64,000 bases of DNA, taken from positions 1 to 64,000 of the forward strand of contig JACSRW010000030.1 in the NCBI GenBank assembly GCA_014879565.1, in the 5' to 3' direction. The notes beneath the pieces are model-generated. The model was given only the letters and a program-made list of their open reading frames with translations, did not search any database and was not told where the DNA came from. A program made the position numbers and the translations under genes. Every line of letters starts with the position of its first letter. The first letter of the stretch is position 1. The stretch comes from Chitinophagaceae bacterium (GTDB lineage Bacteria; Bacteroidota; Bacteroidia; Chitinophagales; Chitinophagaceae). Shown one piece after another: positions 1-64,000 of the stretch.

Positions 1-537
1 GCCGATTACAATACCCTGACGGATCACCGAGTTGGCACCTATGAAGGTATTGCGTCCGACTTTTACATTCCCGCAAAGTACGGCTCCGGGAGCGATATGG
101 GTAAATTCACCAATAATGCATTCATGATCAATGCTGCTGGATGTGTTGCAGATTACTCCCCGGCCGATTTCCACCAGCGGGTTTAAGGTGGCATTGGCCG
201 CAATCATCACCCCTTCGCCCATACGAACGGAAGGAGAAATCACCGCACTGGGATGAATCGCGTTGATGGGATTACCCAGATACTGGCTGAGATTGGTATG
301 AATTTTTTCCCGGATACCATTGTGCCCCACACAAGCGAAGAAATCATAGTCCTTCAGCTGATGAATCACATCAGACTCTTTACCGAGATAAGTAAGATGG
401 TAGGGATTGAATTCTTTTTCTTCCTGGTCGCAGTAGGCCGTAACCAGCCGGCCGGCACTGAGAAGAATATCTATGATCACAAATGCGTGACCGGAATAGC
501 CAACTATGGCCACAGGTTTTTTCAATGTGGTTTTCAT
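1..537 (-). CDS. NeuD/PglD-type sugar O/N-acyltransferase (3' part missing)
   Basis: This frame opens with an ATG at 537 and runs off the left edge, so only about 179 N-terminal residues are visible. The N-terminus (MKTTLKKPVAIVGYSGHAF) is the small Rossmann-like nucleotide-sugar binding domain of the PglD/NeuD family. From about residue 95 the hexapeptide pattern of a left-handed beta helix begins (VIAANATLNP, IGRGVICNTS, IDHECIIGEF), with the family's SSSIDHEC stretch carrying the likely catalytic His. Such enzymes acetylate amino groups of UDP-4-amino sugars before glycan assembly. It is the last visible gene of the polysaccharide locus. The usual neighbours, an initiating sugar transferase and a DegT aminotransferase, would lie beyond the edge. 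Confidence 0.85.
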   Translation of the reverse strand, partial: MKTTLKKPVAIVGYSGHAFVIIDILLSAGRLVTAYCDQEEKEFNPYHLTYLGKESDVIHQLKDYDFFACVGHNGIREKIHTNLSQYLGNPINAIHPSAVISPSVRMGEGVMIAANATLNPLVEIGRGVICNTSSSIDHECIIGEFTHIAPGAVLCGNVKVGRNTFIGANSVIRQGIVIG

Positions 538-556
538 TGATCTTGGATTTGGAACA

Positions 557-587
557 CTAAAATAATAAGCGTTAAACCCTATCCAAA
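557..587 (-). promoter_or_regulatory. Candidate Bacteroidota promoter for the NeuD-like gene
   Basis: On the minus strand a TTTG (587-584) is followed after exactly 19 bases by TATTTTAG (564-557). This matches the TTTG-N19-TAnnTTTG Bacteroidota consensus with one mismatch in the -7 element. The predicted start of transcription is about 12 bases upstream of the ATG at 537. It would give the distal end of the operon its own promoter. Confidence 0.4.
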
Positions 588-614
588 ACCTGGAACCGTA
601 TAAAAAGAAAAATT

Positions 615-628
615 AAGTACTAGTACTT
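615..628. promoter_or_regulatory. Perfect 14-bp palindrome AAGTACTAGTACTT
   Basis: AAGTACTAGTACTT is perfectly self-complementary and lies in the 190-bp gap between two polysaccharide genes, 28 bp upstream of the candidate -33 element. Its position suits a dimeric repressor or activator site. No regulator is identified. Confidence 0.35.
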
Positions 629-654
629 TTGGGAGAATCGTAGTTTTCCGATTG

Positions 655-727
655 GGGGAGTGGAGAGTAGAAAGTGGAAAGTGGAAAGTGGATAATGGGG
701 TGTGGAGAGTGGGGTGTGGGGGCGTGG
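655..727. repeat. Degenerate tandem AGTGGAA-type words
   Basis: The gap downstream of the glycosyltransferase consists of repeated variants of AGTGGAA, GTGGAGAGTGG and GGGTGTGG. No coding potential is visible. Closely similar words recur at 20,263-20,303 and 31,418-31,457, so this is a dispersed low-complexity element. Confidence 0.6.
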
Positions 728-1888
728 TTAACGGGGAGCGGGGAGCAGACTGAGGTATTTCTGGCGAAGTTGTTCTGCCACAACCGGCTGATCGTAATGG
801 GTTTGTACCCTGAGCCGGAGGTTTGAAGCCAGTTGTTTTATTTCAAGCGGGTGGGTAAGCGCCCATTCCATACGGGCATATAATTCATCTTCATTTTTCA
901 CGGTAAAAATCAGCCCCGTGTGGCCGTCTTCCACGATATCAATATTGCCATCAATCCGGGAACAGAGTACCGGGCAACCAAGGGCCCCGGCCTGTAAAAG
1001 CACATTGGGAAAACCTTCCCGGTGGGATGGGTGTACCAGGGCCTGCGCGATATGCATATAATACTCCACTTCATTACTCCAGCCGGCATGGATAACACCA
1101 GGATGGGTCTGTATCAGTTCCCTGGCCCGGGCCGAAACAGGGTCCACTTCATCTTCAAAGGCCCCTAAAAGCAGTAACCGGGCCTTTGGATATTTATCAT
1201 ATACCCGGGCAAAGGCCAGCAGCAATTCATCCATGCCTTTATCATGAACAATCCGTCCCACCGATAAAAAATAAAAAAGGGATGGATCATACTGAATCTT
1301 CTGTTTAATAGCTTCCGTTTTTTCAGGCAGCAACCGGTCCGGGTTATACCGGCTGAGATTTACCCCGTTGCTGGACCCCTGCCCTATGACTTCGGTCTTT
1401 CCGGCAGCGACGAGTTTATTTTCCAGCATAAAACGCATCATGGAAAAACTATTGGGCCATACATGCGTGGCGGCCCACCCGGTGATCTTTTCCATAGTTA
1501 TCAGCACCTGCCGGCCAAATCCTTTTGTGGTTACATAACGTAAGCCCGCAACGGTATGCAAACGCAGTTTCACTCCTGCCATCTTCGCTGCCAGCATGGC
1601 CAGCAACCCTGCCTTTGGTGTATGCGAATGAACCATATCCGGTTTTTCTTTACGGAATAATCTGTAAAGAAGCCAGAGACAACGCAGATCACCCAGCGGG
1701 GTCATCTTCCGGGTCATGGGAATGATATGATGGCGGCAGCCCTCCCTTTCCAGCACGGTCTTCAGTTCGGGGCCATCACTGCTCACCATCAGCACATCAA
1801 ATCCATGTTCCCGCATATAACGCATCTGCCCGGGCAGGAGTACATTCAGTGAAATGGGAGCGGTGGTGATGCGGATGAGTTTAGGCAT
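728..1888 (-). CDS. Glycosyltransferase family 4 (PglA/CapM-like)
   Basis: This 386-residue protein has the two-Rossmann GT-B layout of GT4 enzymes. The N-terminal half contains the acceptor-side pattern KPDMVHSHTPKAGLLAMLAA, and the C-terminal half has the donor-binding region LSVGRIVHDKGMDELLLAF and HREGFPNVLLQAGALGCPVL. The usual E-x7-E motif reads E-x7-Q. It resembles the PglA/CapM branch, which adds an N-acetylated hexosamine to a lipid-linked sugar, but the exact donor cannot be read from sequence. It is probably cytoplasmic at the inner membrane. It sits near the 3' end of the locus, separated from neighbours on both sides by word-repeat spacers of about 200 bp. Confidence 0.85.
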   Translation of the reverse strand: MPKLIRITTAPISLNVLLPGQMRYMREHGFDVLMVSSDGPELKTVLEREGCRHHIIPMTRKMTPLGDLRCLWLLYRLFRKEKPDMVHSHTPKAGLLAMLAAKMAGVKLRLHTVAGLRYVTTKGFGRQVLITMEKITGWAATHVWPNSFSMMRFMLENKLVAAGKTEVIGQGSSNGVNLSRYNPDRLLPEKTEAIKQKIQYDPSLFYFLSVGRIVHDKGMDELLLAFARVYDKYPKARLLLLGAFEDEVDPVSARARELIQTHPGVIHAGWSNEVEYYMHIAQALVHPSHREGFPNVLLQAGALGCPVLCSRIDGNIDIVEDGHTGLIFTVKNEDELYARMEWALTHPLEIKQLASNLRLRVQTHYDQPVVAEQLRQKYLSLLPAPR

Positions 1889-1892
1889 GAAA

Positions 1893-1924
1893 AGGTTGAG
1901 AGGTTGAGAAGTTGAGGGGTTGAG
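1893..1924. repeat. Four tandem 8-bp GTTGAG words
   Basis: Consecutive units AGGTTGAG, AGGTTGAG, AAGTTGAG and GGGTTGAG follow each other with an exact 8-bp period. The same word family (GTTGAGGG or its complement CTCAACCC) recurs at 23,458, about 25,093, 31,488 and 41,969. Confidence 0.7.
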
Positions 1925-1958
1925 AAGTTCGGGATGTTACGTATATCAATTTTATAAA

Positions 1959-2098
1959 AAGAACCAAGATCCAAGATCCGAAGAACCAATTGTCAGGATT
2001 GCGACTCTCTTGAAAGAAGGTATTGGTTCTTGGTTCTTTGGTTCTTGGTTCTTAGGATCTTGGTTCTTGGAATTTGGTTCTTGGAATTTGGTTCTTCA
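1959..2098. repeat. Inverted word-repeat element (AAGAACCAAGATCC / GGATCTTGGTTCTT)
   Basis: The left arm (1959-1990) contains AAGAACCAAGATCC words. The right arm (2022-2098) contains seven or more TTGGTTCTT words in the opposite orientation, including GGATCTTGGTTCTTGG. About 31 bases separate the arms, so the transcript could fold into a long imperfect hairpin. It lies wholly between the formyltransferase and glycosyltransferase genes. Confidence 0.65.
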
Positions 2099-2104
2099 TT
2101 CCCA

Positions 2105-2875
2105 TCACCCGACTCCTTTCGTAATCCTTGTAATCAGATACTGCCAGATTGTGGGGTGGTACCAGAGCGCGGATTCTTTGGTCAGGCTTTCGCGGGTTTG
2201 CAGCCGGTTGAAATGGAAATCTTCCACTGCTTTGAGCATTAAGGGGATACCTTCCCCAAACTGCAGATAGGGGTAAGTAGAGTAGTTATCACGCGGGGTA
2301 ACCGGGATGAGGCCCTGGCTGAGAATACCCCCCGTATCAATCCCTTTATCCACCAGGTGTATGGTCACCCCGCATAAAGAGGCATCTTTATTCACCATGG
2401 CCCAGTAGCCGCCATGTACCCCGCGGTATTTGGGGGTAATGCCGGTATGCATATTGATAAATACAGCCTTTGTACTTTCCAGCACTTTCCGGGAAATAAT
2501 CCGCGTACCATTCACAATGACCAGATCGGGTTCCAGTTCCTGCAACAGCCGGATACAGGCTTCTTCATTGACCGATTCCACGGCCGTCTTTATTTCTGCA
2601 GGTATGGGCGTTTCATCAAACTGATAAAAAGAAAATATTTCCTTCAGCCGGGACTGCGCCGCCCGTCGTATAAAAGGCACGATCAGCACACTGAAAAGAA
2701 TCTGTCCCCCGACCCGGAACCAGCCCAGCTTTTTCATCCGGCGTTTGGCCAGATTCATACCGCGCATAGGCTGCTCCGTTATGACCCGGTCAATAGCATA
2801 CCGGTTGTTCACCGCGTTATAGATCACCGTGGTGGAAAAACATTCGGAACAGAGCAGTACGATTTTCTTTTTCAT
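2105..2875 (-). CDS. Formyltransferase-fold protein (sugar N-formyltransferase candidate)
   Basis: The 256-residue protein carries the formyl_transf_N catalytic pattern: VIVNGTRIIS, then INMHTGITPKYRGVHGG with the Asn and His, then HLVDKGIDTGGIL with the catalytic Asp. These Asn-His-Asp residues use N10-formyltetrahydrofolate. In a polysaccharide locus the acceptor is most likely an amino-sugar nucleotide, giving a formamido sugar, but a lipid-linked acceptor is possible. It lacks the C-terminal domain of methionyl-tRNA formyltransferase. Its ATG overlaps the stop of the upstream deacetylase gene by 4 bp, so the two are probably translationally coupled. Confidence 0.75.
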   Translation of the reverse strand: MKKKIVLLCSECFSTTVIYNAVNNRYAIDRVITEQPMRGMNLAKRRMKKLGWFRVGGQILFSVLIVPFIRRAAQSRLKEIFSFYQFDETPIPAEIKTAVESVNEEACIRLLQELEPDLVIVNGTRIISRKVLESTKAVFINMHTGITPKYRGVHGGYWAMVNKDASLCGVTIHLVDKGIDTGGILSQGLIPVTPRDNYSTYPYLQFGEGIPLMLKAVEDFHFNRLQTRESLTKESALWYHPTIWQYLITRITKGVG

Positions 2876-3864
2876 ACAGGTGTTTTCAGTTCATCGGCAA
2901 GACCGGACATGGTCACGCTGCTGAACCCGTATTGCTGATGCAGCTCACGGTAGTATTTCAGTATATCTTCCAGGAAACGCATATTCTCTTCCAGGTTCAC
3001 CCCGAAATTATGCGGGTGCCACCAGAGATGAAAGAGCTGTCTGTTTTTGGCTGCATACCGCATGGCCCTTTTGATCCGGCGTAAACGGAGCGGCTCCAGC
3101 CAGCGCAGCTTGCGGTTCCAGGGGCGCAGGAAACGGGAAGCGGCAATATTAAACAGCGGCCCTGTGCCTGCATGTGCCCGGTCATGGGTATGATATCCGC
3201 TGATATTGATATAGGCATCCATTATACGCAGGGCTCTCCGGAAAAGGCTTTCGTCATTTTTGTTCCGGCCGGCGTAAAGCCAGGAAACCGGGTTACCCCG
3301 GTAAGAATCCAGACCGGCCGCCCGGCATACATCCAGGTATTCGCTGTTGAACTGATTGCGGGGAAAGACCAGACTTCTCATTTTTAACCCCCATCCGGCC
3401 GCAATATTTTGCGCTGCTTCCAGATCGGCCCGGAAATCCTCCGGCCCCTGCCCCGGTTCCAGACAATAGTAATGACAGAATGTATGGGTGCCGATCTCCT
3501 GGTTCCCGTTCTCCCGGATCTTTTTCAGTAATGAAAATCCAAAATGACAGGGATCCGATGTTTCGTCCGCACCTATTGCCGGTATAGCCGGATAAGGAGA
3601 AAGTTTTGAGTCGGTATACGCGGGTTGCCTTTCCGGAAGATACCGGATCAGTTCCTCCTTATTCCGGGCAAACAGAAAACCAACAGTGGAAAATGTACCT
3701 TTTACTTCGTACCTGTCGAAGGCTTCCAGCAGGGCGGGTATGACTTTCTGCACACCGAGAATATTTTCCCCGTAGCTTTCAATAGTCCGTTTGTCCCTTA
3801 CCCCCCAGAAGAGTTCAAAATCCAGGGAGATCACAAATTTTCCGGTATCAAATTGCAAAGGCAT
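2872..3864 (-). CDS. Polysaccharide deacetylase family protein (NodB-like)
   Basis: The 330-residue protein has NodB-homology motifs. ISLDFELFWG near residue 12 takes the place of the first Asp motif, GTFSTVGFLFA follows, and IGTHTFCHYYC contains an H-x3-H metal pair. RSLVFPRNQFN provides the Arg/Pro motif, and WWHPHNFG near the C-terminus provides the last His. Such metal-dependent enzymes remove N-acetyl groups from glycans or glycolipids. There is no signal peptide, so the substrate is probably a cytoplasmic glycan precursor. The gene overlaps the formyltransferase by 4 bp, which suggests that deacetylation exposes an amine that is then formylated; this link is inference. Confidence 0.78.
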   Translation of the reverse strand: MPLQFDTGKFVISLDFELFWGVRDKRTIESYGENILGVQKVIPALLEAFDRYEVKGTFSTVGFLFARNKEELIRYLPERQPAYTDSKLSPYPAIPAIGADETSDPCHFGFSLLKKIRENGNQEIGTHTFCHYYCLEPGQGPEDFRADLEAAQNIAAGWGLKMRSLVFPRNQFNSEYLDVCRAAGLDSYRGNPVSWLYAGRNKNDESLFRRALRIMDAYINISGYHTHDRAHAGTGPLFNIAASRFLRPWNRKLRWLEPLRLRRIKRAMRYAAKNRQLFHLWWHPHNFGVNLEENMRFLEDILKYYRELHQQYGFSSVTMSGLADELKTPV

Positions 3865-3872
3865 GTTTTGAC

Positions 3873-5723
3873 TTAGACGGTGTGACGCGTAAAAGGGAGG
3901 TACGCTTTTTTATACCATACATCCAGGGCAAACAGGGTGTAAAGCATTTTGGCCCTTTTTTCATCAGAGATACGGATCCGGCGTTCCAGCAGGTCTCCTA
4001 TAAAAGCCGGAGAAACAAAACGGCTGCTTACCGAATCAGCAGAGAGCAGGTAATCAAAGATCAGTTCCTTCAGTTCTTTATCCACCCATTGGCGCAAGGG
4101 CACTTCAAAACCCCTTTTCGGCTGCCCCACGAGGGTATCAGGCAGGTATTTCTCCGCCAGCCGCCGCAGCAGGTACTTGGTCCGGGTACCGCGTATCTTA
4201 AAATCATCCGGCAGACCCGGCACATACTCCAGTAATTCCTTACTGAGAAACGGACTGCGCCCCTCCAGCGAATGGGCCATGGTGGCGATATCCATTTTGA
4301 CAAGAAGAATATCCGGTAAAATACAGTTGAAGTCCATCTCCATCATCTTCTGTAAACCCGACCGGCCGCTGCGGTTCAGTTGATGCAAAAGCTGACCCAC
4401 CGGATCAGGTTCCGTCAGCGGACGGATTTTATCCTCAAAACCGGTAAAGATATCGGTAGTGGAAGAATAGTAAACGCCTGTTCCCTTTTGGGAAGCCAGG
4501 TCGGCAAGACGGTAGAGATAATTAAGCCGGGTTTGTTTGTCGTGTGAAAGCGGTATAATCCTTTTTGCCCATCCCGCCAGAGAAGTGAGCAGGGCCGGTT
4601 TTCGGAAGAAATCATATTTCGCGAAAGGCACATAACGACGGTAGCCGCCGAAAATTTCATCCGAGCCGTCGCCGTTAAGTATAACGGTAAGGTGTTTTCG
4701 GGCCTCCCGGCTGACATAGTAACTGGGAATGGCGGAATCGTCATAAAAAGGTTCGCCGTAGTTGGACAGGATCTTTTCTATATCGCGGCTGAGTTCATCA
4801 AAGGAAATTTTTATTTCGGTATGACCGGTCTGATATTTATCTGCCACCAGTTTCGCCAGAGGCGCTTCATCATACGAACCGGTGAAGGAAACTGTGAATG
4901 TTTTTAAACCGGGTTTATAGCCGGCCGCGATGGCTGTTACCAGTCCGCTGTCAATCCCTCCGCTGAGAAAGGAACCCACTTCCAGGTCGGAAGAGTCGAG
5001 TCTGCGTTTCACCGCCCGGTGCAGGAGTTGATCCACTTCTTCCAGGGCTTCTTTTTCGCTGACTGCTGTACGGCGGTTATATCCGTCGCCGATCTGCCAC
5101 CAGCGTTCAGTTTGCAGTGGCCCTTCCGGCAGGGAATACCAGGCAAAATGGCCGGGGGGCAGTTCCCGTATCTCACGGTAAGGAGTAGCCGAACCATGAA
5201 AGGCTCCGTAATGCAGAAAATGAGTGATATTTTCCTCACTGATACCCGCCTGCACCTGGGCCTGCAGGGCATTCAGTTCACTGGCAAAGGCAAAACGCCC
5301 GCCCTCTTCATAGTAGTAAAGCGGTTTTTTCCCCGCACGGTCACGGGCCAGGAAGAGCCGGTTTGCGCGGTGGTCATAAATGGCAAAGGCGAACATGCCG
5401 TCAAAATCATGCAGACAGGCCGGTCCCAGTTTGAGAAAGGCCAGCAGGATGGTTTCCGTATCGGAATGGGTTTTACCCTTTAACCCGTGCCTTTCCCTTA
5501 CTTCCTGATGATTATATATCTCGCCATTGAATATAATGGTCAGGTGCTCCAGGTGCATGGGCTGGCTGCCGCTGGCAATATCAAGAATAGCCAGGCGATG
5601 ATGATGCAGGACCAGGTCTTTATCCGACCAGGTGGCCTGGGCATCGGGCCCCCGGTGCCAGAGATCCTTTGTCAGCCGGGGTATATCAAGCGAAAGTCGG
5701 ACAGCGCCGGCAATACCACACAT
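3873..5723 (-). CDS. asnB: Asparagine synthase-type amidotransferase, copy 1
   Basis: The 616-residue protein begins MCGIAGAVRL, placing the Cys2 nucleophile of a class II glutaminase after Met removal. DLWHRGPDAQ and VIFNGEIYNHQEVR-type glutaminase motifs follow. The synthetase half has the PP-loop SFLSGGIDSG and the later NGDGSDEIFGGYRRY. In polysaccharide loci AsnB homologues often amidate uronic-acid carboxylates instead of making asparagine. A second, diverged copy at 12,159 and the uronate-forming enzymes upstream support that role here. Its ATG directly abuts the stop of the Wzy candidate. Confidence 0.88.
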   Translation of the reverse strand: MCGIAGAVRLSLDIPRLTKDLWHRGPDAQATWSDKDLVLHHHRLAILDIASGSQPMHLEHLTIIFNGEIYNHQEVRERHGLKGKTHSDTETILLAFLKLGPACLHDFDGMFAFAIYDHRANRLFLARDRAGKKPLYYYEEGGRFAFASELNALQAQVQAGISEENITHFLHYGAFHGSATPYREIRELPPGHFAWYSLPEGPLQTERWWQIGDGYNRRTAVSEKEALEEVDQLLHRAVKRRLDSSDLEVGSFLSGGIDSGLVTAIAAGYKPGLKTFTVSFTGSYDEAPLAKLVADKYQTGHTEIKISFDELSRDIEKILSNYGEPFYDDSAIPSYYVSREARKHLTVILNGDGSDEIFGGYRRYVPFAKYDFFRKPALLTSLAGWAKRIIPLSHDKQTRLNYLYRLADLASQKGTGVYYSSTTDIFTGFEDKIRPLTEPDPVGQLLHQLNRSGRSGLQKMMEMDFNCILPDILLVKMDIATMAHSLEGRSPFLSKELLEYVPGLPDDFKIRGTRTKYLLRRLAEKYLPDTLVGQPKRGFEVPLRQWVDKELKELIFDYLLSADSVSSRFVSPAFIGDLLERRIRISDEKRAKMLYTLFALDVWYKKAYLPFTRHTV

Positions 5724-7112
5724 TTAGAAAAACTTTTTACTGAAAATATATTGGGGAGAAAATTTGCCCGATTTCTCCATCACGAGGAAGATGGCCATAG
5801 CATAAAATGGCAGGGCCGGAATCTTGTAGCGGTTCAGGGCGCCGAAATTACCGGTGGTCATCCCTACAAAGCCCCCGAAAACGATGGCGAACACAAAGGC
5901 AAAACTAATCACGGGTTCGGAAGCAATCAGCCCGAAGAATTTCTTCAGACCAAGTTTGCGGAAAGCCATAATGGTCAGGGTGAGGAAGGCAAAGGACTCC
6001 ATAAAGGACAAAACCATAAAGGGGGAACGGATATCCCAGGGGAAGGGCCGGAAAAAGGTATTCACAATCCCAAGAGGGAAAGCCGCCAGCATACTGCCGA
6101 TAGAATTATCCACCGCGGCCACTTTAAAATTGGAACCGGTGCCGATCTTGTTCCGGTTAAACATCTGCTGCTGCTCCTGGGCAGCTTTTACAATATTATC
6201 GGTGGTGAACTGGGCGGTAATCTCGGAAGAAGCAAAGCCCTGTATAACAAAAAATGCGGCCACCCCTGCAATGCCCACAACCAGTATAGTTGTTATTTGT
6301 CTGAGAAGCCGGTCCTGTATCAGCCCCCTGACCTGCATAAATATCCATAAAAGGAAGGCGGCCAGCAGGCTGATCAGGATATAGGCCTTGATATAAAAAA
6401 GCAGGTAGCCGCTGAAGAGCAGCATCAGGACATCGGAGGTCCGGTATTTTTTCCGGATAAAAAGATTATTGGCCGCATAAAGGCTGTACCCAATGGCCCC
6501 GAGACAGATCGTATCCTTCAGCATACCCGTACCCCAGAATAAAAGGGAGGGCATAAACAAACAGGCGATGGCTATTTTTTTATGCAGGTGCGGATACATC
6601 CGGTAAAACATCTTAAAGAGCCGCCAGCAGCCCCCGAAGGCCCAGAGGCTCATACAATAACAGATGGCCAGGTAACTTTTGCCAAAGAGCAGGGAAAAGG
6701 GAAGGGCAAATTTGGGGGTGAAATAATTGGTGACATCGGCCATGTACAAATGGGTAATCCCGAGGGCATCATAGAGAAAATAGGGATAAATCGGGTTATT
6801 GCTTGTCAGTTTCAGATTGGAATAAATATCCTTTAAGTGGCCATAATCATTCACCACGGCCTTGTGCATATCCAGCACGGCCTGGTAATAGTGGTTGGTA
6901 TCGGCAAATTCAAAATAATACTGACTGACCAGGGTGAAGAGGGTGGCAAAAAGGATCCGGAGATAAAAGGCCGGCAGGTAATACTGGCGAATAACCGTAT
7001 CCTTATACCGCTGACTCTTTTTGTACACAAATATGGATAATACGATCAGGCAGACGGGTGCCCAGATAATATCATCCGGCCAGAGCAGGTAATAACTGGT
7101 ATACTCTTCCAT
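5724..7112 (-). CDS. Polytopic membrane protein, O-antigen/capsule polymerase (Wzy) candidate
   Basis: The 462-residue protein has about ten to twelve hydrophobic segments starting at residue 15 (IIWAPVCLIVLSIFVY). A long extramembrane loop rich in polar residues lies around residues 285-345 (QFTTDNIVKAAQEQQQMFNR). Wzy proteins are too divergent to recognise by motif, so the call rests on topology, the large loop and the position among glycosyltransferases in a locus that also has Wzx, Wza and Wzc homologues. It lies immediately upstream of asnB copy 1 with no gap. It could instead be another polytopic glycan enzyme. Confidence 0.6.
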   Translation of the reverse strand: MEEYTSYYLLWPDDIIWAPVCLIVLSIFVYKKSQRYKDTVIRQYYLPAFYLRILFATLFTLVSQYYFEFADTNHYYQAVLDMHKAVVNDYGHLKDIYSNLKLTSNNPIYPYFLYDALGITHLYMADVTNYFTPKFALPFSLLFGKSYLAICYCMSLWAFGGCWRLFKMFYRMYPHLHKKIAIACLFMPSLLFWGTGMLKDTICLGAIGYSLYAANNLFIRKKYRTSDVLMLLFSGYLLFYIKAYILISLLAAFLLWIFMQVRGLIQDRLLRQITTILVVGIAGVAAFFVIQGFASSEITAQFTTDNIVKAAQEQQQMFNRNKIGTGSNFKVAAVDNSIGSMLAAFPLGIVNTFFRPFPWDIRSPFMVLSFMESFAFLTLTIMAFRKLGLKKFFGLIASEPVISFAFVFAIVFGGFVGMTTGNFGALNRYKIPALPFYAMAIFLVMEKSGKFSPQYIFSKKFF

Positions 7113-7117
7113 GCCTC

Positions 7118-8257
7118 TTAGTAGTTTTTAGCGGCCACCGTCCTGTACACGGTTTCCATTTCATCCGTCATACGGGCTACGGTAAAATAATCATGGAGAC
7201 GTCTGTAGCCTGCTTCTCCCTGTGCCCTTGTCTGATCCGGGTTGTTGAAATAATCTATGATCGCCCTGGCCAGTTTACCGGTATCAAAGGGTGGAATCAG
7301 TCGACCTGTTTCTCCATCGGTCACCGCCTCATTGATGGCAGGAACATCAAAACCGATAACGGGCTTTTTATGCACCCAGCCTTCCAGCATGATCAGGCCG
7401 AAACCCTCAAAAGTGGAGGTAACCAGCATAAAACGGGCATCCTTTATCAGCTGGTGCGGGTTAGCCTGGTAACCCAGGAAACGGACCGAATCACCCAAAC
7501 CGGATTCCTGGTGCTGCTTTTTCAGTTCCGCTTCATAATTTCCGCCACCCACAATATAAAGTTTCCAGGCAGGGTTTTCGGCCTTTACTTTTTTCCAGGC
7601 TTCCAGCAACATGCTATGTCCTTTATACTGAACAAGGCGCCCCAGGATCAGGGCATAGGTTTCTTCCGGTTCCCGGTCCACCACTTTCTTTTCCTTATCG
7701 CCCAGGTCGAGTCCGTAATAGATGTTCCGGATCCGGTTTTCTTTTACAATACCGCCCTGTACATAAATATTGTAGAGCCCTTTGGAAATGGTCACATTAT
7801 AATCGGCAAAATAACCGGAGAATTTCTGCACCCAGTAGAACAGGGATTTTTTCAGAAAAGCGGGGTTATTGCCATAACGGGCTGAATAGGCTTCATCAAA
7901 ACCGTGTTTCACACTGACCAGGCGCATCCGCGGGAAGAAAAGCATTTTCTGCAGGGCCAGCCAGAGATCGGCATGGACGAGATTGCTCTGCACCAGGTCA
8001 AATTTTTCTTTCTTCAGCAGTTTCCGCAGCCTGAAAAAAAGAACCGGCGATAACGCGTGGTGGCCATAGATCTCAAAGGTTTCAATACCCCTTTCCCGGA
8101 AATGGTCAATAAAGGGTTTGGTACCCGGCGGCACCACCGGAAAAATGATCAGCACTTTAACCTCGTAGCCTCTTTTTTTAAGTTCCGGCAAGAGGTGCAT
8201 GAGGTAAAGCTCAGAGCCGGAAATGGCCGCCATCTTCTGAACAAACAGGATCTTCAC
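7118..8257 (-). CDS. Glycosyltransferase family 4
   Basis: The 379-residue GT-B protein starts with MKILFVQKMAAISGSELYL, the nucleotide-binding entry of GT4 enzymes. It contains LVQSNLVHADLWL in the acceptor half. The donor half has LILGRLVQYKGHSMLLEAW, IVGGGNYE and STFEGFGLIMLEGWVHKKP, with a complete E-x7-E motif. The start codon is GTG, because no in-frame ATG lies near the conserved N-terminus. Retaining transfer from a nucleotide sugar is expected, but the specificity is unknown. Only 5 bp separate its stop from the start of the polymerase candidate. Confidence 0.85.
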   Translation of the reverse strand: MKILFVQKMAAISGSELYLMHLLPELKKRGYEVKVLIIFPVVPPGTKPFIDHFRERGIETFEIYGHHALSPVLFFRLRKLLKKEKFDLVQSNLVHADLWLALQKMLFFPRMRLVSVKHGFDEAYSARYGNNPAFLKKSLFYWVQKFSGYFADYNVTISKGLYNIYVQGGIVKENRIRNIYYGLDLGDKEKKVVDREPEETYALILGRLVQYKGHSMLLEAWKKVKAENPAWKLYIVGGGNYEAELKKQHQESGLGDSVRFLGYQANPHQLIKDARFMLVTSTFEGFGLIMLEGWVHKKPVIGFDVPAINEAVTDGETGRLIPPFDTGKLARAIIDYFNNPDQTRAQGEAGYRRLHDYFTVARMTDEMETVYRTVAAKNY

Positions 8258-8275
8258 GTACGGTATTTGTATGGA

Positions 8276-9025
8276 TTATTTTCTGACCACTAATAAAAGA
8301 TTAGAAGCAAACCGGTCTTCAGCCCTTAATGGACGGAGGTATTGCAGTTGCCCCTTTTCAAAGAGCTCCCGGCTGTATTCATCAATATGCGGTATTTCTT
8401 CCACAATACCGAAGCCTGCTTTTTCATGCAGATCCCGCCATTCACTGACGCGTAAACGGTTTACATAAATACTCCGGTTCCGGCTCATCAGCTCCCAGGT
8501 TTTTTTCCCGTACCGCAGGCAATTAAACTGTTTGGCCGGATCGAGGCCATAATGCATATGGTCCCCCAGGTCAATCAGGTGAATGGCCAGTCCCCCTTTT
8601 TTCAGGATGCGAAAGGTTTCGCGGATGGTCGTTTCCGGCTGACGCAGGTGTTCGTACACTGTATAACTCAGCACCAGGTCGAACTGATCAGCCGGCAGGG
8701 GCATCGGGCCGCCGGGATAAATAATATAATTCAGCCAGGGATTTTCGTTCATCACAGTATCCGGAATATAACGTTCAATATCAATAATGGAAACCGAAGC
8801 TGCCCCGGCCTCCTTTATTTTTTTAGCCACGCCCCAGGTATGACCGGGCCCCAGTTCAATAACCTGTTTGTCTGCAAAGCCGGTAAAGCGGCTGTAGGTG
8901 TCAAAAATGGTCTGAATACCTTCTGCAGACTGATTAAAGCCGGTGACATGCCTTTTTTTGGCCATCTTCTTTACAAAGGGCACTTTAATCAGATAATTCT
9001 TGGCAATTTCGGTAATGACAGGCAT
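8276..9025 (-). CDS. Class I SAM-dependent methyltransferase
   Basis: The 249-residue protein has motif I VIELGPGHTWGVAKKI and the acidic end of strand 2 (SIIDIERYIP). The later FDLVLSYTVYEHLRQPETT is a Methyltransf_11/23-type post-I/II region. It should methylate a sugar hydroxyl or carboxyl or a lipid-linked glycan end. Its place between two GT4 genes, with gaps of 1 and 18 bp, ties it to glycan modification. The exact acceptor cannot be inferred. Confidence 0.8.
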   Translation of the reverse strand: MPVITEIAKNYLIKVPFVKKMAKKRHVTGFNQSAEGIQTIFDTYSRFTGFADKQVIELGPGHTWGVAKKIKEAGAASVSIIDIERYIPDTVMNENPWLNYIIYPGGPMPLPADQFDLVLSYTVYEHLRQPETTIRETFRILKKGGLAIHLIDLGDHMHYGLDPAKQFNCLRYGKKTWELMSRNRSIYVNRLRVSEWRDLHEKAGFGIVEEIPHIDEYSRELFEKGQLQYLRPLRAEDRFASNLLLVVRK

Positions 9026-9026
9026 G

Positions 9027-10118
9027 TTATCCGTTTGTGATTAATTGTGTGTAGGCGGAAAAACTATCCGCAGCCGAAAAATATAATTCCGCGGCTTCCC
9101 GGGACCTGATGGACCTGGCTATTCTCCGCTCTCTGTCCTTGTAGATTAAAATCTGTTCCAGCCAGCTTTGTGGCCGGGCATTGGGCAGCAGACAAATTGT
9201 TTGGTCCCCGGCAGGCAGCAGGTCATTGATCCCCGGAATATCGGAGCCGATCACCGGCAAACTGCAGGCCATAGCCTGCATCACCGATGTACACATCGTC
9301 TCGGCAAAACTGGCATGTACATACAGATCGAGCCGGCTGAAAAAGGCCAGCATTTCTTTTTCTTCCAGTAAACCGTGAAAATGCACCTGCTTGTCCAGGC
9401 CTTTTTCAGTTATTAATTGTTTCAGCTGTTCAAGCGTTTCTCCGCTACCCGCAAAATGAAAATGCACCTGTTTATCCAACTGGCCGCCGGAAAAACCAAG
9501 AATAGCCGCTTCTATAAGCAGGGCCTGGTTTTTCTGCGAACTGAACCGGCCGGCCATGCCGATATGGAATTCCGGGCTGTCCTTTACCGGTGCCGGTCTG
9601 AACCGATCCAGGTCAATCCCGTTGCGGATCAGTACGGTCCTTTTAGTTGTATTGAAAAAAGGAATGCGTTTTTGCAATTCCGTCCGGTAGGTTTCCGACA
9701 GACATACCACTTTACGGGCCAGCAGTAAAGACAGTAATGTAGCAAATCTTTCCGCCCTTCCTTTTATGGCATGCGGGGTATGCTCCACTACAAATAGCTT
9801 TTTCCGGTGCAAAACACAATAAAGCCAGGCGGGCAGGACGAGGGTCGGGCTGTGCAGCAGAATGACATCCGGATCTGTTTCTTTAAATACGTTGTAAATT
9901 TTTTTTCCCGGGAGGCTGAATACTCCCTTTTTCTTTTTTACATAGCTAAAGGGCACCCGATGGTCCAAGCAGAACTGCCGGTATGCGGGCAGCAATTCCT
10001 CAATCCCATAAAAAAAAAGCTGGTGCTCCCAATCACTTTTTGAATCAGCCAGCACAAGAGAACTCACAACACTGCCATGGCCGCCCAAACCACTATATAA
10101 CACCTGAGTTACGCGCAT
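9027..10118 (-). CDS. Glycosyltransferase family 4
   Basis: This 363-residue GT-B protein begins MRVTQVLYSGLGGHGSVVSS, with the Gly-rich loop typical of GT4 enzymes. LFVVEHTPHAIKGRAER is in the N-half. The donor half shows IGMAGRFSSQKNQALLIEA and HASFAETMCTSVMQAMACSLP, with E-x7-Q replacing E-x7-E. Its first ten coding bases overlap the end of the preceding gene, which indicates translational coupling. Confidence 0.83.
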   Translation of the reverse strand: MRVTQVLYSGLGGHGSVVSSLVLADSKSDWEHQLFFYGIEELLPAYRQFCLDHRVPFSYVKKKKGVFSLPGKKIYNVFKETDPDVILLHSPTLVLPAWLYCVLHRKKLFVVEHTPHAIKGRAERFATLLSLLLARKVVCLSETYRTELQKRIPFFNTTKRTVLIRNGIDLDRFRPAPVKDSPEFHIGMAGRFSSQKNQALLIEAAILGFSGGQLDKQVHFHFAGSGETLEQLKQLITEKGLDKQVHFHGLLEEKEMLAFFSRLDLYVHASFAETMCTSVMQAMACSLPVIGSDIPGINDLLPAGDQTICLLPNARPQSWLEQILIYKDRERRIARSIRSREAAELYFSAADSFSAYTQLITNG

Positions 10119-11329
10119 GTAATCTTGTTACCTGAATTATGGGCGCTAATCACCCTGAACACATTTTCCAGTTGTGTATCCCAACTTATCTTTTCTTCGG
10201 CAAATCGGCGGAATGCCTTCGGGTAATCCGGATATAAAGTCACCAGCTTATCATAGAAAGACAAGATTTCGAAAATATCCAGCGGTAACTCATCTCTCTC
10301 CAATGTTAAAACAAAATCAGCATTCTCGAAAACATCATCCCCCTTACTCATTATAAAGGGTAGACCGAATGCCGCATATTCCCGATGCTTTAATGAATAA
10401 TTATCCATTAGACCCACCCTGTGCAGCGCCAGGGTACCCATACCTACATGCGCATTCTTATACTCCTTTTCAAGTCCTTCACGGTCCATACTGCCACAGA
10501 ACTCCACATAGGGGTTCAGATTGTTTTCAGCAACCAGCTTTTTCAGTGCTGTTATATTATAGCCAAGCAGACTACTTATTATTCTGAAAAAAACTTTTCT
10601 TTTTGGATTGCTGCGATAATATGCTGCAAGCCCCAGTATCACTTTATCATAACCGTGGTAATGGGCGCAATCAGAAGCCACTCCGGTAATAACAAAAGGA
10701 TCTGCGGTTACTTGCGGATCTACAACGCCAATGCGACTGGCATCAAACCCGTTTGTCATAAAAACAGCAGGTTTTCCAAACAAGGTTTTATCTTTTGTGA
10801 GGGTTATAATGAAGTCAGCAATTTTATTCAGGGCTTTTATACGCGGTCTATTAATTTGGTAGATCAGCTTGCGAACCGGGTCCTTGCCCATTAAATTCCC
10901 GACATTTAAAGTTGGATACTCCAGCAGAATAAGTATACCCGGGCATGCTTTTTTTACCTTCCTTAAAAATCTGACAAGATCCGTACCAGGCATATAAAAC
11001 CGGAGATATATAACATTATACCGTTCCTTCACAATATCATCCAGGCAGTAACTGAAATTTATATGCCCGAAATAAGCAAGTTTTGCATAGACAGATAATT
11101 TTTTAACTACTCCGCTTTCCACATAAAAAGGGCGGGCTCCTTTATACTTGTGTATTATACCGGAGTTCATCTCCCGCACCAGATCACCTGCATTAGTCGG
11201 ATACAGGGTATCCGCTAAATAGCCATTACGCCTGAAAGCTGACAATTGCCCCTTTATTTTTTCCACAACACCGGGAATAAATTTACCGGTGATTTCAACA
11301 TTTGATATATAAAGCAACCGAATACTCAT
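10109..11329 (-). CDS. Divergent GT-B glycosyltransferase
   Basis: The 406-residue protein starts MSIRLLYISNVEITGKFIPG and keeps a GT4-like layout. The N-half contains YNVIYLRFYMPGTDLVRFLR. The C-half has ITGVASDCAHYHGYDKVILG and a donor-site-like KHREYAAFGLPFIMS. The classical E-x7-E is not recognisable, so assignment to GT4 rests on overall pattern. The DNA is more AT-rich than the asnB or sugar-nucleotide genes, which fits the locus-specific central part of polysaccharide clusters. It overlaps the next gene by 10 bp. Confidence 0.7.
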   Translation of the reverse strand: MSIRLLYISNVEITGKFIPGVVEKIKGQLSAFRRNGYLADTLYPTNAGDLVREMNSGIIHKYKGARPFYVESGVVKKLSVYAKLAYFGHINFSYCLDDIVKERYNVIYLRFYMPGTDLVRFLRKVKKACPGILILLEYPTLNVGNLMGKDPVRKLIYQINRPRIKALNKIADFIITLTKDKTLFGKPAVFMTNGFDASRIGVVDPQVTADPFVITGVASDCAHYHGYDKVILGLAAYYRSNPKRKVFFRIISSLLGYNITALKKLVAENNLNPYVEFCGSMDREGLEKEYKNAHVGMGTLALHRVGLMDNYSLKHREYAAFGLPFIMSKGDDVFENADFVLTLERDELPLDIFEILSFYDKLVTLYPDYPKAFRRFAEEKISWDTQLENVFRVISAHNSGNKITCA

Positions 11330-11353
11330 GCCAGATATTAGTATTTTTTCGTT

Positions 11354-12157
11354 TCAGACTGTTACCGGACTATCATATGCATACTCATTGGAAGCATAAA
11401 CCGTTATCAGCCTGCCAATCCGGAAAGTGGAAACAGATAAACCCATTGAACGGCATAACTCTTCCACCGCCGTTACCGTTAATTTGCCATCCACAGTATG
11501 ATCAGCTGCAATAGCCAGGTGCACTTTATTATTCCTGATTAGCTCCCGGCTTCCTTCCAGAGCCTTCAATTCAGCGCCTTCTATATTCATCTTAATAAAA
11601 ATACGCTTACCGGATACTCCATTCAGGATGGAATCCAGTGCACCAACGTTTATACTAATTTTTTTTTGCTCCCCTTTACCCGGAACTACAGATGATGCCA
11701 GTTTCTGGTCTATGTAAAAGCTAAGTGTTTCCTCTTTACTCCACAGCCCCATTTCTTTTACTGCAGCATCACCGAATCCATTTAACTGAAGATTTTCTTC
11801 CAGGCAGGATCTGTTGGCCGGATCCGGTTCAAAAGCCAGCACTGCCTCCACATGAGGGAAGCGCTTCTTTACATAGCAAATAAATGTTCCGATATAAGCT
11901 CCGGCATCAACTAACAAGTCAACTTTTCCAATCGGAAAATGATGCAGAAAAAGAAAATTAGTTCTTAGTACGTGATAAGGAAAAAATCTCCGGCTAAGAT
12001 GTATAGTAAAATCCGGATACCGCATTATCCATGTATTCCCGTTTAAGTCAATATCAAACTCATTCTTTTCAAAAGAGTTATAATAGAATTTTCGAATGGA
12101 GTCCTTCAGATAACCAGCAGGAACTTTGGCAAAAAGCCATGAAATTATCTTTTTCAT
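11354..12157 (-). CDS. FkbM family methyltransferase
   Basis: The 267-residue protein has the FkbM signature. Motif I is LLVDAGAYIGTFICYV, followed by VLAFEPDPANRSCLEENLQL, and later IFIKMNIEGAELKALEGS, the conserved K-x-D/N-x-EG segment. FkbM enzymes O-methylate sugar hydroxyls using SAM. Only one base separates the upstream asnB copy from its start. It is the second methyltransferase of the locus, so the finished glycan probably carries at least one O-methyl group. Confidence 0.85.
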   Translation of the reverse strand: MKKIISWLFAKVPAGYLKDSIRKFYYNSFEKNEFDIDLNGNTWIMRYPDFTIHLSRRFFPYHVLRTNFLFLHHFPIGKVDLLVDAGAYIGTFICYVKKRFPHVEAVLAFEPDPANRSCLEENLQLNGFGDAAVKEMGLWSKEETLSFYIDQKLASSVVPGKGEQKKISINVGALDSILNGVSGKRIFIKMNIEGAELKALEGSRELIRNNKVHLAIAADHTVDGKLTVTAVEELCRSMGLSVSTFRIGRLITVYASNEYAYDSPVTV

Positions 12158-12158
12158 A

Positions 12159-14033
12159 CTACTGTTTAAACAAATATGAAAGCATCAGATGATTCCAGTT
12201 ATTGTTGAAATCTTCATGAGCCGCTGAGGCTTCCACCGGTTTATCCAGCATTTTGGGATGCAGAATTTTTTCTTTGACCAGTTCCTTACGGATATCCCTG
12301 ATCTGCGCTTTGACCTGTTCTTTCTCCATCCATTTTTTCTGGGGCGGCTCATACCCGATCTTATCCTTGCGCCAGGTAATCTCCTCCGGCAGCAGGGGGG
12401 CAAAGGTCCTGCGCTGGATATACTTGGTCCAGCCATTATGGATTTTCATTTCCGCGGGCAGGCTGAACAAAAATTCCACCAGTTCGTGGGAAAGAAAGGG
12501 CAGGCGCACTTCCCGGCTATGGGCCATACTGTTGCGATCAGCATAGCGCAGCAACTGGGTAAGACCCACATTTACACTGCTATATAAAGCATGGTTAAGT
12601 GTATCATTTGGACCAGGAAAAATAAACTGGCTGTTCCGGTAAGAATGGTAAAAATCTCCGGAGAAAAGCGGATCGGTCACATGCCGGTAGTAGCCATGCA
12701 TTTTTTTCAGTCCGTCTTTAACAGGACCTCCCATTTTCCGTATATAGTATTTCAGGTCTTTTGGGGGTACCGGATTTATACGGCTGTCTCCGAACAGATC
12801 CCTGTAGGCTGCAACTTCCTTTCGACATAGTTTTTTGTCTCTATGCTGAATCTCCTTAAAAAAAGCACTATAAAAAGGATGGTAACCAGCCAGCAGTTCA
12901 TCGGCCCCCTGGCCATCGAGCAGTACCGTTACATTATTGTCTTTAGCCAGTTTCTGCACTTCGTACTGGGCCAGGATACTGGCCGAGCCAAAGGGTTCTT
13001 CCTGGTGGTAAAAACAGGTACCCAGTTCCCGGAGCATGGTTTCGGCATCCGGCGCCACAAAATGCGGATCCACGTTCAGCCGCGATAACAATAGTTTGAT
13101 ATAATGGCTCTCATCTTTTTCAAAACCCGGGAAAATGGCGGAAAATGTACTTTGCCGGATGGCCTTGCTCTTATTCAGGTCATCAATCACCGCCACCACG
13201 GCACTGCTGTCCAATCCCCCGCTGAGGCTGCTGCCCACGGGCACATCACTGCGGAGACGCCGGCTGACGGAAGTATAAAACAGATCACGGAATTTTTCAG
13301 CCGCTTGTTCTTCCGTAATACTGCGGTCCGTAAAATCTTTATTGATATCCCAGTAGCGGCGTATGCTGTAATCCATGGTCCGGGTATTCAGCAGCAGATA
13401 ATGGGAATGCGGTAAACGGCGGATGCCGGTAAAAAAGGTTTCGCTGTAATCGGCCGGATTGTCCACATATTTAAAGGCCATATAATTGTACAGCATCCGT
13501 TTATTGATCTCCCGGGGCACGCCGGCAGCCCAGAGCGCCTTCATTTCACTGGCAAAAAAGAAAGCCTGGCCCGGTTCCGGATAATAATAAAAAGGTTTTT
13601 CTCCAAACCGGTCACGGGCGGCAAAGATTGTTTTTTCTTTTTCATCATAGAGGGCAAAGGCAAACATGCCGTCAAAAAGCTGCAGACAGTCCGTGCCTTT
13701 CCAGTCGTAGAGGGCCATGATCACTTCGGTATCTGTATGCGACTGAAAGCGGTACCCTTGTTTCTCACAAAGTTCCCGAAGCTCAACATAATTGTAGATT
13801 TCCCCGTTAAAAGTGATCGTGTAACGGTCAGCATAATGCATGGGTTGCCCGCCCGCCTCACTCAGGTCAATAATAGAGAGCCTCCGGTGAGCAAGGCCGG
13901 TATGGCCATCCGGGCTGATCCATTGGCCTTCTCCGTCAGGACCCCGATGGGCGATCCGGTCAGTCATTTTTTTCAGTCCTGCCTGGCTCAGCCGGGTTGT
14001 ATCAAGTGTAATAAAACCTGCGATTCCGCACAT
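12159..14033 (-). CDS. asnB: Asparagine synthase-type amidotransferase, copy 2
   Basis: The 624-residue protein begins MCGIAGFITLDTTRLSQ with the Cys2 nucleophile. Glutaminase motifs MTDRIAHRGPDGEGQW and TITFNGEIYNYVELRE follow. The PP-loop is SSLSGGLDSSAVVAV, with LLDGQGADELLAGYHPF and RNSMAHSREVRLPFLSHELV downstream, all expected of an active enzyme. It is clearly diverged from copy 1 at 3,873, so the two are not a recent duplication. Amidation of a uronic acid is the contextual guess, and two copies could serve two different residues of the repeat unit. Confidence 0.88.
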   Translation of the reverse strand: MCGIAGFITLDTTRLSQAGLKKMTDRIAHRGPDGEGQWISPDGHTGLAHRRLSIIDLSEAGGQPMHYADRYTITFNGEIYNYVELRELCEKQGYRFQSHTDTEVIMALYDWKGTDCLQLFDGMFAFALYDEKEKTIFAARDRFGEKPFYYYPEPGQAFFFASEMKALWAAGVPREINKRMLYNYMAFKYVDNPADYSETFFTGIRRLPHSHYLLLNTRTMDYSIRRYWDINKDFTDRSITEEQAAEKFRDLFYTSVSRRLRSDVPVGSSLSGGLDSSAVVAVIDDLNKSKAIRQSTFSAIFPGFEKDESHYIKLLLSRLNVDPHFVAPDAETMLRELGTCFYHQEEPFGSASILAQYEVQKLAKDNNVTVLLDGQGADELLAGYHPFYSAFFKEIQHRDKKLCRKEVAAYRDLFGDSRINPVPPKDLKYYIRKMGGPVKDGLKKMHGYYRHVTDPLFSGDFYHSYRNSQFIFPGPNDTLNHALYSSVNVGLTQLLRYADRNSMAHSREVRLPFLSHELVEFLFSLPAEMKIHNGWTKYIQRRTFAPLLPEEITWRKDKIGYEPPQKKWMEKEQVKAQIRDIRKELVKEKILHPKMLDKPVEASAAHEDFNNNWNHLMLSYLFKQ

Positions 14034-14038
14034 ATAGC

Positions 14039-15115
14039 TTAGTTTCTTTTGGATTTTTTGTTCGCCAGAATCTCACGGTAAATGTCCGCAAAACGGGTGG
14101 CTGCTTTCCCGGCATCCAGCCAGTTCTCCGCGTAAACTTTTCCCTGTCTGCCCAGTTCTTTTCGTTTGGCTTCGTTCAGCAGCAATTCACGTAGGTTCTC
14201 CTTAATGGTATCAGGCGATGTATTTACTATCGGGCAATCGGCGGGTAACCCGTTTGCATACACCGCGGGCATGATATAACAAAGTACGGGCTTCCCGAAT
14301 GCCATCGCTTCACAACTGGCCAGACCGTGTGACCCCAGGATCAGCTGATCAATAAAAATATCACAATCCCTTACTCTGCTTAATGCTTCTTCCCGCGGCA
14401 TTTTCTCCAGCAGAACAAAATCAAAATCCAGTTCTTTTTTCAGTTCATTCACCGCTGCCAGGATATATGCGCTGCCTTTTGCCACCCGCTGGGTCGGTGC
14501 ATGTACCACAACTGGTCTCGGATTGGTTGTAGCGGAGGGCTGAAATTCTTCCAGGTTCAGCCGGTGTAAAGTCGTATAGGTTTTAGGGAACAGGTCCTTC
14601 CTAAGATAAAGGTTCATTTCGGGTGTAGTCAGCGGGAAAAAACCAACCCGGGCAAACCGTTCCTGTACTTTATCGGATGCTGCTTTAGATTCAATATGGG
14701 CATATTCGTAACCCCGGCTATAAATACCCCGCATAAAGGGATTTAACTCCTCCGCTTTTTCGGGGTACCGGATATCACTCCCGGACCATTCAATGATACC
14801 GGGTTTGCCGAGCAGCGCTGCATAACGCAAATCCAGTTGTGCGGCGAAGGCGCTGTCCCAAATCCAGTGTATGACATCAGCCCAAAAAATTAGCCGAAGA
14901 AATGCAATAATTTTCTTACAATAAGTATATCCCCATTTTAAAGGGTTTTTTTTAAATGAGCAAATGTTAAAATAAACTGCATTCAGTGACTTTGAAGTCA
15001 AAAAATTAGGATTTACAAAAAGCCCTCTTGCCTCCACTCCTTCCAATTTGTTCAAAGAGTCAACTGTTGTGGCACCCTTAGAAGCGATATCAAATGGAAG
15101 TACAAGAATCTTCAT
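14039..15115 (-). CDS. GT4-like glycosyltransferase
   Basis: The 358-residue protein starts MKILVLPFDIASKGATTVDS. It has a GT-B-like pattern with ADVIHWIWDSAFAAQLDLR and PGIIEWSGSDIRYPEKA in the N-half. The C-half shows VVVHAPTQRVAKGSAYILAA and GSHGLASCEAMAFGKPVLCY, the usual donor-site helix. The first Glu of the E-x7-E motif is not seen. The first coding third (14,870-15,115) belongs to the AT-rich patch that also covers the flippase gene. Confidence 0.72.
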   Translation of the reverse strand: MKILVLPFDIASKGATTVDSLNKLEGVEARGLFVNPNFLTSKSLNAVYFNICSFKKNPLKWGYTYCKKIIAFLRLIFWADVIHWIWDSAFAAQLDLRYAALLGKPGIIEWSGSDIRYPEKAEELNPFMRGIYSRGYEYAHIESKAASDKVQERFARVGFFPLTTPEMNLYLRKDLFPKTYTTLHRLNLEEFQPSATTNPRPVVVHAPTQRVAKGSAYILAAVNELKKELDFDFVLLEKMPREEALSRVRDCDIFIDQLILGSHGLASCEAMAFGKPVLCYIMPAVYANGLPADCPIVNTSPDTIKENLRELLLNEAKRKELGRQGKVYAENWLDAGKAATRFADIYREILANKKSKRN

Positions 15116-15122
15116 GCTCAGT

Positions 15123-16571
15123 TCAATATTGTTTCCTTAAAATTCTTATTTTGTTTTTTACCATCAACAGGCTTTCCTTATTAAGAAACAGTAAAAAACA
15201 AAAGAGCAAAAAGAAACCAGCAAGACGAAAAATTAATTGATTGCCCATTTCTGACTCAACAACATATTTAATGGCTATTCCTGAGCCTAAACAAAGCAGA
15301 AATATCATTGCCCCTCTAATAAAATCAAAAGGAATTGGGAATTTTTTTTGAGCTGCGCGGAAAATAAAGACAGAAATTCCGGTATTTGAAATCAATGATG
15401 CAACCGCACATCCTTCTTTACCAAATAGCAAAGCGCCATAATAAAAGAGAATAAGATTAAAAAAAGAACCAAGAATTGATACAATGGCAAACGGCTTCAT
15501 GTTCTTCACAATGTTTAATCCAATAGAAGCGATATAATTAAGCCCGATCAGGAGTGCATTAAAAGAAAGCAAACCAGCAACCCAGTCAGCCGCTTCATAT
15601 TCCGAGGACGTAATGATATGCAAAATGTCCCTTGAAAAAATAAGAACACCTGCTGCCATAACACCAATTACCGATATATATACAATAAACATCCTTGCAT
15701 AGAAGGTGGTCGAATCCGCCTGATCTTTTACAGACATAGCAAACGGCCCCCAAGCCTGAGTAAAAGAAGTGGTGACAAACGCGAGTATACCTGATAATGT
15801 AATACCAGTCTGATAAAGACCCACTTCGGCAGCCCCCAATCTCGCTTGAATAAAATACCCCCCTGTAGAATTAAGACCCCACGAAGCTACAGCAGTCGGA
15901 ACTAGCGGCAGAGAAAAAAGGAGCATTCGCTTAAGTAAAAACTTGTCAAAATATTTTGTGGAAATCCAATCACCCAGCATAATAATTGCGGCAATAGACA
16001 TTATAAAGCCACTGACAAGCTGTGCGTAAAAAAAACCTTTTATCCCTAGTTTTAAGCCAAGTATAAACCAAACATTACAACCAATAATTATGACTGACTG
16101 AATAATCGTAAAAATTGCAGTTGCCTTAACTTTTCGTTTAGATCTCAACCAATTCCATATAATGCTAGGCAAGAGATTAAACATTATCAACAAACTGATC
16201 AGCCTAAACTCAGTCCTAAATGTGTCCTCACCAAAGAACAATTCTGAAAGAGGCCCTGAAGCAAAAAAAACCGGCATGCAGAGGAGCAAACCTGTTAAAA
16301 ATTGAATCCAAAACCAAGAAGAGAAAATTCTTTTCCTTTTCTCTTCTTCATCATAATCATGAAAAAAAACAAACGAGGCGCTATCAAGCGCTAATACTGA
16401 AATCAGCCAAAGTAATGAAAATGTAGTATTCAGTATATTGAGAACGCCATATTCATCAGGAGTTAGAATATTGGTGTAGAGCGGTAAAAGTAATAAATTG
16501 AGAAACCTTGTAAGTACTGAAGATACTCCATAAACTATAGTTTCACCAAAAAGTTGTTTAATCCGACTCAC
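15123..16571 (-). CDS. Wzx-type polysaccharide flippase (MOP superfamily)
   Basis: The 482-residue protein has about fourteen hydrophobic segments. Its N-terminus, MSRIKQLFGETIVYGVSSVLTR, is typical of PST/Wzx exporters, followed by LLLPLYTNILTPDEYGVLNI, a classic family signature. It would flip undecaprenyl-linked repeat units to the periplasm for the polymerase. The start codon is GTG. The DNA is strikingly AT-rich (for example 16 G+C of 60 at 15,121-15,180), unlike the sugar-nucleotide genes, consistent with separate acquisition. Gaps to neighbours are 7 and 33 bp. Confidence 0.88.
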   Translation of the reverse strand: MSRIKQLFGETIVYGVSSVLTRFLNLLLLPLYTNILTPDEYGVLNILNTTFSLLWLISVLALDSASFVFFHDYDEEEKRKRIFSSWFWIQFLTGLLLCMPVFFASGPLSELFFGEDTFRTEFRLISLLIMFNLLPSIIWNWLRSKRKVKATAIFTIIQSVIIIGCNVWFILGLKLGIKGFFYAQLVSGFIMSIAAIIMLGDWISTKYFDKFLLKRMLLFSLPLVPTAVASWGLNSTGGYFIQARLGAAEVGLYQTGITLSGILAFVTTSFTQAWGPFAMSVKDQADSTTFYARMFIVYISVIGVMAAGVLIFSRDILHIITSSEYEAADWVAGLLSFNALLIGLNYIASIGLNIVKNMKPFAIVSILGSFFNLILFYYGALLFGKEGCAVASLISNTGISVFIFRAAQKKFPIPFDFIRGAMIFLLCLGSGIAIKYVVESEMGNQLIFRLAGFFLLFCFLLFLNKESLLMVKNKIRILRKQY

Positions 16572-16604
16572 CTGTGTTTCACTGAATATTTAATATATCA
16601 TTGC

Positions 16605-17504
16605 TTATTTAATACTTTTCCTGATTTCGCTCACTAATTCAATTGCCTTCCTTGTTTCAGCAATCGGGAACCCTCTTCCGGCAATTATTTCTTCGTATGA
16701 ACGGGTATGCAGTTCGGTAAAGCCTTCGCTGAATTCAAAAGCATCCCCGTCAATCGTAAGGGTTCGGAAGGTTCGTTTACCCTCCTTTTTAACCTCTTCC
16801 GGCAGGGTGTTGGCATCAATGCTCAGGAACCACTCCACATTGGCCTTCTCCAGTTTCAGCGTGCCGGCGGCCGTATCATCATCATGCTGGTGTACCACGG
16901 ATTCTTTCACATCCCCAAAGATCCAGAGCAGCATATCAAAGAAATGCACCCCGATATTGGTGGCGATACCCCCGCTTTTATGCATATCCCCCTTCCAGCT
17001 GGTATGGTACCAGTGACCCCGGGACGTGATATAGCGTAATTTGATATCGTAAATCTTATCCTTCGGCCCGTTCTGTATTTTTTCCCGCAGGGCGATAATG
17101 GCCGGGTGCAGGCGGAGCTGGAGTATGGTATACACATGGCGGCCGGTTTCCTTTTCAATCTCCATCAGGGCATCTATATTCCAGGGATTCAGCACCACGG
17201 GTTTTTCACAGATCACATCGGCGCCGATCCGCAGCCCGAAACGGATATGGGCATCGTGCAGGTAATTGGGCGAACAAACAGCCACATAGTCGGTATGCAC
17301 CCCCTGGCGTTTCAGCTTTTCCACATGCCGGTCAAACCGTTCGAATTCAGTAAAAAAATCCGCTTCAGGAAAATAAGAATCCAGAATACCGACGGAATCA
17401 TGTTTATCCACTGCGGCCAGCAGTTTATTGCCGGTGTCTTTTACCGCTTTCATGTGCCGGGGCGCGATATACCCGCCGGCACCGATCAAAACAAAGTTTT
17501 TCAT
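16605..17504 (-). CDS. Gfo/Idh/MocA oxidoreductase, WbpB/WlbA-like
   Basis: The 299-residue protein has an N-terminal Rossmann fold (MKNFVLIGAGGYIAPRHMKA). The conserved CEKPVVLNPWNIDAL contains the catalytic-region Lys, and YTILQLRLHPAIIAL and GGIATNIGVHFFDMLLWIFG follow. This matches the WbpB/WlbA group, which oxidises C3 of UDP-N-acetylglucosaminuronate. The adjoining WbpD-like acetyltransferase strengthens the call. The partner aminotransferase (WbpE) and UDP-GlcNAc 6-dehydrogenase (WbpA) are not in the window, so they must be encoded elsewhere or the product differs. Confidence 0.83.
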   Translation of the reverse strand: MKNFVLIGAGGYIAPRHMKAVKDTGNKLLAAVDKHDSVGILDSYFPEADFFTEFERFDRHVEKLKRQGVHTDYVAVCSPNYLHDAHIRFGLRIGADVICEKPVVLNPWNIDALMEIEKETGRHVYTILQLRLHPAIIALREKIQNGPKDKIYDIKLRYITSRGHWYHTSWKGDMHKSGGIATNIGVHFFDMLLWIFGDVKESVVHQHDDDTAAGTLKLEKANVEWFLSIDANTLPEEVKKEGKRTFRTLTIDGDAFEFSEGFTELHTRSYEEIIAGRGFPIAETRKAIELVSEIRKSIK

Positions 17505-17564
17505 TTTCAGGTTGTTTATAAAGTTAACAGGATAATTTCGTATATGCTTAGCTGTTAGTAATTA

Positions 17565-18140
17565 TCAGCCAATACGGCTGACTTTATTATTTTTTAATTC
17601 GTACTGCTGTCCGCTTTCAGGACAAACCGCTTTCCCCTCTTTATCAAAGGAAAGCTTGTGTCCGAACTCACTCATCCAGCCGGTTTGCCGGGCCGGATTG
17701 CCAATCACCAGGGCATAGGCCGGCACAGGTTTGGTCACTACGGCGCCGGCGCCGATAAACGCGTATTCCCCGATTTCATTCCCGCACACGATGGTGGCAT
17801 TGGCCCCGATACTGGCTCCTTTTTTGACAAGGGTCTGCATATACTCATGCTTCCGGCTTACCGCGCTGCGCGGATTGAAAACATTGGTGAACACCATAGA
17901 GGGACCGAGAAACACATCGTCCTCACAGATCACCCCCTCATAAATAGACACATTGTTCTGCACCCGCACATTTTTACCGAGTACCACTTTGGGAGATACC
18001 ACTACATTCTGACCGAGATTACAATTGGGCCCGATAACTGAACCGGACATGATATGACTGAAATGCCAGATTTTGGTGCCTTCGCCGATGATGACGTTGT
18101 CGTCAATGATGGCGGAGGGGTGGGAGAAGAAGGAGGACAT
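17565..18140 (-). CDS. Hexapeptide N-acetyltransferase, WbpD/WlbB-like
   Basis: The 191-residue protein is almost wholly a left-handed beta helix of hexapeptide repeats ([40 protein letters not shown]). WbpD/WlbB signatures [19 protein letters not shown] and [20 protein letters not shown] are present. These enzymes acetylate the 3-amino group of UDP-2-acetamido-3-amino-2,3-dideoxyglucuronate. The gene pairs with the WbpB-like oxidoreductase 60 bp downstream. Its start abuts a block of ATGAATAATGAGT words. Confidence 0.87.
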
Positions 18141-18212
18141 AGTGATGAATAATGAGTGATGAATAATGAGTGGCCCGGGAAGAGACTTTACAGTTTCGGA
18201 ACAGTCCCGGGC
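18141..18212. repeat. ATGAATAATGAGT words followed by a hairpin
   Basis: Two copies of TGATGAATAATGAGT lie directly upstream of the WbpD-like start. They are followed by the arms GCCCGGGA (18,173-18,180) and TCCCGGGC (18,205-18,212), a perfect 8-bp inverted repeat with a 24-base loop. The sequence just after the words (GGCCCGGRAAGAGRCTTT) is shared with the spacer at 20,305. Confidence 0.55.
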
Positions 18213-18247
18213 TGCTTCTTTGGCTGATTTGTTTTACTTTATTAACG

Positions 18248-18886
18248 CTATAACCCATCAAATCGTTTTTCCGGATTCTTAACCATATCCAGCAACCTTT
18301 GCTGTACAATCGGCCAATCCAGGTCTTTTCCTGCATAGTCAATTTCCGGAGAAAAATCAATATCCTCAAAATAGCAAAGTGATTTCAACGCCATAACCGC
18401 ATTGACATCCGGGTATTTTTCCTGATACCTGTTTAGCATTTCATTTAGCGACATACTGGATGATAAAAACCCAATATCCACATAATCTTTCAGCCGGCTG
18501 CCACTGCCTGTAATCGCATTCAGTTTCATAGCTGCGATATCGTCCAGGGAGGCCATCCGGATCCCCTCCTCTTCTATCCAGGGTTTTACCCAAGGGTATC
18601 CATGCCGGATAAAATCAACCTTTATATTTTCAATATGGCCGAAAAGCCCTCCTTTAAACCGGCTTTGCTGACGAAAATTAAATCCGTTCTCCTTTAAAAA
18701 GAGTGGCAGAATATCTTCCGGAAAATCTCCTGCGGTAAACAAATCAATATCCACACTTTTTCTGTGACCAATCTGGAGTGATAAAGCCGTGCCCCCCACC
18801 AGGACAAAGTCCTTTAGTTCAGGAAAAGACTGAAGCCTTTTCAGCACTTCTAATAATAACGGGCTGACGGTTTCTTTGTGTAACAT
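18248..18886 (-). CDS. AbiEii/AbiGii-type nucleotidyltransferase
   Basis: The 212-residue protein has the minimal-nucleotidyltransferase signature VGGTALSLQIGHRKSVDIDL, with the Gly-Gly turn and the Asp-x-Asp metal ligands. A third acidic region, NIKVDFIRHGYPWV, follows, then the helical DDIAAMKLNAITGSGSRLKDY typical of AbiEii. AbiEii proteins act as toxins of type IV-like abortive-infection systems by modifying RNA. The partner at 18,850 overlaps by 37 bp. The pair is inserted between two sugar genes of the polysaccharide operon, on the same strand and bounded by word repeats. It may protect the locus from loss. Confidence 0.82.
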   Translation of the reverse strand: MLHKETVSPLLLEVLKRLQSFPELKDFVLVGGTALSLQIGHRKSVDIDLFTAGDFPEDILPLFLKENGFNFRQQSRFKGGLFGHIENIKVDFIRHGYPWVKPWIEEEGIRMASLDDIAAMKLNAITGSGSRLKDYVDIGFLSSSMSLNEMLNRYQEKYPDVNAVMALKSLCYFEDIDFSPEIDYAGKDLDWPIVQQRLLDMVKNPEKRFDGL

Positions 18887-19140
18887 TTCAGTTCCTTATA
18901 AGGAATATCAAAATAGACATGCACAAAAGCCTGGTCCTTTTCATTCAACCAGCTGATTTTCCGGATTTCGTCCTGTATTTCCTCCTTTTTATAAACCTGC
19001 TGTAAAAGGGCCAGATCTTCCAGTCCGCCCCGCTGAATAACCCTTTCCACAATCAGCCGCCGGTGTTTCAACGGGTCCAGTGTTCCCTGTTTAATATCCC
19101 AGAAAAGATGCGGGGAGAATGATGTGATGCTGGGGGGCAT
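18850..19140 (-). CDS. DUF6922-like small protein, AbiEii partner
   Basis: The 96-residue protein contains SPHLFWDIKQGTLDPLKHRR and IVERVIQRGGLEDLALLQQV. It ends with the IPYKELKCYTKK pattern I associate with DUF6922 proteins, which stand directly upstream of AbiEii-like genes in Bacteroidota. No enzymatic motif is visible. The short basic-helical make-up and the 37-bp overlap with the nucleotidyltransferase suggest an antitoxin or regulator, but this is inference. It is unlike the classical winged-helix AbiEi antitoxin, being much shorter. Confidence 0.7.
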   Translation of the reverse strand: MPPSITSFSPHLFWDIKQGTLDPLKHRRLIVERVIQRGGLEDLALLQQVYKKEEIQDEIRKISWLNEKDQAFVHVYFDIPYKELKCYTKKPSARYY

Positions 19141-19141
19141 T

Positions 19142-19257
19142 GGTTAGGGGTTGTAAGTTGTAAGTAGTAAGTTATAAGCTGGCTTCGTGGGAAGAGTGTT
19201 GGAGGACTTTGAGTAGTGAGTGGTCAGTGGTGAGCTGGCCGAAGCAACCCCTCAACC
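19142..19257. repeat. Inverted-repeat spacer with GTAAGT and GAGTGG words
   Basis: The outer arms GGTTAGGGGTTG (19,142-19,153) and CAACCCCTCAACC (19,245-19,257) are near-perfect inverted copies. Inside them lie GCTTCG (19,182-19,187) and CGAAGC (19,240-19,245). TAAGTTGTAAGTAG-type and GTGAGTGGTCAGTGG-type words fill the rest. The right arm reaches the stop codon of the UXS gene. Confidence 0.6.
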
Positions 19258-20226
19258 CTTCTTAAACGCCAGGTGATCTTTCCAGATCTCTTCCTGCGGC
19301 AGGGATTTGAAATACTCGTAGGTAATTTTCAGTCCTTCGGCGCGGGAAACCCGGGGCTCCCATCCAAGGATCTCCCTGGCACGGGTGATATCGGGCTTGC
19401 GTTGTTTGGGGTCGTCTTTGGGTAACTCTTTGTAGACAATTTTCTGGCTGGTACCCGTCAGTCTGATTATCTCTTCGGCAAAATCCTTCAGGCTGATCTC
19501 ATCCGGATTGCCCACATTGACCGGCTGGGCATAATCACTCAGCAAAAGGCGGTAAATACCTTCCACCAGGTCATCCACATAACAGAAACTGCGGGTCTGA
19601 CTGCCATCCCCGAATACCGTGAGGTCTTCGCCGCGCAGGGCCTGTCCGATAAAGGCGGGCAGGGCGCGGCCGTCATTCAGCCGCATACGAGGTCCATAGG
19701 TATTAAAGATCCGGACAATCCTGGTCTCCAGCCCGTGATAGGTATGATAGGCCATGGTGATGGCTTCCTGGAAACGTTTGGCTTCATCATATACGCCACG
19801 CGGCCCTACAGGATTTACATTACCCCAGTAATCTTCATTCTGGGGATGCACCAGCGGATCGCCATAGACCTCACTGGTACTGGCCACCAGGATACGGGCT
19901 TTTTTGCTGAGTGCGAGTCCCAGGCAATTATGGGTACCGAGTGAACCCACTTTAAGGGTCTGGATAGGAATTTTCAGGTAATCAATGGGGCTGGCCGGGG
20001 AAGCGAAATGCAGGATATAATCCAGGGGACCGGGCACATGGATAAAACGACTGACATCATGGTGGTAAAAACTGAACTGCTCCAGAGGAAACAGGTGTTC
20101 GATATTTTTCAGGTTCCCCGTGATCAGGTTATCCATACCCACCACTTCGTACCCTTCTTTGATAAAGCGGTCGCAGAGATGGGATCCGAGGAAGCCGGCG
20201 GCGCCGGTGATGAGGATGCGTTTCAT
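19252..20226 (-). CDS. uxs: UDP-glucuronate decarboxylase (UDP-xylose synthase)
   Basis: The 324-residue extended SDR begins [20 protein letters not shown] with the GxxGxxG NAD site. The UXS-specific stretch [20 protein letters not shown] follows, then [11 protein letters not shown], the Y-x3-K catalytic pair in YDEAKRFQE, and [12 protein letters not shown]. It converts UDP-glucuronate to UDP-xylose through a 4-keto intermediate. The UDP-glucose dehydrogenase at 21,218 supplies its substrate, so the glycan probably contains xylose. Confidence 0.9.
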
Positions 20227-20262
20227 AGTTATGTTTGGTTAATGGTAAGAAGAAGTTGGATA

Positions 20263-20303
20263 GTGGAAAGCGGGTAGTGGAAAGCGGGTAGTGGATAGTG
20301 GGG
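20263..20303. repeat. Tandem 14-bp GTGGAAAGCGGGTA
   Basis: Two exact copies of GTGGAAAGCGGGTA are followed by a decayed third copy (GTGGATAGTGGGG). The rest of the 201-bp gap (20,304-20,427) shows no gene. It starts with GGCCCGGAAAGAGGCTTT, related to the sequence after the words at 18,171. Confidence 0.6.
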
Positions 20304-20427
20304 TGGCCCGGAAAGAGGCTTTTATTTACTGTGATCGTTTGAAAGCGGAAGAGCTTTTGTCCTGCTGCAATTTTTCTGGCAGGCCAAATAAGAAACTCCA
20401 TACAGGAAACGTTGCCTTTCGCTACGG

Positions 20428-21189
20428 TCAATAATTATACAACAGTTCACGCAGATTATAATCCGGAAAGGGACTGCGGATTTTGATTTCGTTCATCCAG
20501 GTTTCCAGCGGATGTGAGGTAAGGAACTGTCCGTGCCGGGAGTAAAGACCGTACACGATCCGGAATTTTCCCCTGTGGTGAATTTCTTCCCAGAAAGGGA
20601 TACCCGCATTCCATTTCTTCCGGAGCTGAAGACAGTTCTGCTCAATACATTTCCGCATAGCGAAGATATCCATCAGGGTACCGTCTTCATGCAGTCCCAG
20701 CCAGTTGCAATTGGTACCCACAGCCATCCAGCCCCGGCTTGTTTTTACTTCCATCATGGCATGCGAGGAATTCTTCTTTATAAAATCCCAGAAGCCAAGT
20801 TCATTCTTCGTGTTATCAAAATAAATAAAGATATGCCGGGTCTGAAAGCCGCAGTATCGCAGGGTTTTTTCCAGGAGGGCGGCCCGGTCATAACAATATC
20901 CTTTCCGGGTATCATAATAATACTTTACCGAACCCAGGATATTATAAGGGTTGAAAGTATGGGTGATCCCGTTGATCATGCTGTCCTGCAGGGCAGAGAT
21001 GAACCGGAACTCCGCCTCAAAATCCCGGCGGGCTGCGGCCACACTGTCGGCCAGTTTCCAGTCTTTCAGAAAGGCCTGAATATACTGTTTATCCTCTTTA
21101 GATATTTCCAGCCGGGAATTGAACAGAAACAACTGGGCGATAAAAAGGCCCAGCGCCAGCAGGAAATACCTGAGTAGCTTCTTTTTCAA
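20428..21189 (-). CDS. Membrane-anchored transglutaminase-like protein
   Basis: The 253-residue protein opens with a basic N-terminus and one membrane helix (LLRYFLLALGLFIAQLFLF). A transglutaminase-like papain-fold core follows, with Cys in TRKGYCYDRAALLEKTLRY, His in KKNSSHAMMEVKTSRGW, and GTNCNW where the third catalytic residue usually lies, so Asn appears to replace Asp. The periplasmic domain might act on proteins or cell-wall peptides during polysaccharide attachment, but no substrate can be named. The start codon appears to be TTG, because an in-frame stop lies just upstream and no ATG fits. Confidence 0.65.
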   Translation of the reverse strand: MKKKLLRYFLLALGLFIAQLFLFNSRLEISKEDKQYIQAFLKDWKLADSVAAARRDFEAEFRFISALQDSMINGITHTFNPYNILGSVKYYYDTRKGYCYDRAALLEKTLRYCGFQTRHIFIYFDNTKNELGFWDFIKKNSSHAMMEVKTSRGWMAVGTNCNWLGLHEDGTLMDIFAMRKCIEQNCLQLRKKWNAGIPFWEEIHHRGKFRIVYGLYSRHGQFLTSHPLETWMNEIKIRSPFPDYNLRELLYNY

Positions 21190-21217
21190 TGAATACTGCG
21201 ATTAAGGTTTTGATTCG

Positions 21218-22546
21218 TTAGTTTACATGGGCCCGGCCGATACTTTCGTAATGAAAGCCGTGCTGTTTCATGGTTTCCGCGTCAAAAAGATTTCGTCCGT
21301 CAAAAATAATCTGTTCTTTCAGCAGAGCGCTGATACGCTTAAAATCGGGGATGCGGAATTCATTCCATTCTGTGCAGATCACCAGGGCATCGGCCCCTTC
21401 CAGGGCTTCGTACTGGTTGGCGGCATAGTGAATGGTATCGCCGAGTTCTTTTTTAACATTCCCCATGGCTTCCGGGTCAAAGGCGGTAACAGCGGCTCCG
21501 CCATCCAGCAGTTTCCGGATCACTTCCAGGGCCGGGGCTTCGCGGATGTCATCGGTATTGGGTTTGAAGGCCAGTCCCCATACCGCGAATTTTTTACCTG
21601 CCAGCTGATCTTTATAGAAACGGGTGATCTTACTGAAGAAAAACTCCTTCTGCAGTTTGTTCACAGTCATAACCGCATTAAGAATCTTGAAATCATACCC
21701 GGTATCCACAGAGGATTTGGCCAGAGCCTGTACGTCTTTGGGGAAACAGCTGCCTCCATAACCCAGACCGGGATAGAGAAAATGTTTGCCGATCCGGAAA
21801 TCGGTTCCTATCCCCCGGCGCACCATGTCCACATCGGCGCCGAGTTTTTCACAAAGCACCGCGATCTCATTCATAAAGGAGATTTTGGCCGCCAGGAAAC
21901 TGTTCGCCGCGTATTTGGTAAGCTCCGCACTGCTTTCATCCATAAAGATGATGGGGTTGCCCTGGCGCACATAGGGTTCATACAACTGCTGCATGATCTT
22001 ACGCGCTTTTTCGGAACGGGTGCCGATTACCACACGGTCGGGTTTCATAAAATCCTCTACAGCGGCTCCCTCGCGCAGAAACTCGGGATTACTTACCACA
22101 TCAAAGGCCTCCGCGATATTTTCCGTGGCATTGGCCAGTACGGTTTCCCTTACTTTGGCAGCAGTGCCCACCGGTACGGTGCTTTTATCCACGATCACTT
22201 TATAATCGCCGGGCTTCAGCAGTTTGCCCAGGTCGGCGGCCACTTTAAGGATATATTTCAGATCGGCGCTGCCGTCTTCCCCCGGAGGGGTGGGCAGGGC
22301 GAGGAAAATGATGCTGGCTTCCTGGATACCCTCTTCCAGAGAAGTAGTAAAGGTCAGGCGCTTTTCCTTGATGTTCCGGAAAAATACTTTTTCCAGTCCC
22401 GGTTCATAGATGGTGATCTCACCGGCCTGGAGTTTGCGGACTTTGTTTTCGTCAATATCAATACAGGTGACATTGTTTCCTGTATCAGCGAAACAGGTAC
22501 CGGACACCAGTCCGACATAACCTGTTCCCACAACGGCGATCTTCAT
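21218..22546 (-). CDS. ugd: UDP-glucose 6-dehydrogenase
   Basis: The 442-residue protein starts MKIAVVGTGYVGLVSGTCFA with the NAD-binding GxGxxG. VDKSTVPVGTA, SNPEFLREGAAVEDFMKPDR and the catalytic-Cys segment PGLGYGGSCFPKDVQALAKS are all present, and the UDP-binding end has FDGRNLF. The N-terminal pattern is that of UDP-Glc dehydrogenases (TuaD/Ugd), not the WbpA UDP-GlcNAc dehydrogenases. It makes UDP-glucuronate for the UXS gene and perhaps for direct use. Confidence 0.93.
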   Translation of the reverse strand: MKIAVVGTGYVGLVSGTCFADTGNNVTCIDIDENKVRKLQAGEITIYEPGLEKVFFRNIKEKRLTFTTSLEEGIQEASIIFLALPTPPGEDGSADLKYILKVAADLGKLLKPGDYKVIVDKSTVPVGTAAKVRETVLANATENIAEAFDVVSNPEFLREGAAVEDFMKPDRVVIGTRSEKARKIMQQLYEPYVRQGNPIIFMDESSAELTKYAANSFLAAKISFMNEIAVLCEKLGADVDMVRRGIGTDFRIGKHFLYPGLGYGGSCFPKDVQALAKSSVDTGYDFKILNAVMTVNKLQKEFFFSKITRFYKDQLAGKKFAVWGLAFKPNTDDIREAPALEVIRKLLDGGAAVTAFDPEAMGNVKKELGDTIHYAANQYEALEGADALVICTEWNEFRIPDFKRISALLKEQIIFDGRNLFDAETMKQHGFHYESIGRAHVN

Positions 22547-22591
22547 AAAGTGATGGTTTAAATGATGGTTGAATAATGGTAAATGTATGGT

Positions 22592-23449
22592 TTAACTGAT
22601 GCGTTTGAGGTACTCTCCGTACCCGCTTTTGGCCAGTTCGGTGGCCAGGCTGTCCAGTTCTTCGCGGCTGATAAAGCCGTTCCGGTAGGCAATCTCTTCA
22701 ATACAGCCGATTTTGGTTCCCTGTCTTTTTTCAATCACCCGTACAAATTCACTGGCATCACTCAGGGAGTCGAAAGTACCGGTATCCAGCCAGGCAGTAC
22801 CCCGGTCGAGCAGGGCTACTTTTAACTGTCCCCGCCTGAGGTATTCACGGTTTACATCAGTGATCTCATATTCGCCCCGGGCGGAGGGTTGAAGGGCTTT
22901 GGCGATCCCCACAACCTGGTTGTCATAAAAATACAGACCGGGTACCGCGTAATTGGATTTGGGTTTAGCCGGTTTTTCTTCTATACTGATTGCATTATTA
23001 TCCGCATCAAACTCCACCACCCCGTATCGTTCGGGGTCGGCCACCTGGTAAGCAAACACATACCCTCCCTCCACATTCACCAGTTCCTGGAGTTGTTTAT
23101 CCATGCGGCTGCCGTAAAAAATATTATCGCCCAGTACCAGGGCCACTTTATCCTCCCCGATAAACGCTTCTCCGATGACAAAGGCCTGGGCCAGCCCGTT
23201 GGGCACTTCCTGCACCGCATACTCAAAACGGCATCCCAGCCGGCTACCGTCTCCCAGCAGCCTTTTAAACTGCGGGTTATCCTCGGGAGTGGTAATGATC
23301 AGGATTTCCCGGATTCCGGCCATCATCAGCACGGAAAGCGGATAATAGATCATCGGCTTGTCATAGATCGGCATCAGCTGTTTGGAAATAGCTTTTGTGA
23401 TCGGGTACAGGCGGGTGCCGGAGCCGCCGGCGAGGATGATTCCCTTCAT
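22592..23449 (-). CDS. rmlA: Glucose-1-phosphate thymidylyltransferase
   Basis: The 285-residue protein starts at the ATG giving [21 protein letters not shown] frame extends 23 codons upstream, but it reads through word-repeat spacer and is not part of the gene. The nucleotidyltransferase signature [34 protein letters not shown] and [15 protein letters not shown] are typical of RmlA. It makes dTDP-glucose for RmlB, 88 bp upstream. No rmlC or rmlD is seen, so the route may lead to a 4-keto or amino dideoxy sugar instead of rhamnose. Confidence 0.93.
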
Positions 23450-23457
23450 AGATTGAT

Positions 23458-23522
23458 GTTGAGGGGTTGAGATGTTGAGGGGTTGAGGGGTTTGGGGCTT
23501 CGTAAGTTTGCCGGACAAACTT
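23458..23522. repeat. GTTGAGGG tandem words and AAGTTTG/CAAACTT hairpin
   Basis: Four 8-bp units (GTTGAGGG, GTTGAGAT, GTTGAGGG, GTTGAGGG) fill 23,458-23,489. They are followed by a perfect 7-bp hairpin, AAGTTTG-CCGGA-CAAACTT (23,504-23,522). The right side continues as 8-bp-spaced TCAAACCT words, close to an inverted version of the left arm. Confidence 0.6.
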
Positions 23523-23537
23523 CAAACCTCAAACTTT

Positions 23538-24590
23538 TCAGCCTCCATACTGCTGTTTATAATACTCCAGATACGATCCGCTAACAACGTGTTCCAGCCA
23601 CTCTTTATTATCCATATACCAGTCAATTGTCAGGGAAAGGCCCTCTTCAAAGGTGACGGAGGGTTTCCAGCCCAGTTCCTGGTTGATTTTCGAAGCGTCA
23701 ATCGCGTAGCGCCGGTCGTGCCCGGGACGGTCTTTTACATAGGTAATAAGTTTTTCACCGGTGCCGGCCGGGCGCCCCAGTTTTTCATCCATCAGCCGGC
23801 AGAGCAGTTTCACCAGGTCTATGTTTTTCCATTCATTAAAGCCGCCGATATTATAGGTTTCCCCGGTTTTGCCGTTATGGAAAACGGTATCAATGGCCGC
23901 CGCGTGGTCTTTTACAAAGAGCCAGTCGCGCGTATATAATCCATCGCCATAAACCGGAAGGGGCTTGCCGGTAATGATATTATTGATAAAGAGCGGGATC
24001 AGTTTTTCCGGGAAATGATTGGGACCATAATTATTGGAACAGTTGCTCAGTACCACGGGCAGTCCGTAGGTGTCGTGATAGGCCCGTACAAAATGATCAC
24101 TGGCCGCTTTGGAAGCGCTGTAGGGAGAATGCGGGTCGTAGCGGGTGGTCTCGGTAAAGAAACCGCTCTCGCCCAGCGCCCCGTACACCTCATCCGTGGA
24201 AACATGGTAGAAGCGTTTGCCGCTGAAATCATTTTTCCAGAATTCACGGGCGGTATTGAGCAGGTTGACGGTGCCGATCACATTGGTATATACAAAATCA
24301 AGGGGCGACAAAATAGAACGGTCCACATGGCTTTCGGCTGCCAGGTGAATAACGCCATCGGGCTGATGTGTTTCAAAAATCCGGTTCAGCGCTGTGGTAT
24401 CCAGGATATCCGCTTTTTCAAAAACATAATTCGGCGCCTTTTCAATATCCCGCAGGTTTTCAAGGTTACCGGCATAGGTCAGCGCGTCCAGGTTAATGAT
24501 GCGGTAATCCGGGTATTTATTCACAAACAACCGGATAACGTGCGAGCCAATGAAACCGGCGCCGCCGGTGATGAGTATGACTTTGGGCAT
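23538..24590 (-). CDS. rmlB: dTDP-glucose 4,6-dehydratase
   Basis: The 350-residue extended SDR opens with [20 protein letters not shown]. The RmlB pattern [12 protein letters not shown] follows, then [11 protein letters not shown] with the Thr-Asp-Glu catalytic residues, and [20 protein letters not shown] with Y-x3-[21 protein letters not shown] completes the signature. It converts dTDP-glucose to dTDP-4-keto-6-deoxyglucose. It forms the dTDP-sugar branch with rmlA. The formyltransferase at 2,105 could act on an amino sugar derived from this intermediate. Confidence 0.94.
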
Positions 24591-24639
24591 ACGTTGATTT
24601 TCGGGTTTTTTCCTTTTCCCTGAATAATTCTTAAGGATT

Positions 24640-25129
24640 GTTGAGGGTTTAGGGTTGAGGCTGAGGCTAAGGTTGAGGCTGAGGTTAAGGCTTAGACTAC
24701 TGCCTGAGGCCTTTAATTATTTTATTTAGAGATTCCACAACCTGAAGGCAAAGCTGATCAATTTCCTCAGTCGTTTCTTTTGAAAAATATCCGGCCTTTA
24801 TTCCGGCAAGCAAATGACTTCTGACTTCATACGCGCTGCCTCTTGCGAAATAATAAAAATTTATTTTATCTTTTATATGACCCCTCCCAAAAGCTTCAGC
24901 AATATTTCCGGTTATACTTACCGCTGCTGAACGTAATTGGGAACAAAGGGCATAGTCTTCTCTTTTAGGCAAAATCTCAGTTATCCTGTAGACTGCCTCC
25001 ACCACTTTATCTCCTAGTTGCCAAACCGGCATTTCTGTGAAATCATGATACGCCATACTCATCCTTAGTCTCAGCCTCAACCTTAACCTTAACCCCTCAA
25101 CCCCTCAACCTCTCAACCCCTCAACCTTC
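24640..25129. mobile_element. Cassette-like element: IVP gene framed by inverted word repeats
   Basis: The left arm (24,640-24,695) is built from GAGGCTAAGGTTGAGG-type words. The right arm (25,063-25,129) carries the same words inverted. Within them TAAGGTTGAGGCTGAG (24,668-24,683) and CTCAGCCTCAACCTTA (25,070-25,085) are a perfect 16-bp inverted repeat. The enclosed segment holds only the four-helix-bundle gene. The unit sits between rmlB and an epimerase gene without disrupting either, as an insertion would. Confidence 0.5.
24697..25056 (-). CDS. Four-helix-bundle protein (23S rRNA intervening-sequence/S23 family)
   Basis: The 119-residue protein begins [20 protein letters not shown]. It contains [22 protein letters not shown], the family's diagnostic helix with the Asn-Ile-Ala-Glu core, then [16 protein letters not shown] and the final [19 protein letters not shown]. 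Members are encoded in 23S rRNA intervening sequences and as free genes, and the related Avd protein serves diversity-generating retroelements. No reverse transcriptase is nearby. I chose this ATG because the preceding codons are word repeat. The gene is AT-richer than its neighbours and framed by inverted repeats. Confidence 0.85.
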
Positions 25130-26069
25130 CTCTATACCATTCCATCGTCCTCTTCAGTCCCTCTTCTACGGTTATATCGGGTTCGTAGCCAAGCAGGGTG
25201 CGGGCTTTGGAAATATCGGCGAGACTGTGTTTTACATCGCCGAGCCGCTCAGGGCCAAACACGGGCTGCAGGCGGGTGCCGGCTTCTTTGTTTAACCCGT
25301 TAAAAAGTTCAAGCAGGCTGGTCTGTTCACCACAGGCGATATTATACACCTGGTTCAGGGCTTCTTTATTTTCGGTGAAGAGGGAAAGGATATTCGCCTG
25401 AACCGCGTTGGATACATAGGTAAAATCGCGGCTGTTGGTTCCGTCGCCGTTAATAGTCGGAGGTTGCCCGCGAAGTAATGCTTCGGCAAAAAGCGGAATT
25501 ACGGCCGCGTAGGGGCCGTTGGGATTTTGCCGCGGGCCAAAGATGTTGAAATACCGCAGGCCGATAAATTCCATATCAAACAACTGCGCATATACCCGGG
25601 CGTAAAGTTCATTCACCAGTTTGGTAATCGCATAGGGCGAAAGCGGATTGCCGGTCTGGTCTTCCACTTTGGGCAAACCGGGATGGTCGCCGTATGTGGA
25701 TGAACTGGCGGCATAGACCACCCGTTTGATTCCCGCTTCTTTCGCTGCGGTGAACATATGCAGGGTGCCGGTGATATTGACATTGTTGGTAGTAATGGGG
25801 TCGTTAATCGAACGGGGTACAGAGCCCAGGGCGGCCTGGTGGCTGATCCGGTCTGTTTCTTCACAGGCCCGGCGGCAGGTATCCATATCCCGGATATCAC
25901 CTTCCATAAATGTAAAGCGGGGATCATCCAGAAAAGCCTTCATGTTTTCCAGACTGCCGGTTGCCAGGTTATCCAATACCCTGACCCTGGTCACCCGCGG
26001 GTCCTTCAGCAGGGCTTCCACAATATTGGACCCGATAAAACCGGCGCCGCCGGTCACTAAAATCCGCAT
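25113..26069 (-). CDS. WbpP-like UDP-N-acetylhexosamine(uronate) 4-epimerase
   Basis: The 318-residue extended SDR starts [20 protein letters not shown]. The WbpP/TviC-type stretch HQAALGSVPRSINDPITTNN follows, then VVYAASSSTYGDHPGLP and SPYAITKLVNELYARVY with Y-x3-K, and FNIFGPRQNPNGPYAAVIP. It should interconvert the gluco and galacto forms of UDP-GlcNAc or its uronate. Ten base pairs separate it from the BY-kinase gene. Its last codons overlap the right arm of the IVP cassette. Confidence 0.87.
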   Translation of the reverse strand: MRILVTGGAGFIGSNIVEALLKDPRVTRVRVLDNLATGSLENMKAFLDDPRFTFMEGDIRDMDTCRRACEETDRISHQAALGSVPRSINDPITTNNVNITGTLHMFTAAKEAGIKRVVYAASSSTYGDHPGLPKVEDQTGNPLSPYAITKLVNELYARVYAQLFDMEFIGLRYFNIFGPRQNPNGPYAAVIPLFAEALLRGQPPTINGDGTNSRDFTYVSNAVQANILSLFTENKEALNQVYNIACGEQTSLLELFNGLNKEAGTRLQPVFGPERLGDVKHSLADISKARTLLGYEPDITVEEGLKRTMEWYRGRLRG

Positions 26070-26078
26070 AAATGGGGC

Positions 26079-28508
26079 TTAATTTTTCTTCTTTTTCTTT
26101 TTCAGTCCAAAGAACTTACGCAGTTCCAGGCGGGCAAGTACCCGCTCGAGGAAATTATCCGGGGCAGATTCTTCCTCGTAATAACTGCCGTAACCGTAGC
26201 CATATCCATAACCATAACGACCGTACCCGTAATAGCCGTAACCGGGCTTAAGTTTAACATCGTTGATGATAATGGACACTTTGGGCAACTTGTTCTCCTT
26301 ATAAAACTCGTCAATAAGGGCAATTTGCTTTTTGAAGGTATGCGATTGCCGAACGAGGTAAAGGGTGCAGTCGGCATACTTACTGAGCGTCATGGCATCA
26401 CTGACCATCCCTACCGGTGCTGTGTCAATGATCACCACGTCAAAATTTTCTTTCAGCCAGTTGAACATTTCATCCAGCCGCGGGTCGAGCAGCATTTCAG
26501 CCGGATTTGGCGGTACGGGTCCGCAACCCAGCACAAAAAGGTTTTCGTGGCCGGGTACCGGTCTGATCACATCCGCCAGGTTCTGCACTTTACCCACCAT
26601 AAAATTGGTGATGCCCGGCCCTTTGGGTAAACCCAGACCGGAAAGCACTTTCGGTTTGCGGATATCAAACTCAAGTACAACAGTTTTCTTCCCGGCCAGC
26701 GCCAGCACGGCTCCCATATTCGTGGAAACATAGGATTTCCCTTCTCCGGAGAAGGAGGAAGTGGTGATAATCACCGCTTTTTCCTTTTTATGCAGCACAT
26801 ACTGCAGGTTGGAGCGGATGATCCGGAACTGTTCGGCCACCATACTGCGAGTGGTTTTGCTGACCACCAGGGTTTCGTCTGAATAAGAGTGGCCGATTTC
26901 TCCGAGAATGGGGGCCTCGGTGATTTTTTCAATATCGAAGCGGGTGGTGACTTTATCATTCAGCACTTCACCCAGGAAAATAAACAGGGAGGGTATCGCG
27001 ATACCCAGCAGGATCGCCAGGGCCTGGATGGAACGGCGGTTGGGTTTTACCGGGGTGGCGTTCGGGTAGGAACGGTCGATAATTTCAGAATTGGGAATGG
27101 TGGACACTTTGGAAATGGAGGTCTCTTCCTTTTTCTCCGTAAAAAGTTTAAACAATCCCTGGTAAGTTTCTACCTGCCGTTTGATTTCAGCCAGTTCTTT
27201 AATTTTCACCGGCATGGCCCGCAGTTGTTCTTCGCCGAGACTGCCCCTGCGCTTAACACTGCTGATAATATCTCCCGTGGCCGCACGGATATTTTTCAGG
27301 TTTTCGCGGAGAGAGAGACGCAGTTTTTCGATCTGACCATCCAGCTCCCGTACAGCCGGGTTGGCCGGGGGGATATTCCCGTCAACCAGTTGTTTTCTCT
27401 CCATCTGGGCCTTGTTATAGGCAGTGACCAGATCGTTGAGTGTGGGATCTTCCAGACCCATGGAAGAGGGCACCACCACTTTATTGAATTCGTTCTTTTT
27501 GTCAGAGAGGTATTCATCCAGTCCCTGTGCCACATTCAGTTTTACGGCTTCATCGTTCAGGGTTTTATCCGACTGGCTGATTATGTCAAAATAGTTGGAC
27601 GACTGGATTTCCGCGTCTATCAGATTATAACGGGTCTGGTAATCCAGGTACATCCTTTGTACGCTGTCGAGTTTGGAACCGATATCACTTAAGCGGCCGT
27701 CAATAAACACGAGGATCTGGTCGGAGGAAAGCACTTTTTGTTCCACGCTGTATGCGCTGTATTCTTCCATCAGTTTGTTGATGATATCAGCCCCCAGTTG
27801 AGGATTGGGGGTACGCATACTGATATTAAGGATCCCGGTACCGGGTGTTTTGGGGAATATCTGCAGGGCGGAAGCATAACCACCGGCGGCCTGTACAGCC
27901 GGCTGCCATACCACTTTATACTCAAAGCTGCCGGGAATATGCAGGTTTTTTTCGAGGGTGAAAATACCGTAAGGCAGGGTAAACTCCTGTCCGTAGCGGA
28001 TAGTGGCAGCCGATTCATCAATACGGAATGCGTTAGCCCCCGCGCTTTTCACTTTGAAGGAAAAGGCGATAGAAGAATCTTTTATCTGGCGGGCTTTAAC
28101 CAGGAAGGGACCCTGGTTGTACTTGTTAACTGTTTTTATTTTCCCGATCGCGTAGTAGCTGAACTGAAGATTAAGCCGGTTGACTACGCGTTGCATCAGT
28201 GGCCGGGATTTCAGGATTTCGATTTCACTCGCGATATTCTGTGCCCGGTTATTGCCGAAGAGTTCGTCAAACTTATCCCCTCCCCCGCGTCCGGCTGAAG
28301 GATCATTTTTAATGAGAAGCGAACCGGAGGCGCTGTAAACCGGTACCGTGTAGCGCAGGTATAAAAAAGCGCCGAGCAGGGCAATGGCCACACTGAGAAT
28401 AAATACAGGCAGGAAGCGGATGTACTTATAAAAAAGATCACGCAGACTCAGATTGGAGAGTTCGCTTTTATTGGGATTAAAGTGGGGATTGGGGGTATTG
28501 ACTTCCAT
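26079..28508 (-). CDS. wzc: Polysaccharide co-polymerase fused to BY-kinase (Wzc-like)
   Basis: The 809-residue protein has a cytoplasmic N-tail, a first membrane helix near residues 33-53 (FLPVFILSVAIALLGAFLYL), a Wzz-type periplasmic coiled-coil region, and a second helix near residue 510. The kinase follows with Walker A SSFSGEGKSYVSTNMG, Walker A' VVLEFDIRKPKV and Walker B VVIIDTAPVG. The C-tail has 11 Tyr in 22 residues (GYGYYGYGRYGYG and on), then a run of six Lys. Autophosphorylation of the Tyr cluster controls oligomerisation and chain length with Wza and Wzx/Wzy. It is co-transcribed with the export gene 31 bp upstream. Confidence 0.93.
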   Translation of the reverse strand: MEVNTPNPHFNPNKSELSNLSLRDLFYKYIRFLPVFILSVAIALLGAFLYLRYTVPVYSASGSLLIKNDPSAGRGGGDKFDELFGNNRAQNIASEIEILKSRPLMQRVVNRLNLQFSYYAIGKIKTVNKYNQGPFLVKARQIKDSSIAFSFKVKSAGANAFRIDESAATIRYGQEFTLPYGIFTLEKNLHIPGSFEYKVVWQPAVQAAGGYASALQIFPKTPGTGILNISMRTPNPQLGADIINKLMEEYSAYSVEQKVLSSDQILVFIDGRLSDIGSKLDSVQRMYLDYQTRYNLIDAEIQSSNYFDIISQSDKTLNDEAVKLNVAQGLDEYLSDKKNEFNKVVVPSSMGLEDPTLNDLVTAYNKAQMERKQLVDGNIPPANPAVRELDGQIEKLRLSLRENLKNIRAATGDIISSVKRRGSLGEEQLRAMPVKIKELAEIKRQVETYQGLFKLFTEKKEETSISKVSTIPNSEIIDRSYPNATPVKPNRRSIQALAILLGIAIPSLFIFLGEVLNDKVTTRFDIEKITEAPILGEIGHSYSDETLVVSKTTRSMVAEQFRIIRSNLQYVLHKKEKAVIITTSSFSGEGKSYVSTNMGAVLALAGKKTVVLEFDIRKPKVLSGLGLPKGPGITNFMVGKVQNLADVIRPVPGHENLFVLGCGPVPPNPAEMLLDPRLDEMFNWLKENFDVVIIDTAPVGMVSDAMTLSKYADCTLYLVRQSHTFKKQIALIDEFYKENKLPKVSIIINDVKLKPGYGYYGYGRYGYGYGYGYGSYYEEESAPDNFLERVLARLELRKFFGLKKKKKKN

Positions 28509-28539
28509 GTAGGATGATAAAAGGTTAAAGATTGAGCTG

Positions 28540-29310
28540 TCAGTTCCTGGAAAGGATATTTGCCAGGGTAGCTGTCACCGCAACCAGTGAAATACCAAAA
28601 GAAACTTTCTGGAAAGTGCGGGCCTGTTCGGCTTCCTTTTGTTTCCGGTTGGAGGATTCCACGATGATTACATCATTCTGCACCAGGTTATAAAAAGGTG
28701 AGTCAAAAATATCTTTGGATGTAAGATCCACCACGGCCATTTCGCGCTGTCCATTGGTTTCGCGCAATACTTTAATGGTGGTTTTTTTCCCGTATTCCGT
28801 AATACCGCCGGCGAGACCTACGGCTTCCAGGATGGTGAGTTTTTCCCCGGGTACATTGACCGGCCCCTGTTGCTCCACTTCACCGAGTACGGTCACTTTC
28901 ATATTCATAAAGCGGATGATCACAGAAGGATCTTTCATAAGTTCGGCCGGTTCAGTCAGGCGCTTTTTGATTTCCGCAGCCAGCTGCTCCTTGGTCAGTC
29001 CGGCAGCGGGTATGATCCCCAGCCGGTGATGTTCGATATTTCCGTTTCCGTCCACCAGATAACCCGGTACGGTCCCGCCCGACACCTGCTGGTTAAAAAT
29101 TGCATCTGAAACCTCCGGTTTGGTGCTCAAACTCGCAATCTGGATAGACAGCAGATCATTTTTCTGAATGAGCAGTGCGGTCTGTTTTACGGTTCCCCGG
29201 CCGGTGGAATCATTTACCTGCTCCAGGTAAGTGGGAATTTTTTCCAGCGGTTTGCAGGAAACAAAATAGAGGGAAAAGGCCAGCAGCAAAAAAAACGGGA
29301 ATCGTTTCAT
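28540..29310 (-). CDS. wza: Polysaccharide export lipoprotein (Wza-like)
   Basis: The 256-residue protein has a lipoprotein signal ending LYFVSCKPLEK, with Cys at about residue 19. The polysaccharide export (Poly_export) domain follows with YLVDGNGNIEHHRLGIIPAA, then a SLBB domain with VTVLGEVEQQGPVNVPGEK and ILEAVGLAGGITEYGKKTTI. A hydrophobic C-terminal segment (SFGISLVAVTATLANILSR) resembles the outer-membrane helix of Wza. It would form the export channel that pairs with the BY-kinase gene downstream. Confidence 0.9.
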   Translation of the reverse strand: MKRFPFFLLLAFSLYFVSCKPLEKIPTYLEQVNDSTGRGTVKQTALLIQKNDLLSIQIASLSTKPEVSDAIFNQQVSGGTVPGYLVDGNGNIEHHRLGIIPAAGLTKEQLAAEIKKRLTEPAELMKDPSVIIRFMNMKVTVLGEVEQQGPVNVPGEKLTILEAVGLAGGITEYGKKTTIKVLRETNGQREMAVVDLTSKDIFDSPFYNLVQNDVIIVESSNRKQKEAEQARTFQKVSFGISLVAVTATLANILSRN

Positions 29311-29326
29311 TCAATTTTTATTTAAC

Positions 29327-29338
29327 GCCGGAAACGGC
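29327..29338. promoter_or_regulatory. Small GCCG-GAAA-CGGC hairpin between upxY and wza
   Basis: A perfect 4-bp stem with a four-base loop lies between the antiterminator and the export gene. It could act as a weak pause or attenuation site for the antiterminator. It has no clear U tract on the minus strand, so the call is weak. Confidence 0.2.
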
Positions 29339-29360
29339 TTTATGTATAAGGTTTGCAGGC

Positions 29361-29882
29361 TTATTTCGGGAGCGCCGAAGTTAATTTAGTTCTGTCAATA
29401 TGCGCGACTAAAATATAGCCCAGGCTGTCAATGGCCACTTTGGCGATTTTGGAACGCAGTTCAAGGATTTTTCCTTCCTGGTCCATCAGCAATCCCTGTG
29501 ATATACGGACCCGCTGATTGACCTTCATATCCACTGGCCTGGCTTCCACATTTTCGTGTTCATTCAGAAAGCGTTTGATGGCATTGATTTCTTTTTCCCT
29601 GATCACGGCCGGTTTACCATTCCAGTAAACAAAATTCACGGCTCCGGAGGTGAGGCGTACTTCCGCTCTTTCCCCTTCGGTAACCTTGACAAAAACATAG
29701 GATTTGAACAGGGGCTCTTCCACCAGTTTGATCCGGTCGCTCCATTTGCGCCGTACTTTATTCAGGGGGCAATAACTTTCAAACCCCTTCTCTGCCAGAA
29801 GCCGGTTCACTTTTTTTTCCCAACGCGGCCGGGTATAAACAGCCAGCCATTTTCGGGTAGTATTTGCGGATATTTTGTTCAT
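29361..29882 (-). CDS. upxY: UpxY-type transcription antiterminator (NusG/RfaH paralogue)
   Basis: The 173-residue protein has an NGN domain starting at KWLAVYTRPRWEKKVNRLLA, with FESYCPLNKVRRKWSDR and LFKSYVFVKVTEGER. A KOW domain follows at NQRVRISQGLLMDQEGKILE. This is the specialised NusG of Bacteroidota polysaccharide loci, which rides on RNA polymerase to stop premature termination in its own long operon. It is the first gene of the run down to position 1. It explains how nearly 30 kb could be read from the promoter at 29,986. Confidence 0.92.
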   Translation of the reverse strand: MNKISANTTRKWLAVYTRPRWEKKVNRLLAEKGFESYCPLNKVRRKWSDRIKLVEEPLFKSYVFVKVTEGERAEVRLTSGAVNFVYWNGKPAVIREKEINAIKRFLNEHENVEARPVDMKVNQRVRISQGLLMDQEGKILELRSKIAKVAIDSLGYILVAHIDRTKLTSALPK

Positions 29883-29920
29883 GGCTTCGCCACTTCAATC
29901 ACATATTTTTATTATATATG

Positions 29921-29933
29921 ACTGATTATCAGT
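29921..29933. promoter_or_regulatory. Palindrome ACTGATTATCAGT in the upxY leader
   Basis: ACTGAT and ATCAGT are perfect inverted 6-mers about one central base, 39-51 bases upstream of the upxY ATG. They lie within the predicted 5' leader. It could be an operator or a recruitment element for the antiterminator. Confidence 0.35.
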
Positions 29934-29985
29934 GTTTTCTATTAGAATTGAGTAAAGTCTTACCAAGACCTCCCCAATTTGAGGG

Positions 29986-29993
29986 CAAATATA
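29986..29993 (-). promoter_or_regulatory. -7 element TATATTTG of the polysaccharide operon promoter
   Basis: Minus-strand TATATTTG fits TAnnTTTG exactly. A TTTC, one base off TTTG, stands 18 bases further upstream. The predicted leader before upxY is about 95 bases long. The position between divergent genes and ahead of the antiterminator makes this the likely main promoter of the locus. Confidence 0.55.
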
Positions 29994-30081
29994 GGCGAAG
30001 ATGTGAGTGGGGAAAGAATAAAATGAACGGATTTTGAGGGATTTACCCCCATAAGTTGATAACTAATCGTAGTTCTACGTA

Positions 30082-31416
30082 ATGCCATTCCGTATATTGA
30101 TAAAAGGGCTGCTGATAAACGGGATAAGGGGGAAAAGGCCGGTTCCCGGAAGTTTAACCTACCTTTCCATACCAAAACTCACGGTTGTGAATCAGCGATT
30201 TTATTCTTTGGATGTATTCAGGGGGGCCACGGTCTGCCTGATGATACTGGTCAATAACCCCGGCTCCTGGGGTCATATTTATGCCCCGCTTGAACATGCG
30301 CCCTGGCATGGACTGACCCCTACCGACCTGGTCTTTCCGTTTTTTCTTTTTGCGGTGGGCAATGCCCTTTCTTTTGTGATGCCGCGGCTGGAAGCAGGTG
30401 GTGACCGGGTATTCTGGCGGAAAGTGCTGAAGCGGACCGCCCTGATTTTTCTCATTGGGCTGTTTCTCAACTGGTGGCCCTTTGTCACCGAGGTCAACCG
30501 CCTGGTGGAAGGCAGCGATGAACTGCGCCGGGTAACCATCTTCAAGGGATTTACCTGGATTGATTTTGTCAAAGACAAATCCGGCAACATAACGGAAACC
30601 CTGCGGGGCGTAAGGATTATGGGGGTGCTGCAACGGATCGCCCTGGCCTATTTCTTTGCCTCCGTGCTGGTGTATTATCTGAAAGCCCGGAAAGTATTTG
30701 TGGCGGGTATGATATTTCTGCTCCTGTACTGGATGCTTTGTGTAATTGGTAACCCGGCCGATCCCTACAGCCTGAAAGGCTGGTTTGGAACAGATATTGA
30801 CAAACTCCTGCTCGGAGAAGTTCATCTCTACAAGGGTGAAGGCATACCCTTTGATCCGGAAGGCCTGATGAGCACCCTGCCCGCTGTAGTTCAGGTGATA
30901 TTCGGATACCTGGTGGGTGATTATATCCAGAAAAAAAGCCGGGTGCAGGAAGGACAGGCAGGCGGCGGTATGTATGAGATGCTGACGGGTCTGTTTGTCA
31001 TCGGCGTAGCCCTGATCGTCACCGGTTTTGTCTGGGATATGGTCTTCCCGATCAACAAAAAAATCTGGACCAGCTCCTATGTGGTGTATACCACCGGTCT
31101 TGCGATCCTGACCATTGCCACAATGATCTATATGATCGAGATAAAAGGTATCCGGGGTGGTCTGGCCCGGTTCTTTGATGTATTCGGTAAGAATGCCCTG
31201 TTTGTGTTTGCCCTGAGTGCTTTTTTGCCCAAAGGACTGGCACTGATAAAAATGGGCGATGGGGTGAATCCCTGGAACTGGCTGTATAAAAAAGTGCTGA
31301 TCCATACGCCGGGAGCGAAGGAAAACGGTTCCCTGTTATATGCCATCGCCGTGATCACCTTTATGTGGGCGATTTGTTACTGGATGGATAAGAAGAAAAT
31401 TTATGTTAAAGTGTGA
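30082..31416 (+). CDS. NagX-like membrane acyltransferase (DUF5009/HGSNAT family)
   Basis: The 444-residue protein has about ten to twelve membrane helices. The family opening RFYSLDVFRGATVCLMILVN and the conserved LTPTDLVFPFFLFAVGNALS contain the Asp and Pro-Phe residues of the heparan-alpha-glucosaminide N-acetyltransferase family. FFDVFGKNALFVFALS is in the C-terminal part. Members use cytoplasmic acetyl-CoA to acylate sugars across the membrane, and NagX relatives work in chitin or murein sugar use. Family members normally begin close to the RFYSLDVFRG motif, so the true start may be the GTG at 30,187 instead of this ATG. Confidence 0.8.
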   Translation: MPFRILIKGLLINGIRGKRPVPGSLTYLSIPKLTVVNQRFYSLDVFRGATVCLMILVNNPGSWGHIYAPLEHAPWHGLTPTDLVFPFFLFAVGNALSFVMPRLEAGGDRVFWRKVLKRTALIFLIGLFLNWWPFVTEVNRLVEGSDELRRVTIFKGFTWIDFVKDKSGNITETLRGVRIMGVLQRIALAYFFASVLVYYLKARKVFVAGMIFLLLYWMLCVIGNPADPYSLKGWFGTDIDKLLLGEVHLYKGEGIPFDPEGLMSTLPAVVQVIFGYLVGDYIQKKSRVQEGQAGGGMYEMLTGLFVIGVALIVTGFVWDMVFPINKKIWTSSYVVYTTGLAILTIATMIYMIEIKGIRGGLARFFDVFGKNALFVFALSAFLPKGLALIKMGDGVNPWNWLYKKVLIHTPGAKENGSLLYAIAVITFMWAICYWMDKKKIYVKV

Positions 31417-31417
31417 G

Positions 31418-31457
31418 GAGAGTGGAAAGTGGGGAGTGGAGAATGGAGAGTGGGGCC
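31418..31457. repeat. AGTGGAA-type words
   Basis: GAGAGTGGAAAGTGG, GGAGTGG and GGAGAGTGG variants follow the acyltransferase stop. They match the word family at 655-727 and precede the CTCAACCC array by 30 bases. Confidence 0.55.
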
Positions 31458-31487
31458 TCCTAAGAATAAGTATGAATGATCAAACCT

Positions 31488-31543
31488 CTCAACCCCTCAA
31501 CCCCTCAACCTCTCAACCTCTCAACTTCTCAACCCCTCAACCC
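31488..31543. repeat. Seven tandem 8-bp CTCAACCC words
   Basis: Units CTCAACCC, CTCAACCC, CTCAACCT, CTCAACCT, CTCAACTT, CTCAACCC and CTCAACCC follow with an exact 8-bp period. This is the complement of the GTTGAGGG family and the longest array in the window. Confidence 0.8.
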
Positions 31544-31593
31544 TTTGTGTAATTAAGCTATTCAGGGCATCTTCTTCCTATAACCATGTAATT

Positions 31594-32013
31594 ATGAAGA
31601 AGTATTTAAGCATTTCCGCCCTGTTTGTGCTCCTGAGTTCCTTTATAGCTGTACCGGCAACAGACCCGGCTGATTCAGTATCGCTGTTTCAGACCCGCTG
31701 GGTATTGCGCAGTATACACGAAAAAGATAAAGTGGATTTTATCTATACCTATGCCTGGCTGGAACTGGATGAGGCCGGGAAAAAAATTTCGGGGAACGGG
31801 AGTTGTAACCGGTTTGGCGGACAGTACCAGTCAGACGGGCAATCGCTTCAATTCGGGGCCTTATTCTCCACCAAAATGTTTTGCCAGGAAATGCAGGAAA
31901 TTGAATCAGCATTCCTGCGCAATCTTTCCCGGGTCAACCGGTATGTAATCAGCGGTCTGAAGCTGCGTTTGTATAAGGATGAGCAGTTGTTGCTGGAGTT
32001 CCGGGCCGTTTAG
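31594..32013 (+). CDS. Secreted META/HslJ-domain protein
   Basis: The 139-residue protein has a signal peptide (MKKYLSISALFVLLSSFIAV). One META/HslJ domain follows, with TRWVLRSIHE, ISGNGSCNRFGGQYQSDGQS, FGALFSTKMFCQEMQEIE and LKLRLYKDEQLLLEF. HslJ-like proteins occur in the envelope and are linked to stress or antibiotic tolerance in enterobacteria, but no biochemical activity is established. It is a single gene with word-repeat elements on both sides (31,418-31,543 and 32,028-32,101). Confidence 0.85.
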   Translation: MKKYLSISALFVLLSSFIAVPATDPADSVSLFQTRWVLRSIHEKDKVDFIYTYAWLELDEAGKKISGNGSCNRFGGQYQSDGQSLQFGALFSTKMFCQEMQEIESAFLRNLSRVNRYVISGLKLRLYKDEQLLLEFRAV

Positions 32014-32027
32014 TAGTCGGCAGATTG

Positions 32028-32101
32028 CAGTTAGAAGTTAGTAGTCATGGGCCGTTCAGGGTCCGGAATCTGAAGGAACCACCGCTACTGACTTCAACCT
32101 G
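32028..32101. repeat. Imperfect inverted word repeat
   Basis: CAGTTAGAAGTTAGTAG (32,028-32,044) and CTACTGACTTCAACCTG (32,085-32,101) are inverted copies with 13 of 17 matches. Forty bases separate them. The design repeats that of the other spacers although the word is different. Confidence 0.5.
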
Positions 32102-32158
32102 GCAACTATTCTCTATTTTACTACCCGTTGTGCATCTTCAACATCCCCGGCTGAAAGA

Positions 32159-32608
32159 TCAGAATAGAAATTTTTCATTGAACTGAATATTGTGCTCAAA
32201 AAGCAATCGCCTGTATTCCGCCTCATAACTCTCTTTATGATGATGGGATTTCTGATTTACTATATAACATCTTACTATCTCCTTCGCCCTTTCAGATACG
32301 GTAAAGGCGGCATACCCATCCTGCCAGCCGGAAAATAACGGGAAAAGGCCCGAACGCTTCATCCACAAACTGCTGGACACTTTTATCTCCTTCACCAGGT
32401 GGCTCAGCGATACCGACGGATGCAGGTCGGTTAAAATATGCAGGTGGTCTGTCATGCCGTTGATGGCATATAACACACCCTTTTGGTTGATGATCACCCG
32501 GCCTATGTAGTTGAATAATTCATGTTCGGCGCGGGGGTTAATGACCGGTGAACGGTGTTTGGGACAAAACACCAGGTGATAACAGATCTGGCGATAGGTG
32601 CTGCTCAT
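32159..32608 (-). CDS. tnpA: IS200-like/REP-associated Y1 transposase
   Basis: The 149-residue protein starts MSSTYRQICYHLVFCPKHRS. It has the HUH motif GMTDHLHILTDLHP and the helix VRCYIVNQKSHHHKESY with the catalytic Tyr, so all active-site residues are intact. Y1 transposases cut and join single-stranded DNA at hairpins, and RAYT members act on REP palindromes. The start chosen is the ATG at 32,608, because codons upstream read through low-complexity DNA. Just upstream lies an array of hairpins (32,717-33,085), which suggests a RAYT role. Confidence 0.85.
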   Translation of the reverse strand: MSSTYRQICYHLVFCPKHRSPVINPRAEHELFNYIGRVIINQKGVLYAINGMTDHLHILTDLHPSVSLSHLVKEIKVSSSLWMKRSGLFPLFSGWQDGYAAFTVSERAKEIVRCYIVNQKSHHHKESYEAEYRRLLFEHNIQFNEKFLF

Positions 32609-32716
32609 AGCATTAGGTTTAAGGGTATGAAGAACAGACCTGGTGTTCGGAAAGCAAGGGGATTTTGCACCGGTTCGGGATGTTTTTTTCCCGTATTCCG
32701 GCGGGAGGGGAACTCC

Positions 32717-32831
32717 GGGCTTCGCCCTGCGTTGACCGGAAGTCAACCCCTCCGGGGTTGTGCGCGGGACGCGGACAGCCGCTAACCCCGGGTTCCACCC
32801 GGGGTTAGCGGAGTGAACCCCTCCGGGGTTC
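32717..32831. repeat. Cluster of REP-like hairpins with TCC/TTC loops
   Basis: Perfect stems are GGGC-TTC-GCCC (32,717-32,727), GTTGAC-CGGAA-GTCAAC (32,731-32,747) and CAACCCC-TCC-GGGGTTG (32,744-32,760). A 15-bp stem starting CCGCTAACCCCGGGT with loop TCC covers 32,779-32,811. GAACCCC-TCC-GGGGTTC covers 32,815-32,831. Three share the core AACCCC/GGGGTT. The second and third overlap and are mutually exclusive folds. Confidence 0.75.
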
Positions 32832-32864
32832 TGCAGCCGCCTACAGACCCGAAAAGCCTCCGGC

Positions 32865-33085
32865 CTTCAGACTGCCCCGACAAGCCGAAGGGCCTGACTT
32901 CTCCTTCCTCCCGGGCACAGTCCGGAGTCTCTTCCCACCTCAGACTGCCGCCAACAAGCCCGGCAGGGCCTGACTTCTCATTCCTCCGGGCAAAGCCCGG
33001 AGAATCTCCCCCCTCAGACTGCCGCCAACAAGCCCGGCAGGGCCTGACTTCTCATCTCCCTGGGCGAAGCCCGGGAATCCCCCCG
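32865..33085. repeat. Three tandem ~73-bp repeats with internal hairpins
   Basis: Units beginning TCAGACTGCC at about 32,865, 32,938 and 33,012 repeat with a 73-74 bp period, and a truncated fourth begins near 33,085. Each contains GGGCCTGACTTCTC and a stem such as CTCCGGGC-AAA-GCCCGGAG (32,984-33,002). The first unit has diverged most. The array lies upstream of the Y1 transposase gene. Confidence 0.75.
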
Positions 33086-33135
33086 CAGACTGCCCGACAT
33101 CAAAATATTTTCCTTAACTTTTTAGCATTTTTATA

Positions 33136-33153
33136 CTAAATAATTTAGCTTTA
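33136..33153 (+). promoter_or_regulatory. Candidate umuD promoter overlapped by a palindromic operator
   Basis: CTAAAT-A-ATTTAG (33,136-33,148) is a perfect palindrome about one base. TAGCTTTA (33,146-33,153), one base off the TAnnTTTG -7 element, overlaps its right end. The umuD ATG is 71 bases further on. A repressor bound here would block transcription, so this is the best candidate for the damage-response operator of the operon. Confidence 0.4.
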
Positions 33154-33223
33154 CGGAACAAACCCCATTAAATGCTGAAATAAATTTTTCACCGTCCCCT
33201 ACGGGGACATAAACAGACGATGT

Positions 33224-33661
33224 ATGCAGGAAGAGGAATTATTTTTTGGGGCGGCCTACAGGGGCTCTAAACAATTCACCCAGCAGCAGGTACGCACGGC
33301 AAATGCCACCGGTTTCGGAGCGGCAGCGGATGATTATGCCGAAAAAGGCATTGATCTGAACGAGCAACTGATCCGGAACAAACCCGCCACCTTTTTTTTC
33401 CGGATGAAGGGAGATGCCATGAAGGAGGCCGGCATTTTTGACGGAGATATCCTGATTGTGGACCGTTCGCTGAAGCTGGCCAGCGGCAAAGTGATCGTAG
33501 CCATCCTGAACGGCGAGCTGCTCGTACGGCGTTTTCATAAGAATTTCACCTCGGCTTTTCTGATACCGGAGAATAACCGTTATAAAAATATTAACCTGGC
33601 AGAGTTCAGTGATTTTATGGTATGGGGTGTGGTGACGTATGTGATTCACCCTTTGGGATGA
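33224..33661 (+). CDS. umuD: UmuD homologue lacking the catalytic Ser-Lys dyad
   Basis: The 145-residue protein aligns along its length with UmuD (ADDYAEKGIDLNEQLIRN, GIFDGDILIVDRSLKLASG, FMVWGVVTYVIHP). The catalytic Ser of GDSM is Ala65 (MKGDAMKEAG), encoded by GCC at 33,416. The Lys position reads Arg102-Arg103 (LLVRRFHK). The Cys-Gly cleavage site is Thr29-Gly30. It should therefore be unable to self-cleave in the LexA/UmuD manner. It still heads a umuC operon, so it may act uncleaved as a polymerase V accessory subunit or have another processing route. Confidence 0.88.
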   Translation: MQEEELFFGAAYRGSKQFTQQQVRTANATGFGAAADDYAEKGIDLNEQLIRNKPATFFFRMKGDAMKEAGIFDGDILIVDRSLKLASGKVIVAILNGELLVRRFHKNFTSAFLIPENNRYKNINLAEFSDFMVWGVVTYVIHPLG

Positions 33662-33805
33662 ATAACGAATAACGAGTAATGAATAATGAGTATGAAAGGA
33701 AAAGTCAATACTGGATCAGTCATTTCACAAAGCAGGCAGACCAACCGTTTAGTCCTGTTTGATCACCACTCATTACTGATTACTCATTACTCATTACTGA
33801 TTACC
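33661..33805. repeat. Inverted word-repeat element between umuD and umuC
   Basis: The left arm AATAACGAATAACGAGTAAT and on (33,661-33,691) and the right arm ACTCATTACTGATTACTCAT and on (33,768-33,805) are inverted copies with 25 of 31 matches. The spacer is 76 bases. It separates two genes that normally touch, so it looks inserted into the operon. Confidence 0.65.
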
Positions 33806-33809
33806 AATT

Positions 33810-35090
33810 ATGAGAGCTATCGTTGACTGTAACAGTTTTTATTGCTCCTGCGAGCGTTTGTTCCGGCCGGATCTGCGGGAAAAACCCGTGGTGGTGCTGA
33901 GTAATAATGACGGCTGTATTGTATCCCGGACCGATGAAGCAAAAAAACTCGGGGTAGGCATGGCGGCACCCTATTACCAGAACCGGGAACTGATTGAAAA
34001 AAATGAAGTGGCGGTTTTCTCCAGCAATTATCATCTCTACGGCGATCTCAGCATGCGGGTGATGGATACCCTGCGGGAACTGGCGGGAGAAGACCGGGTG
34101 GAAGTGTATTCGGTGGATGAAGCCTTTCTTGATCTCAGTACGATACCGGCTGATACCCTGACCGGCATGGCGACCACCCTAAAAGAAACGGTGGAACAAT
34201 GGACCGGCATTGCCGTATCGGTGGGTGTGGGGCCCAGCAAGGTATTATCAAAAGTGGCTAACCGGCTCTCCAAAAAAGATAAAAAAGGTACCCGGGGTGT
34301 ACTGGTGATTCAAAGTCCGGAACAGATCCGCGAAGCGCTGGAACGCACGGCGGTGGATGATCTCTGGGGGGTGGGGCGGCAGTACGCGATGAAACTGCAC
34401 CATCTCGGTATTGACAATGGCTGGCAGCTCCGTAACATGCCTGAAGAATGGGCCCGCAAACATATGGGAGGGGTGGTGGGCGTACGGCTGATACGCGAAC
34501 TGAACGGCATTCCCTGTATCCCGATGAAAGACCCGCTGGAAACAAAAAAAATGATCGCCACCACCCGGATGTTCGGGAAACCCGTATTTGAACTGGCTGA
34601 GATCAGGGAAGCCATAGCTACCTACACGGCGCGGGCCGCGGAGAAACTGCGTCGTCAGTTCAGTGTGGCCGGGACCATCCAGGTATATGTAGTCACCAAC
34701 GATACGCGCAAGGGCCCCTATGAATACAACCCGCAATCCCGCTGGCAGTATACGCACCTGGCCGAGGCGACGGATGATACGGCCACCCTGATCAGAGCAG
34801 CTCTGCCCCTGGCGGAAAAACTGTACCAGCCGGGGCTGAAATACCTGAAAGGCGGCGTAGTGCTGAGCGGACTGGTACCGGCAGATGCTATCCAGTCGAA
34901 CCTGTTTGTGCAGGAACATGTCCGGCAGGACAACCCGCTCCTGAAAGCTGTAGACAATATCAATTTCAGCTACCGCAGTGATGTGGTGAAATATGTTTCC
35001 TCCGGTCTCACCCGTAACTGGAAAATGCGGCAGGAACTGCGCAGCAAACGTTTTACCACCCGCTGGGATGAACTATATGAAATTCACTGA
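33810..35090 (+). CDS. umuC: DNA polymerase V catalytic subunit UmuC (Y family)
   Basis: The 426-residue protein opens MRAIVDCNSFYCSCERLFRP with the first catalytic Asp. VLSNNDGCIVSRTDEAKKLG and VEVYSVDEAFLDLS with the Asp-Glu pair follow, then GIAVSVGVGPSKVLSKVANR. The little-finger and C-terminal region ends FTTRWDELYEIH, as in UmuC proteins of about 420 residues. It copies past DNA lesions as polymerase V with UmuD and RecA. The gene lies 148 bp after umuD and 2 bp before an unknown gene, so all four genes to 36,333 probably form one operon. Confidence 0.94.
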   Translation: MRAIVDCNSFYCSCERLFRPDLREKPVVVLSNNDGCIVSRTDEAKKLGVGMAAPYYQNRELIEKNEVAVFSSNYHLYGDLSMRVMDTLRELAGEDRVEVYSVDEAFLDLSTIPADTLTGMATTLKETVEQWTGIAVSVGVGPSKVLSKVANRLSKKDKKGTRGVLVIQSPEQIREALERTAVDDLWGVGRQYAMKLHHLGIDNGWQLRNMPEEWARKHMGGVVGVRLIRELNGIPCIPMKDPLETKKMIATTRMFGKPVFELAEIREAIATYTARAAEKLRRQFSVAGTIQVYVVTNDTRKGPYEYNPQSRWQYTHLAEATDDTATLIRAALPLAEKLYQPGLKYLKGGVVLSGLVPADAIQSNLFVQEHVRQDNPLLKAVDNINFSYRSDVVKYVSSGLTRNWKMRQELRSKRFTTRWDELYEIH

Positions 35091-35092
35091 TT

Positions 35093-35611
35093 ATGTACAA
35101 CCCCTATACCCGGCTGAGTCCTGAAATACTGGATGCGCTTTTGCAACAGCCACTTTGTTTTGTAAGACAGCATTTCCCCCGGGGAAAAACAGCGGCGCCC
35201 GGAACAATGATTCCGCTGCTGCTCACCCACTACTCTTTCCATGAGACCGATACCGAAAGAGCCGAACGGCATATGCGCCTGCTCTTTAAAGACCCTTACC
35301 GTTTTTACTACGACAGCCGTCTTCCCGCACACCGGGAAAAATTACAACTCGCCGTCCGCCAGCCCGCCGGTTATACGGTTTACATCAACCTTATAGAAAA
35401 AAAATGGAAAGCCTCCGACAGCCTTAAACGCAGGATCAGCCAGTATCTTTCCCGCCAACTGCCCTGGTGGCATTATTCGCCGAAAGACAAACTGCATGTC
35501 ACCCTCCGGGAACGCTACGGGGAGCTCTTTGTGGCGCTGCTGTGGCGGGGTCAGCAAACTGAAGTACTTTTGGAGGACATTGAAAACTTCTCCCCATGTG
35601 CTACGATATGA
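35093..35611 (+). CDS. Protein of unknown function in the umuDC-SRAP operon
   Basis: I do not recognise this 172-residue protein. It is soluble and basic, begins MYNPYTRLSPEILDALLQQP and contains a conserved-looking aromatic part, ISQYLSRQLPWWHYSPKDKL, followed by an alternating-strand end (GELFVALLWRGQQTEVLLED). No signal peptide or membrane helix is visible. Its start is 2 bp after the umuC stop, and its end overlaps the SRAP gene by 16 bp in another frame. The tight packing makes a role in lesion bypass or abasic-site handling plausible, but that is inference. Confidence 0.75.
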   Translation: MYNPYTRLSPEILDALLQQPLCFVRQHFPRGKTAAPGTMIPLLLTHYSFHETDTERAERHMRLLFKDPYRFYYDSRLPAHREKLQLAVRQPAGYTVYINLIEKKWKASDSLKRRISQYLSRQLPWWHYSPKDKLHVTLRERYGELFVALLWRGQQTEVLLEDIENFSPCATI

Positions 35612-36333
35612 GTTTTTTCAGCAATATCAAAAAAGTAAGTGATTACCTCCCCGTTGCTTCCACTGAAAAAATTCATTTTGACCCCACCTATCATAAAGTC
35701 GCGCAGAGTTTTCCGCCCTGGCCGGTAGTGATCAATGATGACGGACTAAAACTCAAACTCTTTGAATGGGGACTGATCGCGGATTATATGAACAGCCCGG
35801 AAAAAATTAAAGAATACCGGAACAGTATGGCCAATGCACGGAGTGAGAAAATTCTCGGCGACAACCGCTCCGTATGGCACCGGTTGCGGAAACAACGCTG
35901 TATTGTATGCAGCACCGGATTTTTTGAACACCGGGATACCGGCGGTAAAAAGAAACTGCCTTATTTTATCCGGGATAAAAAGGATGACCTGTTTTTTTTC
36001 GCCGGTCTGTATAATTATTCCCCTTTACCGGATCCGGAAACGGGTGAACTGACAGGCACATTCTCCATTATAACACGTGCAGCCAATCCGCTCATGGCGA
36101 AAATTCATAATAACGGACCCAATCCGCACCGTATGCCCCTGGTTCTGCCGGCAGATAAAGCCCTGCATTGGCTTCAACCCGGGCTGGAAGACAGGGAAAT
36201 CGCGGAGCTGCTGGCTTATGAATTCCCGGAACAGGAGATGGAAGCCTGGCCTGTGCAAACCATCCGTACCCGTAAAGCGGATGATGTGGCAGTGATTGCC
36301 CCGCTGGATGCAGCTCTTTTCCCCCCGCTCTGA
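35596..36333 (+). CDS. SOS response-associated peptidase (SRAP/HMCES/YedK family)
   Basis: The 245-residue protein starts MCYDMSFFS, so Cys2 becomes N-terminal after Met removal and can form the thiazolidine crosslink with abasic sites. NSMANARSEKILGDN supplies the conserved Asn and Arg, CSTGFFEHRD has the active-site Glu in place of the common GFYEW, and NPHRMPLVLP follows the conserved His region (MAKIHNN). SRAP proteins shield abasic sites in single-stranded DNA. Linkage to umuDC agrees with the family's name. Confidence 0.9.
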   Translation: MCYDMSFFSNIKKVSDYLPVASTEKIHFDPTYHKVAQSFPPWPVVINDDGLKLKLFEWGLIADYMNSPEKIKEYRNSMANARSEKILGDNRSVWHRLRKQRCIVCSTGFFEHRDTGGKKKLPYFIRDKKDDLFFFAGLYNYSPLPDPETGELTGTFSIITRAANPLMAKIHNNGPNPHRMPLVLPADKALHWLQPGLEDREIAELLAYEFPEQEMEAWPVQTIRTRKADDVAVIAPLDAALFPPL

Positions 36334-36354
36334 TTTTTCTATTCATGGCTGTTG

Positions 36355-36362
36355 TACCTTTC
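36355..36362 (+). promoter_or_regulatory. Candidate -7 element TACCTTTC for the sulfatase operon
   Basis: TACCTTTC differs from TAnnTTTG in the last base and lies 14 bases ahead of the sulfatase ATG, giving a very short leader. The upstream -33 region has no clear TTTG. Confidence 0.3.
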
Positions 36363-36376
36363 CGAAAATATAGGCC

Positions 36377-37924
36377 ATGCGATTATTCCTTCCCCTGCTT
36401 GTCCTGTTTTCCCTGGGTGCTGTGGCCCAGCAACCCCCGAATATCATCTATATCATGAGTGATGATCATGATGCCGATGCGATCAGTGCCTATAACAAAA
36501 ACCTAATTTCCACCCCGCATATTGACCGGCTGGCAAAAGAAGGGATGTTGTTCCGGAATAACTTTGTCAGTAATTCTATCTGCGGACCGGTAAGAGCCGT
36601 ATTGCTGACCGGTCAGTTTTCACATAAAAACGGGGTAAAAGATAACCGGACCCGGTTTGACTCCTCCCGTTTGAATCTGCCAAAAGTATTTCAGCAAAAC
36701 GGTTATCAGACCGCGCTTGTCGGAAAATGGCACCTGCACTCCTATCCTACCGGTTTTGATTACTGGAAGATCCTGCCGGGGCAGGGACTCTACTTTCAAC
36801 CCCGGCTGATCTCCATGCAGGGAGATACCAGCACCTATCCCGGGTATGCCACGGATGTGGTGACCGATGAAGCATTGCAATGGCTGGATAAAAGAGACAA
36901 AAACAAACCCTTCGCCCTGCATATTCATCATAAAGCCCCCCACCGCAATTTTTTACCCACACTTAAATACCTGGAAGTTTTTTCTCAAAAAACATTTCCG
37001 GAACCAGCCACCCTCTATACCGATACGACAGGAAAAGGAAGCGCCTGGCAGATCCAGACCATGAGTATCCTGCGCGATCTTCATCTTTGCAGTGACCTCA
37101 AAGTGGATCCGAAATTCCTGGAAGATCTGCCGGAATACAAACCCGCAGCCAGCGAAGTAAATTATTATCATGCAACAATGAACCGGATTCCGGAACCGGA
37201 GCGAAGCCGAATCAAAAAACTGTATGAGCAAAGAGGTTTATTACTGAGAGAAAAACGCCCGGCCGGTAAGGAATTATTGCGGTACAAATATCAATGGTAT
37301 ATGCAGGACTACCTGGCCTGCGTGGCTTCCGTGGATGAAAATGTGGGACGGGTGCTGGATTACCTGGATAAAAACAATCTTACGCAGCATACCCTGGTGA
37401 TGTACACCGGTGACCAGGGGATGTACCTGGGTGAAAACGGCTGGTTCGACAAACGCTGGATTTATGACGTATCCATGCAGGCCCCCTTACTTGTACGCTG
37501 GCCGGGCAAAATCAAGGCAGGCGCTGTCACCCGTCAGCTTACCCAGGATATTGATTACGCCCCCACCCTGCTCGGAGCTGCAGGCATCCCCGCGCCGGAA
37601 TGGATGCAGGGAATCAGCCTGATACCCCTGCTGACAAAAAAGGTAAAATCCCTGGAACGTAAACAACTCTACTATCACTATTATGAATCCTATGCTGATC
37701 ATACCGTACCGGCACATCTTGGTTTACGCGGGGAAAGATATAAACTGGCTTATTTCTACACGCTCGGTTACTGGGAACTGTATGATCTGAAAACAGATCC
37801 GTACGAACAGAAGAATCTTGCAGGATCAGCCAGGCACGAAACAATTTTCCGGCAACTGAAACAAGACCTGCTCCGGCTGCGTAATCAGTATGATGATCAC
37901 AACCCGGCAGGCGAACTGAACTGA
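36377..37924 (+). CDS. Secreted sulfatase
   Basis: The 515-residue protein has a signal peptide (MRLFLPLLVLFSLGAVAQ). Sulfatase core motifs are NIIYIMSDDHDADAIS for the metal-binding Asp pair, NSICGPVRAVLLTGQFSHKN with Cys69 in C-x-P-x-R, and ALVGKWHLHS. VMYTGDQGMYLGENGWFDKR is at the C-terminal metal site. Cys69 must be turned into formylglycine by an anSME or FGE enzyme, not seen here. It should cut sulfate esters from glycans in the periplasm. The next gene starts 2 bp on, which links it to amino-sugar or murein use. Confidence 0.9.
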   Translation: MRLFLPLLVLFSLGAVAQQPPNIIYIMSDDHDADAISAYNKNLISTPHIDRLAKEGMLFRNNFVSNSICGPVRAVLLTGQFSHKNGVKDNRTRFDSSRLNLPKVFQQNGYQTALVGKWHLHSYPTGFDYWKILPGQGLYFQPRLISMQGDTSTYPGYATDVVTDEALQWLDKRDKNKPFALHIHHKAPHRNFLPTLKYLEVFSQKTFPEPATLYTDTTGKGSAWQIQTMSILRDLHLCSDLKVDPKFLEDLPEYKPAASEVNYYHATMNRIPEPERSRIKKLYEQRGLLLREKRPAGKELLRYKYQWYMQDYLACVASVDENVGRVLDYLDKNNLTQHTLVMYTGDQGMYLGENGWFDKRWIYDVSMQAPLLVRWPGKIKAGAVTRQLTQDIDYAPTLLGAAGIPAPEWMQGISLIPLLTKKVKSLERKQLYYHYYESYADHTVPAHLGLRGERYKLAYFYTLGYWELYDLKTDPYEQKNLAGSARHETIFRQLKQDLLRLRNQYDDHNPAGELN

Positions 37925-37926
37925 TC

Positions 37927-39087
37927 ATGGACAGGCTGCAGTTTGGCATTGATACTTTTTTACTTAGGGCTGATGAATACCAAGGATTAAAACTGGGCCT
38001 GCTGACCAATGATGTGGCCCGCACCAGTTACGGTATGCCCGGCCGGCTGGCTTTGCAAAAAATGGGATTTCCGCTGATAAGGCTTTTTTCTCCGGAACAC
38101 GGTTTAGTTGCCACGGGGGCTGACGGCGCCCCGCAGAAGGGTGGCACCGACCGGCTGACCGGTTTACCGGTAATCAGTTTGTATGGAGGAAAGTTCAGGC
38201 CTTCTGCAAATGAACTGGACGACCTGGATGCCGTAATTTTTGATATCCCCGATGCAGGCTGCCGGTTTTATACCTATACCTGGACCCTTAGTTATATGAT
38301 GGAAGCCTGTGCGGAAGCCGGCAAAAAAATCATTGTACTCGACCGGCCCAATCCACTGGGCGGCGACCTGGCCAAAGCGGAAGGTCCGATGCTGGATGAA
38401 GTAAACTGCTCCTCATTTATTGGCCGCTGGAATATTCCCTTACGTCATTGCTGTACCATAGGAGAACTGGCCCTTTACTTCAAAGCTGTACGATTACCGG
38501 AGCTGGAACTGGAAATCGTTGAGATGAAGAATTACACAAGATCGCTAACAGCTATGGACGGGCTCTGGCATTTTATTCCCACTTCTCCCGCCATCCGGGA
38601 TGCAGAGACCGCCCTCTTGTATCCGGGAATGGGTTTGCTGGAGGGAATAAATTTAAATGAAGGCCGCGGCACACCCTTTGATTTTAAAGTTTGCGGAGCC
38701 CCCTGGATCAATGAAATACTCCTGGCGGAGGCTTTTATGTCACTGCAATTACCGGGAATTACCGTTCAGCCCTTACAATATATACCGGACTGGGGATTAT
38801 ATGCAGGGGAAACGGTGCACGGGCTTCGTATGCAGGTGACAGATACCACCCTTTTCCGGCCGGTACGAACAGGACTGGAACTTCTTCGTTTGCTTAAAAG
38901 TTTTTATCCGGCACAATTGCGTGAGCGGTTGTATCCCAGTGCAGCCAATCCGGATGGCAGGAATCACCTTGATAAACTGACAGGGGTAAAAGGGAGTTAT
39001 GCTTTACTGGCAACTGATGAATTAATCAGCCAGACAACCGAAACAGCCAACTGGGCTGACCGCATCGGTCCCTGTCTGCTCTACTGA
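37927..39087 (+). CDS. namZ: DUF1343/NamZ-type exo-beta-N-acetylmuramidase
   Basis: The 386-residue protein has the DUF1343 pattern: QGLKLGLLTNDVARTSYG, LFSPEHGLVATGADGA, DAVIFDIPDAGCRFYTYTWT and IIVLDRPNPLGGDLAKAEGP. ALLYPGMGLLEGINLNEGRG and TPFDFKVCGAPWI follow. NamZ (GH171) frees MurNAc from the non-reducing end of murein fragments. No signal peptide is visible, which suggests cytoplasmic action on imported fragments or a missed start. MurNAc released by it could enter the AmgK/MurU route encoded at 45,527-47,718. Confidence 0.85.
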   Translation: MDRLQFGIDTFLLRADEYQGLKLGLLTNDVARTSYGMPGRLALQKMGFPLIRLFSPEHGLVATGADGAPQKGGTDRLTGLPVISLYGGKFRPSANELDDLDAVIFDIPDAGCRFYTYTWTLSYMMEACAEAGKKIIVLDRPNPLGGDLAKAEGPMLDEVNCSSFIGRWNIPLRHCCTIGELALYFKAVRLPELELEIVEMKNYTRSLTAMDGLWHFIPTSPAIRDAETALLYPGMGLLEGINLNEGRGTPFDFKVCGAPWINEILLAEAFMSLQLPGITVQPLQYIPDWGLYAGETVHGLRMQVTDTTLFRPVRTGLELLRLLKSFYPAQLRERLYPSAANPDGRNHLDKLTGVKGSYALLATDELISQTTETANWADRIGPCLLY

Positions 39088-39890
39088 TATTTTCTCACCA
39101 GGTCTGCGAGAATTTTTCTGTCGGCTTCGGTGAAGGAGCGGGTGGTATCCTGCGGTACAAAATGAATCTTATACGACTGGATCGCATTTTTCTCATTGGA
39201 AAGGGAATAACCGATTATCCGTAATGCCAGCAACGGGTCAAAATTGTCCGGCACCGTAACCGCGGTGGTATCGTACCAGTGACCGAAACCCTGCTGAGCC
39301 AGCCGCTGCCAGGGAAAAAAACGGCTGGGGTCCACCTTCCGACCGGGCGCAACATCCGCGTGACCGATAAAATTTCCGGTGGGTATGGAATAGGCTTTTT
39401 TCAAGCGGTCCAGCAAAGTCAGCAATGCAACCAGCTGTGGTTCGGAAAATGGTTCCGACCCGTTGTTGTCAATTTCAATTCCTATACTGGAAGAGTTGAG
39501 ATCGCTGTTATTCCCCCACTTGCTTACCCCTGCATGGTGAGCCCGGAGCAGATCGTTCAGCATATGATGAACTGTGCCGTCCCGGCAAATCACATAATGA
39601 GAACTGACCGGGTTACGGGTTTGGGTAAAAGTGCGAAGGGTATGATCGCAACTGTTTTGTGCGGTATGATGAATGACAACAAAGTTGGGTTTCCGCAGGG
39701 AGAGATTGGTGGTACCGACCCAGTCAGCATAGTTGAGTCCGGCAGAATCCCTGACGGGATACTCCCGCAATTGTTTTGATAATGCCCTTACCTGTTTTTT
39801 GTAAACCCTGTTCGTATCCGCGTATTTCCCGGTTTTGCAGGAAAAAACGGCAAGGCTTACGATCAGTACCAGGAAAACGAACTTCTTCAT
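39081..39890 (-). CDS. N-acetylmuramoyl-L-alanine amidase lipoprotein (Amidase_2)
   Basis: The 269-residue protein has a lipoprotein signal ending SLAVFSCKTGKYAD. An Amidase_2/PGRP fold follows, with NFVVIHHTAQNSCDHTLRTF (first zinc His pair), SSHYVICRDGTVHHML and LRAHHAGVSKWGN. SSIGIEIDNNG and GHADVAPGRKVDPSRFFPW supply the remaining zinc ligands. It cleaves the MurNAc-L-Ala bond in the periplasm. It converges on namZ, and the two coding ends overlap by 7 bp. Both are murein-degrading, which suggests a shared recycling role. Confidence 0.9.
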   Translation of the reverse strand: MKKFVFLVLIVSLAVFSCKTGKYADTNRVYKKQVRALSKQLREYPVRDSAGLNYADWVGTTNLSLRKPNFVVIHHTAQNSCDHTLRTFTQTRNPVSSHYVICRDGTVHHMLNDLLRAHHAGVSKWGNNSDLNSSSIGIEIDNNGSEPFSEPQLVALLTLLDRLKKAYSIPTGNFIGHADVAPGRKVDPSRFFPWQRLAQQGFGHWYDTTAVTVPDNFDPLLALRIIGYSLSNEKNAIQSYKIHFVPQDTTRSFTEADRKILADLVRKYQ

Positions 39891-39961
39891 GTGTTTGTAT
39901 TTAACAGGAAGTCATAAAGAACTTTAAACTCCTATCTCCTTACTCCTCTCTCCCGACTCCT

Positions 39962-41203
39962 TTACCGGCTGCCGCCCGGTCTTTTCCCATAAAACTTCTT
40001 TTTCGGTTTGCCGCCCCGGTTGTCCCGGTTGCCGCCATGATGATGACGGGTACGCGGATTATAAGCAGGCGCAGGTCCGAGTTCATCAGGGATTTCACCT
40101 TTTTCCACTGTTTTTTCAAGCAGTTGTTCGATCTGGTGAAATTTGTTCTGTTCTTTATCCCCTACCAGTGTATAGGCTGCTCCTTCGGCTTCAGCGCGGG
40201 CGGTACGACCAATACGGTGTACATAATCTTCCCCGTCGCCCGGCACATCATAATTGATCACGAGGTCAATGGTATCAATATCAATGCCGCGGCTGAGAAT
40301 ATCGGTGGCCACCAGCAGAGGGATACGACCGCTGGCAAAAGCGCCCAGTACAGATTCGCGCTGGGCCTGTTCCAGATCACTGTGAATTTCTTCAATATTA
40401 AAGCCCGCCCTTTTCAGTTCCCTGCGTACTTCTTTTACCGTTTGTTTCCGGCTGCAGAATACCAGCGCGTTTTTATAAGGTGTTTCCCGCAGGAGTTTTT
40501 GCAAAAGGGGCATTTTCTGCGGCTCATGCACCACAAAGGCTTTCTGCACAATTTTTTCGGGCGGTTTGGAAATCGCAATATTTACTTCCACGGGGTTATG
40601 GAGCAGGTTGCGCGCCAGTTGCCGGATTTTGGCAGGCATAGTCGCCGAGAAAAGAAGATTTTGTCTTTTTTCCGGGAGCGCTTTTATGATACGGTTGATA
40701 TCATCCTGGAAACCCATATCCAGCATCCGGTCTGCCTCATCCAGAATCAGGAAGCGGAGTTGTTTCATATTCACATAGCCCATATTCAGATGGGCGATCA
40801 TCCGGCCGGGTGTACAAACAATGATATCAGCTCCCATCTGCAGCGCTTTCTTCTCCGCCACAAAGTTCTGCGCATCGCTGCCCCCATAAATAGCGATCGA
40901 ACTGAGATGGGTGAAATAAGAAAGTCCTTCAATATGCTGTGCAATCTGGATGGCCAGTTCACGGGTGGGAACAATGATCAGGGCACCCACCTGCCCATCC
41001 ACATGATGGCTTAACAGATGGTTCATCACGGGCAGAAGAAAAGCAGCGGTTTTACCCGTTCCGGTTTGCGCGGAAGCAATAATATCCCGGCCTTCCATGA
41101 TCGGTGGAATGACCTGTTCCTGGATAGGGGTGGCGGTTTCGTAATTGGAAGCTTCGATGCCTTCCAGCAGGAGCGGACTAAAGTTAAACTCGGTAAAGCG
41201 CAA
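39962..41203 (-). CDS. rhlE: DEAD-box RNA helicase (RhlE-like)
   Basis: The 413-residue protein has the Q motif TATPIQEQVIPPIMEGRD, motif I SAQTGTGKTAAFLLP, motif II LDEADRMLDM, motif III LFSATMPAK and motif VI HRIGRTARAEAEG. A basic Gly/Arg/Lys-rich tail (HHHGGNRDNRGGKPKKKFYG) is typical of RhlE. It remodels structured RNA in ribosome assembly or cold response. The start appears to be TTG, because the conserved MRFTEFNFSP N-terminus falls there and no ATG precedes it. Confidence 0.92.
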   Translation of the reverse strand: MRFTEFNFSPLLLEGIEASNYETATPIQEQVIPPIMEGRDIIASAQTGTGKTAAFLLPVMNHLLSHHVDGQVGALIIVPTRELAIQIAQHIEGLSYFTHLSSIAIYGGSDAQNFVAEKKALQMGADIIVCTPGRMIAHLNMGYVNMKQLRFLILDEADRMLDMGFQDDINRIIKALPEKRQNLLFSATMPAKIRQLARNLLHNPVEVNIAISKPPEKIVQKAFVVHEPQKMPLLQKLLRETPYKNALVFCSRKQTVKEVRRELKRAGFNIEEIHSDLEQAQRESVLGAFASGRIPLLVATDILSRGIDIDTIDLVINYDVPGDGEDYVHRIGRTARAEAEGAAYTLVGDKEQNKFHQIEQLLEKTVEKGEIPDELGPAPAYNPRTRHHHGGNRDNRGGKPKKKFYGKRPGGSR

Positions 41204-41225
41204 AATATTCAGTTTTAGAAAGATG

Positions 41226-41233
41226 CGAAGTTA
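41226..41233 (-). promoter_or_regulatory. Candidate -7 element TAACTTCG for rhlE
   Basis: Minus-strand TAACTTCG is one base off TAnnTTTG and continues with CA, as many Bacteroidota promoters do. It predicts a leader of only about 15 bases. A hairpin (AAGCCC, 41,243-41,248, with GGGCTT, 41,261-41,266, then a T run on the plus strand) lies just upstream. Confidence 0.3.
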
Positions 41234-41369
41234 ACGAAAATGAAGCCCCGCCGGCTTTCCGGGCTTTTTTTAATTAAAATCAGCCCTGCCGCTGCCCCCG
41301 GTCATAGGCACACAGGGCTAACCGGCTGTAGCTTAGAACAAACTGATTCACAATTAAAATCTTTGCAAT

Positions 41370-41960
41370 ATGAAATACAGTCTTTTGATCGCCGCCCTTG
41401 TCTTTACACTATCCGCACAGGGACAGGCCTGGGCAAAACAATATGACCATGTGGATGAATGTGTTTGTGGATTATCACTGGTGGGCAAAGGAGATAAACA
41501 TGGGTTTGTGGACAAGGAAGGAAAACTCGTTATTCCGCTGATATACGATGATGCGCTAACATTTTCTGAAGGGTATGCCGCTGTAAAAAAAGACGGGAAA
41601 TGGGGTTTTATTGACAGCACCGGCAAAATTCTCGTGGAACACCGTTATACGGAAGCCATGTCGTTTCACTATGGACTCGCAGTAGTCAGCACTGGTAATG
41701 AATACGGCTTTATTGACACCAGCGGCAAGGTTGCCATTCCCCTGGCTTATGAAAATGCTTCCCAGTTCTCGGAAGGAGTGGCGGCTGTTAACAAAAACGG
41801 GAAATGGGGTTATATAGATAAAAAAGGAAAAGAAATCATTCCCTTTAAATACAGTTTTGCCGGCACATTTGACGGAGGCGCAGCCCGGGTGATGCTGGCC
41901 GGTAAATGGATCATTATTGACGCGAGCGGCAAGAAGATTGCGGACGGGGACGGGGAGTGA
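41370..41960 (+). CDS. Secreted WG-repeat protein
   Basis: The 196-residue protein has a signal peptide (MKYSLLIAALVFTLSAQGQA). About four to five WG (KWG) repeats follow, seen as KHGFVDKEGKLVIPLIYDDA, KWGFIDSTGKILVEHRY, EYGFIDTSGKVAIPLAYENA, KWGYIDKKGKEIIPFKYSFA and a final KWIIIDASGKK. WG repeats form beta-structured binding domains of unknown ligand. It is smaller than most members. It is divergent from rhlE and followed by GTTGAGGG words. Confidence 0.88.
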   Translation: MKYSLLIAALVFTLSAQGQAWAKQYDHVDECVCGLSLVGKGDKHGFVDKEGKLVIPLIYDDALTFSEGYAAVKKDGKWGFIDSTGKILVEHRYTEAMSFHYGLAVVSTGNEYGFIDTSGKVAIPLAYENASQFSEGVAAVNKNGKWGYIDKKGKEIIPFKYSFAGTFDGGAARVMLAGKWIIIDASGKKIADGDGE

Positions 41961-41968
41961 TAAATATA

Positions 41969-42053
41969 GTTGAGGGGTTGAGAGGTTGAGGGGTTGAGGG
42001 GTTGAGGGGATCCGAACCGGTTGTTCGGCTTCTCTACACCTAAACTCCTCAAC
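41969..42053. repeat. Five tandem GTTGAGGG words, hairpin and inverted CCTCAAC
   Basis: Five 8-bp units fill 41,969-42,008, all GTTGAGGG except one GTTGAGAG. A hairpin CCGAAC-CGGTT-GTTCGG (42,012-42,028) follows, then the inverted word CCTCAAC ending at 42,053, next to the icmF stop. The layout is left words, stem, inverted words. Confidence 0.7.
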
Positions 42054-45000
42054 TTACATATTCCTCCTGTACTGCCCCCCTACTTCATACAGGGCATTTG
42101 TGATCTGGCCGAGTGAACAATATTTTACGGTTTCCATCAGTTCTTCAAAGAGATTCCCATTCTCTACCGCCACTTTTTTGAGCTGGCTGAGCATGGCAGC
42201 CGCACGGGCTTCATTTCTCTGCTGGAATAACCCGAGATTTACAATCTGCTGTTCTTTTTCTTCATAGGTACTACGGATCACTTCACCGGGTATTACCGTG
42301 GGGCTGCCCTTGCTGTTCAGGAACGTGTTAACACCCACAATCGGTAAATCGCCGGTATGTTTAAGGTGTTCATAATGCAGGCTTTCTTCCTGTATCTTAT
42401 TTCGCTGATACATTCTTTCCATCGCCCCCAGTACCCCGCCTCTTTCTGTGATACGGTCAAATTCTGTCAATACCGCTTCTTCCACCAGGTTGGTCAGTTC
42501 CTCAATGATAAACGAACCCTGGATAAAGTTTTCGGTTTTTGCGGAACCCAGCTCCCGGTTGATGATCAGCTGAATGGCCATGGCCCGGCGCACACTCTCC
42601 TCCGTAGGTGTGGTGATCGCTTCATCATAAGCATTCGTGTGAAGGGAATTGCAGTTGTCATAAATCGCATACAGGGCCTGCAGGGTGGTGCGGATATCGT
42701 TGAAATCAATTTCCTGCGCGTGCAGGCTGCGGCCGGATGTCTGGATATGATACTTGAGCATCTGGCTGCGTTTATTGGCCTTGTATTTATATTTCATTGC
42801 CTTGGCCCAGATGCGTCTGGCCACCCGGCCGATCACACTGTATTCCGGATCCATCCCGTTGCTGAAGAAGAAAGACAGATTGGGAGCAAAATCATCTATC
42901 TGCATACCCCGGCTCAGGTAATACTCCACATAGGTGAATCCATTGGCGAGGGTGAAAGCAAGCTGGGTGATGGGATTTGCGCCGGCTTCCGCAATATGGT
43001 AGCCACTGATGGATACCGAATAAAAATTCCGCACTTTTTTCCGGATAAAGTACTCCTGCACATCGCCCATCAGTTTAAGGGCGAATTCGGTGGAGAATAT
43101 ACAGGTGTTCTGGGCCTGGTCTTCTTTGAGAATGTCTGCCTGCACTGTACCCCGCACCTGTTGCAGGGCAGTTTGTCTGCATTGCGCATAAATCGCGGGA
43201 GGCAACACTTCATCTCCGCTCAAACCGAGCAGTTGCAGGCCCAGTCCGTTATTGCTCTCCGGCAAACGATCCTGGTCAGCCGGATTATAATACCGGGGAC
43301 GCTGCCCGGCAGGATATTTCCTTTTTAAGGCTTCTTCCACCAGTTCCTCTTTGCCATTTTCCTTTATCCATTTTTCACATTGCTGGTCAATCGCCGCATT
43401 CATAAAAAAGGCGAGCAGCATCGGGGCCGGTCCGTTGATCGTCATAGATACCGAAGTCTTCGGATCACAGAGATCAAAACCGCTGTAGAGCTTTTTGGCA
43501 TCATCCACCGTGGCGATACTCACCCCGCTGTTGCCCACTTTCCCGAAAATATCCGGTCGGTGACCCGGGTCTTCCCCATACAAGGTTACAGAATCAAAAG
43601 CAGTGGAAAGTCTTTTGGCCGGTTGTCCTGCGCTGACATAGTGAAAACGTTTGTTGGTACGTTCCGGTCCGCCTTCCCCCGCAAACATACGGGTGGGATC
43701 TTCGCCTTCCCGTTTAAGCGGAAACACCCCTGCGGTAAAGGGAAAATGACCTGCCACGTTTTCCTGTGCCTGCCAGCGGAGCAGATCACCCCAGTCGCGG
43801 TATTTGGGAAGAACCACTTTGGGTATCCGGGTACCACTGAGACTTTGGGTAATCATGGGCTGCCGGATGGTTTTATCCCGCACCGTGTATTCGTAATAAT
43901 CTTTCTGGTATTCCTTTATTTTTTCCGGCCAGTTACGGATCAGTTTGCGGCTGACAGGGGTAAGCTGTTCCTGGAGCAGCTCGTATTCTTTCCGGAGGAC
44001 TTCGGCCAGCGGATGATCTCCCTTTGCCTGTAACAGTTCCAGCACACCCTGCAACTGGTAAAGCCGGGAGGCAATGGCCGCCTGATCGGATACAAGCTGG
44101 TCATATTGCCTGTTATTGTCTGCAATCTCCGCGAGATACCTGACCCGGGCTGATGGAATGACGGCCTGACTGACCCCGGCTGTTTCGGCAAAACCATACC
44201 TGCCGAACACAATACCGGTTTTCCCTTCAATTTTTTTCAGCAGCCATTCAAATAAGCGGTTCACCCCCTCATCATTGAACTTGCTGGCCATGGTGCCGAT
44301 TACCGGCAATTCTTCATCGCGGGCCGTCCACAGATTGTGATTCCGCTTATACTGCTTACGCACATCGGCCAGAGAATCCAGCGCCCCGGCTTTATCAAAC
44401 TTGTTAATACAAACCAGGTCTGCATAATCCAGCATATTGATTTTTTCCAGCTGGGAAGCGGCTCCGTATTCGGGCGTCATCACATAAAGACTGACATCAC
44501 AGAATGAAAGAATAGAAGCATCACTCTGGCCCACCCCGGCCGATTCAAGAATGATAAAATCATACCCTGCAGACCGGCAGATATCAATGGCCTCCTGTAC
44601 ATGAGAGCTGAGCGCGGTATTGTCATCGCGTGTGGCGAGACTGCGCATGTAAGCCCGCTGATGATTAATGGCATTCATCCGGATCCGGTCACCAAGCAGC
44701 GCGCCGCCGGTTTTTTTCTTGGAAGGATCCACGGAAATAACCGCGATCGTTTTCTCTGTAAAATTGTGGAGGAAACGTCTGACAATTTCATCTGTAACAG
44801 AAGATTTACCTGCCCCTCCTGTGCCGGTGATACCGAGTACCGGTCCGGGGCTTTTCCTGCCGGAAGAAGATGCTGGTAATACAGCGAGTTCCTGCAGAAT
44901 GGAATGGTATGATTGGTTATTCTCCGCAAGGGTAATGGCACGGGCTATTCTTCTTACATCCCTTACCTCATCAAGGGGCAGTTTGCCGTTCCACGCCGGT

Positions 45001-45434
45001 TCGGGTAAGGGAAACGCACATTGCCTGATCACCTCTTCAATCATACCTTCAAGACCCATCTGGCGGCCATCATCCGGACTATAGATACGGGTAATGCCAT
45101 AGCTGTGTAATTCATTGATTTCATCCGGCAGAATGGTACCCCCGCCCCCGCCGAATATTTTTATATGCCCGCATCCGTTCTGGTCCAGCAGATCTTTCAT
45201 GTATTTAAAAAACTCCACATGGCCTCCCTGGTAACTGGTGATCGCGATCCCATGGGCATCCTCCTCAATCGCCGTCTCCACAATTTCTTTTACAGACCGG
45301 TTATGCCCGAGATGTATGATCTCTGCTCCCTTCGCCTGCATGATCCGGCGCATAATATTGATGGCCGCATCATGTCCGTCAAAAAGACTGGCGGCGGTAA
45401 CAATCCTGACTTTGGAAACGGGTGTTTGATTCAT
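42054..45434 (-). CDS. icmF: Fused isobutyryl-CoA mutase IcmF
   Basis: The 1126-residue protein has three parts. First is an N-terminal B12-binding domain with [17 protein letters not shown] and the His ligand. Next is a MeaI-type G-protein chaperone with P-loop [17 protein letters not shown] near residue 205 and [10 protein letters not shown]. Last is the mutase domain with [16 protein letters not shown] and [20 protein letters not shown]. IcmF interconverts isobutyryl-CoA and n-butyryl-CoA and often acts on pivalyl- or isovaleryl-CoA. The chosen ATG lies 6 codons after a TTG that opens the same frame. A -7 element stands 16 bases upstream. Confidence 0.95.
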
Positions 45435-45449
45435 ACGGTATTTAAAGGG

Positions 45450-45457
45450 CAAAATTA
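45450..45457 (-). promoter_or_regulatory. -7 element TAATTTTG of icmF
   Basis: Minus-strand TAATTTTG matches TAnnTTTG exactly, 16 bases upstream of the icmF ATG. No convincing -33 TTTG is present. It is part of a compact 92-bp divergent promoter region shared with the AmgK-RapZ gene. Confidence 0.45.
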
Positions 45458-45514
45458 ACAGAAAAAACTAATGAGTGTTAGCCCGGCCATCGCCATGTTT
45501 TGCAGGCGGTTGCC

Positions 45515-45522
45515 TACATTTG
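45515..45522 (+). promoter_or_regulatory. -7 element TACATTTG of the amgK-murU operon
   Basis: TACATTTG matches TAnnTTTG exactly and ends 4 bases before the ATG at 45,527. Normal spacing would start the RNA at or next to that ATG, so the message would be leaderless or nearly so. Confidence 0.45.
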
Positions 45523-45526
45523 CCCC

Positions 45527-46993
45527 ATGCAGCAACTGGTAACAAATATTTCGGCTCTTTATACCCGCTGGAAGGGAATAGCCCCGGCTTCCGTTGACCT
45601 GCTGCCCCAGAGCGGCAGCGAACGCCGGTATTTCCGCCTGCATGGAACAGCGGACCCGGTGATCGGAACCTACGGGGCCAATATCCGGGAAAATGAAACT
45701 TTTATTTATTTCAGCCGGCATTTCCGGGAGAAAGAGCTGGCTGTGCCCCTGATTTATTCCGTCAGTGATGACCAGCAGTATTACCTGCAGGAGGACTTCG
45801 GGGATATTTCACTGCTGCATCATCTCGAGGAAAAGGGCTTTACGGATGAGGTCTATACCCTGTTCCGGAAAAGCCTGGAAGCCCTGGCCTGCTTACAGGT
45901 AAAAGGAGATGAGGGGCTTGACTACAGCCGCTGTCTGACCAATGCCGAATTCGGCAAACAAGCCATCATGGCCGATCTCCTGTACTTCAAATATTATTTT
46001 CTGGATGCTTTGCGTAAACCTTACGACAAACAGAAACTGATTGATGATTTTGAAGCCCTGAGTACCTATCTCACCCATACGGAATATAAATATTTCATGT
46101 TCCGGGACTTCCAGAGCCGGAATATTATGGTGAAGGAAGACCGTTCAGTCCACTTCATCGATTACCAGGGAGGGATGAAAGGGGCCCCGCAATATGATGT
46201 GGCCTCTATGCTCTGGCAGGCCCGGGCCAATCTGCCTGATGAATGGAAATACAATTTGCTGGAAGATTATATTGACGCTTTTGAAAACAGGGTGGAGCAA
46301 CCCGTTAACCGCCAGGTATTCCAGAGCCAGTACAACGGCTATGTACTGATCCGGCTCCTGCAGGTGCTCGGCGCCTATGGATTTCGCGGCCTGTTTGAAC
46401 GAAAAGCGCAGTTTCTGACCAGCATTCCGCTGGCCCTTCGTAATCTCCGTGATTTTTTCCGCCACCAGAGCCTGGGAATAGCGGTTCCTGAATTCCGGAA
46501 AGTGCTGGACATCTGCGTGGCCGATGAAATCATTGAGCAATTCACCCCGACACAGGCTGATGCGTCTACGCCCCTGCTGGTGAAGATCCGCAGCTTCTCC
46601 TACCGGAAATGTATACCCGAAGATAACAGTGGCAACGGAGGTGGATTTGTGTTTGACTGCCGCGGCATCAGCAATCCCGGACGGGTAGAACATATGAAGA
46701 CACAGACGGGGCGTGATAAGGAGGTAAAAGACTACCTGGAGCAGCAGTCAAAAATGCCCGAGTTTCTCAACAGTGTATTTGATCTCGTGGATATTTCGGT
46801 GGAGGAATACATCAAAAGAGGTTTTGAAAGTCTGCAGATCAGTTTCGGCTGCACCGGCGGACAACACCGCAGTGTATATGCAGCGGATGCGCTGGCCCGT
46901 CATCTCCGCAATAAATTCAAAGTCAAAATTGATCTGCTGCACGTGGAGCAGGAAGCAAAAAACTGGCAGAACCCGCTGCCTGAAAAAAAATGA
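45527..46993 (+). CDS. AmgK-like anomeric sugar kinase fused to RapZ C-terminal domain
   Basis: The 488-residue protein joins two domains. Residues 1-325 are an APH-type kinase with SGSERRYFRLHG, the catalytic loop FMFRDFQSRNIMVKE and the metal site HFIDYQGGMKGAPQYDVAS, close to AmgK, the MurNAc/GlcNAc 1-kinase. Residues 335-488 match the RapZ C-terminal domain, with FDCRGISNPGRVE, SVFDLVDISVEEYIKRGF and FGCTGGQHRSVYAADALA. In E. coli that domain binds GlcN6P and small RNAs that control GlmS. The N-terminal P-loop half of RapZ is absent. The next gene, MurU-like, overlaps by 4 bp. Confidence 0.88.
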   Translation: MQQLVTNISALYTRWKGIAPASVDLLPQSGSERRYFRLHGTADPVIGTYGANIRENETFIYFSRHFREKELAVPLIYSVSDDQQYYLQEDFGDISLLHHLEEKGFTDEVYTLFRKSLEALACLQVKGDEGLDYSRCLTNAEFGKQAIMADLLYFKYYFLDALRKPYDKQKLIDDFEALSTYLTHTEYKYFMFRDFQSRNIMVKEDRSVHFIDYQGGMKGAPQYDVASMLWQARANLPDEWKYNLLEDYIDAFENRVEQPVNRQVFQSQYNGYVLIRLLQVLGAYGFRGLFERKAQFLTSIPLALRNLRDFFRHQSLGIAVPEFRKVLDICVADEIIEQFTPTQADASTPLLVKIRSFSYRKCIPEDNSGNGGGFVFDCRGISNPGRVEHMKTQTGRDKEVKDYLEQQSKMPEFLNSVFDLVDISVEEYIKRGFESLQISFGCTGGQHRSVYAADALARHLRNKFKVKIDLLHVEQEAKNWQNPLPEKK

Positions 46994-47718
46994 TGCAAGC
47001 CATGATTTTCAGTGCCGGACTCGGCACCCGTTTTAAGCCCTGGACGGATTATCATCCCAAAGCGCTGGCCATGGTGAACGGCAAGTCCCTGCTGGAACGA
47101 AATATTGAATACCTCCAGGAATATGGTATCCGGGATATTATTGTCAACGTACATCATTTTGCCGGTCAGATAGAAGACGCCATCCGCGACAACAAGGGAT
47201 GGGGCAGCCGGGTACAGGTGAGTGATGAAAGGGACCAGGTACTGGAAACCGGGGGCGGCCTGCAGAAAGCAGAAAAGTTGTTTCAGCCCGGCCGGCCTTT
47301 TATCACCTGCAATGCCGATATCCTTACGGACCTGAATATTCATCAGCTGCTGGCTTTTCACCAGCAGCAACAGGCTTTGATTTCATTCGGTGTTACGAAC
47401 CGGTCATCTTCCCGTTCCCTCTTACTGGATGAAAGCGGCCGTCTCTGCGGCTGGCGGAATAACCAGACCGGGGAGGAAAAGATAGCCATCCCCAAAAAAC
47501 AACTGCAGGCAAAAGCCTACAGTTGTGTGGTTATTTTTGATTATGCCGTTTTCCGGCTGATGGAGGAAGCCGGTTTTTCCGGTAAGTTCTCCCTCATTGA
47601 TGTCTATCTCCGGCTGGCCCCGGATCACCGGATCATGGGCTATGATCACAGCGGCGACCGGCTGGTGGATGTGGGCAAACCGGACAGCGTGGCCAAAGCG
47701 GAAAAGGTTTTTCCCTGA
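46990..47718 (+). CDS. MurU-like sugar-1-phosphate nucleotidyltransferase
   Basis: The 242-residue protein starts MMQAMIFSAGLGTRFKPWTD with the nucleotidyltransferase signature. LAMVNGKSLLERNIEYLQEY, LETGGGLQKAEKLF and FITCNADILTDLN follow. GKFSLIDVYLRLA and VDVGKPDSVAKAE are near the end. The pattern and pairing with an AmgK-like kinase point to MurU, which makes UDP-MurNAc (or UDP-GlcNAc) from the 1-phosphate and UTP. The two start codons ATGATG overlap the upstream stop TGA, so translation is coupled. Confidence 0.85.
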   Translation: MMQAMIFSAGLGTRFKPWTDYHPKALAMVNGKSLLERNIEYLQEYGIRDIIVNVHHFAGQIEDAIRDNKGWGSRVQVSDERDQVLETGGGLQKAEKLFQPGRPFITCNADILTDLNIHQLLAFHQQQQALISFGVTNRSSSRSLLLDESGRLCGWRNNQTGEEKIAIPKKQLQAKAYSCVVIFDYAVFRLMEEAGFSGKFSLIDVYLRLAPDHRIMGYDHSGDRLVDVGKPDSVAKAEKVFP

Positions 47719-47730
47719 GGACTGGTCTTT

Positions 47731-50700
47731 TTACCATACATGCACTTTGCCATCAATCAGTTTTTTGCCACTGGCATCTCCCACAATCACATAATAAATA
47801 CCGCGACTGGCCTGTACCAGGTTTACCGGGATTAATGTATACGGACCGCTGATACTGAAGTTACGGGAGAATACCGCCGCTCCTTTACCATCCACCACCC
47901 GTACCCAGCGGCTGCCCGCTGCACCCTCCGCATTATAATAGGAAACGGTAAAGTTTCCGTCGTTCGGACTGGGAAAAATAAACAGTTTCTCACTCACATT
48001 GGCGGTGATACTCACCACAGGTGACAAGGCGGAACAGAACAATCCTGATGGCCAGGTTTCCCGGATCGCCACCTGGTAGTCGCCCAGGTTATTCACCGTT
48101 GCCGTATAACTGTTACCTGTAACCGAAAGAGGATTACTATCTAAAGTCCAGCTGGTAGTCACGGTACCCCCTGTGGACGCAGAAGGCGAAGCAGTCAGCG
48201 TAGTATGCTGTCCCGGCAGAAGACTGGTCAGCGGGGAAGCGCTGAGCCCGATCGTGGGCACCACCCGTACAGTAAGCAGGGCCGCTCCGGAAGCCACAGG
48301 AGTATTGCAGGTAGTATTGGACAGCAGACAGCGGTAGCGGTTATTAGACAGTAAAGCCTGCACGGCTGTTACTGTATAGGACGAAGAAGTTGCACCGGCT
48401 ATAGCAGACCAGTTGTTCCCTCCATCCGTACTCACCTGCCATTGGTAATTGATGGCAGGTACACTGCTGCCGCTCACGGTAAACGTGGCATTCACACCGG
48501 CACAGATCTCCACATTCGCCGGAGAAGAAGTAATCACCACCGGCGCGTGCACGGTAAGCTGGGCGGCTGAGGATATAGCAGCCGGGGCACAGGTGCCGGT
48601 TACTGCACAGCGGTACTGGTAGCTGTTCATAGCTGTCGTGGCTCCGCTGACCGTAAGAGTGGCTGTATTTGTTCCGCTGTAAACACCTCCATCGCTGATA
48701 TTCGCATAACCAGTACCGTTATCAACCTGCCATTGATAACTGATGCCCGTACCTGAAGCCGACACACTGAATGTGGTGCCTGAACCGGCACAAATTGTCT
48801 GCGCAGCGGGCTGGCTGCTGATAAACGGCAGCGCATGAACTGTCAGGTTGGCCCCGTTACTGGATACAGGAGTTGTACAGGTGGTATTGGAAACCAGGCA
48901 ACGATACTGGTACCCGTTCATACCGGTACCGGCTCCGCTGACTGTTAACGTAGCTGTAGCAGCGCCGCTGTAAATCCCTCCGTTGCTGATATTCGCATAA
49001 CCGGCACCGTTATTCACCTGCCACTGATACAGGAGTCCGCTGCCGCTGGCGGTAACAGAAAAGGCGGTATTGCCTCCGTCACAGATCACCTGGCTGAGGG
49101 GCTGGGCAGTGATAGCCGCCGGGCTGACCACGGTAAGGGTGGCGCAGGCGGTGGTAATAGTGCTGGGGCCGCAGGTACTGGTCACTTTGCAACGATAAGC
49201 CCTGTTATTCATTGCGGTGCTGACCGCAGTAATATTCAGACAGGCACTGGTGGCACCGGCTACATCGGTCCAGGGCCCCGCACAACCGGCTGCACTCATT
49301 TCCCACTGATAGGTCAGCCCCGCGCCACTGGCGGTAACGCAGAAAGAAGCCGGCGAACCCTCACAAACAGTAAGGGAGGAAGGTTGTGACGAAATCAGGG
49401 CCGATGCGCTGACGGCCAGTATAGCCGCATTGGAATTAGTCGTGCCGCAATTATTGGTCACCACACAGCGGTATTGATTATTATTCAATGAAGCGGTAAC
49501 GCCGGTAATACTGAAACTGGCCGTGGTTTGTCCGCTGATATTACTCCAGTTTGTCCCCCCGTTTGTACTGATCTGCCACTGATAGCTGCCGGATGAAACC
49601 ACGCTGAAGTTCACATTCTGTCCCTCGCATACTGTCTGACTCTGGGGCTGGGTGCTGATAACCGGTGCTCCGCCCGGGTTTATGGTAAACGTTACAGCGG
49701 CAGTTTGATTGGATGCCCCGGTGGCAGTACCCTGAATGGTGATGGTATAGGTTCCCGGTGCAAGGGTATTTGTATTGGACAGGGTCAGCACAGAACTGTT
49801 ACCCGGTACCACGGGATTGGTACCAAAACTGATACTGGTTCCAAAAGGCACCCCTGCAATAGCAGAGAGGGTGACCGGATTGGTAAAGCCTCCGTTGGAA
49901 ACAACAGGCAGGGTTACCTGCATGGAAGCCGGTGCAGGACAGGTAGCCGTTGCGGGGGTGGTACTGCCAAAGCTAAACCCGCTCTGTGGCGGAATAGTCG
50001 CAGTAAACAAACCACGTCCGTGGGTAGCAGCCGCTATGGTGCGGTCGGATGGGCGGTATTTGATCATATCGGTGCGCACATTGGGGAAAGTGCCGTTGGC
50101 ATTCCAAATGGTGGATGCCCCATTAAGCTGATCGGTCTCCCATACGCCGGTTTCAGTGGCGATATAGGCTTTGACATTATCCTCCGGATGAAAGACAGCC
50201 CAGCGTACCGGCATATTGGGCAGGTTGCCGTCAACCGCCGTCCAGTTTGTACCCCCATTGGTACTTAACCAGACATTGTTCACATTATAACTGGAATAGC
50301 AGGCAATCAGGTTGTCATCTGAAAGACCTGTAATAATACAGTTGAGGTAACCGGATGCACCGGCCGGTGTGATCACCGTTTCAGTCGGCGTGGCGCTGTT
50401 GGCATTATCCAGTCTGACCAGCACCCCGGCGCTGGTACCTAGCCAGACACGGTTGGCTGTGTAAGGGGATACTGAAACAGCTGACACGGTGCCACCATTC
50501 AGTCCGGCCACACGGATCATTTCCGCAGTGGAAGGCCAGCCCGGGCTGGACCGGTAATAGGAACCGGAGGCCAGGGATTGCGGGTTGGACCAGCGGAAAA
50601 CACTATCCGCTCTACCGGCTGCATAAATGATATTAGCCGTATTGTCGTAATCCCAGGGATTGATGAACCGTCCGAAATCCTGTGCGGAGGAAGAAGTTCC

Positions 50701-52338
50701 CATAATGAAATTCACTGAACTCCAGGAAGTACCTCCGTTTGTACTCCGGCGGTACCGGTTATATACATAAGAACCAAACTGGAAGGCGGGTTCATTCTGG
50801 TCAATGGCCGTGTAAGCCCCGTCGCCTCCGGTAACTTCCACCGAAGCGCCCATTCCTGCATTGGTCAGCAGGTGGGTACCATTATCCTGCGCCCCGCAAA
50901 GAAAATGGTTGGTGGCTGTAGGGTGAACGGCTACGGAATAAAACTGTTTGATCCGGAGGCCCACGTTCCGGTCGCGGATGGTCGTGCCTCCATCTGCAGA
51001 ATAATGAATTCCCCCGTCGCAGGCGAAGACTAATTTATTACCCCCGTCCCACCATTGAATATCGTGCTGGTCGGCATGTACATATTGTCCGGTGGTGCCC
51101 ACCCAGGCAGAAATACGGGTCCAGGTTGTGCCTCCGTCAATGGTTTTCGCGCAATCTATAGCTCCTACAATACATTCATTGGGATTAGCCGGATTGATTC
51201 TTACTGAGAGATCATACCAGCCCTGCCCGTTGGCAAAGGGTGTACCGGAAACAGTATTGGGAGTATTCCCGGCAGTTTGTGCCCAGTTGGCGCCACCATC
51301 AATGGATTTAAACACATTGGGTGCCTGATCAGAATTATTCGCCGGTAACGCGTAAAGCACATTTCCATTTACAGCAATTTCGGCCCGGTTGGTATAAGAG
51401 GGAAATGCGGTAACCGGAGCAGTCCAGCCGGCACTTGTCACGGCGGCCGGGTTATCGGTATACCGGTATGCCTGGGTGCTGTTGATACCGGAGACCACAT
51501 GCAAGCGGGCGGGTCCTGCTGTGGAGCTGATCTCCAGGTCGCAGATATTTGTATTCAGTCCGGAGGGAGTAATGGTAGTCCAGCTGGCGCCCCCGTCCAT
51601 GGAACGGAGCAGCCCGTTACCCCGGGTGGCGAGATAAACATTGCCTTCGTAATCGCAGAGAATTCGGGTGCCGTACAAATAGTTACTGGTGCTGTTCAGA
51701 AAACTCCAGGTAGCCCCGCCATCCACACTTTTAAATACGCCCACGCCTCTTACAGCATCTGCATTGAAATATGATTCGCCTGTACAGAAGTACATGATGT
51801 TTTGGAAACCCGGCCGCGGATCCTGGCAGATAGCGGCAATGGCAAGATTGCTGAGATAATCCGTAACCGGTGTCCATATTGCCGGAGTGGCCGTGATGTC
51901 GCTGGTTTTCCAGAGACCGCCATCCACCCCGCCGGCCCAAACCGTTTTACGGGTGGGATCCAGCGAATCCACCATAACCGCCCTGACCCTGCCGGAGGTC
52001 ACCCCGCCATTGGCGCGGGTATTTCCATTGGAAGGCCCGGTAAAGTCGGTATCGGGACCTCTTTCCACCCAGCTCAGCGCCTGCACCCTGCCGGAATTAC
52101 GGGCAAACTCACGGGCCGTTTCAGTAGCGAGGATCGCCTGGCGGAGCGCCGGCCAGGGCACTTTGCCGGTTGCCGGATCCTTGGTACGCTCTATTTCAAA
52201 CTGAGCGGCCTGCTCCGGACCGTCGTACATATCTTTCTTTTCTTCGGGATTTGTCCGGGTGGTACAGCCTGTAATGAACAAAATGGCAGCAAGGGCCAGT
52301 CCGGCAAAGCCGGCGGGCTTAATAATGGGGGACTTCAT
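47731..52338 (-). CDS. Large Asp-box propeller/Ig-like protein with T9SS type A sorting domain
   Basis: The 1535-residue protein has an N-terminal lipobox-like signal (LAAILFITGCTTRTN). A beta-propeller of seven or more Asp-box repeats follows (KSVDGGATWSF, RSMDGGASWTT, KTIDGGTTWTR, LSTNGGTNWTA). Next come five Ig-like repeats of about 90 residues, each with paired Cys (SQTVCEGQNVNFSV, QYRCVVTNNCG). It ends in a T9SS type A domain (LFIFPSPNDGNFTVSYYNAE, ending GKVHVW). It should be displayed on or released from the surface, perhaps as an adhesin or glycan binder; catalytic residues are not evident. A Cys lipobox together with a T9SS signal is unusual. Confidence 0.88.
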   Translation of the reverse strand: MKSPIIKPAGFAGLALAAILFITGCTTRTNPEEKKDMYDGPEQAAQFEIERTKDPATGKVPWPALRQAILATETAREFARNSGRVQALSWVERGPDTDFTGPSNGNTRANGGVTSGRVRAVMVDSLDPTRKTVWAGGVDGGLWKTSDITATPAIWTPVTDYLSNLAIAAICQDPRPGFQNIMYFCTGESYFNADAVRGVGVFKSVDGGATWSFLNSTSNYLYGTRILCDYEGNVYLATRGNGLLRSMDGGASWTTITPSGLNTNICDLEISSTAGPARLHVVSGINSTQAYRYTDNPAAVTSAGWTAPVTAFPSYTNRAEIAVNGNVLYALPANNSDQAPNVFKSIDGGANWAQTAGNTPNTVSGTPFANGQGWYDLSVRINPANPNECIVGAIDCAKTIDGGTTWTRISAWVGTTGQYVHADQHDIQWWDGGNKLVFACDGGIHYSADGGTTIRDRNVGLRIKQFYSVAVHPTATNHFLCGAQDNGTHLLTNAGMGASVEVTGGDGAYTAIDQNEPAFQFGSYVYNRYRRSTNGGTSWSSVNFIMGTSSSAQDFGRFINPWDYDNTANIIYAAGRADSVFRWSNPQSLASGSYYRSSPGWPSTAEMIRVAGLNGGTVSAVSVSPYTANRVWLGTSAGVLVRLDNANSATPTETVITPAGASGYLNCIITGLSDDNLIACYSSYNVNNVWLSTNGGTNWTAVDGNLPNMPVRWAVFHPEDNVKAYIATETGVWETDQLNGASTIWNANGTFPNVRTDMIKYRPSDRTIAAATHGRGLFTATIPPQSGFSFGSTTPATATCPAPASMQVTLPVVSNGGFTNPVTLSAIAGVPFGTSISFGTNPVVPGNSSVLTLSNTNTLAPGTYTITIQGTATGASNQTAAVTFTINPGGAPVISTQPQSQTVCEGQNVNFSVVSSGSYQWQISTNGGTNWSNISGQTTASFSITGVTASLNNNQYRCVVTNNCGTTNSNAAILAVSASALISSQPSSLTVCEGSPASFCVTASGAGLTYQWEMSAAGCAGPWTDVAGATSACLNITAVSTAMNNRAYRCKVTSTCGPSTITTACATLTVVSPAAITAQPLSQVICDGGNTAFSVTASGSGLLYQWQVNNGAGYANISNGGIYSGAATATLTVSGAGTGMNGYQYRCLVSNTTCTTPVSSNGANLTVHALPFISSQPAAQTICAGSGTTFSVSASGTGISYQWQVDNGTGYANISDGGVYSGTNTATLTVSGATTAMNSYQYRCAVTGTCAPAAISSAAQLTVHAPVVITSSPANVEICAGVNATFTVSGSSVPAINYQWQVSTDGGNNWSAIAGATSSSYTVTAVQALLSNNRYRCLLSNTTCNTPVASGAALLTVRVVPTIGLSASPLTSLLPGQHTTLTASPSASTGGTVTTSWTLDSNPLSVTGNSYTATVNNLGDYQVAIRETWPSGLFCSALSPVVSITANVSEKLFIFPSPNDGNFTVSYYNAEGAAGSRWVRVVDGKGAAVFSRNFSISGPYTLIPVNLVQASRGIYYVIVGDASGKKLIDGKVHVW

Positions 52339-52435
52339 GCGATGGATTGCTTTATCGGGTTTTTTTTAACAGCACAAATTAGGAAAAGCCTGCTGATCTG
52401 CTCAGGAAGAAATACGAAGGATTTTCCGGAATGAT

Positions 52436-52819
52436 TTAATTCTTAATTGCGATCATGCTGATCTCCACATTTACAAATTTGGGCAGGGCAGAAACCTGGA
52501 CTGTTTCACGTGCGGGAAAATCGGCGGAAAAATATTTTCCATAGATCCCGTTTACCAGGGCAAACTGGTGCATATCTGTAAGAAAAATGGTCGTTTTCAC
52601 CACATGGCTGAAATCCATACCGGCATTGGCCAGGATGGCACCAAGGTTTTTCATCACCTGTTCTGTTTCCTCTTCCAGGCTGGCGTTCTTCATTTCACCG
52701 GTGGCGGGATCAATACAGATCTGGCCGGAAATAAAAAGGGTATTATTGGCAAGTACGGCCTGATTGTAGGGGCCAATGGGTGCCGGAGCCAGCGGAGTAT
52801 TGAAGATCGTTTTAGCCAT
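52436..52819 (-). CDS. ridA: RidA family enamine/imine deaminase
   Basis: The 127-residue protein begins MAKTIFNTPLAPAPIGPYNQ. LFISGQICIDPATGEM, VMKNLGAILANAGMDFSHVV and the RidA end ARETVQVSALPKFVNVEISM with the conserved Arg and Glu follow. It hydrolyses reactive 2-aminoacrylate and related imines. Codons upstream of the chosen ATG do not resemble RidA and would run into the divergent gene. Confidence 0.95.
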   Translation of the reverse strand: MAKTIFNTPLAPAPIGPYNQAVLANNTLFISGQICIDPATGEMKNASLEEETEQVMKNLGAILANAGMDFSHVVKTTIFLTDMHQFALVNGIYGKYFSADFPARETVQVSALPKFVNVEISMIAIKN

Positions 52820-52883
52820 AACCGTTTTTAAAAAGATTGCCACGAATTTAGCCCGATCCGTTTTCTTTGCAAAAAAAACCGTT

Positions 52884-53522
52884 TTGCAGGTACTTCTTAT
52901 TGCTCCGGCACAGACACTGTTTCCCATTCCGGAAGAGGCTATACTCCGCCGGGAAAATATCCTGCGGTCGGAACTACCGGCAGCCTGTCCTGAAGCGGCC
53001 TGTATTATTGATCTTACGGGTAATACCGCTGCCTACCCCCCTGCTTATAAGGAAAACCGGAACTGCCCGGTTTTTATAGCGGAAGTAACGGGCACCCGGG
53101 ATGGATGGCCGGATCATTTTATCCGGTTTAATGGATGGCCTGGTTTTTTGGACCGGCCGCTTTGGGAAGCCTGTTGTCCGGATGAAGCAATCCGTAAAAA
53201 GGCCGAAGAGCTGGCGGCCTGTTTTGGCAGAAAGCTGGAATGGGTTCCGGATATACCCGGATTTCTGACAGCCAGGGTTTTAGCCTGTATTATCAACGAA
53301 GCCTATTTTGCACTGGAAGAAAAGGTGAGCGGAAAAAAAGAGACGGACACTGCCATGCAGTTGGGCACCAATTATCCGATGGGCCCTTTTGCCTGGTGTG
53401 AAAAAATCGGCCGGGCCAGGGTCTTCAAACTTTTGCAGGCCATGGCTGTTACGGAAAAAAGATATACTCCCTGCACTTTACTGGAAAAAGAAGCAATACA
53501 TGGCCCTGATTCTGAATATTGA
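52884..53522 (+). CDS. Degenerate 3-hydroxyacyl-CoA dehydrogenase-like protein
   Basis: About 212 residues are encoded if the TTG at 52,884 is the start; the start is uncertain, and an upstream ATG at 52,776 would overlap ridA. The C-terminal 90 residues match the HAD C-terminal domain (PGFLTARVLACIINEAYFAL, TAMQLGTNYPMGPFAWCEKI). The N-terminal part has no GxGxxG NAD site, and the catalytic His segment is replaced by FIRFNGWPGFLDRPLWEA. It is probably not a working dehydrogenase and may bind acyl-CoA or act as a scaffold. It overlaps tsaB by 23 bp. Confidence 0.7.
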   Translation: MQVLLIAPAQTLFPIPEEAILRRENILRSELPAACPEAACIIDLTGNTAAYPPAYKENRNCPVFIAEVTGTRDGWPDHFIRFNGWPGFLDRPLWEACCPDEAIRKKAEELAACFGRKLEWVPDIPGFLTARVLACIINEAYFALEEKVSGKKETDTAMQLGTNYPMGPFAWCEKIGRARVFKLLQAMAVTEKRYTPCTLLEKEAIHGPDSEY

Positions 53523-54177
53523 CAGCTCACAGGAAAAAGCATCTGTCTGCCTGGCAGAGAATGCCCGCTCCCTTTTATGTCTTGAAAATGAGCGGCAGTC
53601 TGATCATGCCGGCTGGATTCACCAGGCAATTGCGACACTTGTAAAAGAGTGCGGGTATACTCTGGCACAACTGGATGCAGTGGCTGTTACTGCCGGGCCC
53701 GGCTCCTATACCGGTTTGCGGGTGGGGCTGGCCACAGCCAAGGGTATATGTTATGCCCTGCAAAAACCACTTATTACAGTTAATACATTACTGATGATGG
53801 CTGCCGCTGCAAAAGACCAGGCGGAGGAATATATATGCCCGATGATTGATGCCCGCCGGATGGAAGTGTTTTCTGCAGTGTATGACAAGAACCTGCGGGA
53901 AATAGCGGCCCCGGAAGCATTGGTCGTACACCCGGCCGTTTACCAAATGATTCTTGCCGCTCATAAAGTTCTTTTTACAGGAAGTGGCTGCAAAAAACTG
54001 CAGCAAATCTCAGGGGATACACCTAACGCCCGGTATGAAGATATTCCGTTTAATGCAGCACAACTGACCGAATTGTCATACAGCCGGTTTCAGCAACAGG
54101 AATTTACAGACCTGGCCTATACAGAACCTTTCTATATTAAAGATTTTCATACCACGGAGCGAAGGAAAACGCAATAA
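53500..54177 (+). CDS. tsaB: tRNA N6-threonylcarbamoyladenosine protein TsaB
   Basis: The 225-residue protein starts at the ATG giving MALILNIDSSQEKASVCLAE, the usual TsaB opening. It has AVTAGPGSYTGLRVGLATAK, the family signature, and CPMIDARRMEVFSAVYD. TsaB scaffolds TsaD and TsaE to make t6A37 on ANN-decoding tRNAs. The preceding gene overlaps by 23 bp in a different frame, so the pair is probably co-transcribed. Confidence 0.95.
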   Translation: MALILNIDSSQEKASVCLAENARSLLCLENERQSDHAGWIHQAIATLVKECGYTLAQLDAVAVTAGPGSYTGLRVGLATAKGICYALQKPLITVNTLLMMAAAAKDQAEEYICPMIDARRMEVFSAVYDKNLREIAAPEALVVHPAVYQMILAAHKVLFTGSGCKKLQQISGDTPNARYEDIPFNAAQLTELSYSRFQQQEFTDLAYTEPFYIKDFHTTERRKTQ

Positions 54178-54222
54178 TTAACGTCTTATATTTTTATTGC
54201 ATAATACCCGGTAAATACTGGT

Positions 54223-54230
54223 TATTTTTG
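54223..54230 (+). promoter_or_regulatory. -7 element TATTTTTG upstream of arsR
   Basis: TATTTTTG is an exact TAnnTTTG match 31 bases ahead of the arsR ATG. ATTG, near the -33 TTTG, lies 23 bases upstream. Confidence 0.45.
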
Positions 54231-54261
54231 TATTTATTCTCACCAACCAACCCAAAGTGAT

Positions 54262-54600
54262 ATGAGTAATTATTCGATTACGCTCAACGACCCGGCAGAA
54301 AGCGGAACACTCCTGAAGGTGGATTTGCTGGAAGTGAAAAAAGCCGCCCTTGTACTCAGGGCGCTGAATCACAAACTGCGCCAGCAAATCCTGCGTATGA
54401 TTGACGAGCATGGAAAAATGACGGTTACGGAACTGTATGTTAAACTGCGTCTGGAACAGTCGGTGGCTTCCCAGCACCTGGCTATTCTGCGAAAGGCCGG
54501 ATTTGTGAAAACGGAAAGAGACGGCAAATACATTTATTACTCTGTCAATATCAACAGGCTGCAGGAACTGAACCAGTTTGTGAAAGAATTGCTCAACTGA
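54262..54600 (+). CDS. ArsR family winged-helix regulator without cysteines
   Basis: The 112-residue protein has the ArsR/SmtB fold. ALVLRALNHKLRQQILRMID is the first helix pair, TELYVKLRLEQSVASQHLAI is the recognition helix, and GFVKTERDGKYIYYSVN is the wing. It contains no Cys at all, so it cannot sense persulfide like BigR/SqrR or soft metals through thiols. It precedes a persulfide-dioxygenase-like gene, with a strong terminator between them. How it senses its signal is open. Confidence 0.88.
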   Translation: MSNYSITLNDPAESGTLLKVDLLEVKKAALVLRALNHKLRQQILRMIDEHGKMTVTELYVKLRLEQSVASQHLAILRKAGFVKTERDGKYIYYSVNINRLQELNQFVKELLN

Positions 54601-54617
54601 CCGAGAACATTTTATGG

Positions 54618-54650
54618 AAAACCCCGCCCCGGTGGCGGGGTTTTCTTTTT
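54618..54650 (+). terminator. Rho-independent terminator after arsR
   Basis: AAAACCCCGCC (54,618-54,628) and GGCGGGGTTTT (54,634-54,644) form a perfect 11-bp stem with a 5-base loop, followed by CTTTTT. This is the clearest intrinsic terminator of the window. Confidence 0.92.
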
Positions 54651-54656
54651 ACTTGA

Positions 54657-54664
54657 TATTTTTG
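54657..54664 (+). promoter_or_regulatory. -7 element TATTTTTG of the MBL-rhodanese gene
   Basis: This exact TAnnTTTG match starts 7 bases after the arsR terminator and predicts a leader of about 14 bases before the ATG at 54,685. The gene thus has its own promoter downstream of its presumed regulator. Confidence 0.45.
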
Positions 54665-54684
54665 CCCATAACAAAAACCAGGAA

Positions 54685-56094
54685 ATGTACATACAGCAAC
54701 TTTATACGAATTGCCTGAGCGAAGCCGCTTACTTTATTGAGGACGGAGGAGAAGCCGCTATTGTGGACCCTCTTCGGGATATTGAAGTCTATCTGCAAAT
54801 GGCCGCGGAAAGAAATGTACGCATCAAATATATTTTTGAAACCCATTTTCATGCAGATTTTGTGAGCGGTCACCTGGATCTGTCCAAAGCTACGGGCGCC
54901 CCCATTGTATACGGTCCCGGTGCGGTAACGGGTTTTGCCGTTTACCAGGCAAAAGACGGGGAACGATTCCGGATCGGCAGCCTGGAACTGGAAGTGCTGC
55001 ATACACCCGGGCATACCCTGGAATCAAGCTGCTATTTATTGCGGGATGCAGATGGAAAACCCCATTGTGTATTTACCGGCGACACCTTATTTGTCGGGGA
55101 TGTGGGTCGTCCCGATCTGGCGCAGAAAGGCGCTGAACTGACCACACAGGATCTGGCCGGCATGTTGTATGACAGCATTCAAAGAAAACTTTTTCCCCTG
55201 GCAGATGAGGTACTGGTTTATCCGGCGCATGGTCCGGGCAGCGCCTGTGGCAAGAACCTGGGGCCTCATACACAGAGTACTATCGGAGAGGAAAAAAAGA
55301 CCAACTACGCCATGAAGGCATCCAGCCGGGAAGAATTCATCCAGCAGGTTACAGAAGGAATTCCGGCGCCTCCTGCTTACTTTCCTGTCAATGCCCGGAT
55401 TAACCGGGAAGGTTATGCGGAACTGGATCAGGTGATAGAAAAAGGGATGAAAGCTATTACGCCGGCCGCATTCAAAAAACGGGCGGATGAAGGGATCCTG
55501 GTGCTGGACACCCGCCATGCGGATACATTTATGAAGGGATTTGTACCCGGTGCGGTAAGTATTGGCCTTGAAGGACGTTTTGCCGAATGGGCCGGAAGCC
55601 TGTTGCCTTTTGACAAACCTTTTCTGCTGGTCACCGAAGCCGGGAAAGAAAAAGAAACCATTGTCCGGCTGGCCCGGGTGGGCTTTGATAAAATGGAGGG
55701 CTATCTTGAAGGCGGATTGGAAGGCTGGCAGGCAGCCGGTTTTCCGATTGATATGATCATTGATGTGGAAGCCGATGAACTCATGATGGACATACCCCAT
55801 GATCCGCATCTCGTGGTGGTAGATGTGAGAAGGGAAACCGAATATGCCGACGGGCACCTGAAAGATGCCATGAACCTGCCCCTGCAGGAAATGACCGATC
55901 CCGGCATGCTGGCCGCTTTTGAAGATCATCAGAACCTCTATATTCATTGCGCAGGCGGTTACCGAAGTGTGATCGCTGCCTCCCTGCTGAAACGCCAGGG
56001 CATTCACAATCTCCGGAATGTAAACGGGGGCTGGGCGAAAATCAAGGAGCAGGAGAAAGCGGAAGTGGTGAAGGAAAGCAGGGTCCTGAATTAA
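54685..56094 (+). CDS. Persulfide dioxygenase-like MBL protein with two rhodanese domains
   Basis: The 469-residue protein starts MYIQQLYTNCLSEAAYFIED. It has an ETHE1-like metallo-beta-lactamase domain with THFHADFVSGHLDL, VLHTPGHTLESSCYLL and FTGDTLFVGDVGRPDLA. Two rhodanese domains follow. In the first (about 265-355) the Cys position is LLVTEAGKE, so it is inactive. The second (about 370-455) keeps the loop YIHCAGGYRSV with catalytic Cys. It should oxidise glutathione or other low-molecular-weight persulfides in sulfide detoxification. Confidence 0.92.
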   Translation: MYIQQLYTNCLSEAAYFIEDGGEAAIVDPLRDIEVYLQMAAERNVRIKYIFETHFHADFVSGHLDLSKATGAPIVYGPGAVTGFAVYQAKDGERFRIGSLELEVLHTPGHTLESSCYLLRDADGKPHCVFTGDTLFVGDVGRPDLAQKGAELTTQDLAGMLYDSIQRKLFPLADEVLVYPAHGPGSACGKNLGPHTQSTIGEEKKTNYAMKASSREEFIQQVTEGIPAPPAYFPVNARINREGYAELDQVIEKGMKAITPAAFKKRADEGILVLDTRHADTFMKGFVPGAVSIGLEGRFAEWAGSLLPFDKPFLLVTEAGKEKETIVRLARVGFDKMEGYLEGGLEGWQAAGFPIDMIIDVEADELMMDIPHDPHLVVVDVRRETEYADGHLKDAMNLPLQEMTDPGMLAAFEDHQNLYIHCAGGYRSVIAASLLKRQGIHNLRNVNGGWAKIKEQEKAEVVKESRVLN

Positions 56095-56114
56095 ACCACC
56101 TGCCTTCGTTAAAA

Positions 56115-56137
56115 CCTGTTTGCCGGCAGGGAACAGG
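56115..56137 (-). terminator. Candidate terminator after the two-component system
   Basis: On the minus strand CCTGTT and AACAGG form a stem around an 11-base loop containing CTGCCGGCA, followed by TTTT. It lies between two convergent genes, just past the response regulator stop. Confidence 0.4.
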
Positions 56138-56141
56138 AAGT

Positions 56142-56786
56142 TTAAAGCCGTACAATATTATTCCGGATGGCAAACAGCACGAGTCCGACACGGCTTTTAA
56201 GGTTTAGTTTCTCAAAAAGATCGTCCCGGTAACCATCAATGGTGCGGGGGCTCAGTTTCATTTGTTCAGCAATTTCCTTATAGGTCATTTCCGTTGCTGC
56301 CAGCCGCAGAAATTCTTTTTCCCTTTCGCTGAGTACGGGACCGGATATCTGTTCACCGGTCTGGTTGTGGATGGCATGTATCAGCCGGCCGGTGATCATT
56401 TCCGTATAATAAAACCCTTTGGTGCAGACAGCTTCCATGGCCCGGCGTAATTCTGCCGGTTCAGCATCTTTAAGAATATACCCTCCTGCCCCGTTTTTCA
56501 GCATACGGATAACCGAGTTTTCATCATCATACATACTCAGGGCCAGGATTTTTACGGAAGGGTGAAGCTGCCGGAGCCAGGCTGCTGTTTCAAAGCCATC
56601 TGCCTGCGGCATATTGATATCAAGTAAAACAATGTCGGGCAATTCTTCCGGACGGAGGCGCTGCATGAACTCCTTACCGTTATCTGCTTCAAACAGTACC
56701 GTATAGCCGAGTTCTTTTACCAGTCCGGCCAGCCCGTTGCGCAGCAGGACATGGTCATCTACAAGAACCACTTTTGGGGATTGCAT
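56142..56786 (-). CDS. NarL/LuxR-type response regulator
   Basis: The 214-residue protein has a receiver domain (KVVLVDDHVLLRNGLAGLVK with the acidic pair, IVLLDINMPQADGFE with the phospho-Asp, and KNGAGGYILKDAEPAELRRA). A LuxR HTH domain follows (LSEREKEFLRLAATEMTYKE, LSPRTIDGYRDDLFEKL). It shares one base with the kinase stop codon (TGATG). It should bind DNA as a dimer after phosphorylation by that kinase. Confidence 0.95.
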   Translation of the reverse strand: MQSPKVVLVDDHVLLRNGLAGLVKELGYTVLFEADNGKEFMQRLRPEELPDIVLLDINMPQADGFETAAWLRQLHPSVKILALSMYDDENSVIRMLKNGAGGYILKDAEPAELRRAMEAVCTKGFYYTEMITGRLIHAIHNQTGEQISGPVLSEREKEFLRLAATEMTYKEIAEQMKLSPRTIDGYRDDLFEKLNLKSRVGLVLFAIRNNIVRL

Positions 56787-57565
56787 CAGTTTTTGTTTAA
56801 TGGTAGTGTCAAGATAACGATTGTTCCTTTTCCGGGTTCACTGCAAAGGCGGAAATCCGCGCCAATCATGGCTGCCCGGTTGGCCATATTACGAAGCCCC
56901 AGACTTTTTGTATTTTCTGTCCGGCGCTGCACAAGTCCCGCATCAAAGCCTTTGCCATTGTCTTCCACCCGGATCTCCAGGTTTTCTTTCCCTGCTTTTA
57001 TGATTACCCGGATTTGACCGGCATCTGCATGTTTACTGATATTATTCAGCGATTCCTGTATGATACGGAAAATTATGAGTTCTTTTTGCGGTTCCAGGCG
57101 GGGTACAGGGCCATCAGCCAGCAATTCAGCTTTGAAATCCGTCCGCCGGTACATTTCCAGTTCCTGCTCCAGGGCGCTGACCAGTCCCTGGGAAGCAATG
57201 GCATCGGTATTCAGGCTGCGCGACAGGTCCCGCAGATCCTGAATAGCTTTACTGACCAGTTCTTTGGCGTCAGTTGTTTTACTTCTTAATTTATCCTGAT
57301 CCAGATAGTCCAGCGTATTCAGTTTCAGTTTAGCCAGGCTTAGCGCCTGCCCGATATTATCGTGTATCTCTTCCGAAATAGTCTGGAGGGTTTGTTCCTG
57401 GATTTCAAGTTTTGTCCGGAGAAGTTCCTGTTCGTAGGTTTTTTTCAGGAGTTCTTTCTCCAGCAAGATTTTTCTTTTCCGTTTATTATAAATAATGACG
57501 GTCAGCAGCATAAAAGCCGTTACAGCAATTACTAAATAGAATATTTCTCTTTGTCCCTCTGACAT
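56786..57565 (-). CDS. NarX/DesK-type histidine kinase with one membrane helix
   Basis: The 259-residue kinase starts MSEGQREIFYLVIAVTAFML with one membrane helix and no sensor domain. A coiled coil follows, then the HisKA_3 box ISEEIHDNIGQALSLAKLKL with the phospho-His. The ATPase has ESLNNISKHADAG, VEDNGKGFDAG and SLGLRNMANRA. The signal must come from a partner, and the 7-helix protein whose end overlaps this start by 34 bp is the obvious candidate. Codons upstream of the chosen ATG lie inside that gene. Confidence 0.9.
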   Translation of the reverse strand: MSEGQREIFYLVIAVTAFMLLTVIIYNKRKRKILLEKELLKKTYEQELLRTKLEIQEQTLQTISEEIHDNIGQALSLAKLKLNTLDYLDQDKLRSKTTDAKELVSKAIQDLRDLSRSLNTDAIASQGLVSALEQELEMYRRTDFKAELLADGPVPRLEPQKELIIFRIIQESLNNISKHADAGQIRVIIKAGKENLEIRVEDNGKGFDAGLVQRRTENTKSLGLRNMANRAAMIGADFRLCSEPGKGTIVILTLPLNKN

Positions 57566-58173
57566 AGTATGAATGCAATTATAAAACTGGTGTACATAAC
57601 CAGACTGAGCCACCGCATCACCAGACTGAAGTTTTCCCTGACTCCTGGCGGCATACTGTTAATAAAAACGATAAAAGCGGCTCCTGACAGGTAAAAAGTG
57701 AGTACACCGGCAACAATCCAGAATGCAGGTCTTTTTTCAATCCGGAAATCAATATCATATTTATTCAGTGATTCATAGAGATAGACAAAACAATAAAAAA
57801 TCAGCAACACACTGGAAAACACATATGCCTCCCGATGAAATTTATTGACCGGCAAAAAAAGGTTTTGCAAGCCGACTACAAAAACGATAATCAAAGAAGC
57901 TAAAGTGGCTGCTGATTTAATTTTCTTATTTTCTATGAACCTGCTCAGTACCAGCATATAAAAAACAAAGGCTGCGGTGGTCAGGATTTTATATAAACCC
58001 TGGTTCGGTAAATGCCTGACATGTGCCAGATAAGTCGCATACAGTTCTGCTGCCAGCGTAAGGGCCAGAAAGGGAATAAATATACCCGGAATGAAAAGGC
58101 GTGTACGCCACCAGCAAATTACTGCTGTTAGCAGACATGCAAATTCTGCGTAGTGATGCAGGTAAACTGGCAT
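57532..58173 (-). CDS. Seven-helix membrane protein linked to the kinase
   Basis: The 213-residue protein has seven predicted helices (for example FIPGIFIPFLALTLAAELYA, LYKILTTAAFVFYMLVLS and MRWLSLVMYTSFIIAFILC). It has short loops and no signal peptide. I do not recognise a named family. The overlap with the kinase and 1-bp spacing to the upstream gene suggest a membrane sensor that signals through the sensor-less kinase. Confidence 0.8.
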   Translation of the reverse strand: MPVYLHHYAEFACLLTAVICWWRTRLFIPGIFIPFLALTLAAELYATYLAHVRHLPNQGLYKILTTAAFVFYMLVLSRFIENKKIKSAATLASLIIVFVVGLQNLFLPVNKFHREAYVFSSVLLIFYCFVYLYESLNKYDIDFRIEKRPAFWIVAGVLTFYLSGAAFIVFINSMPPGVRENFSLVMRWLSLVMYTSFIIAFILCQRDKEKYSI

Positions 58174-58174
58174 A

Positions 58175-58657
58175 TTACGGATGAAGATCCCCCAGGTCTA
58201 TTGATTTTGTGTTGTCGGTATTGTCATACGGGTATCTTTCCCATTTCCCTGTTATATTATTCTTTTTAACCGGCATGATAAGTATTGTGAATTTGCCGGA
58301 AGTCTGATCAATTGAAAACCTTAAATCCATAAAGCGGATTCCCAAATTGCGCCATTGTTCCAAATGAGGGACCAATACATCCAGGTCATGATAAATTCCT
58401 TCCTGCCCGCCCAGACAGATTTTAATGGGATGGGCCGGATTTCCGCTTTGGTCAGTCCGGTCATATTCCGCGATCATTCTTCTCTCGGTAGTTATATCAA
58501 CTAACTCTGTCGGAGGAGCCAGTTTGGCTCCGGCAAAGTTGGATGTTTCCGGCTTTCTGAGGTAGAGATACGATAATACAACTGTTGACAGGAAAAAAAG
58601 CAATGCGGCTACCGGGGCCCAGGTACTCATTGCGGGAAAAAATGGCTTGTTTGACAT
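58175..58657 (-). CDS. Single-helix anchored protein of unknown function
   Basis: The 160-residue protein has a short N-tail, one membrane helix (WAPVAALLFFLSTVVLSYLY) and a soluble domain of about 120 residues. That domain contains KICLGGQEGIYHDLDVLVPH and FMDLRFSIDQTSGKFTILIM. No family is recognised. It is the first gene of the operon that ends with the response regulator, so it may be a periplasmic input component. Promoter signals in the 171-bp divergent gap are weak. Confidence 0.75.
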   Translation of the reverse strand: MSNKPFFPAMSTWAPVAALLFFLSTVVLSYLYLRKPETSNFAGAKLAPPTELVDITTERRMIAEYDRTDQSGNPAHPIKICLGGQEGIYHDLDVLVPHLEQWRNLGIRFMDLRFSIDQTSGKFTILIMPVKKNNITGKWERYPYDNTDNTKSIDLGDLHP

Positions 58658-58828
58658 GGTGGTTGGTTTTTGATTTACGTTTAAAATTTACAACGCAAAT
58701 CTTACACCTCCAAGCCTGAAGAAAAAGAGTTTAAACGTCGGGCCGGACCCGTGTTTTCACCCCCTTTAACGGAGACATTTTCCCTTTGCAGCAGCCATCC
58801 GGTCCGGGCATTTTTGTGAAAAAAAATT

Positions 58829-59794
58829 ATGAAAAATTATCTGTTAGTTATGGCTGTTCTTTTTAGCCTCTGTTCCGGCGCACAAAATCCCCGGTATTTT
58901 ACAGGCAGCCCCCTGCTCTGCCCGATTGATTATAATACACTGGGGAGCACACTGGGGCTGCAGAACACAGCTAATCAGTCCGCTTTGCGTATCAGTAACT
59001 CCGGCAACAGGGCCGTGACCCGTTTCCTGGATGCTACCGGTGCAAATGCAACCGTTTATGAACCCGTAAAGGACACTTCCTTCCTGATTACCAAAATTGC
59101 CAAAAAGGGGTTTGCTTTTGAAGTGGTGCAGGAACTGGGCAGTTATTCCCTGGTGAAGTACTGGGAATTAAAAAAAGGACGAAAAAAAGCGGATACAGCC
59201 TTGCCCTTTCTGACTACCCTGGCCGGAAAAAGCCCTTTCTCCGTGGTGACGAAAGAAAATATCTACAAAGAAAACGGACAGGAGATCAACGATACAAAAG
59301 ATTATTATCTTATCCGTAATAATGACCTGAACAAATACTCAAAGGAATTTGAGTATAAAAAACATAAGTGGTCAATGGGATTACTTGTGCTGCCTGTAAA
59401 ACTGCGGGTATTTGCCGATACTACGGGTCAGTTTGAGTTTTCAGACGGGTTCAGCCTGGGAACAACTTTCTCCTGGACCTATAATCACAAATGGGTAAAT
59501 GATAAAACATATAACCTTGTTTTGTACACCGGAATTAGCAGTATCAGTACAGACAGTATAAAAACCCGGGGAGCCACCAATGCGACAAAAATTCCCGCTT
59601 TTAGTCCGGCTATTGGTGTGATGATTGAAAAAGGAGGTATCCAGATCGGAGGATTTATCGGATGGGATTTTCCGCTTGGCAATATTCAAAGAGACTGGGT
59701 TTACCGCAACAGACCCTGGTTCGGGGTCGGGTTGGGATTCTCCATTTTTAAAATTCAGAACCCGAGTAATACGGAAACCGGAAATAACAATTAA
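58829..59794 (+). CDS. Secreted protein of unknown function, probable beta-rich C-terminus
   Basis: The 321-residue protein has a signal peptide (MKNYLLVMAVLFSLCSGAQ). The first half is soluble. The second half shows alternating amphipathic strands (KWSMGLLVLPVKLRVFADTT, AFSPAIGVMIEKGGIQIGGF, WFGVGLGFSIFKI), suggesting a small outer-membrane barrel. It matches no family I know. It is divergent from the two-component operon and followed by a strong hairpin. Confidence 0.75.
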   Translation: MKNYLLVMAVLFSLCSGAQNPRYFTGSPLLCPIDYNTLGSTLGLQNTANQSALRISNSGNRAVTRFLDATGANATVYEPVKDTSFLITKIAKKGFAFEVVQELGSYSLVKYWELKKGRKKADTALPFLTTLAGKSPFSVVTKENIYKENGQEINDTKDYYLIRNNDLNKYSKEFEYKKHKWSMGLLVLPVKLRVFADTTGQFEFSDGFSLGTTFSWTYNHKWVNDKTYNLVLYTGISSISTDSIKTRGATNATKIPAFSPAIGVMIEKGGIQIGGFIGWDFPLGNIQRDWVYRNRPWFGVGLGFSIFKIQNPSNTETGNNN

Positions 59795-59804
59795 AATGTG
59801 CAGT

Positions 59805-59834
59805 AACTCTTCGCCGGTAAACCGGCGAAGAGTT
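59805..59834 (+). terminator. 14-bp hairpin after the secreted unknown
   Basis: AACTCTTCGCCGGT and ACCGGCGAAGAGTT are perfect inverted copies with a 2-base loop. Only a loose T-rich stretch (TTCATTCTTT) follows, so it may stop RNA polymerase or protect the 3' end. Confidence 0.65.
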
Positions 59835-59928
59835 CACCTGTTCATTCTTTAACCGGTAAGGAATCAGCTTGTGGAAATTATTTAGCCACAAGGTTAAGTC
59901 TGCCGGATAAAGCTTACTTCACTGCCCT

Positions 59929-59958
59929 CCCGTCTTCCCGTCTTCCCGTCTTCCCGTC
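59929..59958. repeat. CCCGTCTT tandem repeat
   Basis: Three full 8-bp copies of CCCGTCTT and a six-base partial copy follow each other without change. The 8-bp period is shared with the GTTGAGGG arrays. Confidence 0.75.
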
Positions 59959-60078
59959 AAACAAATGAATACTTCTACCCTATTGCTAATAAAACGTTAA
60001 CACCCGCTCCATTTAACCACTCGTCAGCGATTTAACACCGGCCAGATAAATCAGCTGGAAAACCGGGTAACCGGCACT

Positions 60079-60086
60079 TAGTTTTG
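60079..60086 (+). promoter_or_regulatory. -7 element TAGTTTTG of the DUF5916 gene
   Basis: TAGTTTTG matches TAnnTTTG exactly and predicts a leader of about 77 bases before the ATG at 60,170. A clear TTTG -33 element is absent. Confidence 0.4.
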
Positions 60087-60169
60087 GCTACGAAACTTTT
60101 AGTAGAAATGAGCGCAAGGGTAACAAATAAGCTTCCCGCCCCGTCTCAGGATACGGATAAAGTATAGCC

Positions 60170-62647
60170 ATGAAATACAAAACCAACCTTCTCAGCATTG
60201 TTGCTGCCTGCTCCTGCCTGTTCGTGACTGCACAAACAGCGCCCCCCCTTGAACTTCCGGCCTTCCGGACAACTCAGCCTATTAAAATTGACGGCTTGCT
60301 GAATGATTCCGCCTGGAAAACAGCACCGGCCATGAAAAACCTGATAGAGTTTCGCCCCAATGTGGGTACCCGCGAACCTTTTGAAACCCGCACGGAAACC
60401 TATCTCCTGTATAACGATGAGGGTATTTATTTCGGGGGCTTCTGCTACGAACGCACCCGTGACAGTATTGCCACAGAACTGGCCGGTCGTGACGGATTCG
60501 GCACCAATGATTACATCGGTATCATCTTCGACACTTATTACGATAAAATAAACGGATTCGAGTATTTTGTCACCCCCCTCAATGAACAATGGGATTCCAA
60601 AATGTCACCGGGCGACGGGAATAACGGAGGTGAAGACTTTAGCTGGAATGCGGTCTGGGAAAGCGGGGCGGTGATACACGACAATGGCTGGAGCTTTGAA
60701 ATGTTTATTCCCTTTTCGGCTATCCGTTTCAGTAAAAAAGAGGTGCAGAACTGGGGACTGAATATTACCCGCCGGCGCCGGAAAACCGAACAGCAGTATA
60801 CCTGGAATCCCGTCAACCCGAATGTAAACGGATTTCTGACCCAGGAGGGAATCTGGACCGGTATCACCAATATCAAACCGCCTCTGCGTCTGCAGTTTTC
60901 ACCTTATTTCTCCACTTACGCCAACCATTTTCCTTCCGGTTCAAAAGAGATTAAAAACTGGAACTCTTCCGTAAACGGAGGGATGGATATGAAACTCGGC
61001 ATCAACCAGGCTTTTACCCTGGATGCCACCGTGGTACCCGATTTCGGTCAGGTACAAAGTGATAACCGGGTACTGAATCTCACCCCTTTTGAAGTGCGGT
61101 ACCAGGAAAACCGTCCCTTTTTTACGGAAGGCACGGAATTGTTTAACAAAAGCGGGCTGTTTTACCCGCGCCGGATCGGGATTGACCCCATCCTGGTGCA
61201 TTCAGTTGACGAATACATGAACGGCCATGACCGTATTCTCCGAAACCCGGTGGAGTCAAAACTGATCAATGCCACCAAGATTTCCGGCCGTACAGCCAAA
61301 GGGCTCGGCATCGGTTTACTGAACGCGGTTACAAATACCCGTTATGCCTCCCTGGAAGACACCCTGCTCAAGTCGGCCCGGCAGGTGCTTATTGATCCGC
61401 TTACTAATTATAACGTGATGGTGCTGGATCAGTCGCTGAAAAATAACTCCAGTATCACCTTTACCAATACCAATGTATGGCGCAGTGGCGGGGAATATGA
61501 CGCGAATGTGAGTATGGCCCAGTTCAGTCTCTATGATAAAAAAAATACATGGAATGTGAGCGGTAAACTGGGGATGAGCCTTTTGACCGGTGCCCTGGCA
61601 GATAAAAATTTCCGGCGGGGTTACGGGCACAGCTTCTCCTTCGGAAAATCCAGTGGCCGGTTTACCTTTAATATTAAACAAGACCTGATTGACCGGAAAT
61701 TCCGTGGCAATGACCTTGGGTATTTCACCACTACCAACCTCATTGATCACTATGCCTATGCCGGCTATAACTGGATAAAACCCACCCGCTGGTATAACCG
61801 GATGTATCTCAACTTCAACTTTTATCATTCCTGGCGGCTCGTCAATCCGGCTGGCTTTCAGGGCATGAATATTAATGCCAATGTAAACGGTCAGCTGAAA
61901 AATCTCTGGTATGTTGGCGCCATGGCGGGTTATGAACCGAAGAGTAATAACTACTATGAACCCAGGGTGGAAGGAAGGTACTTCCGGGGCTGGTCAAATT
62001 ATTTTCTTTCCGGCTGGTTTGAGACCAATAATGCGAAGAAGTACAGCTTTTTTGCCAACCTGATGTTTATTGACCGTTCCCTGTTTAACAGCAAAAGGTA
62101 TTCTGTTGAAACGCAAAACCGTTACCGTTTTAATAATAAACTGACGATTTCCCATAGCCTGTCACTCAACCCGCAGAAAAGAAATACCGGTTATGCCGGC
62201 AGAGAGGGCTCGGCGATCATTTTCGGCAGAAGAGATATAGATGCGGTGGAAAACCTGTTGTCTGTTAAATACAGCTTTAACAGCAAAATGAATATCAATA
62301 CCCGTGTCCGCCACTACTGGAGCCAGGTACATTACGATAGTTATTATACCCTGGAAGAGGACGGATCACTGGCCCCGAACAACAGTTTTTCCGGCAATGC
62401 GGATTACAATATTAATTTCTTCAATATTGATATGGTGTATACCTGGCAATTTGCCCCGGGCAGTTTCCTGAATGTGGTCTGGAAAAACGCGGCTATCAGC
62501 GGCAACCAGGATGTGACCGGCAATTATTTCAAAAATATCGGGCAGACTATGCGGGAAGATGATAACAATAATTTTTCCCTGAAAGTGATCTACTTCCTGG
62601 ATTACCTGACACTGAGAAAACAAATGCGGAAAAAGAATACTGATTAA
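60170..62647 (+). CDS. DUF5916 outer-membrane-type protein with CBM9-like domain
   Basis: The 825-residue protein has a signal peptide (MKYKTNLLSIVAACSCLFVT). A carbohydrate-binding family 9-like sandwich follows (about 35-240, with PIKIDGLLNDSAWKTAPAM, IYFGGFCYERTRD and WSFEMFIPFSAIRFSKKEV). The DUF5916 barrel-like region includes TVVPDFGQVQSDNRVLNLT and YQENRPFFTEGTELFN. It probably lies in the outer membrane. The ligand and function of DUF5916 are unknown. It ends 4 bp inside the convergent acyltransferase gene. Confidence 0.9.
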   Translation: MKYKTNLLSIVAACSCLFVTAQTAPPLELPAFRTTQPIKIDGLLNDSAWKTAPAMKNLIEFRPNVGTREPFETRTETYLLYNDEGIYFGGFCYERTRDSIATELAGRDGFGTNDYIGIIFDTYYDKINGFEYFVTPLNEQWDSKMSPGDGNNGGEDFSWNAVWESGAVIHDNGWSFEMFIPFSAIRFSKKEVQNWGLNITRRRRKTEQQYTWNPVNPNVNGFLTQEGIWTGITNIKPPLRLQFSPYFSTYANHFPSGSKEIKNWNSSVNGGMDMKLGINQAFTLDATVVPDFGQVQSDNRVLNLTPFEVRYQENRPFFTEGTELFNKSGLFYPRRIGIDPILVHSVDEYMNGHDRILRNPVESKLINATKISGRTAKGLGIGLLNAVTNTRYASLEDTLLKSARQVLIDPLTNYNVMVLDQSLKNNSSITFTNTNVWRSGGEYDANVSMAQFSLYDKKNTWNVSGKLGMSLLTGALADKNFRRGYGHSFSFGKSSGRFTFNIKQDLIDRKFRGNDLGYFTTTNLIDHYAYAGYNWIKPTRWYNRMYLNFNFYHSWRLVNPAGFQGMNINANVNGQLKNLWYVGAMAGYEPKSNNYYEPRVEGRYFRGWSNYFLSGWFETNNAKKYSFFANLMFIDRSLFNSKRYSVETQNRYRFNNKLTISHSLSLNPQKRNTGYAGREGSAIIFGRRDIDAVENLLSVKYSFNSKMNINTRVRHYWSQVHYDSYYTLEEDGSLAPNNSFSGNADYNINFFNIDMVYTWQFAPGSFLNVVWKNAAISGNQDVTGNYFKNIGQTMREDDNNNFSLKVIYFLDYLTLRKQMRKKNTD

Positions 62648-63543
62648 AGCGGGGCCGGGGTTTCATCCACCCATTGTTCTCTGTACTCCGGTTTCCAGCC
62701 GAGTTTCCAGCGGCGGTGACTCCAGAGATAGAGATCCGGTTGCTTTTCAATATTTTGCGCGAGGTGTTCTGCATACCGGCGCATCAGTTCACCTTCTGGC
62801 AGGGAACCCGGATCATCTGTCAGCAGGAAATAATCAAAATGATAATGTCCTCTTTTGGGCCGGGTGGTGGTCATCATCACCACCGGCACATTTTGTATCC
62901 GTGCAAATTTCTCGGGACCTTTTACAAAAGCAGCCGGCCGGTGCATGAAGTTTAACCAATACGCGTCGGGAGCATTGGGAGGGCTTTGATCAGCCCCCAG
63001 GGCCAGCAGGTATTGCTTTTTGCGCCAGGGGATAATGGCTTTGGCAATCTGGGTTGCCGGCAGCAGGGGATTCCCCCAGCGGCCGCGGATATACATCAGC
63101 AGCCGGTCGGCCACTGCACTGCTTTGCGGCAGATATACCGTTAAAAAAGTATAGGGCTGATTGATCCCGGTGTACAGGGTCATTATTTCCCAGTTAAAAA
63201 AATGACCGAGATTTACCTGCACAGAACGGCCGCTCTTATACAGCTCTTCCAGTACCGTCATATTACCGCTGATCCGTTTATTCAGTGACTTTCGGGAAAT
63301 GGAAATCAGCTTAACCGTTTCAATCCAGTTGTCCATAAAATTCCGGTAAAAGCGGCGGGCGATGCTTTTCAGTTCCTTTTCTGTCTTGCCGGGAAAACTT
63401 TTCCGGAGATTATCCATCACCACTTCTTTCCGGTAACCGGCTACATAATAGATCAGTACAAATAAAATATCCGCTATCCCGTACAGGATAAAAAAGGGAA
63501 GCAGGGATACCAGGTACAATAAACCAAAAACGATATAATACAT
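62644..63543 (-). CDS. LpxL/HtrB-type lysophospholipid acyltransferase
   Basis: The 299-residue protein starts MYYIVFGLLYLVSLLPFFIL with a membrane anchor. It has the acyltransferase H-x4-E motif in QVNLGHFFNWEIMTLY, then LGADQSPPNAPDAYW and FVKGPEKFARIQNVPVVMM. It should add a secondary acyl chain to lipid A or make a related lipid. A frame extends 20 codons upstream to a TTG, but the chosen ATG fits the family's usual start. Confidence 0.88.
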   Translation of the reverse strand: MYYIVFGLLYLVSLLPFFILYGIADILFVLIYYVAGYRKEVVMDNLRKSFPGKTEKELKSIARRFYRNFMDNWIETVKLISISRKSLNKRISGNMTVLEELYKSGRSVQVNLGHFFNWEIMTLYTGINQPYTFLTVYLPQSSAVADRLLMYIRGRWGNPLLPATQIAKAIIPWRKKQYLLALGADQSPPNAPDAYWLNFMHRPAAFVKGPEKFARIQNVPVVMMTTTRPKRGHYHFDYFLLTDDPGSLPEGELMRRYAEHLAQNIEKQPDLYLWSHRRWKLGWKPEYREQWVDETPAPL

Positions 63544-63592
63544 AATAGCTGTAATATTTACTGATACGGCCGGTTTCTCCTCCGGTACCTTA

Positions 63593-64000
63593 TCAGAGAA
63601 CAATATTCTGCACGAGGCTGCTCTTCTCCGGATAATCCGTATTAAAATGAAGCCCGCGGCTTTCTTTCCGGAAACTGGCTCCTTTTACGATGAGATATCC
63701 CACCGAGATCATATTCCTCAGTTCGAGCAATTGTGGTGACAGGGTACTGCCCTGGTAAAGATTTTCCGTTTCCTCCCATAAAAGATCCAGGCGGCGCATC
63801 GCCCTTTGCAGACGGATATCATTCCGTACAATCCCGACATAATCGCTCATCACCTGTCGCAGTTCTTTGGCGCTTTGGGTAATCAGGATCATCTCCCTGG
63901 GTTCGGATGTGCCCTCTGCATTCCAGTCGGGAAGGGCATCATTCAGGGTTATCTTATCCACTTTTTCCGCAGCGTCCAGGAAACAGCGATGGGCAAAAAC
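63593..64000 (-). CDS. nadB: L-aspartate oxidase, C-terminal part only
   Basis: The visible 135 residues start at the right edge with VFAHRCFLDAAEKVDK. LPDWNAEGTSEPREMILITQ and LRQVMSDYVGIVRNDIRLQR follow, then LELRNMISVGYLIVKGASFR and RKESRGLHFNTDYP, the helical C-terminal domain of NadB. The enzyme oxidises aspartate to iminoaspartate in NAD synthesis. The FAD-binding part lies beyond the edge. The acyltransferase gene starts 49 bp after its stop. Confidence 0.9.
   Translation of the reverse strand, partial: VFAHRCFLDAAEKVDKITLNDALPDWNAEGTSEPREMILITQSAKELRQVMSDYVGIVRNDIRLQRAMRRLDLLWEETENLYQGSTLSPQLLELRNMISVGYLIVKGASFRKESRGLHFNTDYPEKSSLVQNIVL

Follow-up and report, generated by a model that had tools for sequence, protein, structure and literature searches.

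Mirrored word repeats in a Chitinophagaceae genome look like the ends or remains of small elements carrying one IVP/S23 gene

An IVP/S23 gene between two opposed word arrays

The mirrored word repeats in the intergenic gaps of this genome appear to be either the termini of small single-gene elements or their gene-less remnants. A complete unit consists of one IVP/S23 gene with an array on each side, the two arrays running in opposite directions and built of a mostly seven-letter word, and this layout recurs in distant bacteria, across genomes and phyla. In the window, by which we mean the whole 64,000-nucleotide stretch analysed, one long spacer (24,640-25,129) contains such a gene, which belongs to the PF05635 four-helix-bundle family. 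The earlier note on this DNA described the repeats but missed that the longest palindrome encloses an IVP gene, whose family recurs in a like setting across genomes and phyla. We give a probability of about 0.58 to the reading that these are elements like the intervening sequences (IVSs) of 23S rRNA, lying in protein operons outside 23S rRNA, in which the IVP recognises the word and the arrays spread unaccompanied by the gene.

The window IVP was modelled by AlphaFold with a mean pLDDT of 96.6. Structure comparison gave a TM of about 0.9 to Xcc0516 (2gsc), the IVP that X. campestris encodes. The Xanthomonas relative of IVP is a pentamer of four-helix bundles. Aligned with each other, the two arms of the window unit (L034) score 52 against a shuffled maximum of 24. 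When the element is folded as RNA (24630-25131), the arms form a long stem with the ORF in the loop (z -6.5). The left arm in Table 1 is the downstream arm when read on the IVP strand. Five of the six IVP genes of this genome are surrounded by opposed arrays, every pair having a word of its own; at IVP L032 the downstream arm lacked significance in the arm alignment.

Table 1. Word arrays, palindromes and the IVP unit in the window
Feature	Coordinates	Strand	Evidence
GTGGAGA/GTGGGGA array, word of array upstream of IVP L032	655..721	.	TRF, score 47
GTTGAGGG array, word of window IVP L034	1893..1929	.	TRF, arm match
IVP-less palindrome, AAGAACC/TTGGTTC word	1959..2097	.	TRF, inverted repeats, RNA z -5.9
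TAATGAG-type array	18141..18172	.	TRF
TAAGTTG array, word of IVP L031	19150..19178	.	TRF, score 43
TAGTGGA/AAGCGGG heptamer array	20257..20301	.	TRF
GTTGAGGG array	23455..23492	.	TRF, genome word search
Left word arm, GTTGAGG/GCTGAGG/TTAAGG units	24649..24695	+	inverted-repeat search, TRF, arm alignment
IVP/S23 four-helix-bundle gene in palindrome spacer	24697..25062	-	PF05635 E=4.9e-29
Right word arm, CCTCAACC units, upstream of IVP on IVP strand	25058..25126	+	TRF, inverted repeats, arm alignment
Opposed arrays of two unlike words, GTGGGGA-type left and GTTGAGGG right	31417..31543	.	TRF, arm match
Short TTAGAAG/TTAGTAG palindrome	32014..32110	.	RNA z -4.3
TAATGAG palindrome between S24 peptidase and Y-family polymerase genes	33662..33811	.	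inverted repeats, RNA z -3.2
Short pyrimidine-rich heptamer array	39928..39961	.	TRF
GTTGAGGG palindrome	41969..42053	.	TRF, arm match, RNA z -3.2
TCCCGTCT array	59928..59958	.	TRF; under match threshold for every resident IVP word

Word arrays in the window

Tandem Repeats Finder (TRF) reported word arrays with units of 6-21 nt in 14 intergenic gaps of the window, the gene at 24.7-25.1 kb contributing one entry on either side, which bears out the earlier claim of tandem words in at least ten gaps. Two other rows are of a different nature: 31,661-31,700 lies inside a gene, and 32,867-33,094 is a 74-bp repeat of a kind distinct from the word arrays. The Y1_Tnp gene at 32,159-32,746, with its own 74-bp repeats, is a separate neighbour. 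The arrays are real, while their units, put at 6-14 bp in the earlier note, are properly 7 or 8 nt (TAATGAG, TTGGTTC, GTTGAGGG). Direct intergenic arrays with 7-nt units, as in heptamer STRRs, are present, and in this genome period 8 is as common as period 7 (15 and 14 of 30 arrays). Rfam at gathering thresholds had zero matches in the window.

With an array defined by our own score of at least 14, in gaps of roughly 50-1500 bp set by a simple ORF caller, 8 of 23 window gaps held one, as did 22 of 159 gaps in a 400-kb genome sample that is biased by some stretches picked for GTTGAGGG search matches. No gap reached the array score in any of its 20 shuffles. Applied outside the gaps, the identical test found an array in a single one of 546 control pieces, namely the one that includes the array at 23,458-23,492, beyond a doubtful TTG start. 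With up to two mismatches allowed, the genome contains 203 occurrences of GTTGAGGGGTTGAGG, compared with 16 of its reversed control.

The claim that words reappear inverted after a spacer held at most places. The inverted-repeat search found arms at 1959-2096, 24,649-25,094 and 33,663-33,811, the gap 41,961-42,053 has an inverted pair (p=0.02), and 32,014-32,110 folds as a hairpin (RNA z -4.3). The case of 19,142-19,257 is weak, its two ends bearing different words (self-inverted score 18, p=0.25; RNA z -1.9). Of the 30 gaps that bear arrays, 13 have an inverted pair at p<0.05, which may be other than the word array itself; lone arrays, with no inverted partner, are therefore no rarer than paired ones. 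The view of one design with many words, and not simple copying of one family, is right, but it misses that word families recur within the genome, so copying does happen. Because GTTGAGGG and TAATGAG recur at many places, not all words are private.

Opposed arms around IVP genes in other genomes

PF05635 had a match in 232 of 296 sampled Bacteroidota genomes, 220 of them above the family cut-off. In successive sets, opposed arms (p<0.01) flanked IVP genes at 27 of 30, 30 of 38 and 69 of 78 loci, 7 of the 80 loci in the last set repeating earlier ones. Outside the family they were found at 16 of 30 IVP genes with a weaker signal, and on plasmids at 7 of 12 (both p<0.01). Control gene families were limited to PF13366, PF00313 and PF01797, together with random small ORFs. 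Cold-shock genes had opposed arms at 0 of 25 loci and random ORFs of 100-160 aa at 1 of 150. Genes of another family, GxxExxY, had them at 18 of 27, which shows that IVP genes are not alone in having this design; the GxxExxY arms use other words with a weak period near 9.

The best period was 7 in 97 of 110 good arm pairs, a set that takes in repeats and argC-argD relatives, and G exceeded C in 98. The word is thus usually G-rich when read inward. It usually differs from element to element and is identical in both arms: in 29 of 35 cases an element's own two arms matched each other better than any cross pair from that genome did. The order of word variants also tends to be common to both arms: 90 of 102 loci exceed the mean of unit-shuffled arms, among them all 42 away from argC-argD; taken singly at 5%, 21 of the 102 pass. 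IVP similarity tracks word similarity across 58 loci (Mantel rho 0.27, 0 of 1000 permutations as high), pairs with nucleotide-similar flanks having been left out. A fixed grammar of five conserved and two variable letters is not general, since 68 of 95 loci have at least three variable columns; among the 24 loci with exactly two, these are adjacent in 16 (8 expected).

Arm mismatches that would be G.U in sense RNA numbered 113 against 128 for A.C (141 loci). This absence of G.U bias argues that sense-RNA pairing is not what keeps the arms matched, and a role in ending or stabilising transcripts, which the earlier note had raised, is not supported as the cause of the matching.

Gene-less arrays and palindromes

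Twenty-one of 29 gene-less arrays matched the arms of a resident IVP, and 20 of these fit the resident arms better than the arms of five other genomes, which at an unchanged threshold reach 5 to 18 of the 29. Fourteen of the 21 are GTTGAGGG, for which the sample was partly picked; outside that word, 7 of 15 match. All six resident IVP words are used by gene-less arrays, one marginally (L036, 28 against a shuffled maximum of 26). By eye, the word of the IVP-less palindrome at 1959..2097 is that of L036 elsewhere in the genome. For the array at 19150..19178, an arm from another genome scores 45 against 43 for L031. The TAATGAG family has 57 matches to the window element, and none of the six resident IVPs bears its word. 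We also considered whether the TAATGAG copies in this genome have a common core and dropped the idea, as the listed matches besides the query cover one arm each.

Sites, neighbours and selection

At orthologous sites with intact flanks, the spacer may be empty, filled or made of another word; besides word change, these sites show the presence/absence that the earlier note had looked to as a sign of insertion or expansion. Gaps that hold elements, such as argC-argD, are often very short in relatives. The spacer orthologous to 33662..33811 carries the identical word (TAATGAG) in genome G071, whereas in that of 41969..42053 a TAATGAG palindrome replaces GTTGAGGG in both G071 and G086. The core of the G071 TAATGAG orthologue is similar by eye.

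The neighbours of the window element and of the argC-argD elements are protein genes. At argC-argD, 73 of 74 loci have both neighbours on the IVP strand, and elsewhere 53 of 70 do; the unit is mostly sense-oriented relative to its neighbours. The IVP protein is under purifying selection, with a median dN/dS of 0.12 among the 127 of 216 pairs with dS<2, most of them from argC-argD. Among the units examined by reading we saw neither a recombinase nor a transposase, and no insertion event was caught under way. Some IVP sites, argC-argD and the rfb site among them, occur in many genera, a pattern that long residence would explain as well as mobility would. The argC-argD IVPs may or may not have a single origin: in a quickly built tree of 145 rows and 117 columns, the site label has to change 13 times, at least five of these changes being forced by starred branches.

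How the arrays may arise and spread

From the observed association of IVP genes with their words we infer both recognition and movement. Each IVP would recognise its own word as DNA, and gene-less arrays and palindromes would be non-autonomous derivatives that spread with the resident IVP's word. Strand slippage would lengthen the arms and copying of one arm into the other would keep them matched, so that the word could drift yet stay identical in both. Tentatively, and rather against the odds, IVP/S23 proteins may be genome writers, under which each lineage's private seven-letter word is lengthened, mirrored and seeded as arrays at gene edges by host replication and repair that the protein drives without a nuclease, transposase or polymerase of its own.

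Selection for RNA pairing offers another origin of matched arms. The arms would pair in the operon transcript and RNase III would cut the stem, as in the IVSs of rRNA, and thereby release the IVP message or adjust those on either side. Such a device would suit the fold of the window element with its ORF in the loop, the folds of four gene-less palindromes (z -5.9, -4.3, -3.2, -3.2), the sense orientation of the units and the in vitro cleavage of the Coxiella IVS by RNase III, as given in the passages covered of PMC4990558. We nevertheless consider it unlikely: mismatches of the G.U type do not outnumber those of the A.C type, 17 of the 30 gaps with arrays lack an inverted pair at p<0.05, and in the window two gaps that carry opposed arrays are little (19,142-19,257) or not at all (31417..31543, z +0.9) more stable as RNA folds than their shuffles.

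Passive DNA dynamics, that is, replication slippage and arm-to-arm template switching in any unselected gap with IVP as an incidental passenger, could also give rise to private words, to matched arms whose variants share an order and to the lack of G.U bias, and gene-less arrays are indeed common. This is improbable, as it does not account for the far higher frequency of arms at IVP genes than at cold-shock genes or random small ORFs, the joint variation of IVP and word, the recurrence of period 7 across phyla or the dN/dS of 0.12. Very doubtful, finally, is that word palindromes of other origin came first and served as landing sites for the insertion of IVP and GxxExxY genes. One and the same spacer may contain a gene-less palindrome whose word is different (G086 by eye; L170), GxxExxY genes likewise sit between opposed arms, and TAATGAG palindromes exist without a resident IVP. 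However, the GxxExxY arms differ in words and period, so the two genes do not have one common kind of landing site, and random landing does not predict the IVP-word correlation.

In the preferred reading of IVS-like elements in protein operons, two old puzzles meet, namely the function of the common S23/IVP gene and the origin of bacterial intergenic heptamer arrays. Should every IVP recognise a word of its own, an owner may be found for many intergenic repeats that lack an explanation. If IVPs do act as genome writers, then heptamer arrays, rRNA IVSs and IVP genes would be one class of element.

Comparison with known systems

The IVP/S23 family is encoded by 23S rRNA IVSs in Coxiella, Leptospira, Brucella and Xanthomonas, at helix 9, 25 or 45, according to the passages of PMC4990558 covered here. 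The same passages place tandem GACAGAT heptamers, varying in number, directly before the start of Coxiella S23p. The window element shares with these IVSs the PF05635 protein, a sense ORF inside an inverted-repeat stem, and flanking inverted repeats able to form it. It differs in lying among protein genes and not in 23S rRNA; here, moreover, each of the two arms is a word array, words mostly vary by locus and gene-less derivatives are abundant. Unlike the Coxiella ORF, which is called reductively evolving (PMC4990558), the IVP here is under purifying selection.

G-rich intergenic heptamers also form the GGGAATC arrays of Xanthomonas and the GGGGA(T/C)T arrays of Nostoc, and two arrays converge as an inverted pair, as here, in 70 cases in X. 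campestris and 75 in X. axonopodis (PMC4692102, in part). Those arrays were described as having one word type per genome and generally no link to mobile elements; ours are tied to IVP, a link absent from the passages covered of that account. TAACTGA repeats of Beggiatoaceae, Cyanobacteria and Bacteroidetes resemble ours as intergenic heptamer arrays, some beside other heptamers, with shorter repeat-free spacers in relatives (PMC4679880, in part). Each consists of a single word repeated directly, and in Maribeggiatoa most lie ahead of start codons; the part of that source covered describes no spacer gene. A literature search with partial coverage found no publication joining IVP/S23 genes outside rRNA with word arrays.

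In REP-RAYT systems, a chromosomal protein is paired with its own dispersed palindromes, and IVP resembles them in this. IVP is a four-helix bundle and not a Y1_Tnp protein, which sets it apart from that class. RAYT/REP was rejected as the array source, the flanks of Y1_Tnp genes being short hairpins, with opposed arms at 6 of 28, and not word arrays.

The window IVP fold also resembles chains of 8ub7, 8ub8 and 8ube (TM 0.74-0.79, E 0.013-0.1), which we take to be Avd of diversity-generating retroelements, the entry titles naming only a ribonucleoprotein. Unlike that system, IVP does not need a reverse transcriptase partner: PF00078 occurs in 16 of 60 family genomes against IVP in 45 of the same 60. 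Its absence from IVP-rich G027 (14 IVPs), G029 and G040 led us to discard a reverse transcriptase as the word maker. Unlike MITEs or insertion sequences, the elements have no fixed family-specific terminal inverted repeats, their arms differing between IVP copies of one genome; like them, they have empty orthologous sites.

Word arrays in the window and the gene within the longest palindrome

The window belongs to a 3.43-Mb draft genome. The intergenic word arrays described in the earlier note are real, with units of 7 or 8 nt, and the phenomenon is general beyond the window. Two points need correcting. An inverted pair (p<0.05), which need not be the word array itself, occurred in 13 of 30 gaps with arrays, so arrays lacking an inverted partner were at least as common as palindromes; and the inversion placed at 19,142-19,257 is weak. 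The Y1_Tnp gene and its adjoining repeats look like a separate REP-RAYT system.

Features of the window, with strand where given
Position	Strand	Feature	Observation
18,248-19,140		Gene pair for an AbiEii nucleotidyltransferase and a DUF6922 protein	Toxin-antitoxin-like; word arrays on both sides, with different words
24,649-25,126		Longest palindrome	Encloses the PF05635 gene
24,697-25,062	-	PF05635 gene (locus L034)
32,159-33,094		Y1_Tnp (RAYT-like) gene and adjoining repeats	Inverted repeats are short (CCGGGCTTCGCCC); roughly three tandem repeats of 74 bp lie beside the gene
33,662-33,811		TAATGAG element	57 matches genome-wide
41,961-42,053		GTTGAGGG arms

The spacer of the longest palindrome encodes a 23S rRNA intervening-sequence protein (IVP; PF05635, E=4.9e-29). 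Its predicted structure (mean pLDDT 96.6) matches those of Xanthomonas Xcc0516 (TM about 0.9) and BT_0352. A weaker match was to chains, taken here to be Avd, from a retroelement ribonucleoprotein. The genome contains six IVP genes. Five are flanked by opposed arrays, each pair with a word of its own (TAAGTTG, GGGAGTC, GTTGAGG, GTACGAA or AAGAACC), and these arm pairs scored above 100 of 100 shuffles. For the sixth, L032, a clear array (GTGGGGA) stands on the upstream side only; the arm-pair score there was 25, while shuffles reached up to 26. The protein is constrained: of 216 related pairs, mostly from the argC-argD site, 127 had a dS below 2, and the median dN/dS of these was 0.12.

IVP genes are associated with word arms

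For each gene, the upstream 250 bp were aligned locally to the reverse-complemented downstream 250 bp, and the best score was compared with those of 200 dinucleotide shuffles (pass at p<0.01). Of the IVP loci from the window's family, 27 of 30 passed (five truncated loci dropped), as did 6/28 Y1_Tnp loci (two dropped), none of 25 cold-shock genes (five dropped) and 1/150 random ORFs of 100-160 aa from the window's genome. Passes were also frequent among further IVP loci, mostly from multi-copy genomes (30/38), and among named IVP loci (69/78; two dropped for short flanks, seven repeating earlier loci), the latter including Acidobacteriota, Chloroflexota and one Gammaproteobacterium. Bacteroidota outside the family gave 16/30, and plasmids 7/12, these 12 (ten of them cyanobacterial) being taken from 45 matching records. 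The association of IVP genes with word arms is firm; its signal is strongest in the window's own family and lower outside it.

By the same test, opposed arms also flanked another family of small genes (PDDEXK_3, GxxExxY, PF13366; L066-L095), at 18 of 27 loci (three dropped). Its recurrent words were CACAGAG, ACACAGAT and TTAGGATT, with a weak period near 9. On three cyanobacterial plasmids (L426, L428, L431), IVP genes with significant word arms sit inside CRISPR-cas operons, in the order cas6-IVP-cas4 twice and Cmr2-IVP-Cmr3 once; a passage of PMC3936711 reports IVP genes in cas loci.

Properties of the words

A score of 30 or more was reached by 110 arm pairs, a set that includes repeats and many argC-argD relatives; the best period was 7 in 97 of them and 8 in 11. 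On the inward strand, G exceeded C in 98 pairs and C exceeded G in nine. IVPs that share a genome mostly have their own word each: the own arm pair outscored every cross pair from the same genome at 29/35 loci. Against all 34 other loci it did so at 26/35, so word privacy is lower across genomes than within one. Agreement between the two arms in the order of their word variants exceeded the unit-shuffled mean at 90/102 loci (42/42 away from argC-argD), although only 21 of the 102 passed 5% alone. IVP protein similarity correlated with word similarity (rho 0.27, above 1000/1000 permutations; 58 loci, omitting pairs with similar flanks).

Orthologous sites with and without elements

Both argC and argD flanked 69 of 154 IVP loci, in a collection partly seeded with such IVPs. 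The argC-argD spacer was measurable in 27 of 30 argC-argD loci retrieved from the family. Fourteen spacers spanned 10-78 bp. Twelve spanned 407-813 bp; these contained IVP sequence, and word arms were visible in most. The remaining spacer (277 bp) had a palindrome and no IVP frame. Within the genus, where ten of 39 searched genomes were examined, four carried an IVP there (G074 with weak arms), G086 had a gene-less palindrome with another word (by eye), and five had neither. The IVP tree is compatible with one or several arrivals at this site.

At the site of the window IVP, the orthologous gap is 29 bp in G063 and in one G071 copy, and 48 bp in G086. In a further G071 copy, the site is occupied by a different IVP, which shares 36% identity with that of the window and lies between GTTTAGTC arms. 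Where the window has GTTGAGGG arms at 41,961-42,053, the orthologous sites in G071 and G086 (L343, L345) have TAATGAG arms, which by eye flank a terminator-like hairpin.

Matches of gene-less arrays to resident IVPs

Of 29 gene-less arrays from the window and a sample, 21 matched the arms of resident IVPs above 20 of 20 shuffles of the array, and 20 of these 21 were fitted better by resident arms than by those of five other genomes. With this threshold, the arms of those five genomes matched 5 to 18 of the 29. All six resident IVPs were represented, L036 marginally (28 versus 26). Fourteen of the 21 were GTTGAGGG arrays, a word for which some sampled stretches had been picked; among arrays with other words, 7/15 matched. 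None of the six IVPs carries the TAATGAG word, which suggests that the owner of this family is lost or of another kind.

A proposed mechanism and relation to known systems

The arms of the window element fold as RNA. Selection for RNA pairing would predict an excess of G.U-type over A.C-type mismatches between arms, yet we counted 113 versus 128 (141 loci); matching at the DNA level is therefore favored. Both neighbors were in sense with the IVP unit at 53/70 loci away from argC-argD and 73/74 at argC-argD, which makes translation of the IVPs from the host message probable. We propose that slippage lengthens an array and arm-to-arm copying keeps the two arms alike, while the IVP would recognize the word and may have a role in movement. 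No enzyme for movement was seen in the IVP units that we read. A reverse transcriptase is not required as a partner. The genome of the window has a single reverse transcriptase (PF00078) match (G000:C3:75402-75977).

The most economical account is a class of elements outside rRNA that resembles rRNA intervening sequences (IVSs) and in which heptamer arms are mostly private and gene-less derivatives numerous. Among the papers that our literature searches listed, none joined rRNA IVSs, intergenic heptamer arrays and IVP genes. Sections of the individual reports describe tandem GACAGAT heptamers ahead of the S23p start in the Coxiella rRNA IVS, which RNase III cuts in vitro (PMC4990558); converging pairs of GGGAATC heptamers, occurring 70 and 75 times in two Xanthomonas species (PMC4692102); and TAACTGA arrays in Beggiatoaceae, Cyanobacteria and Bacteroidetes (PMC4679880).
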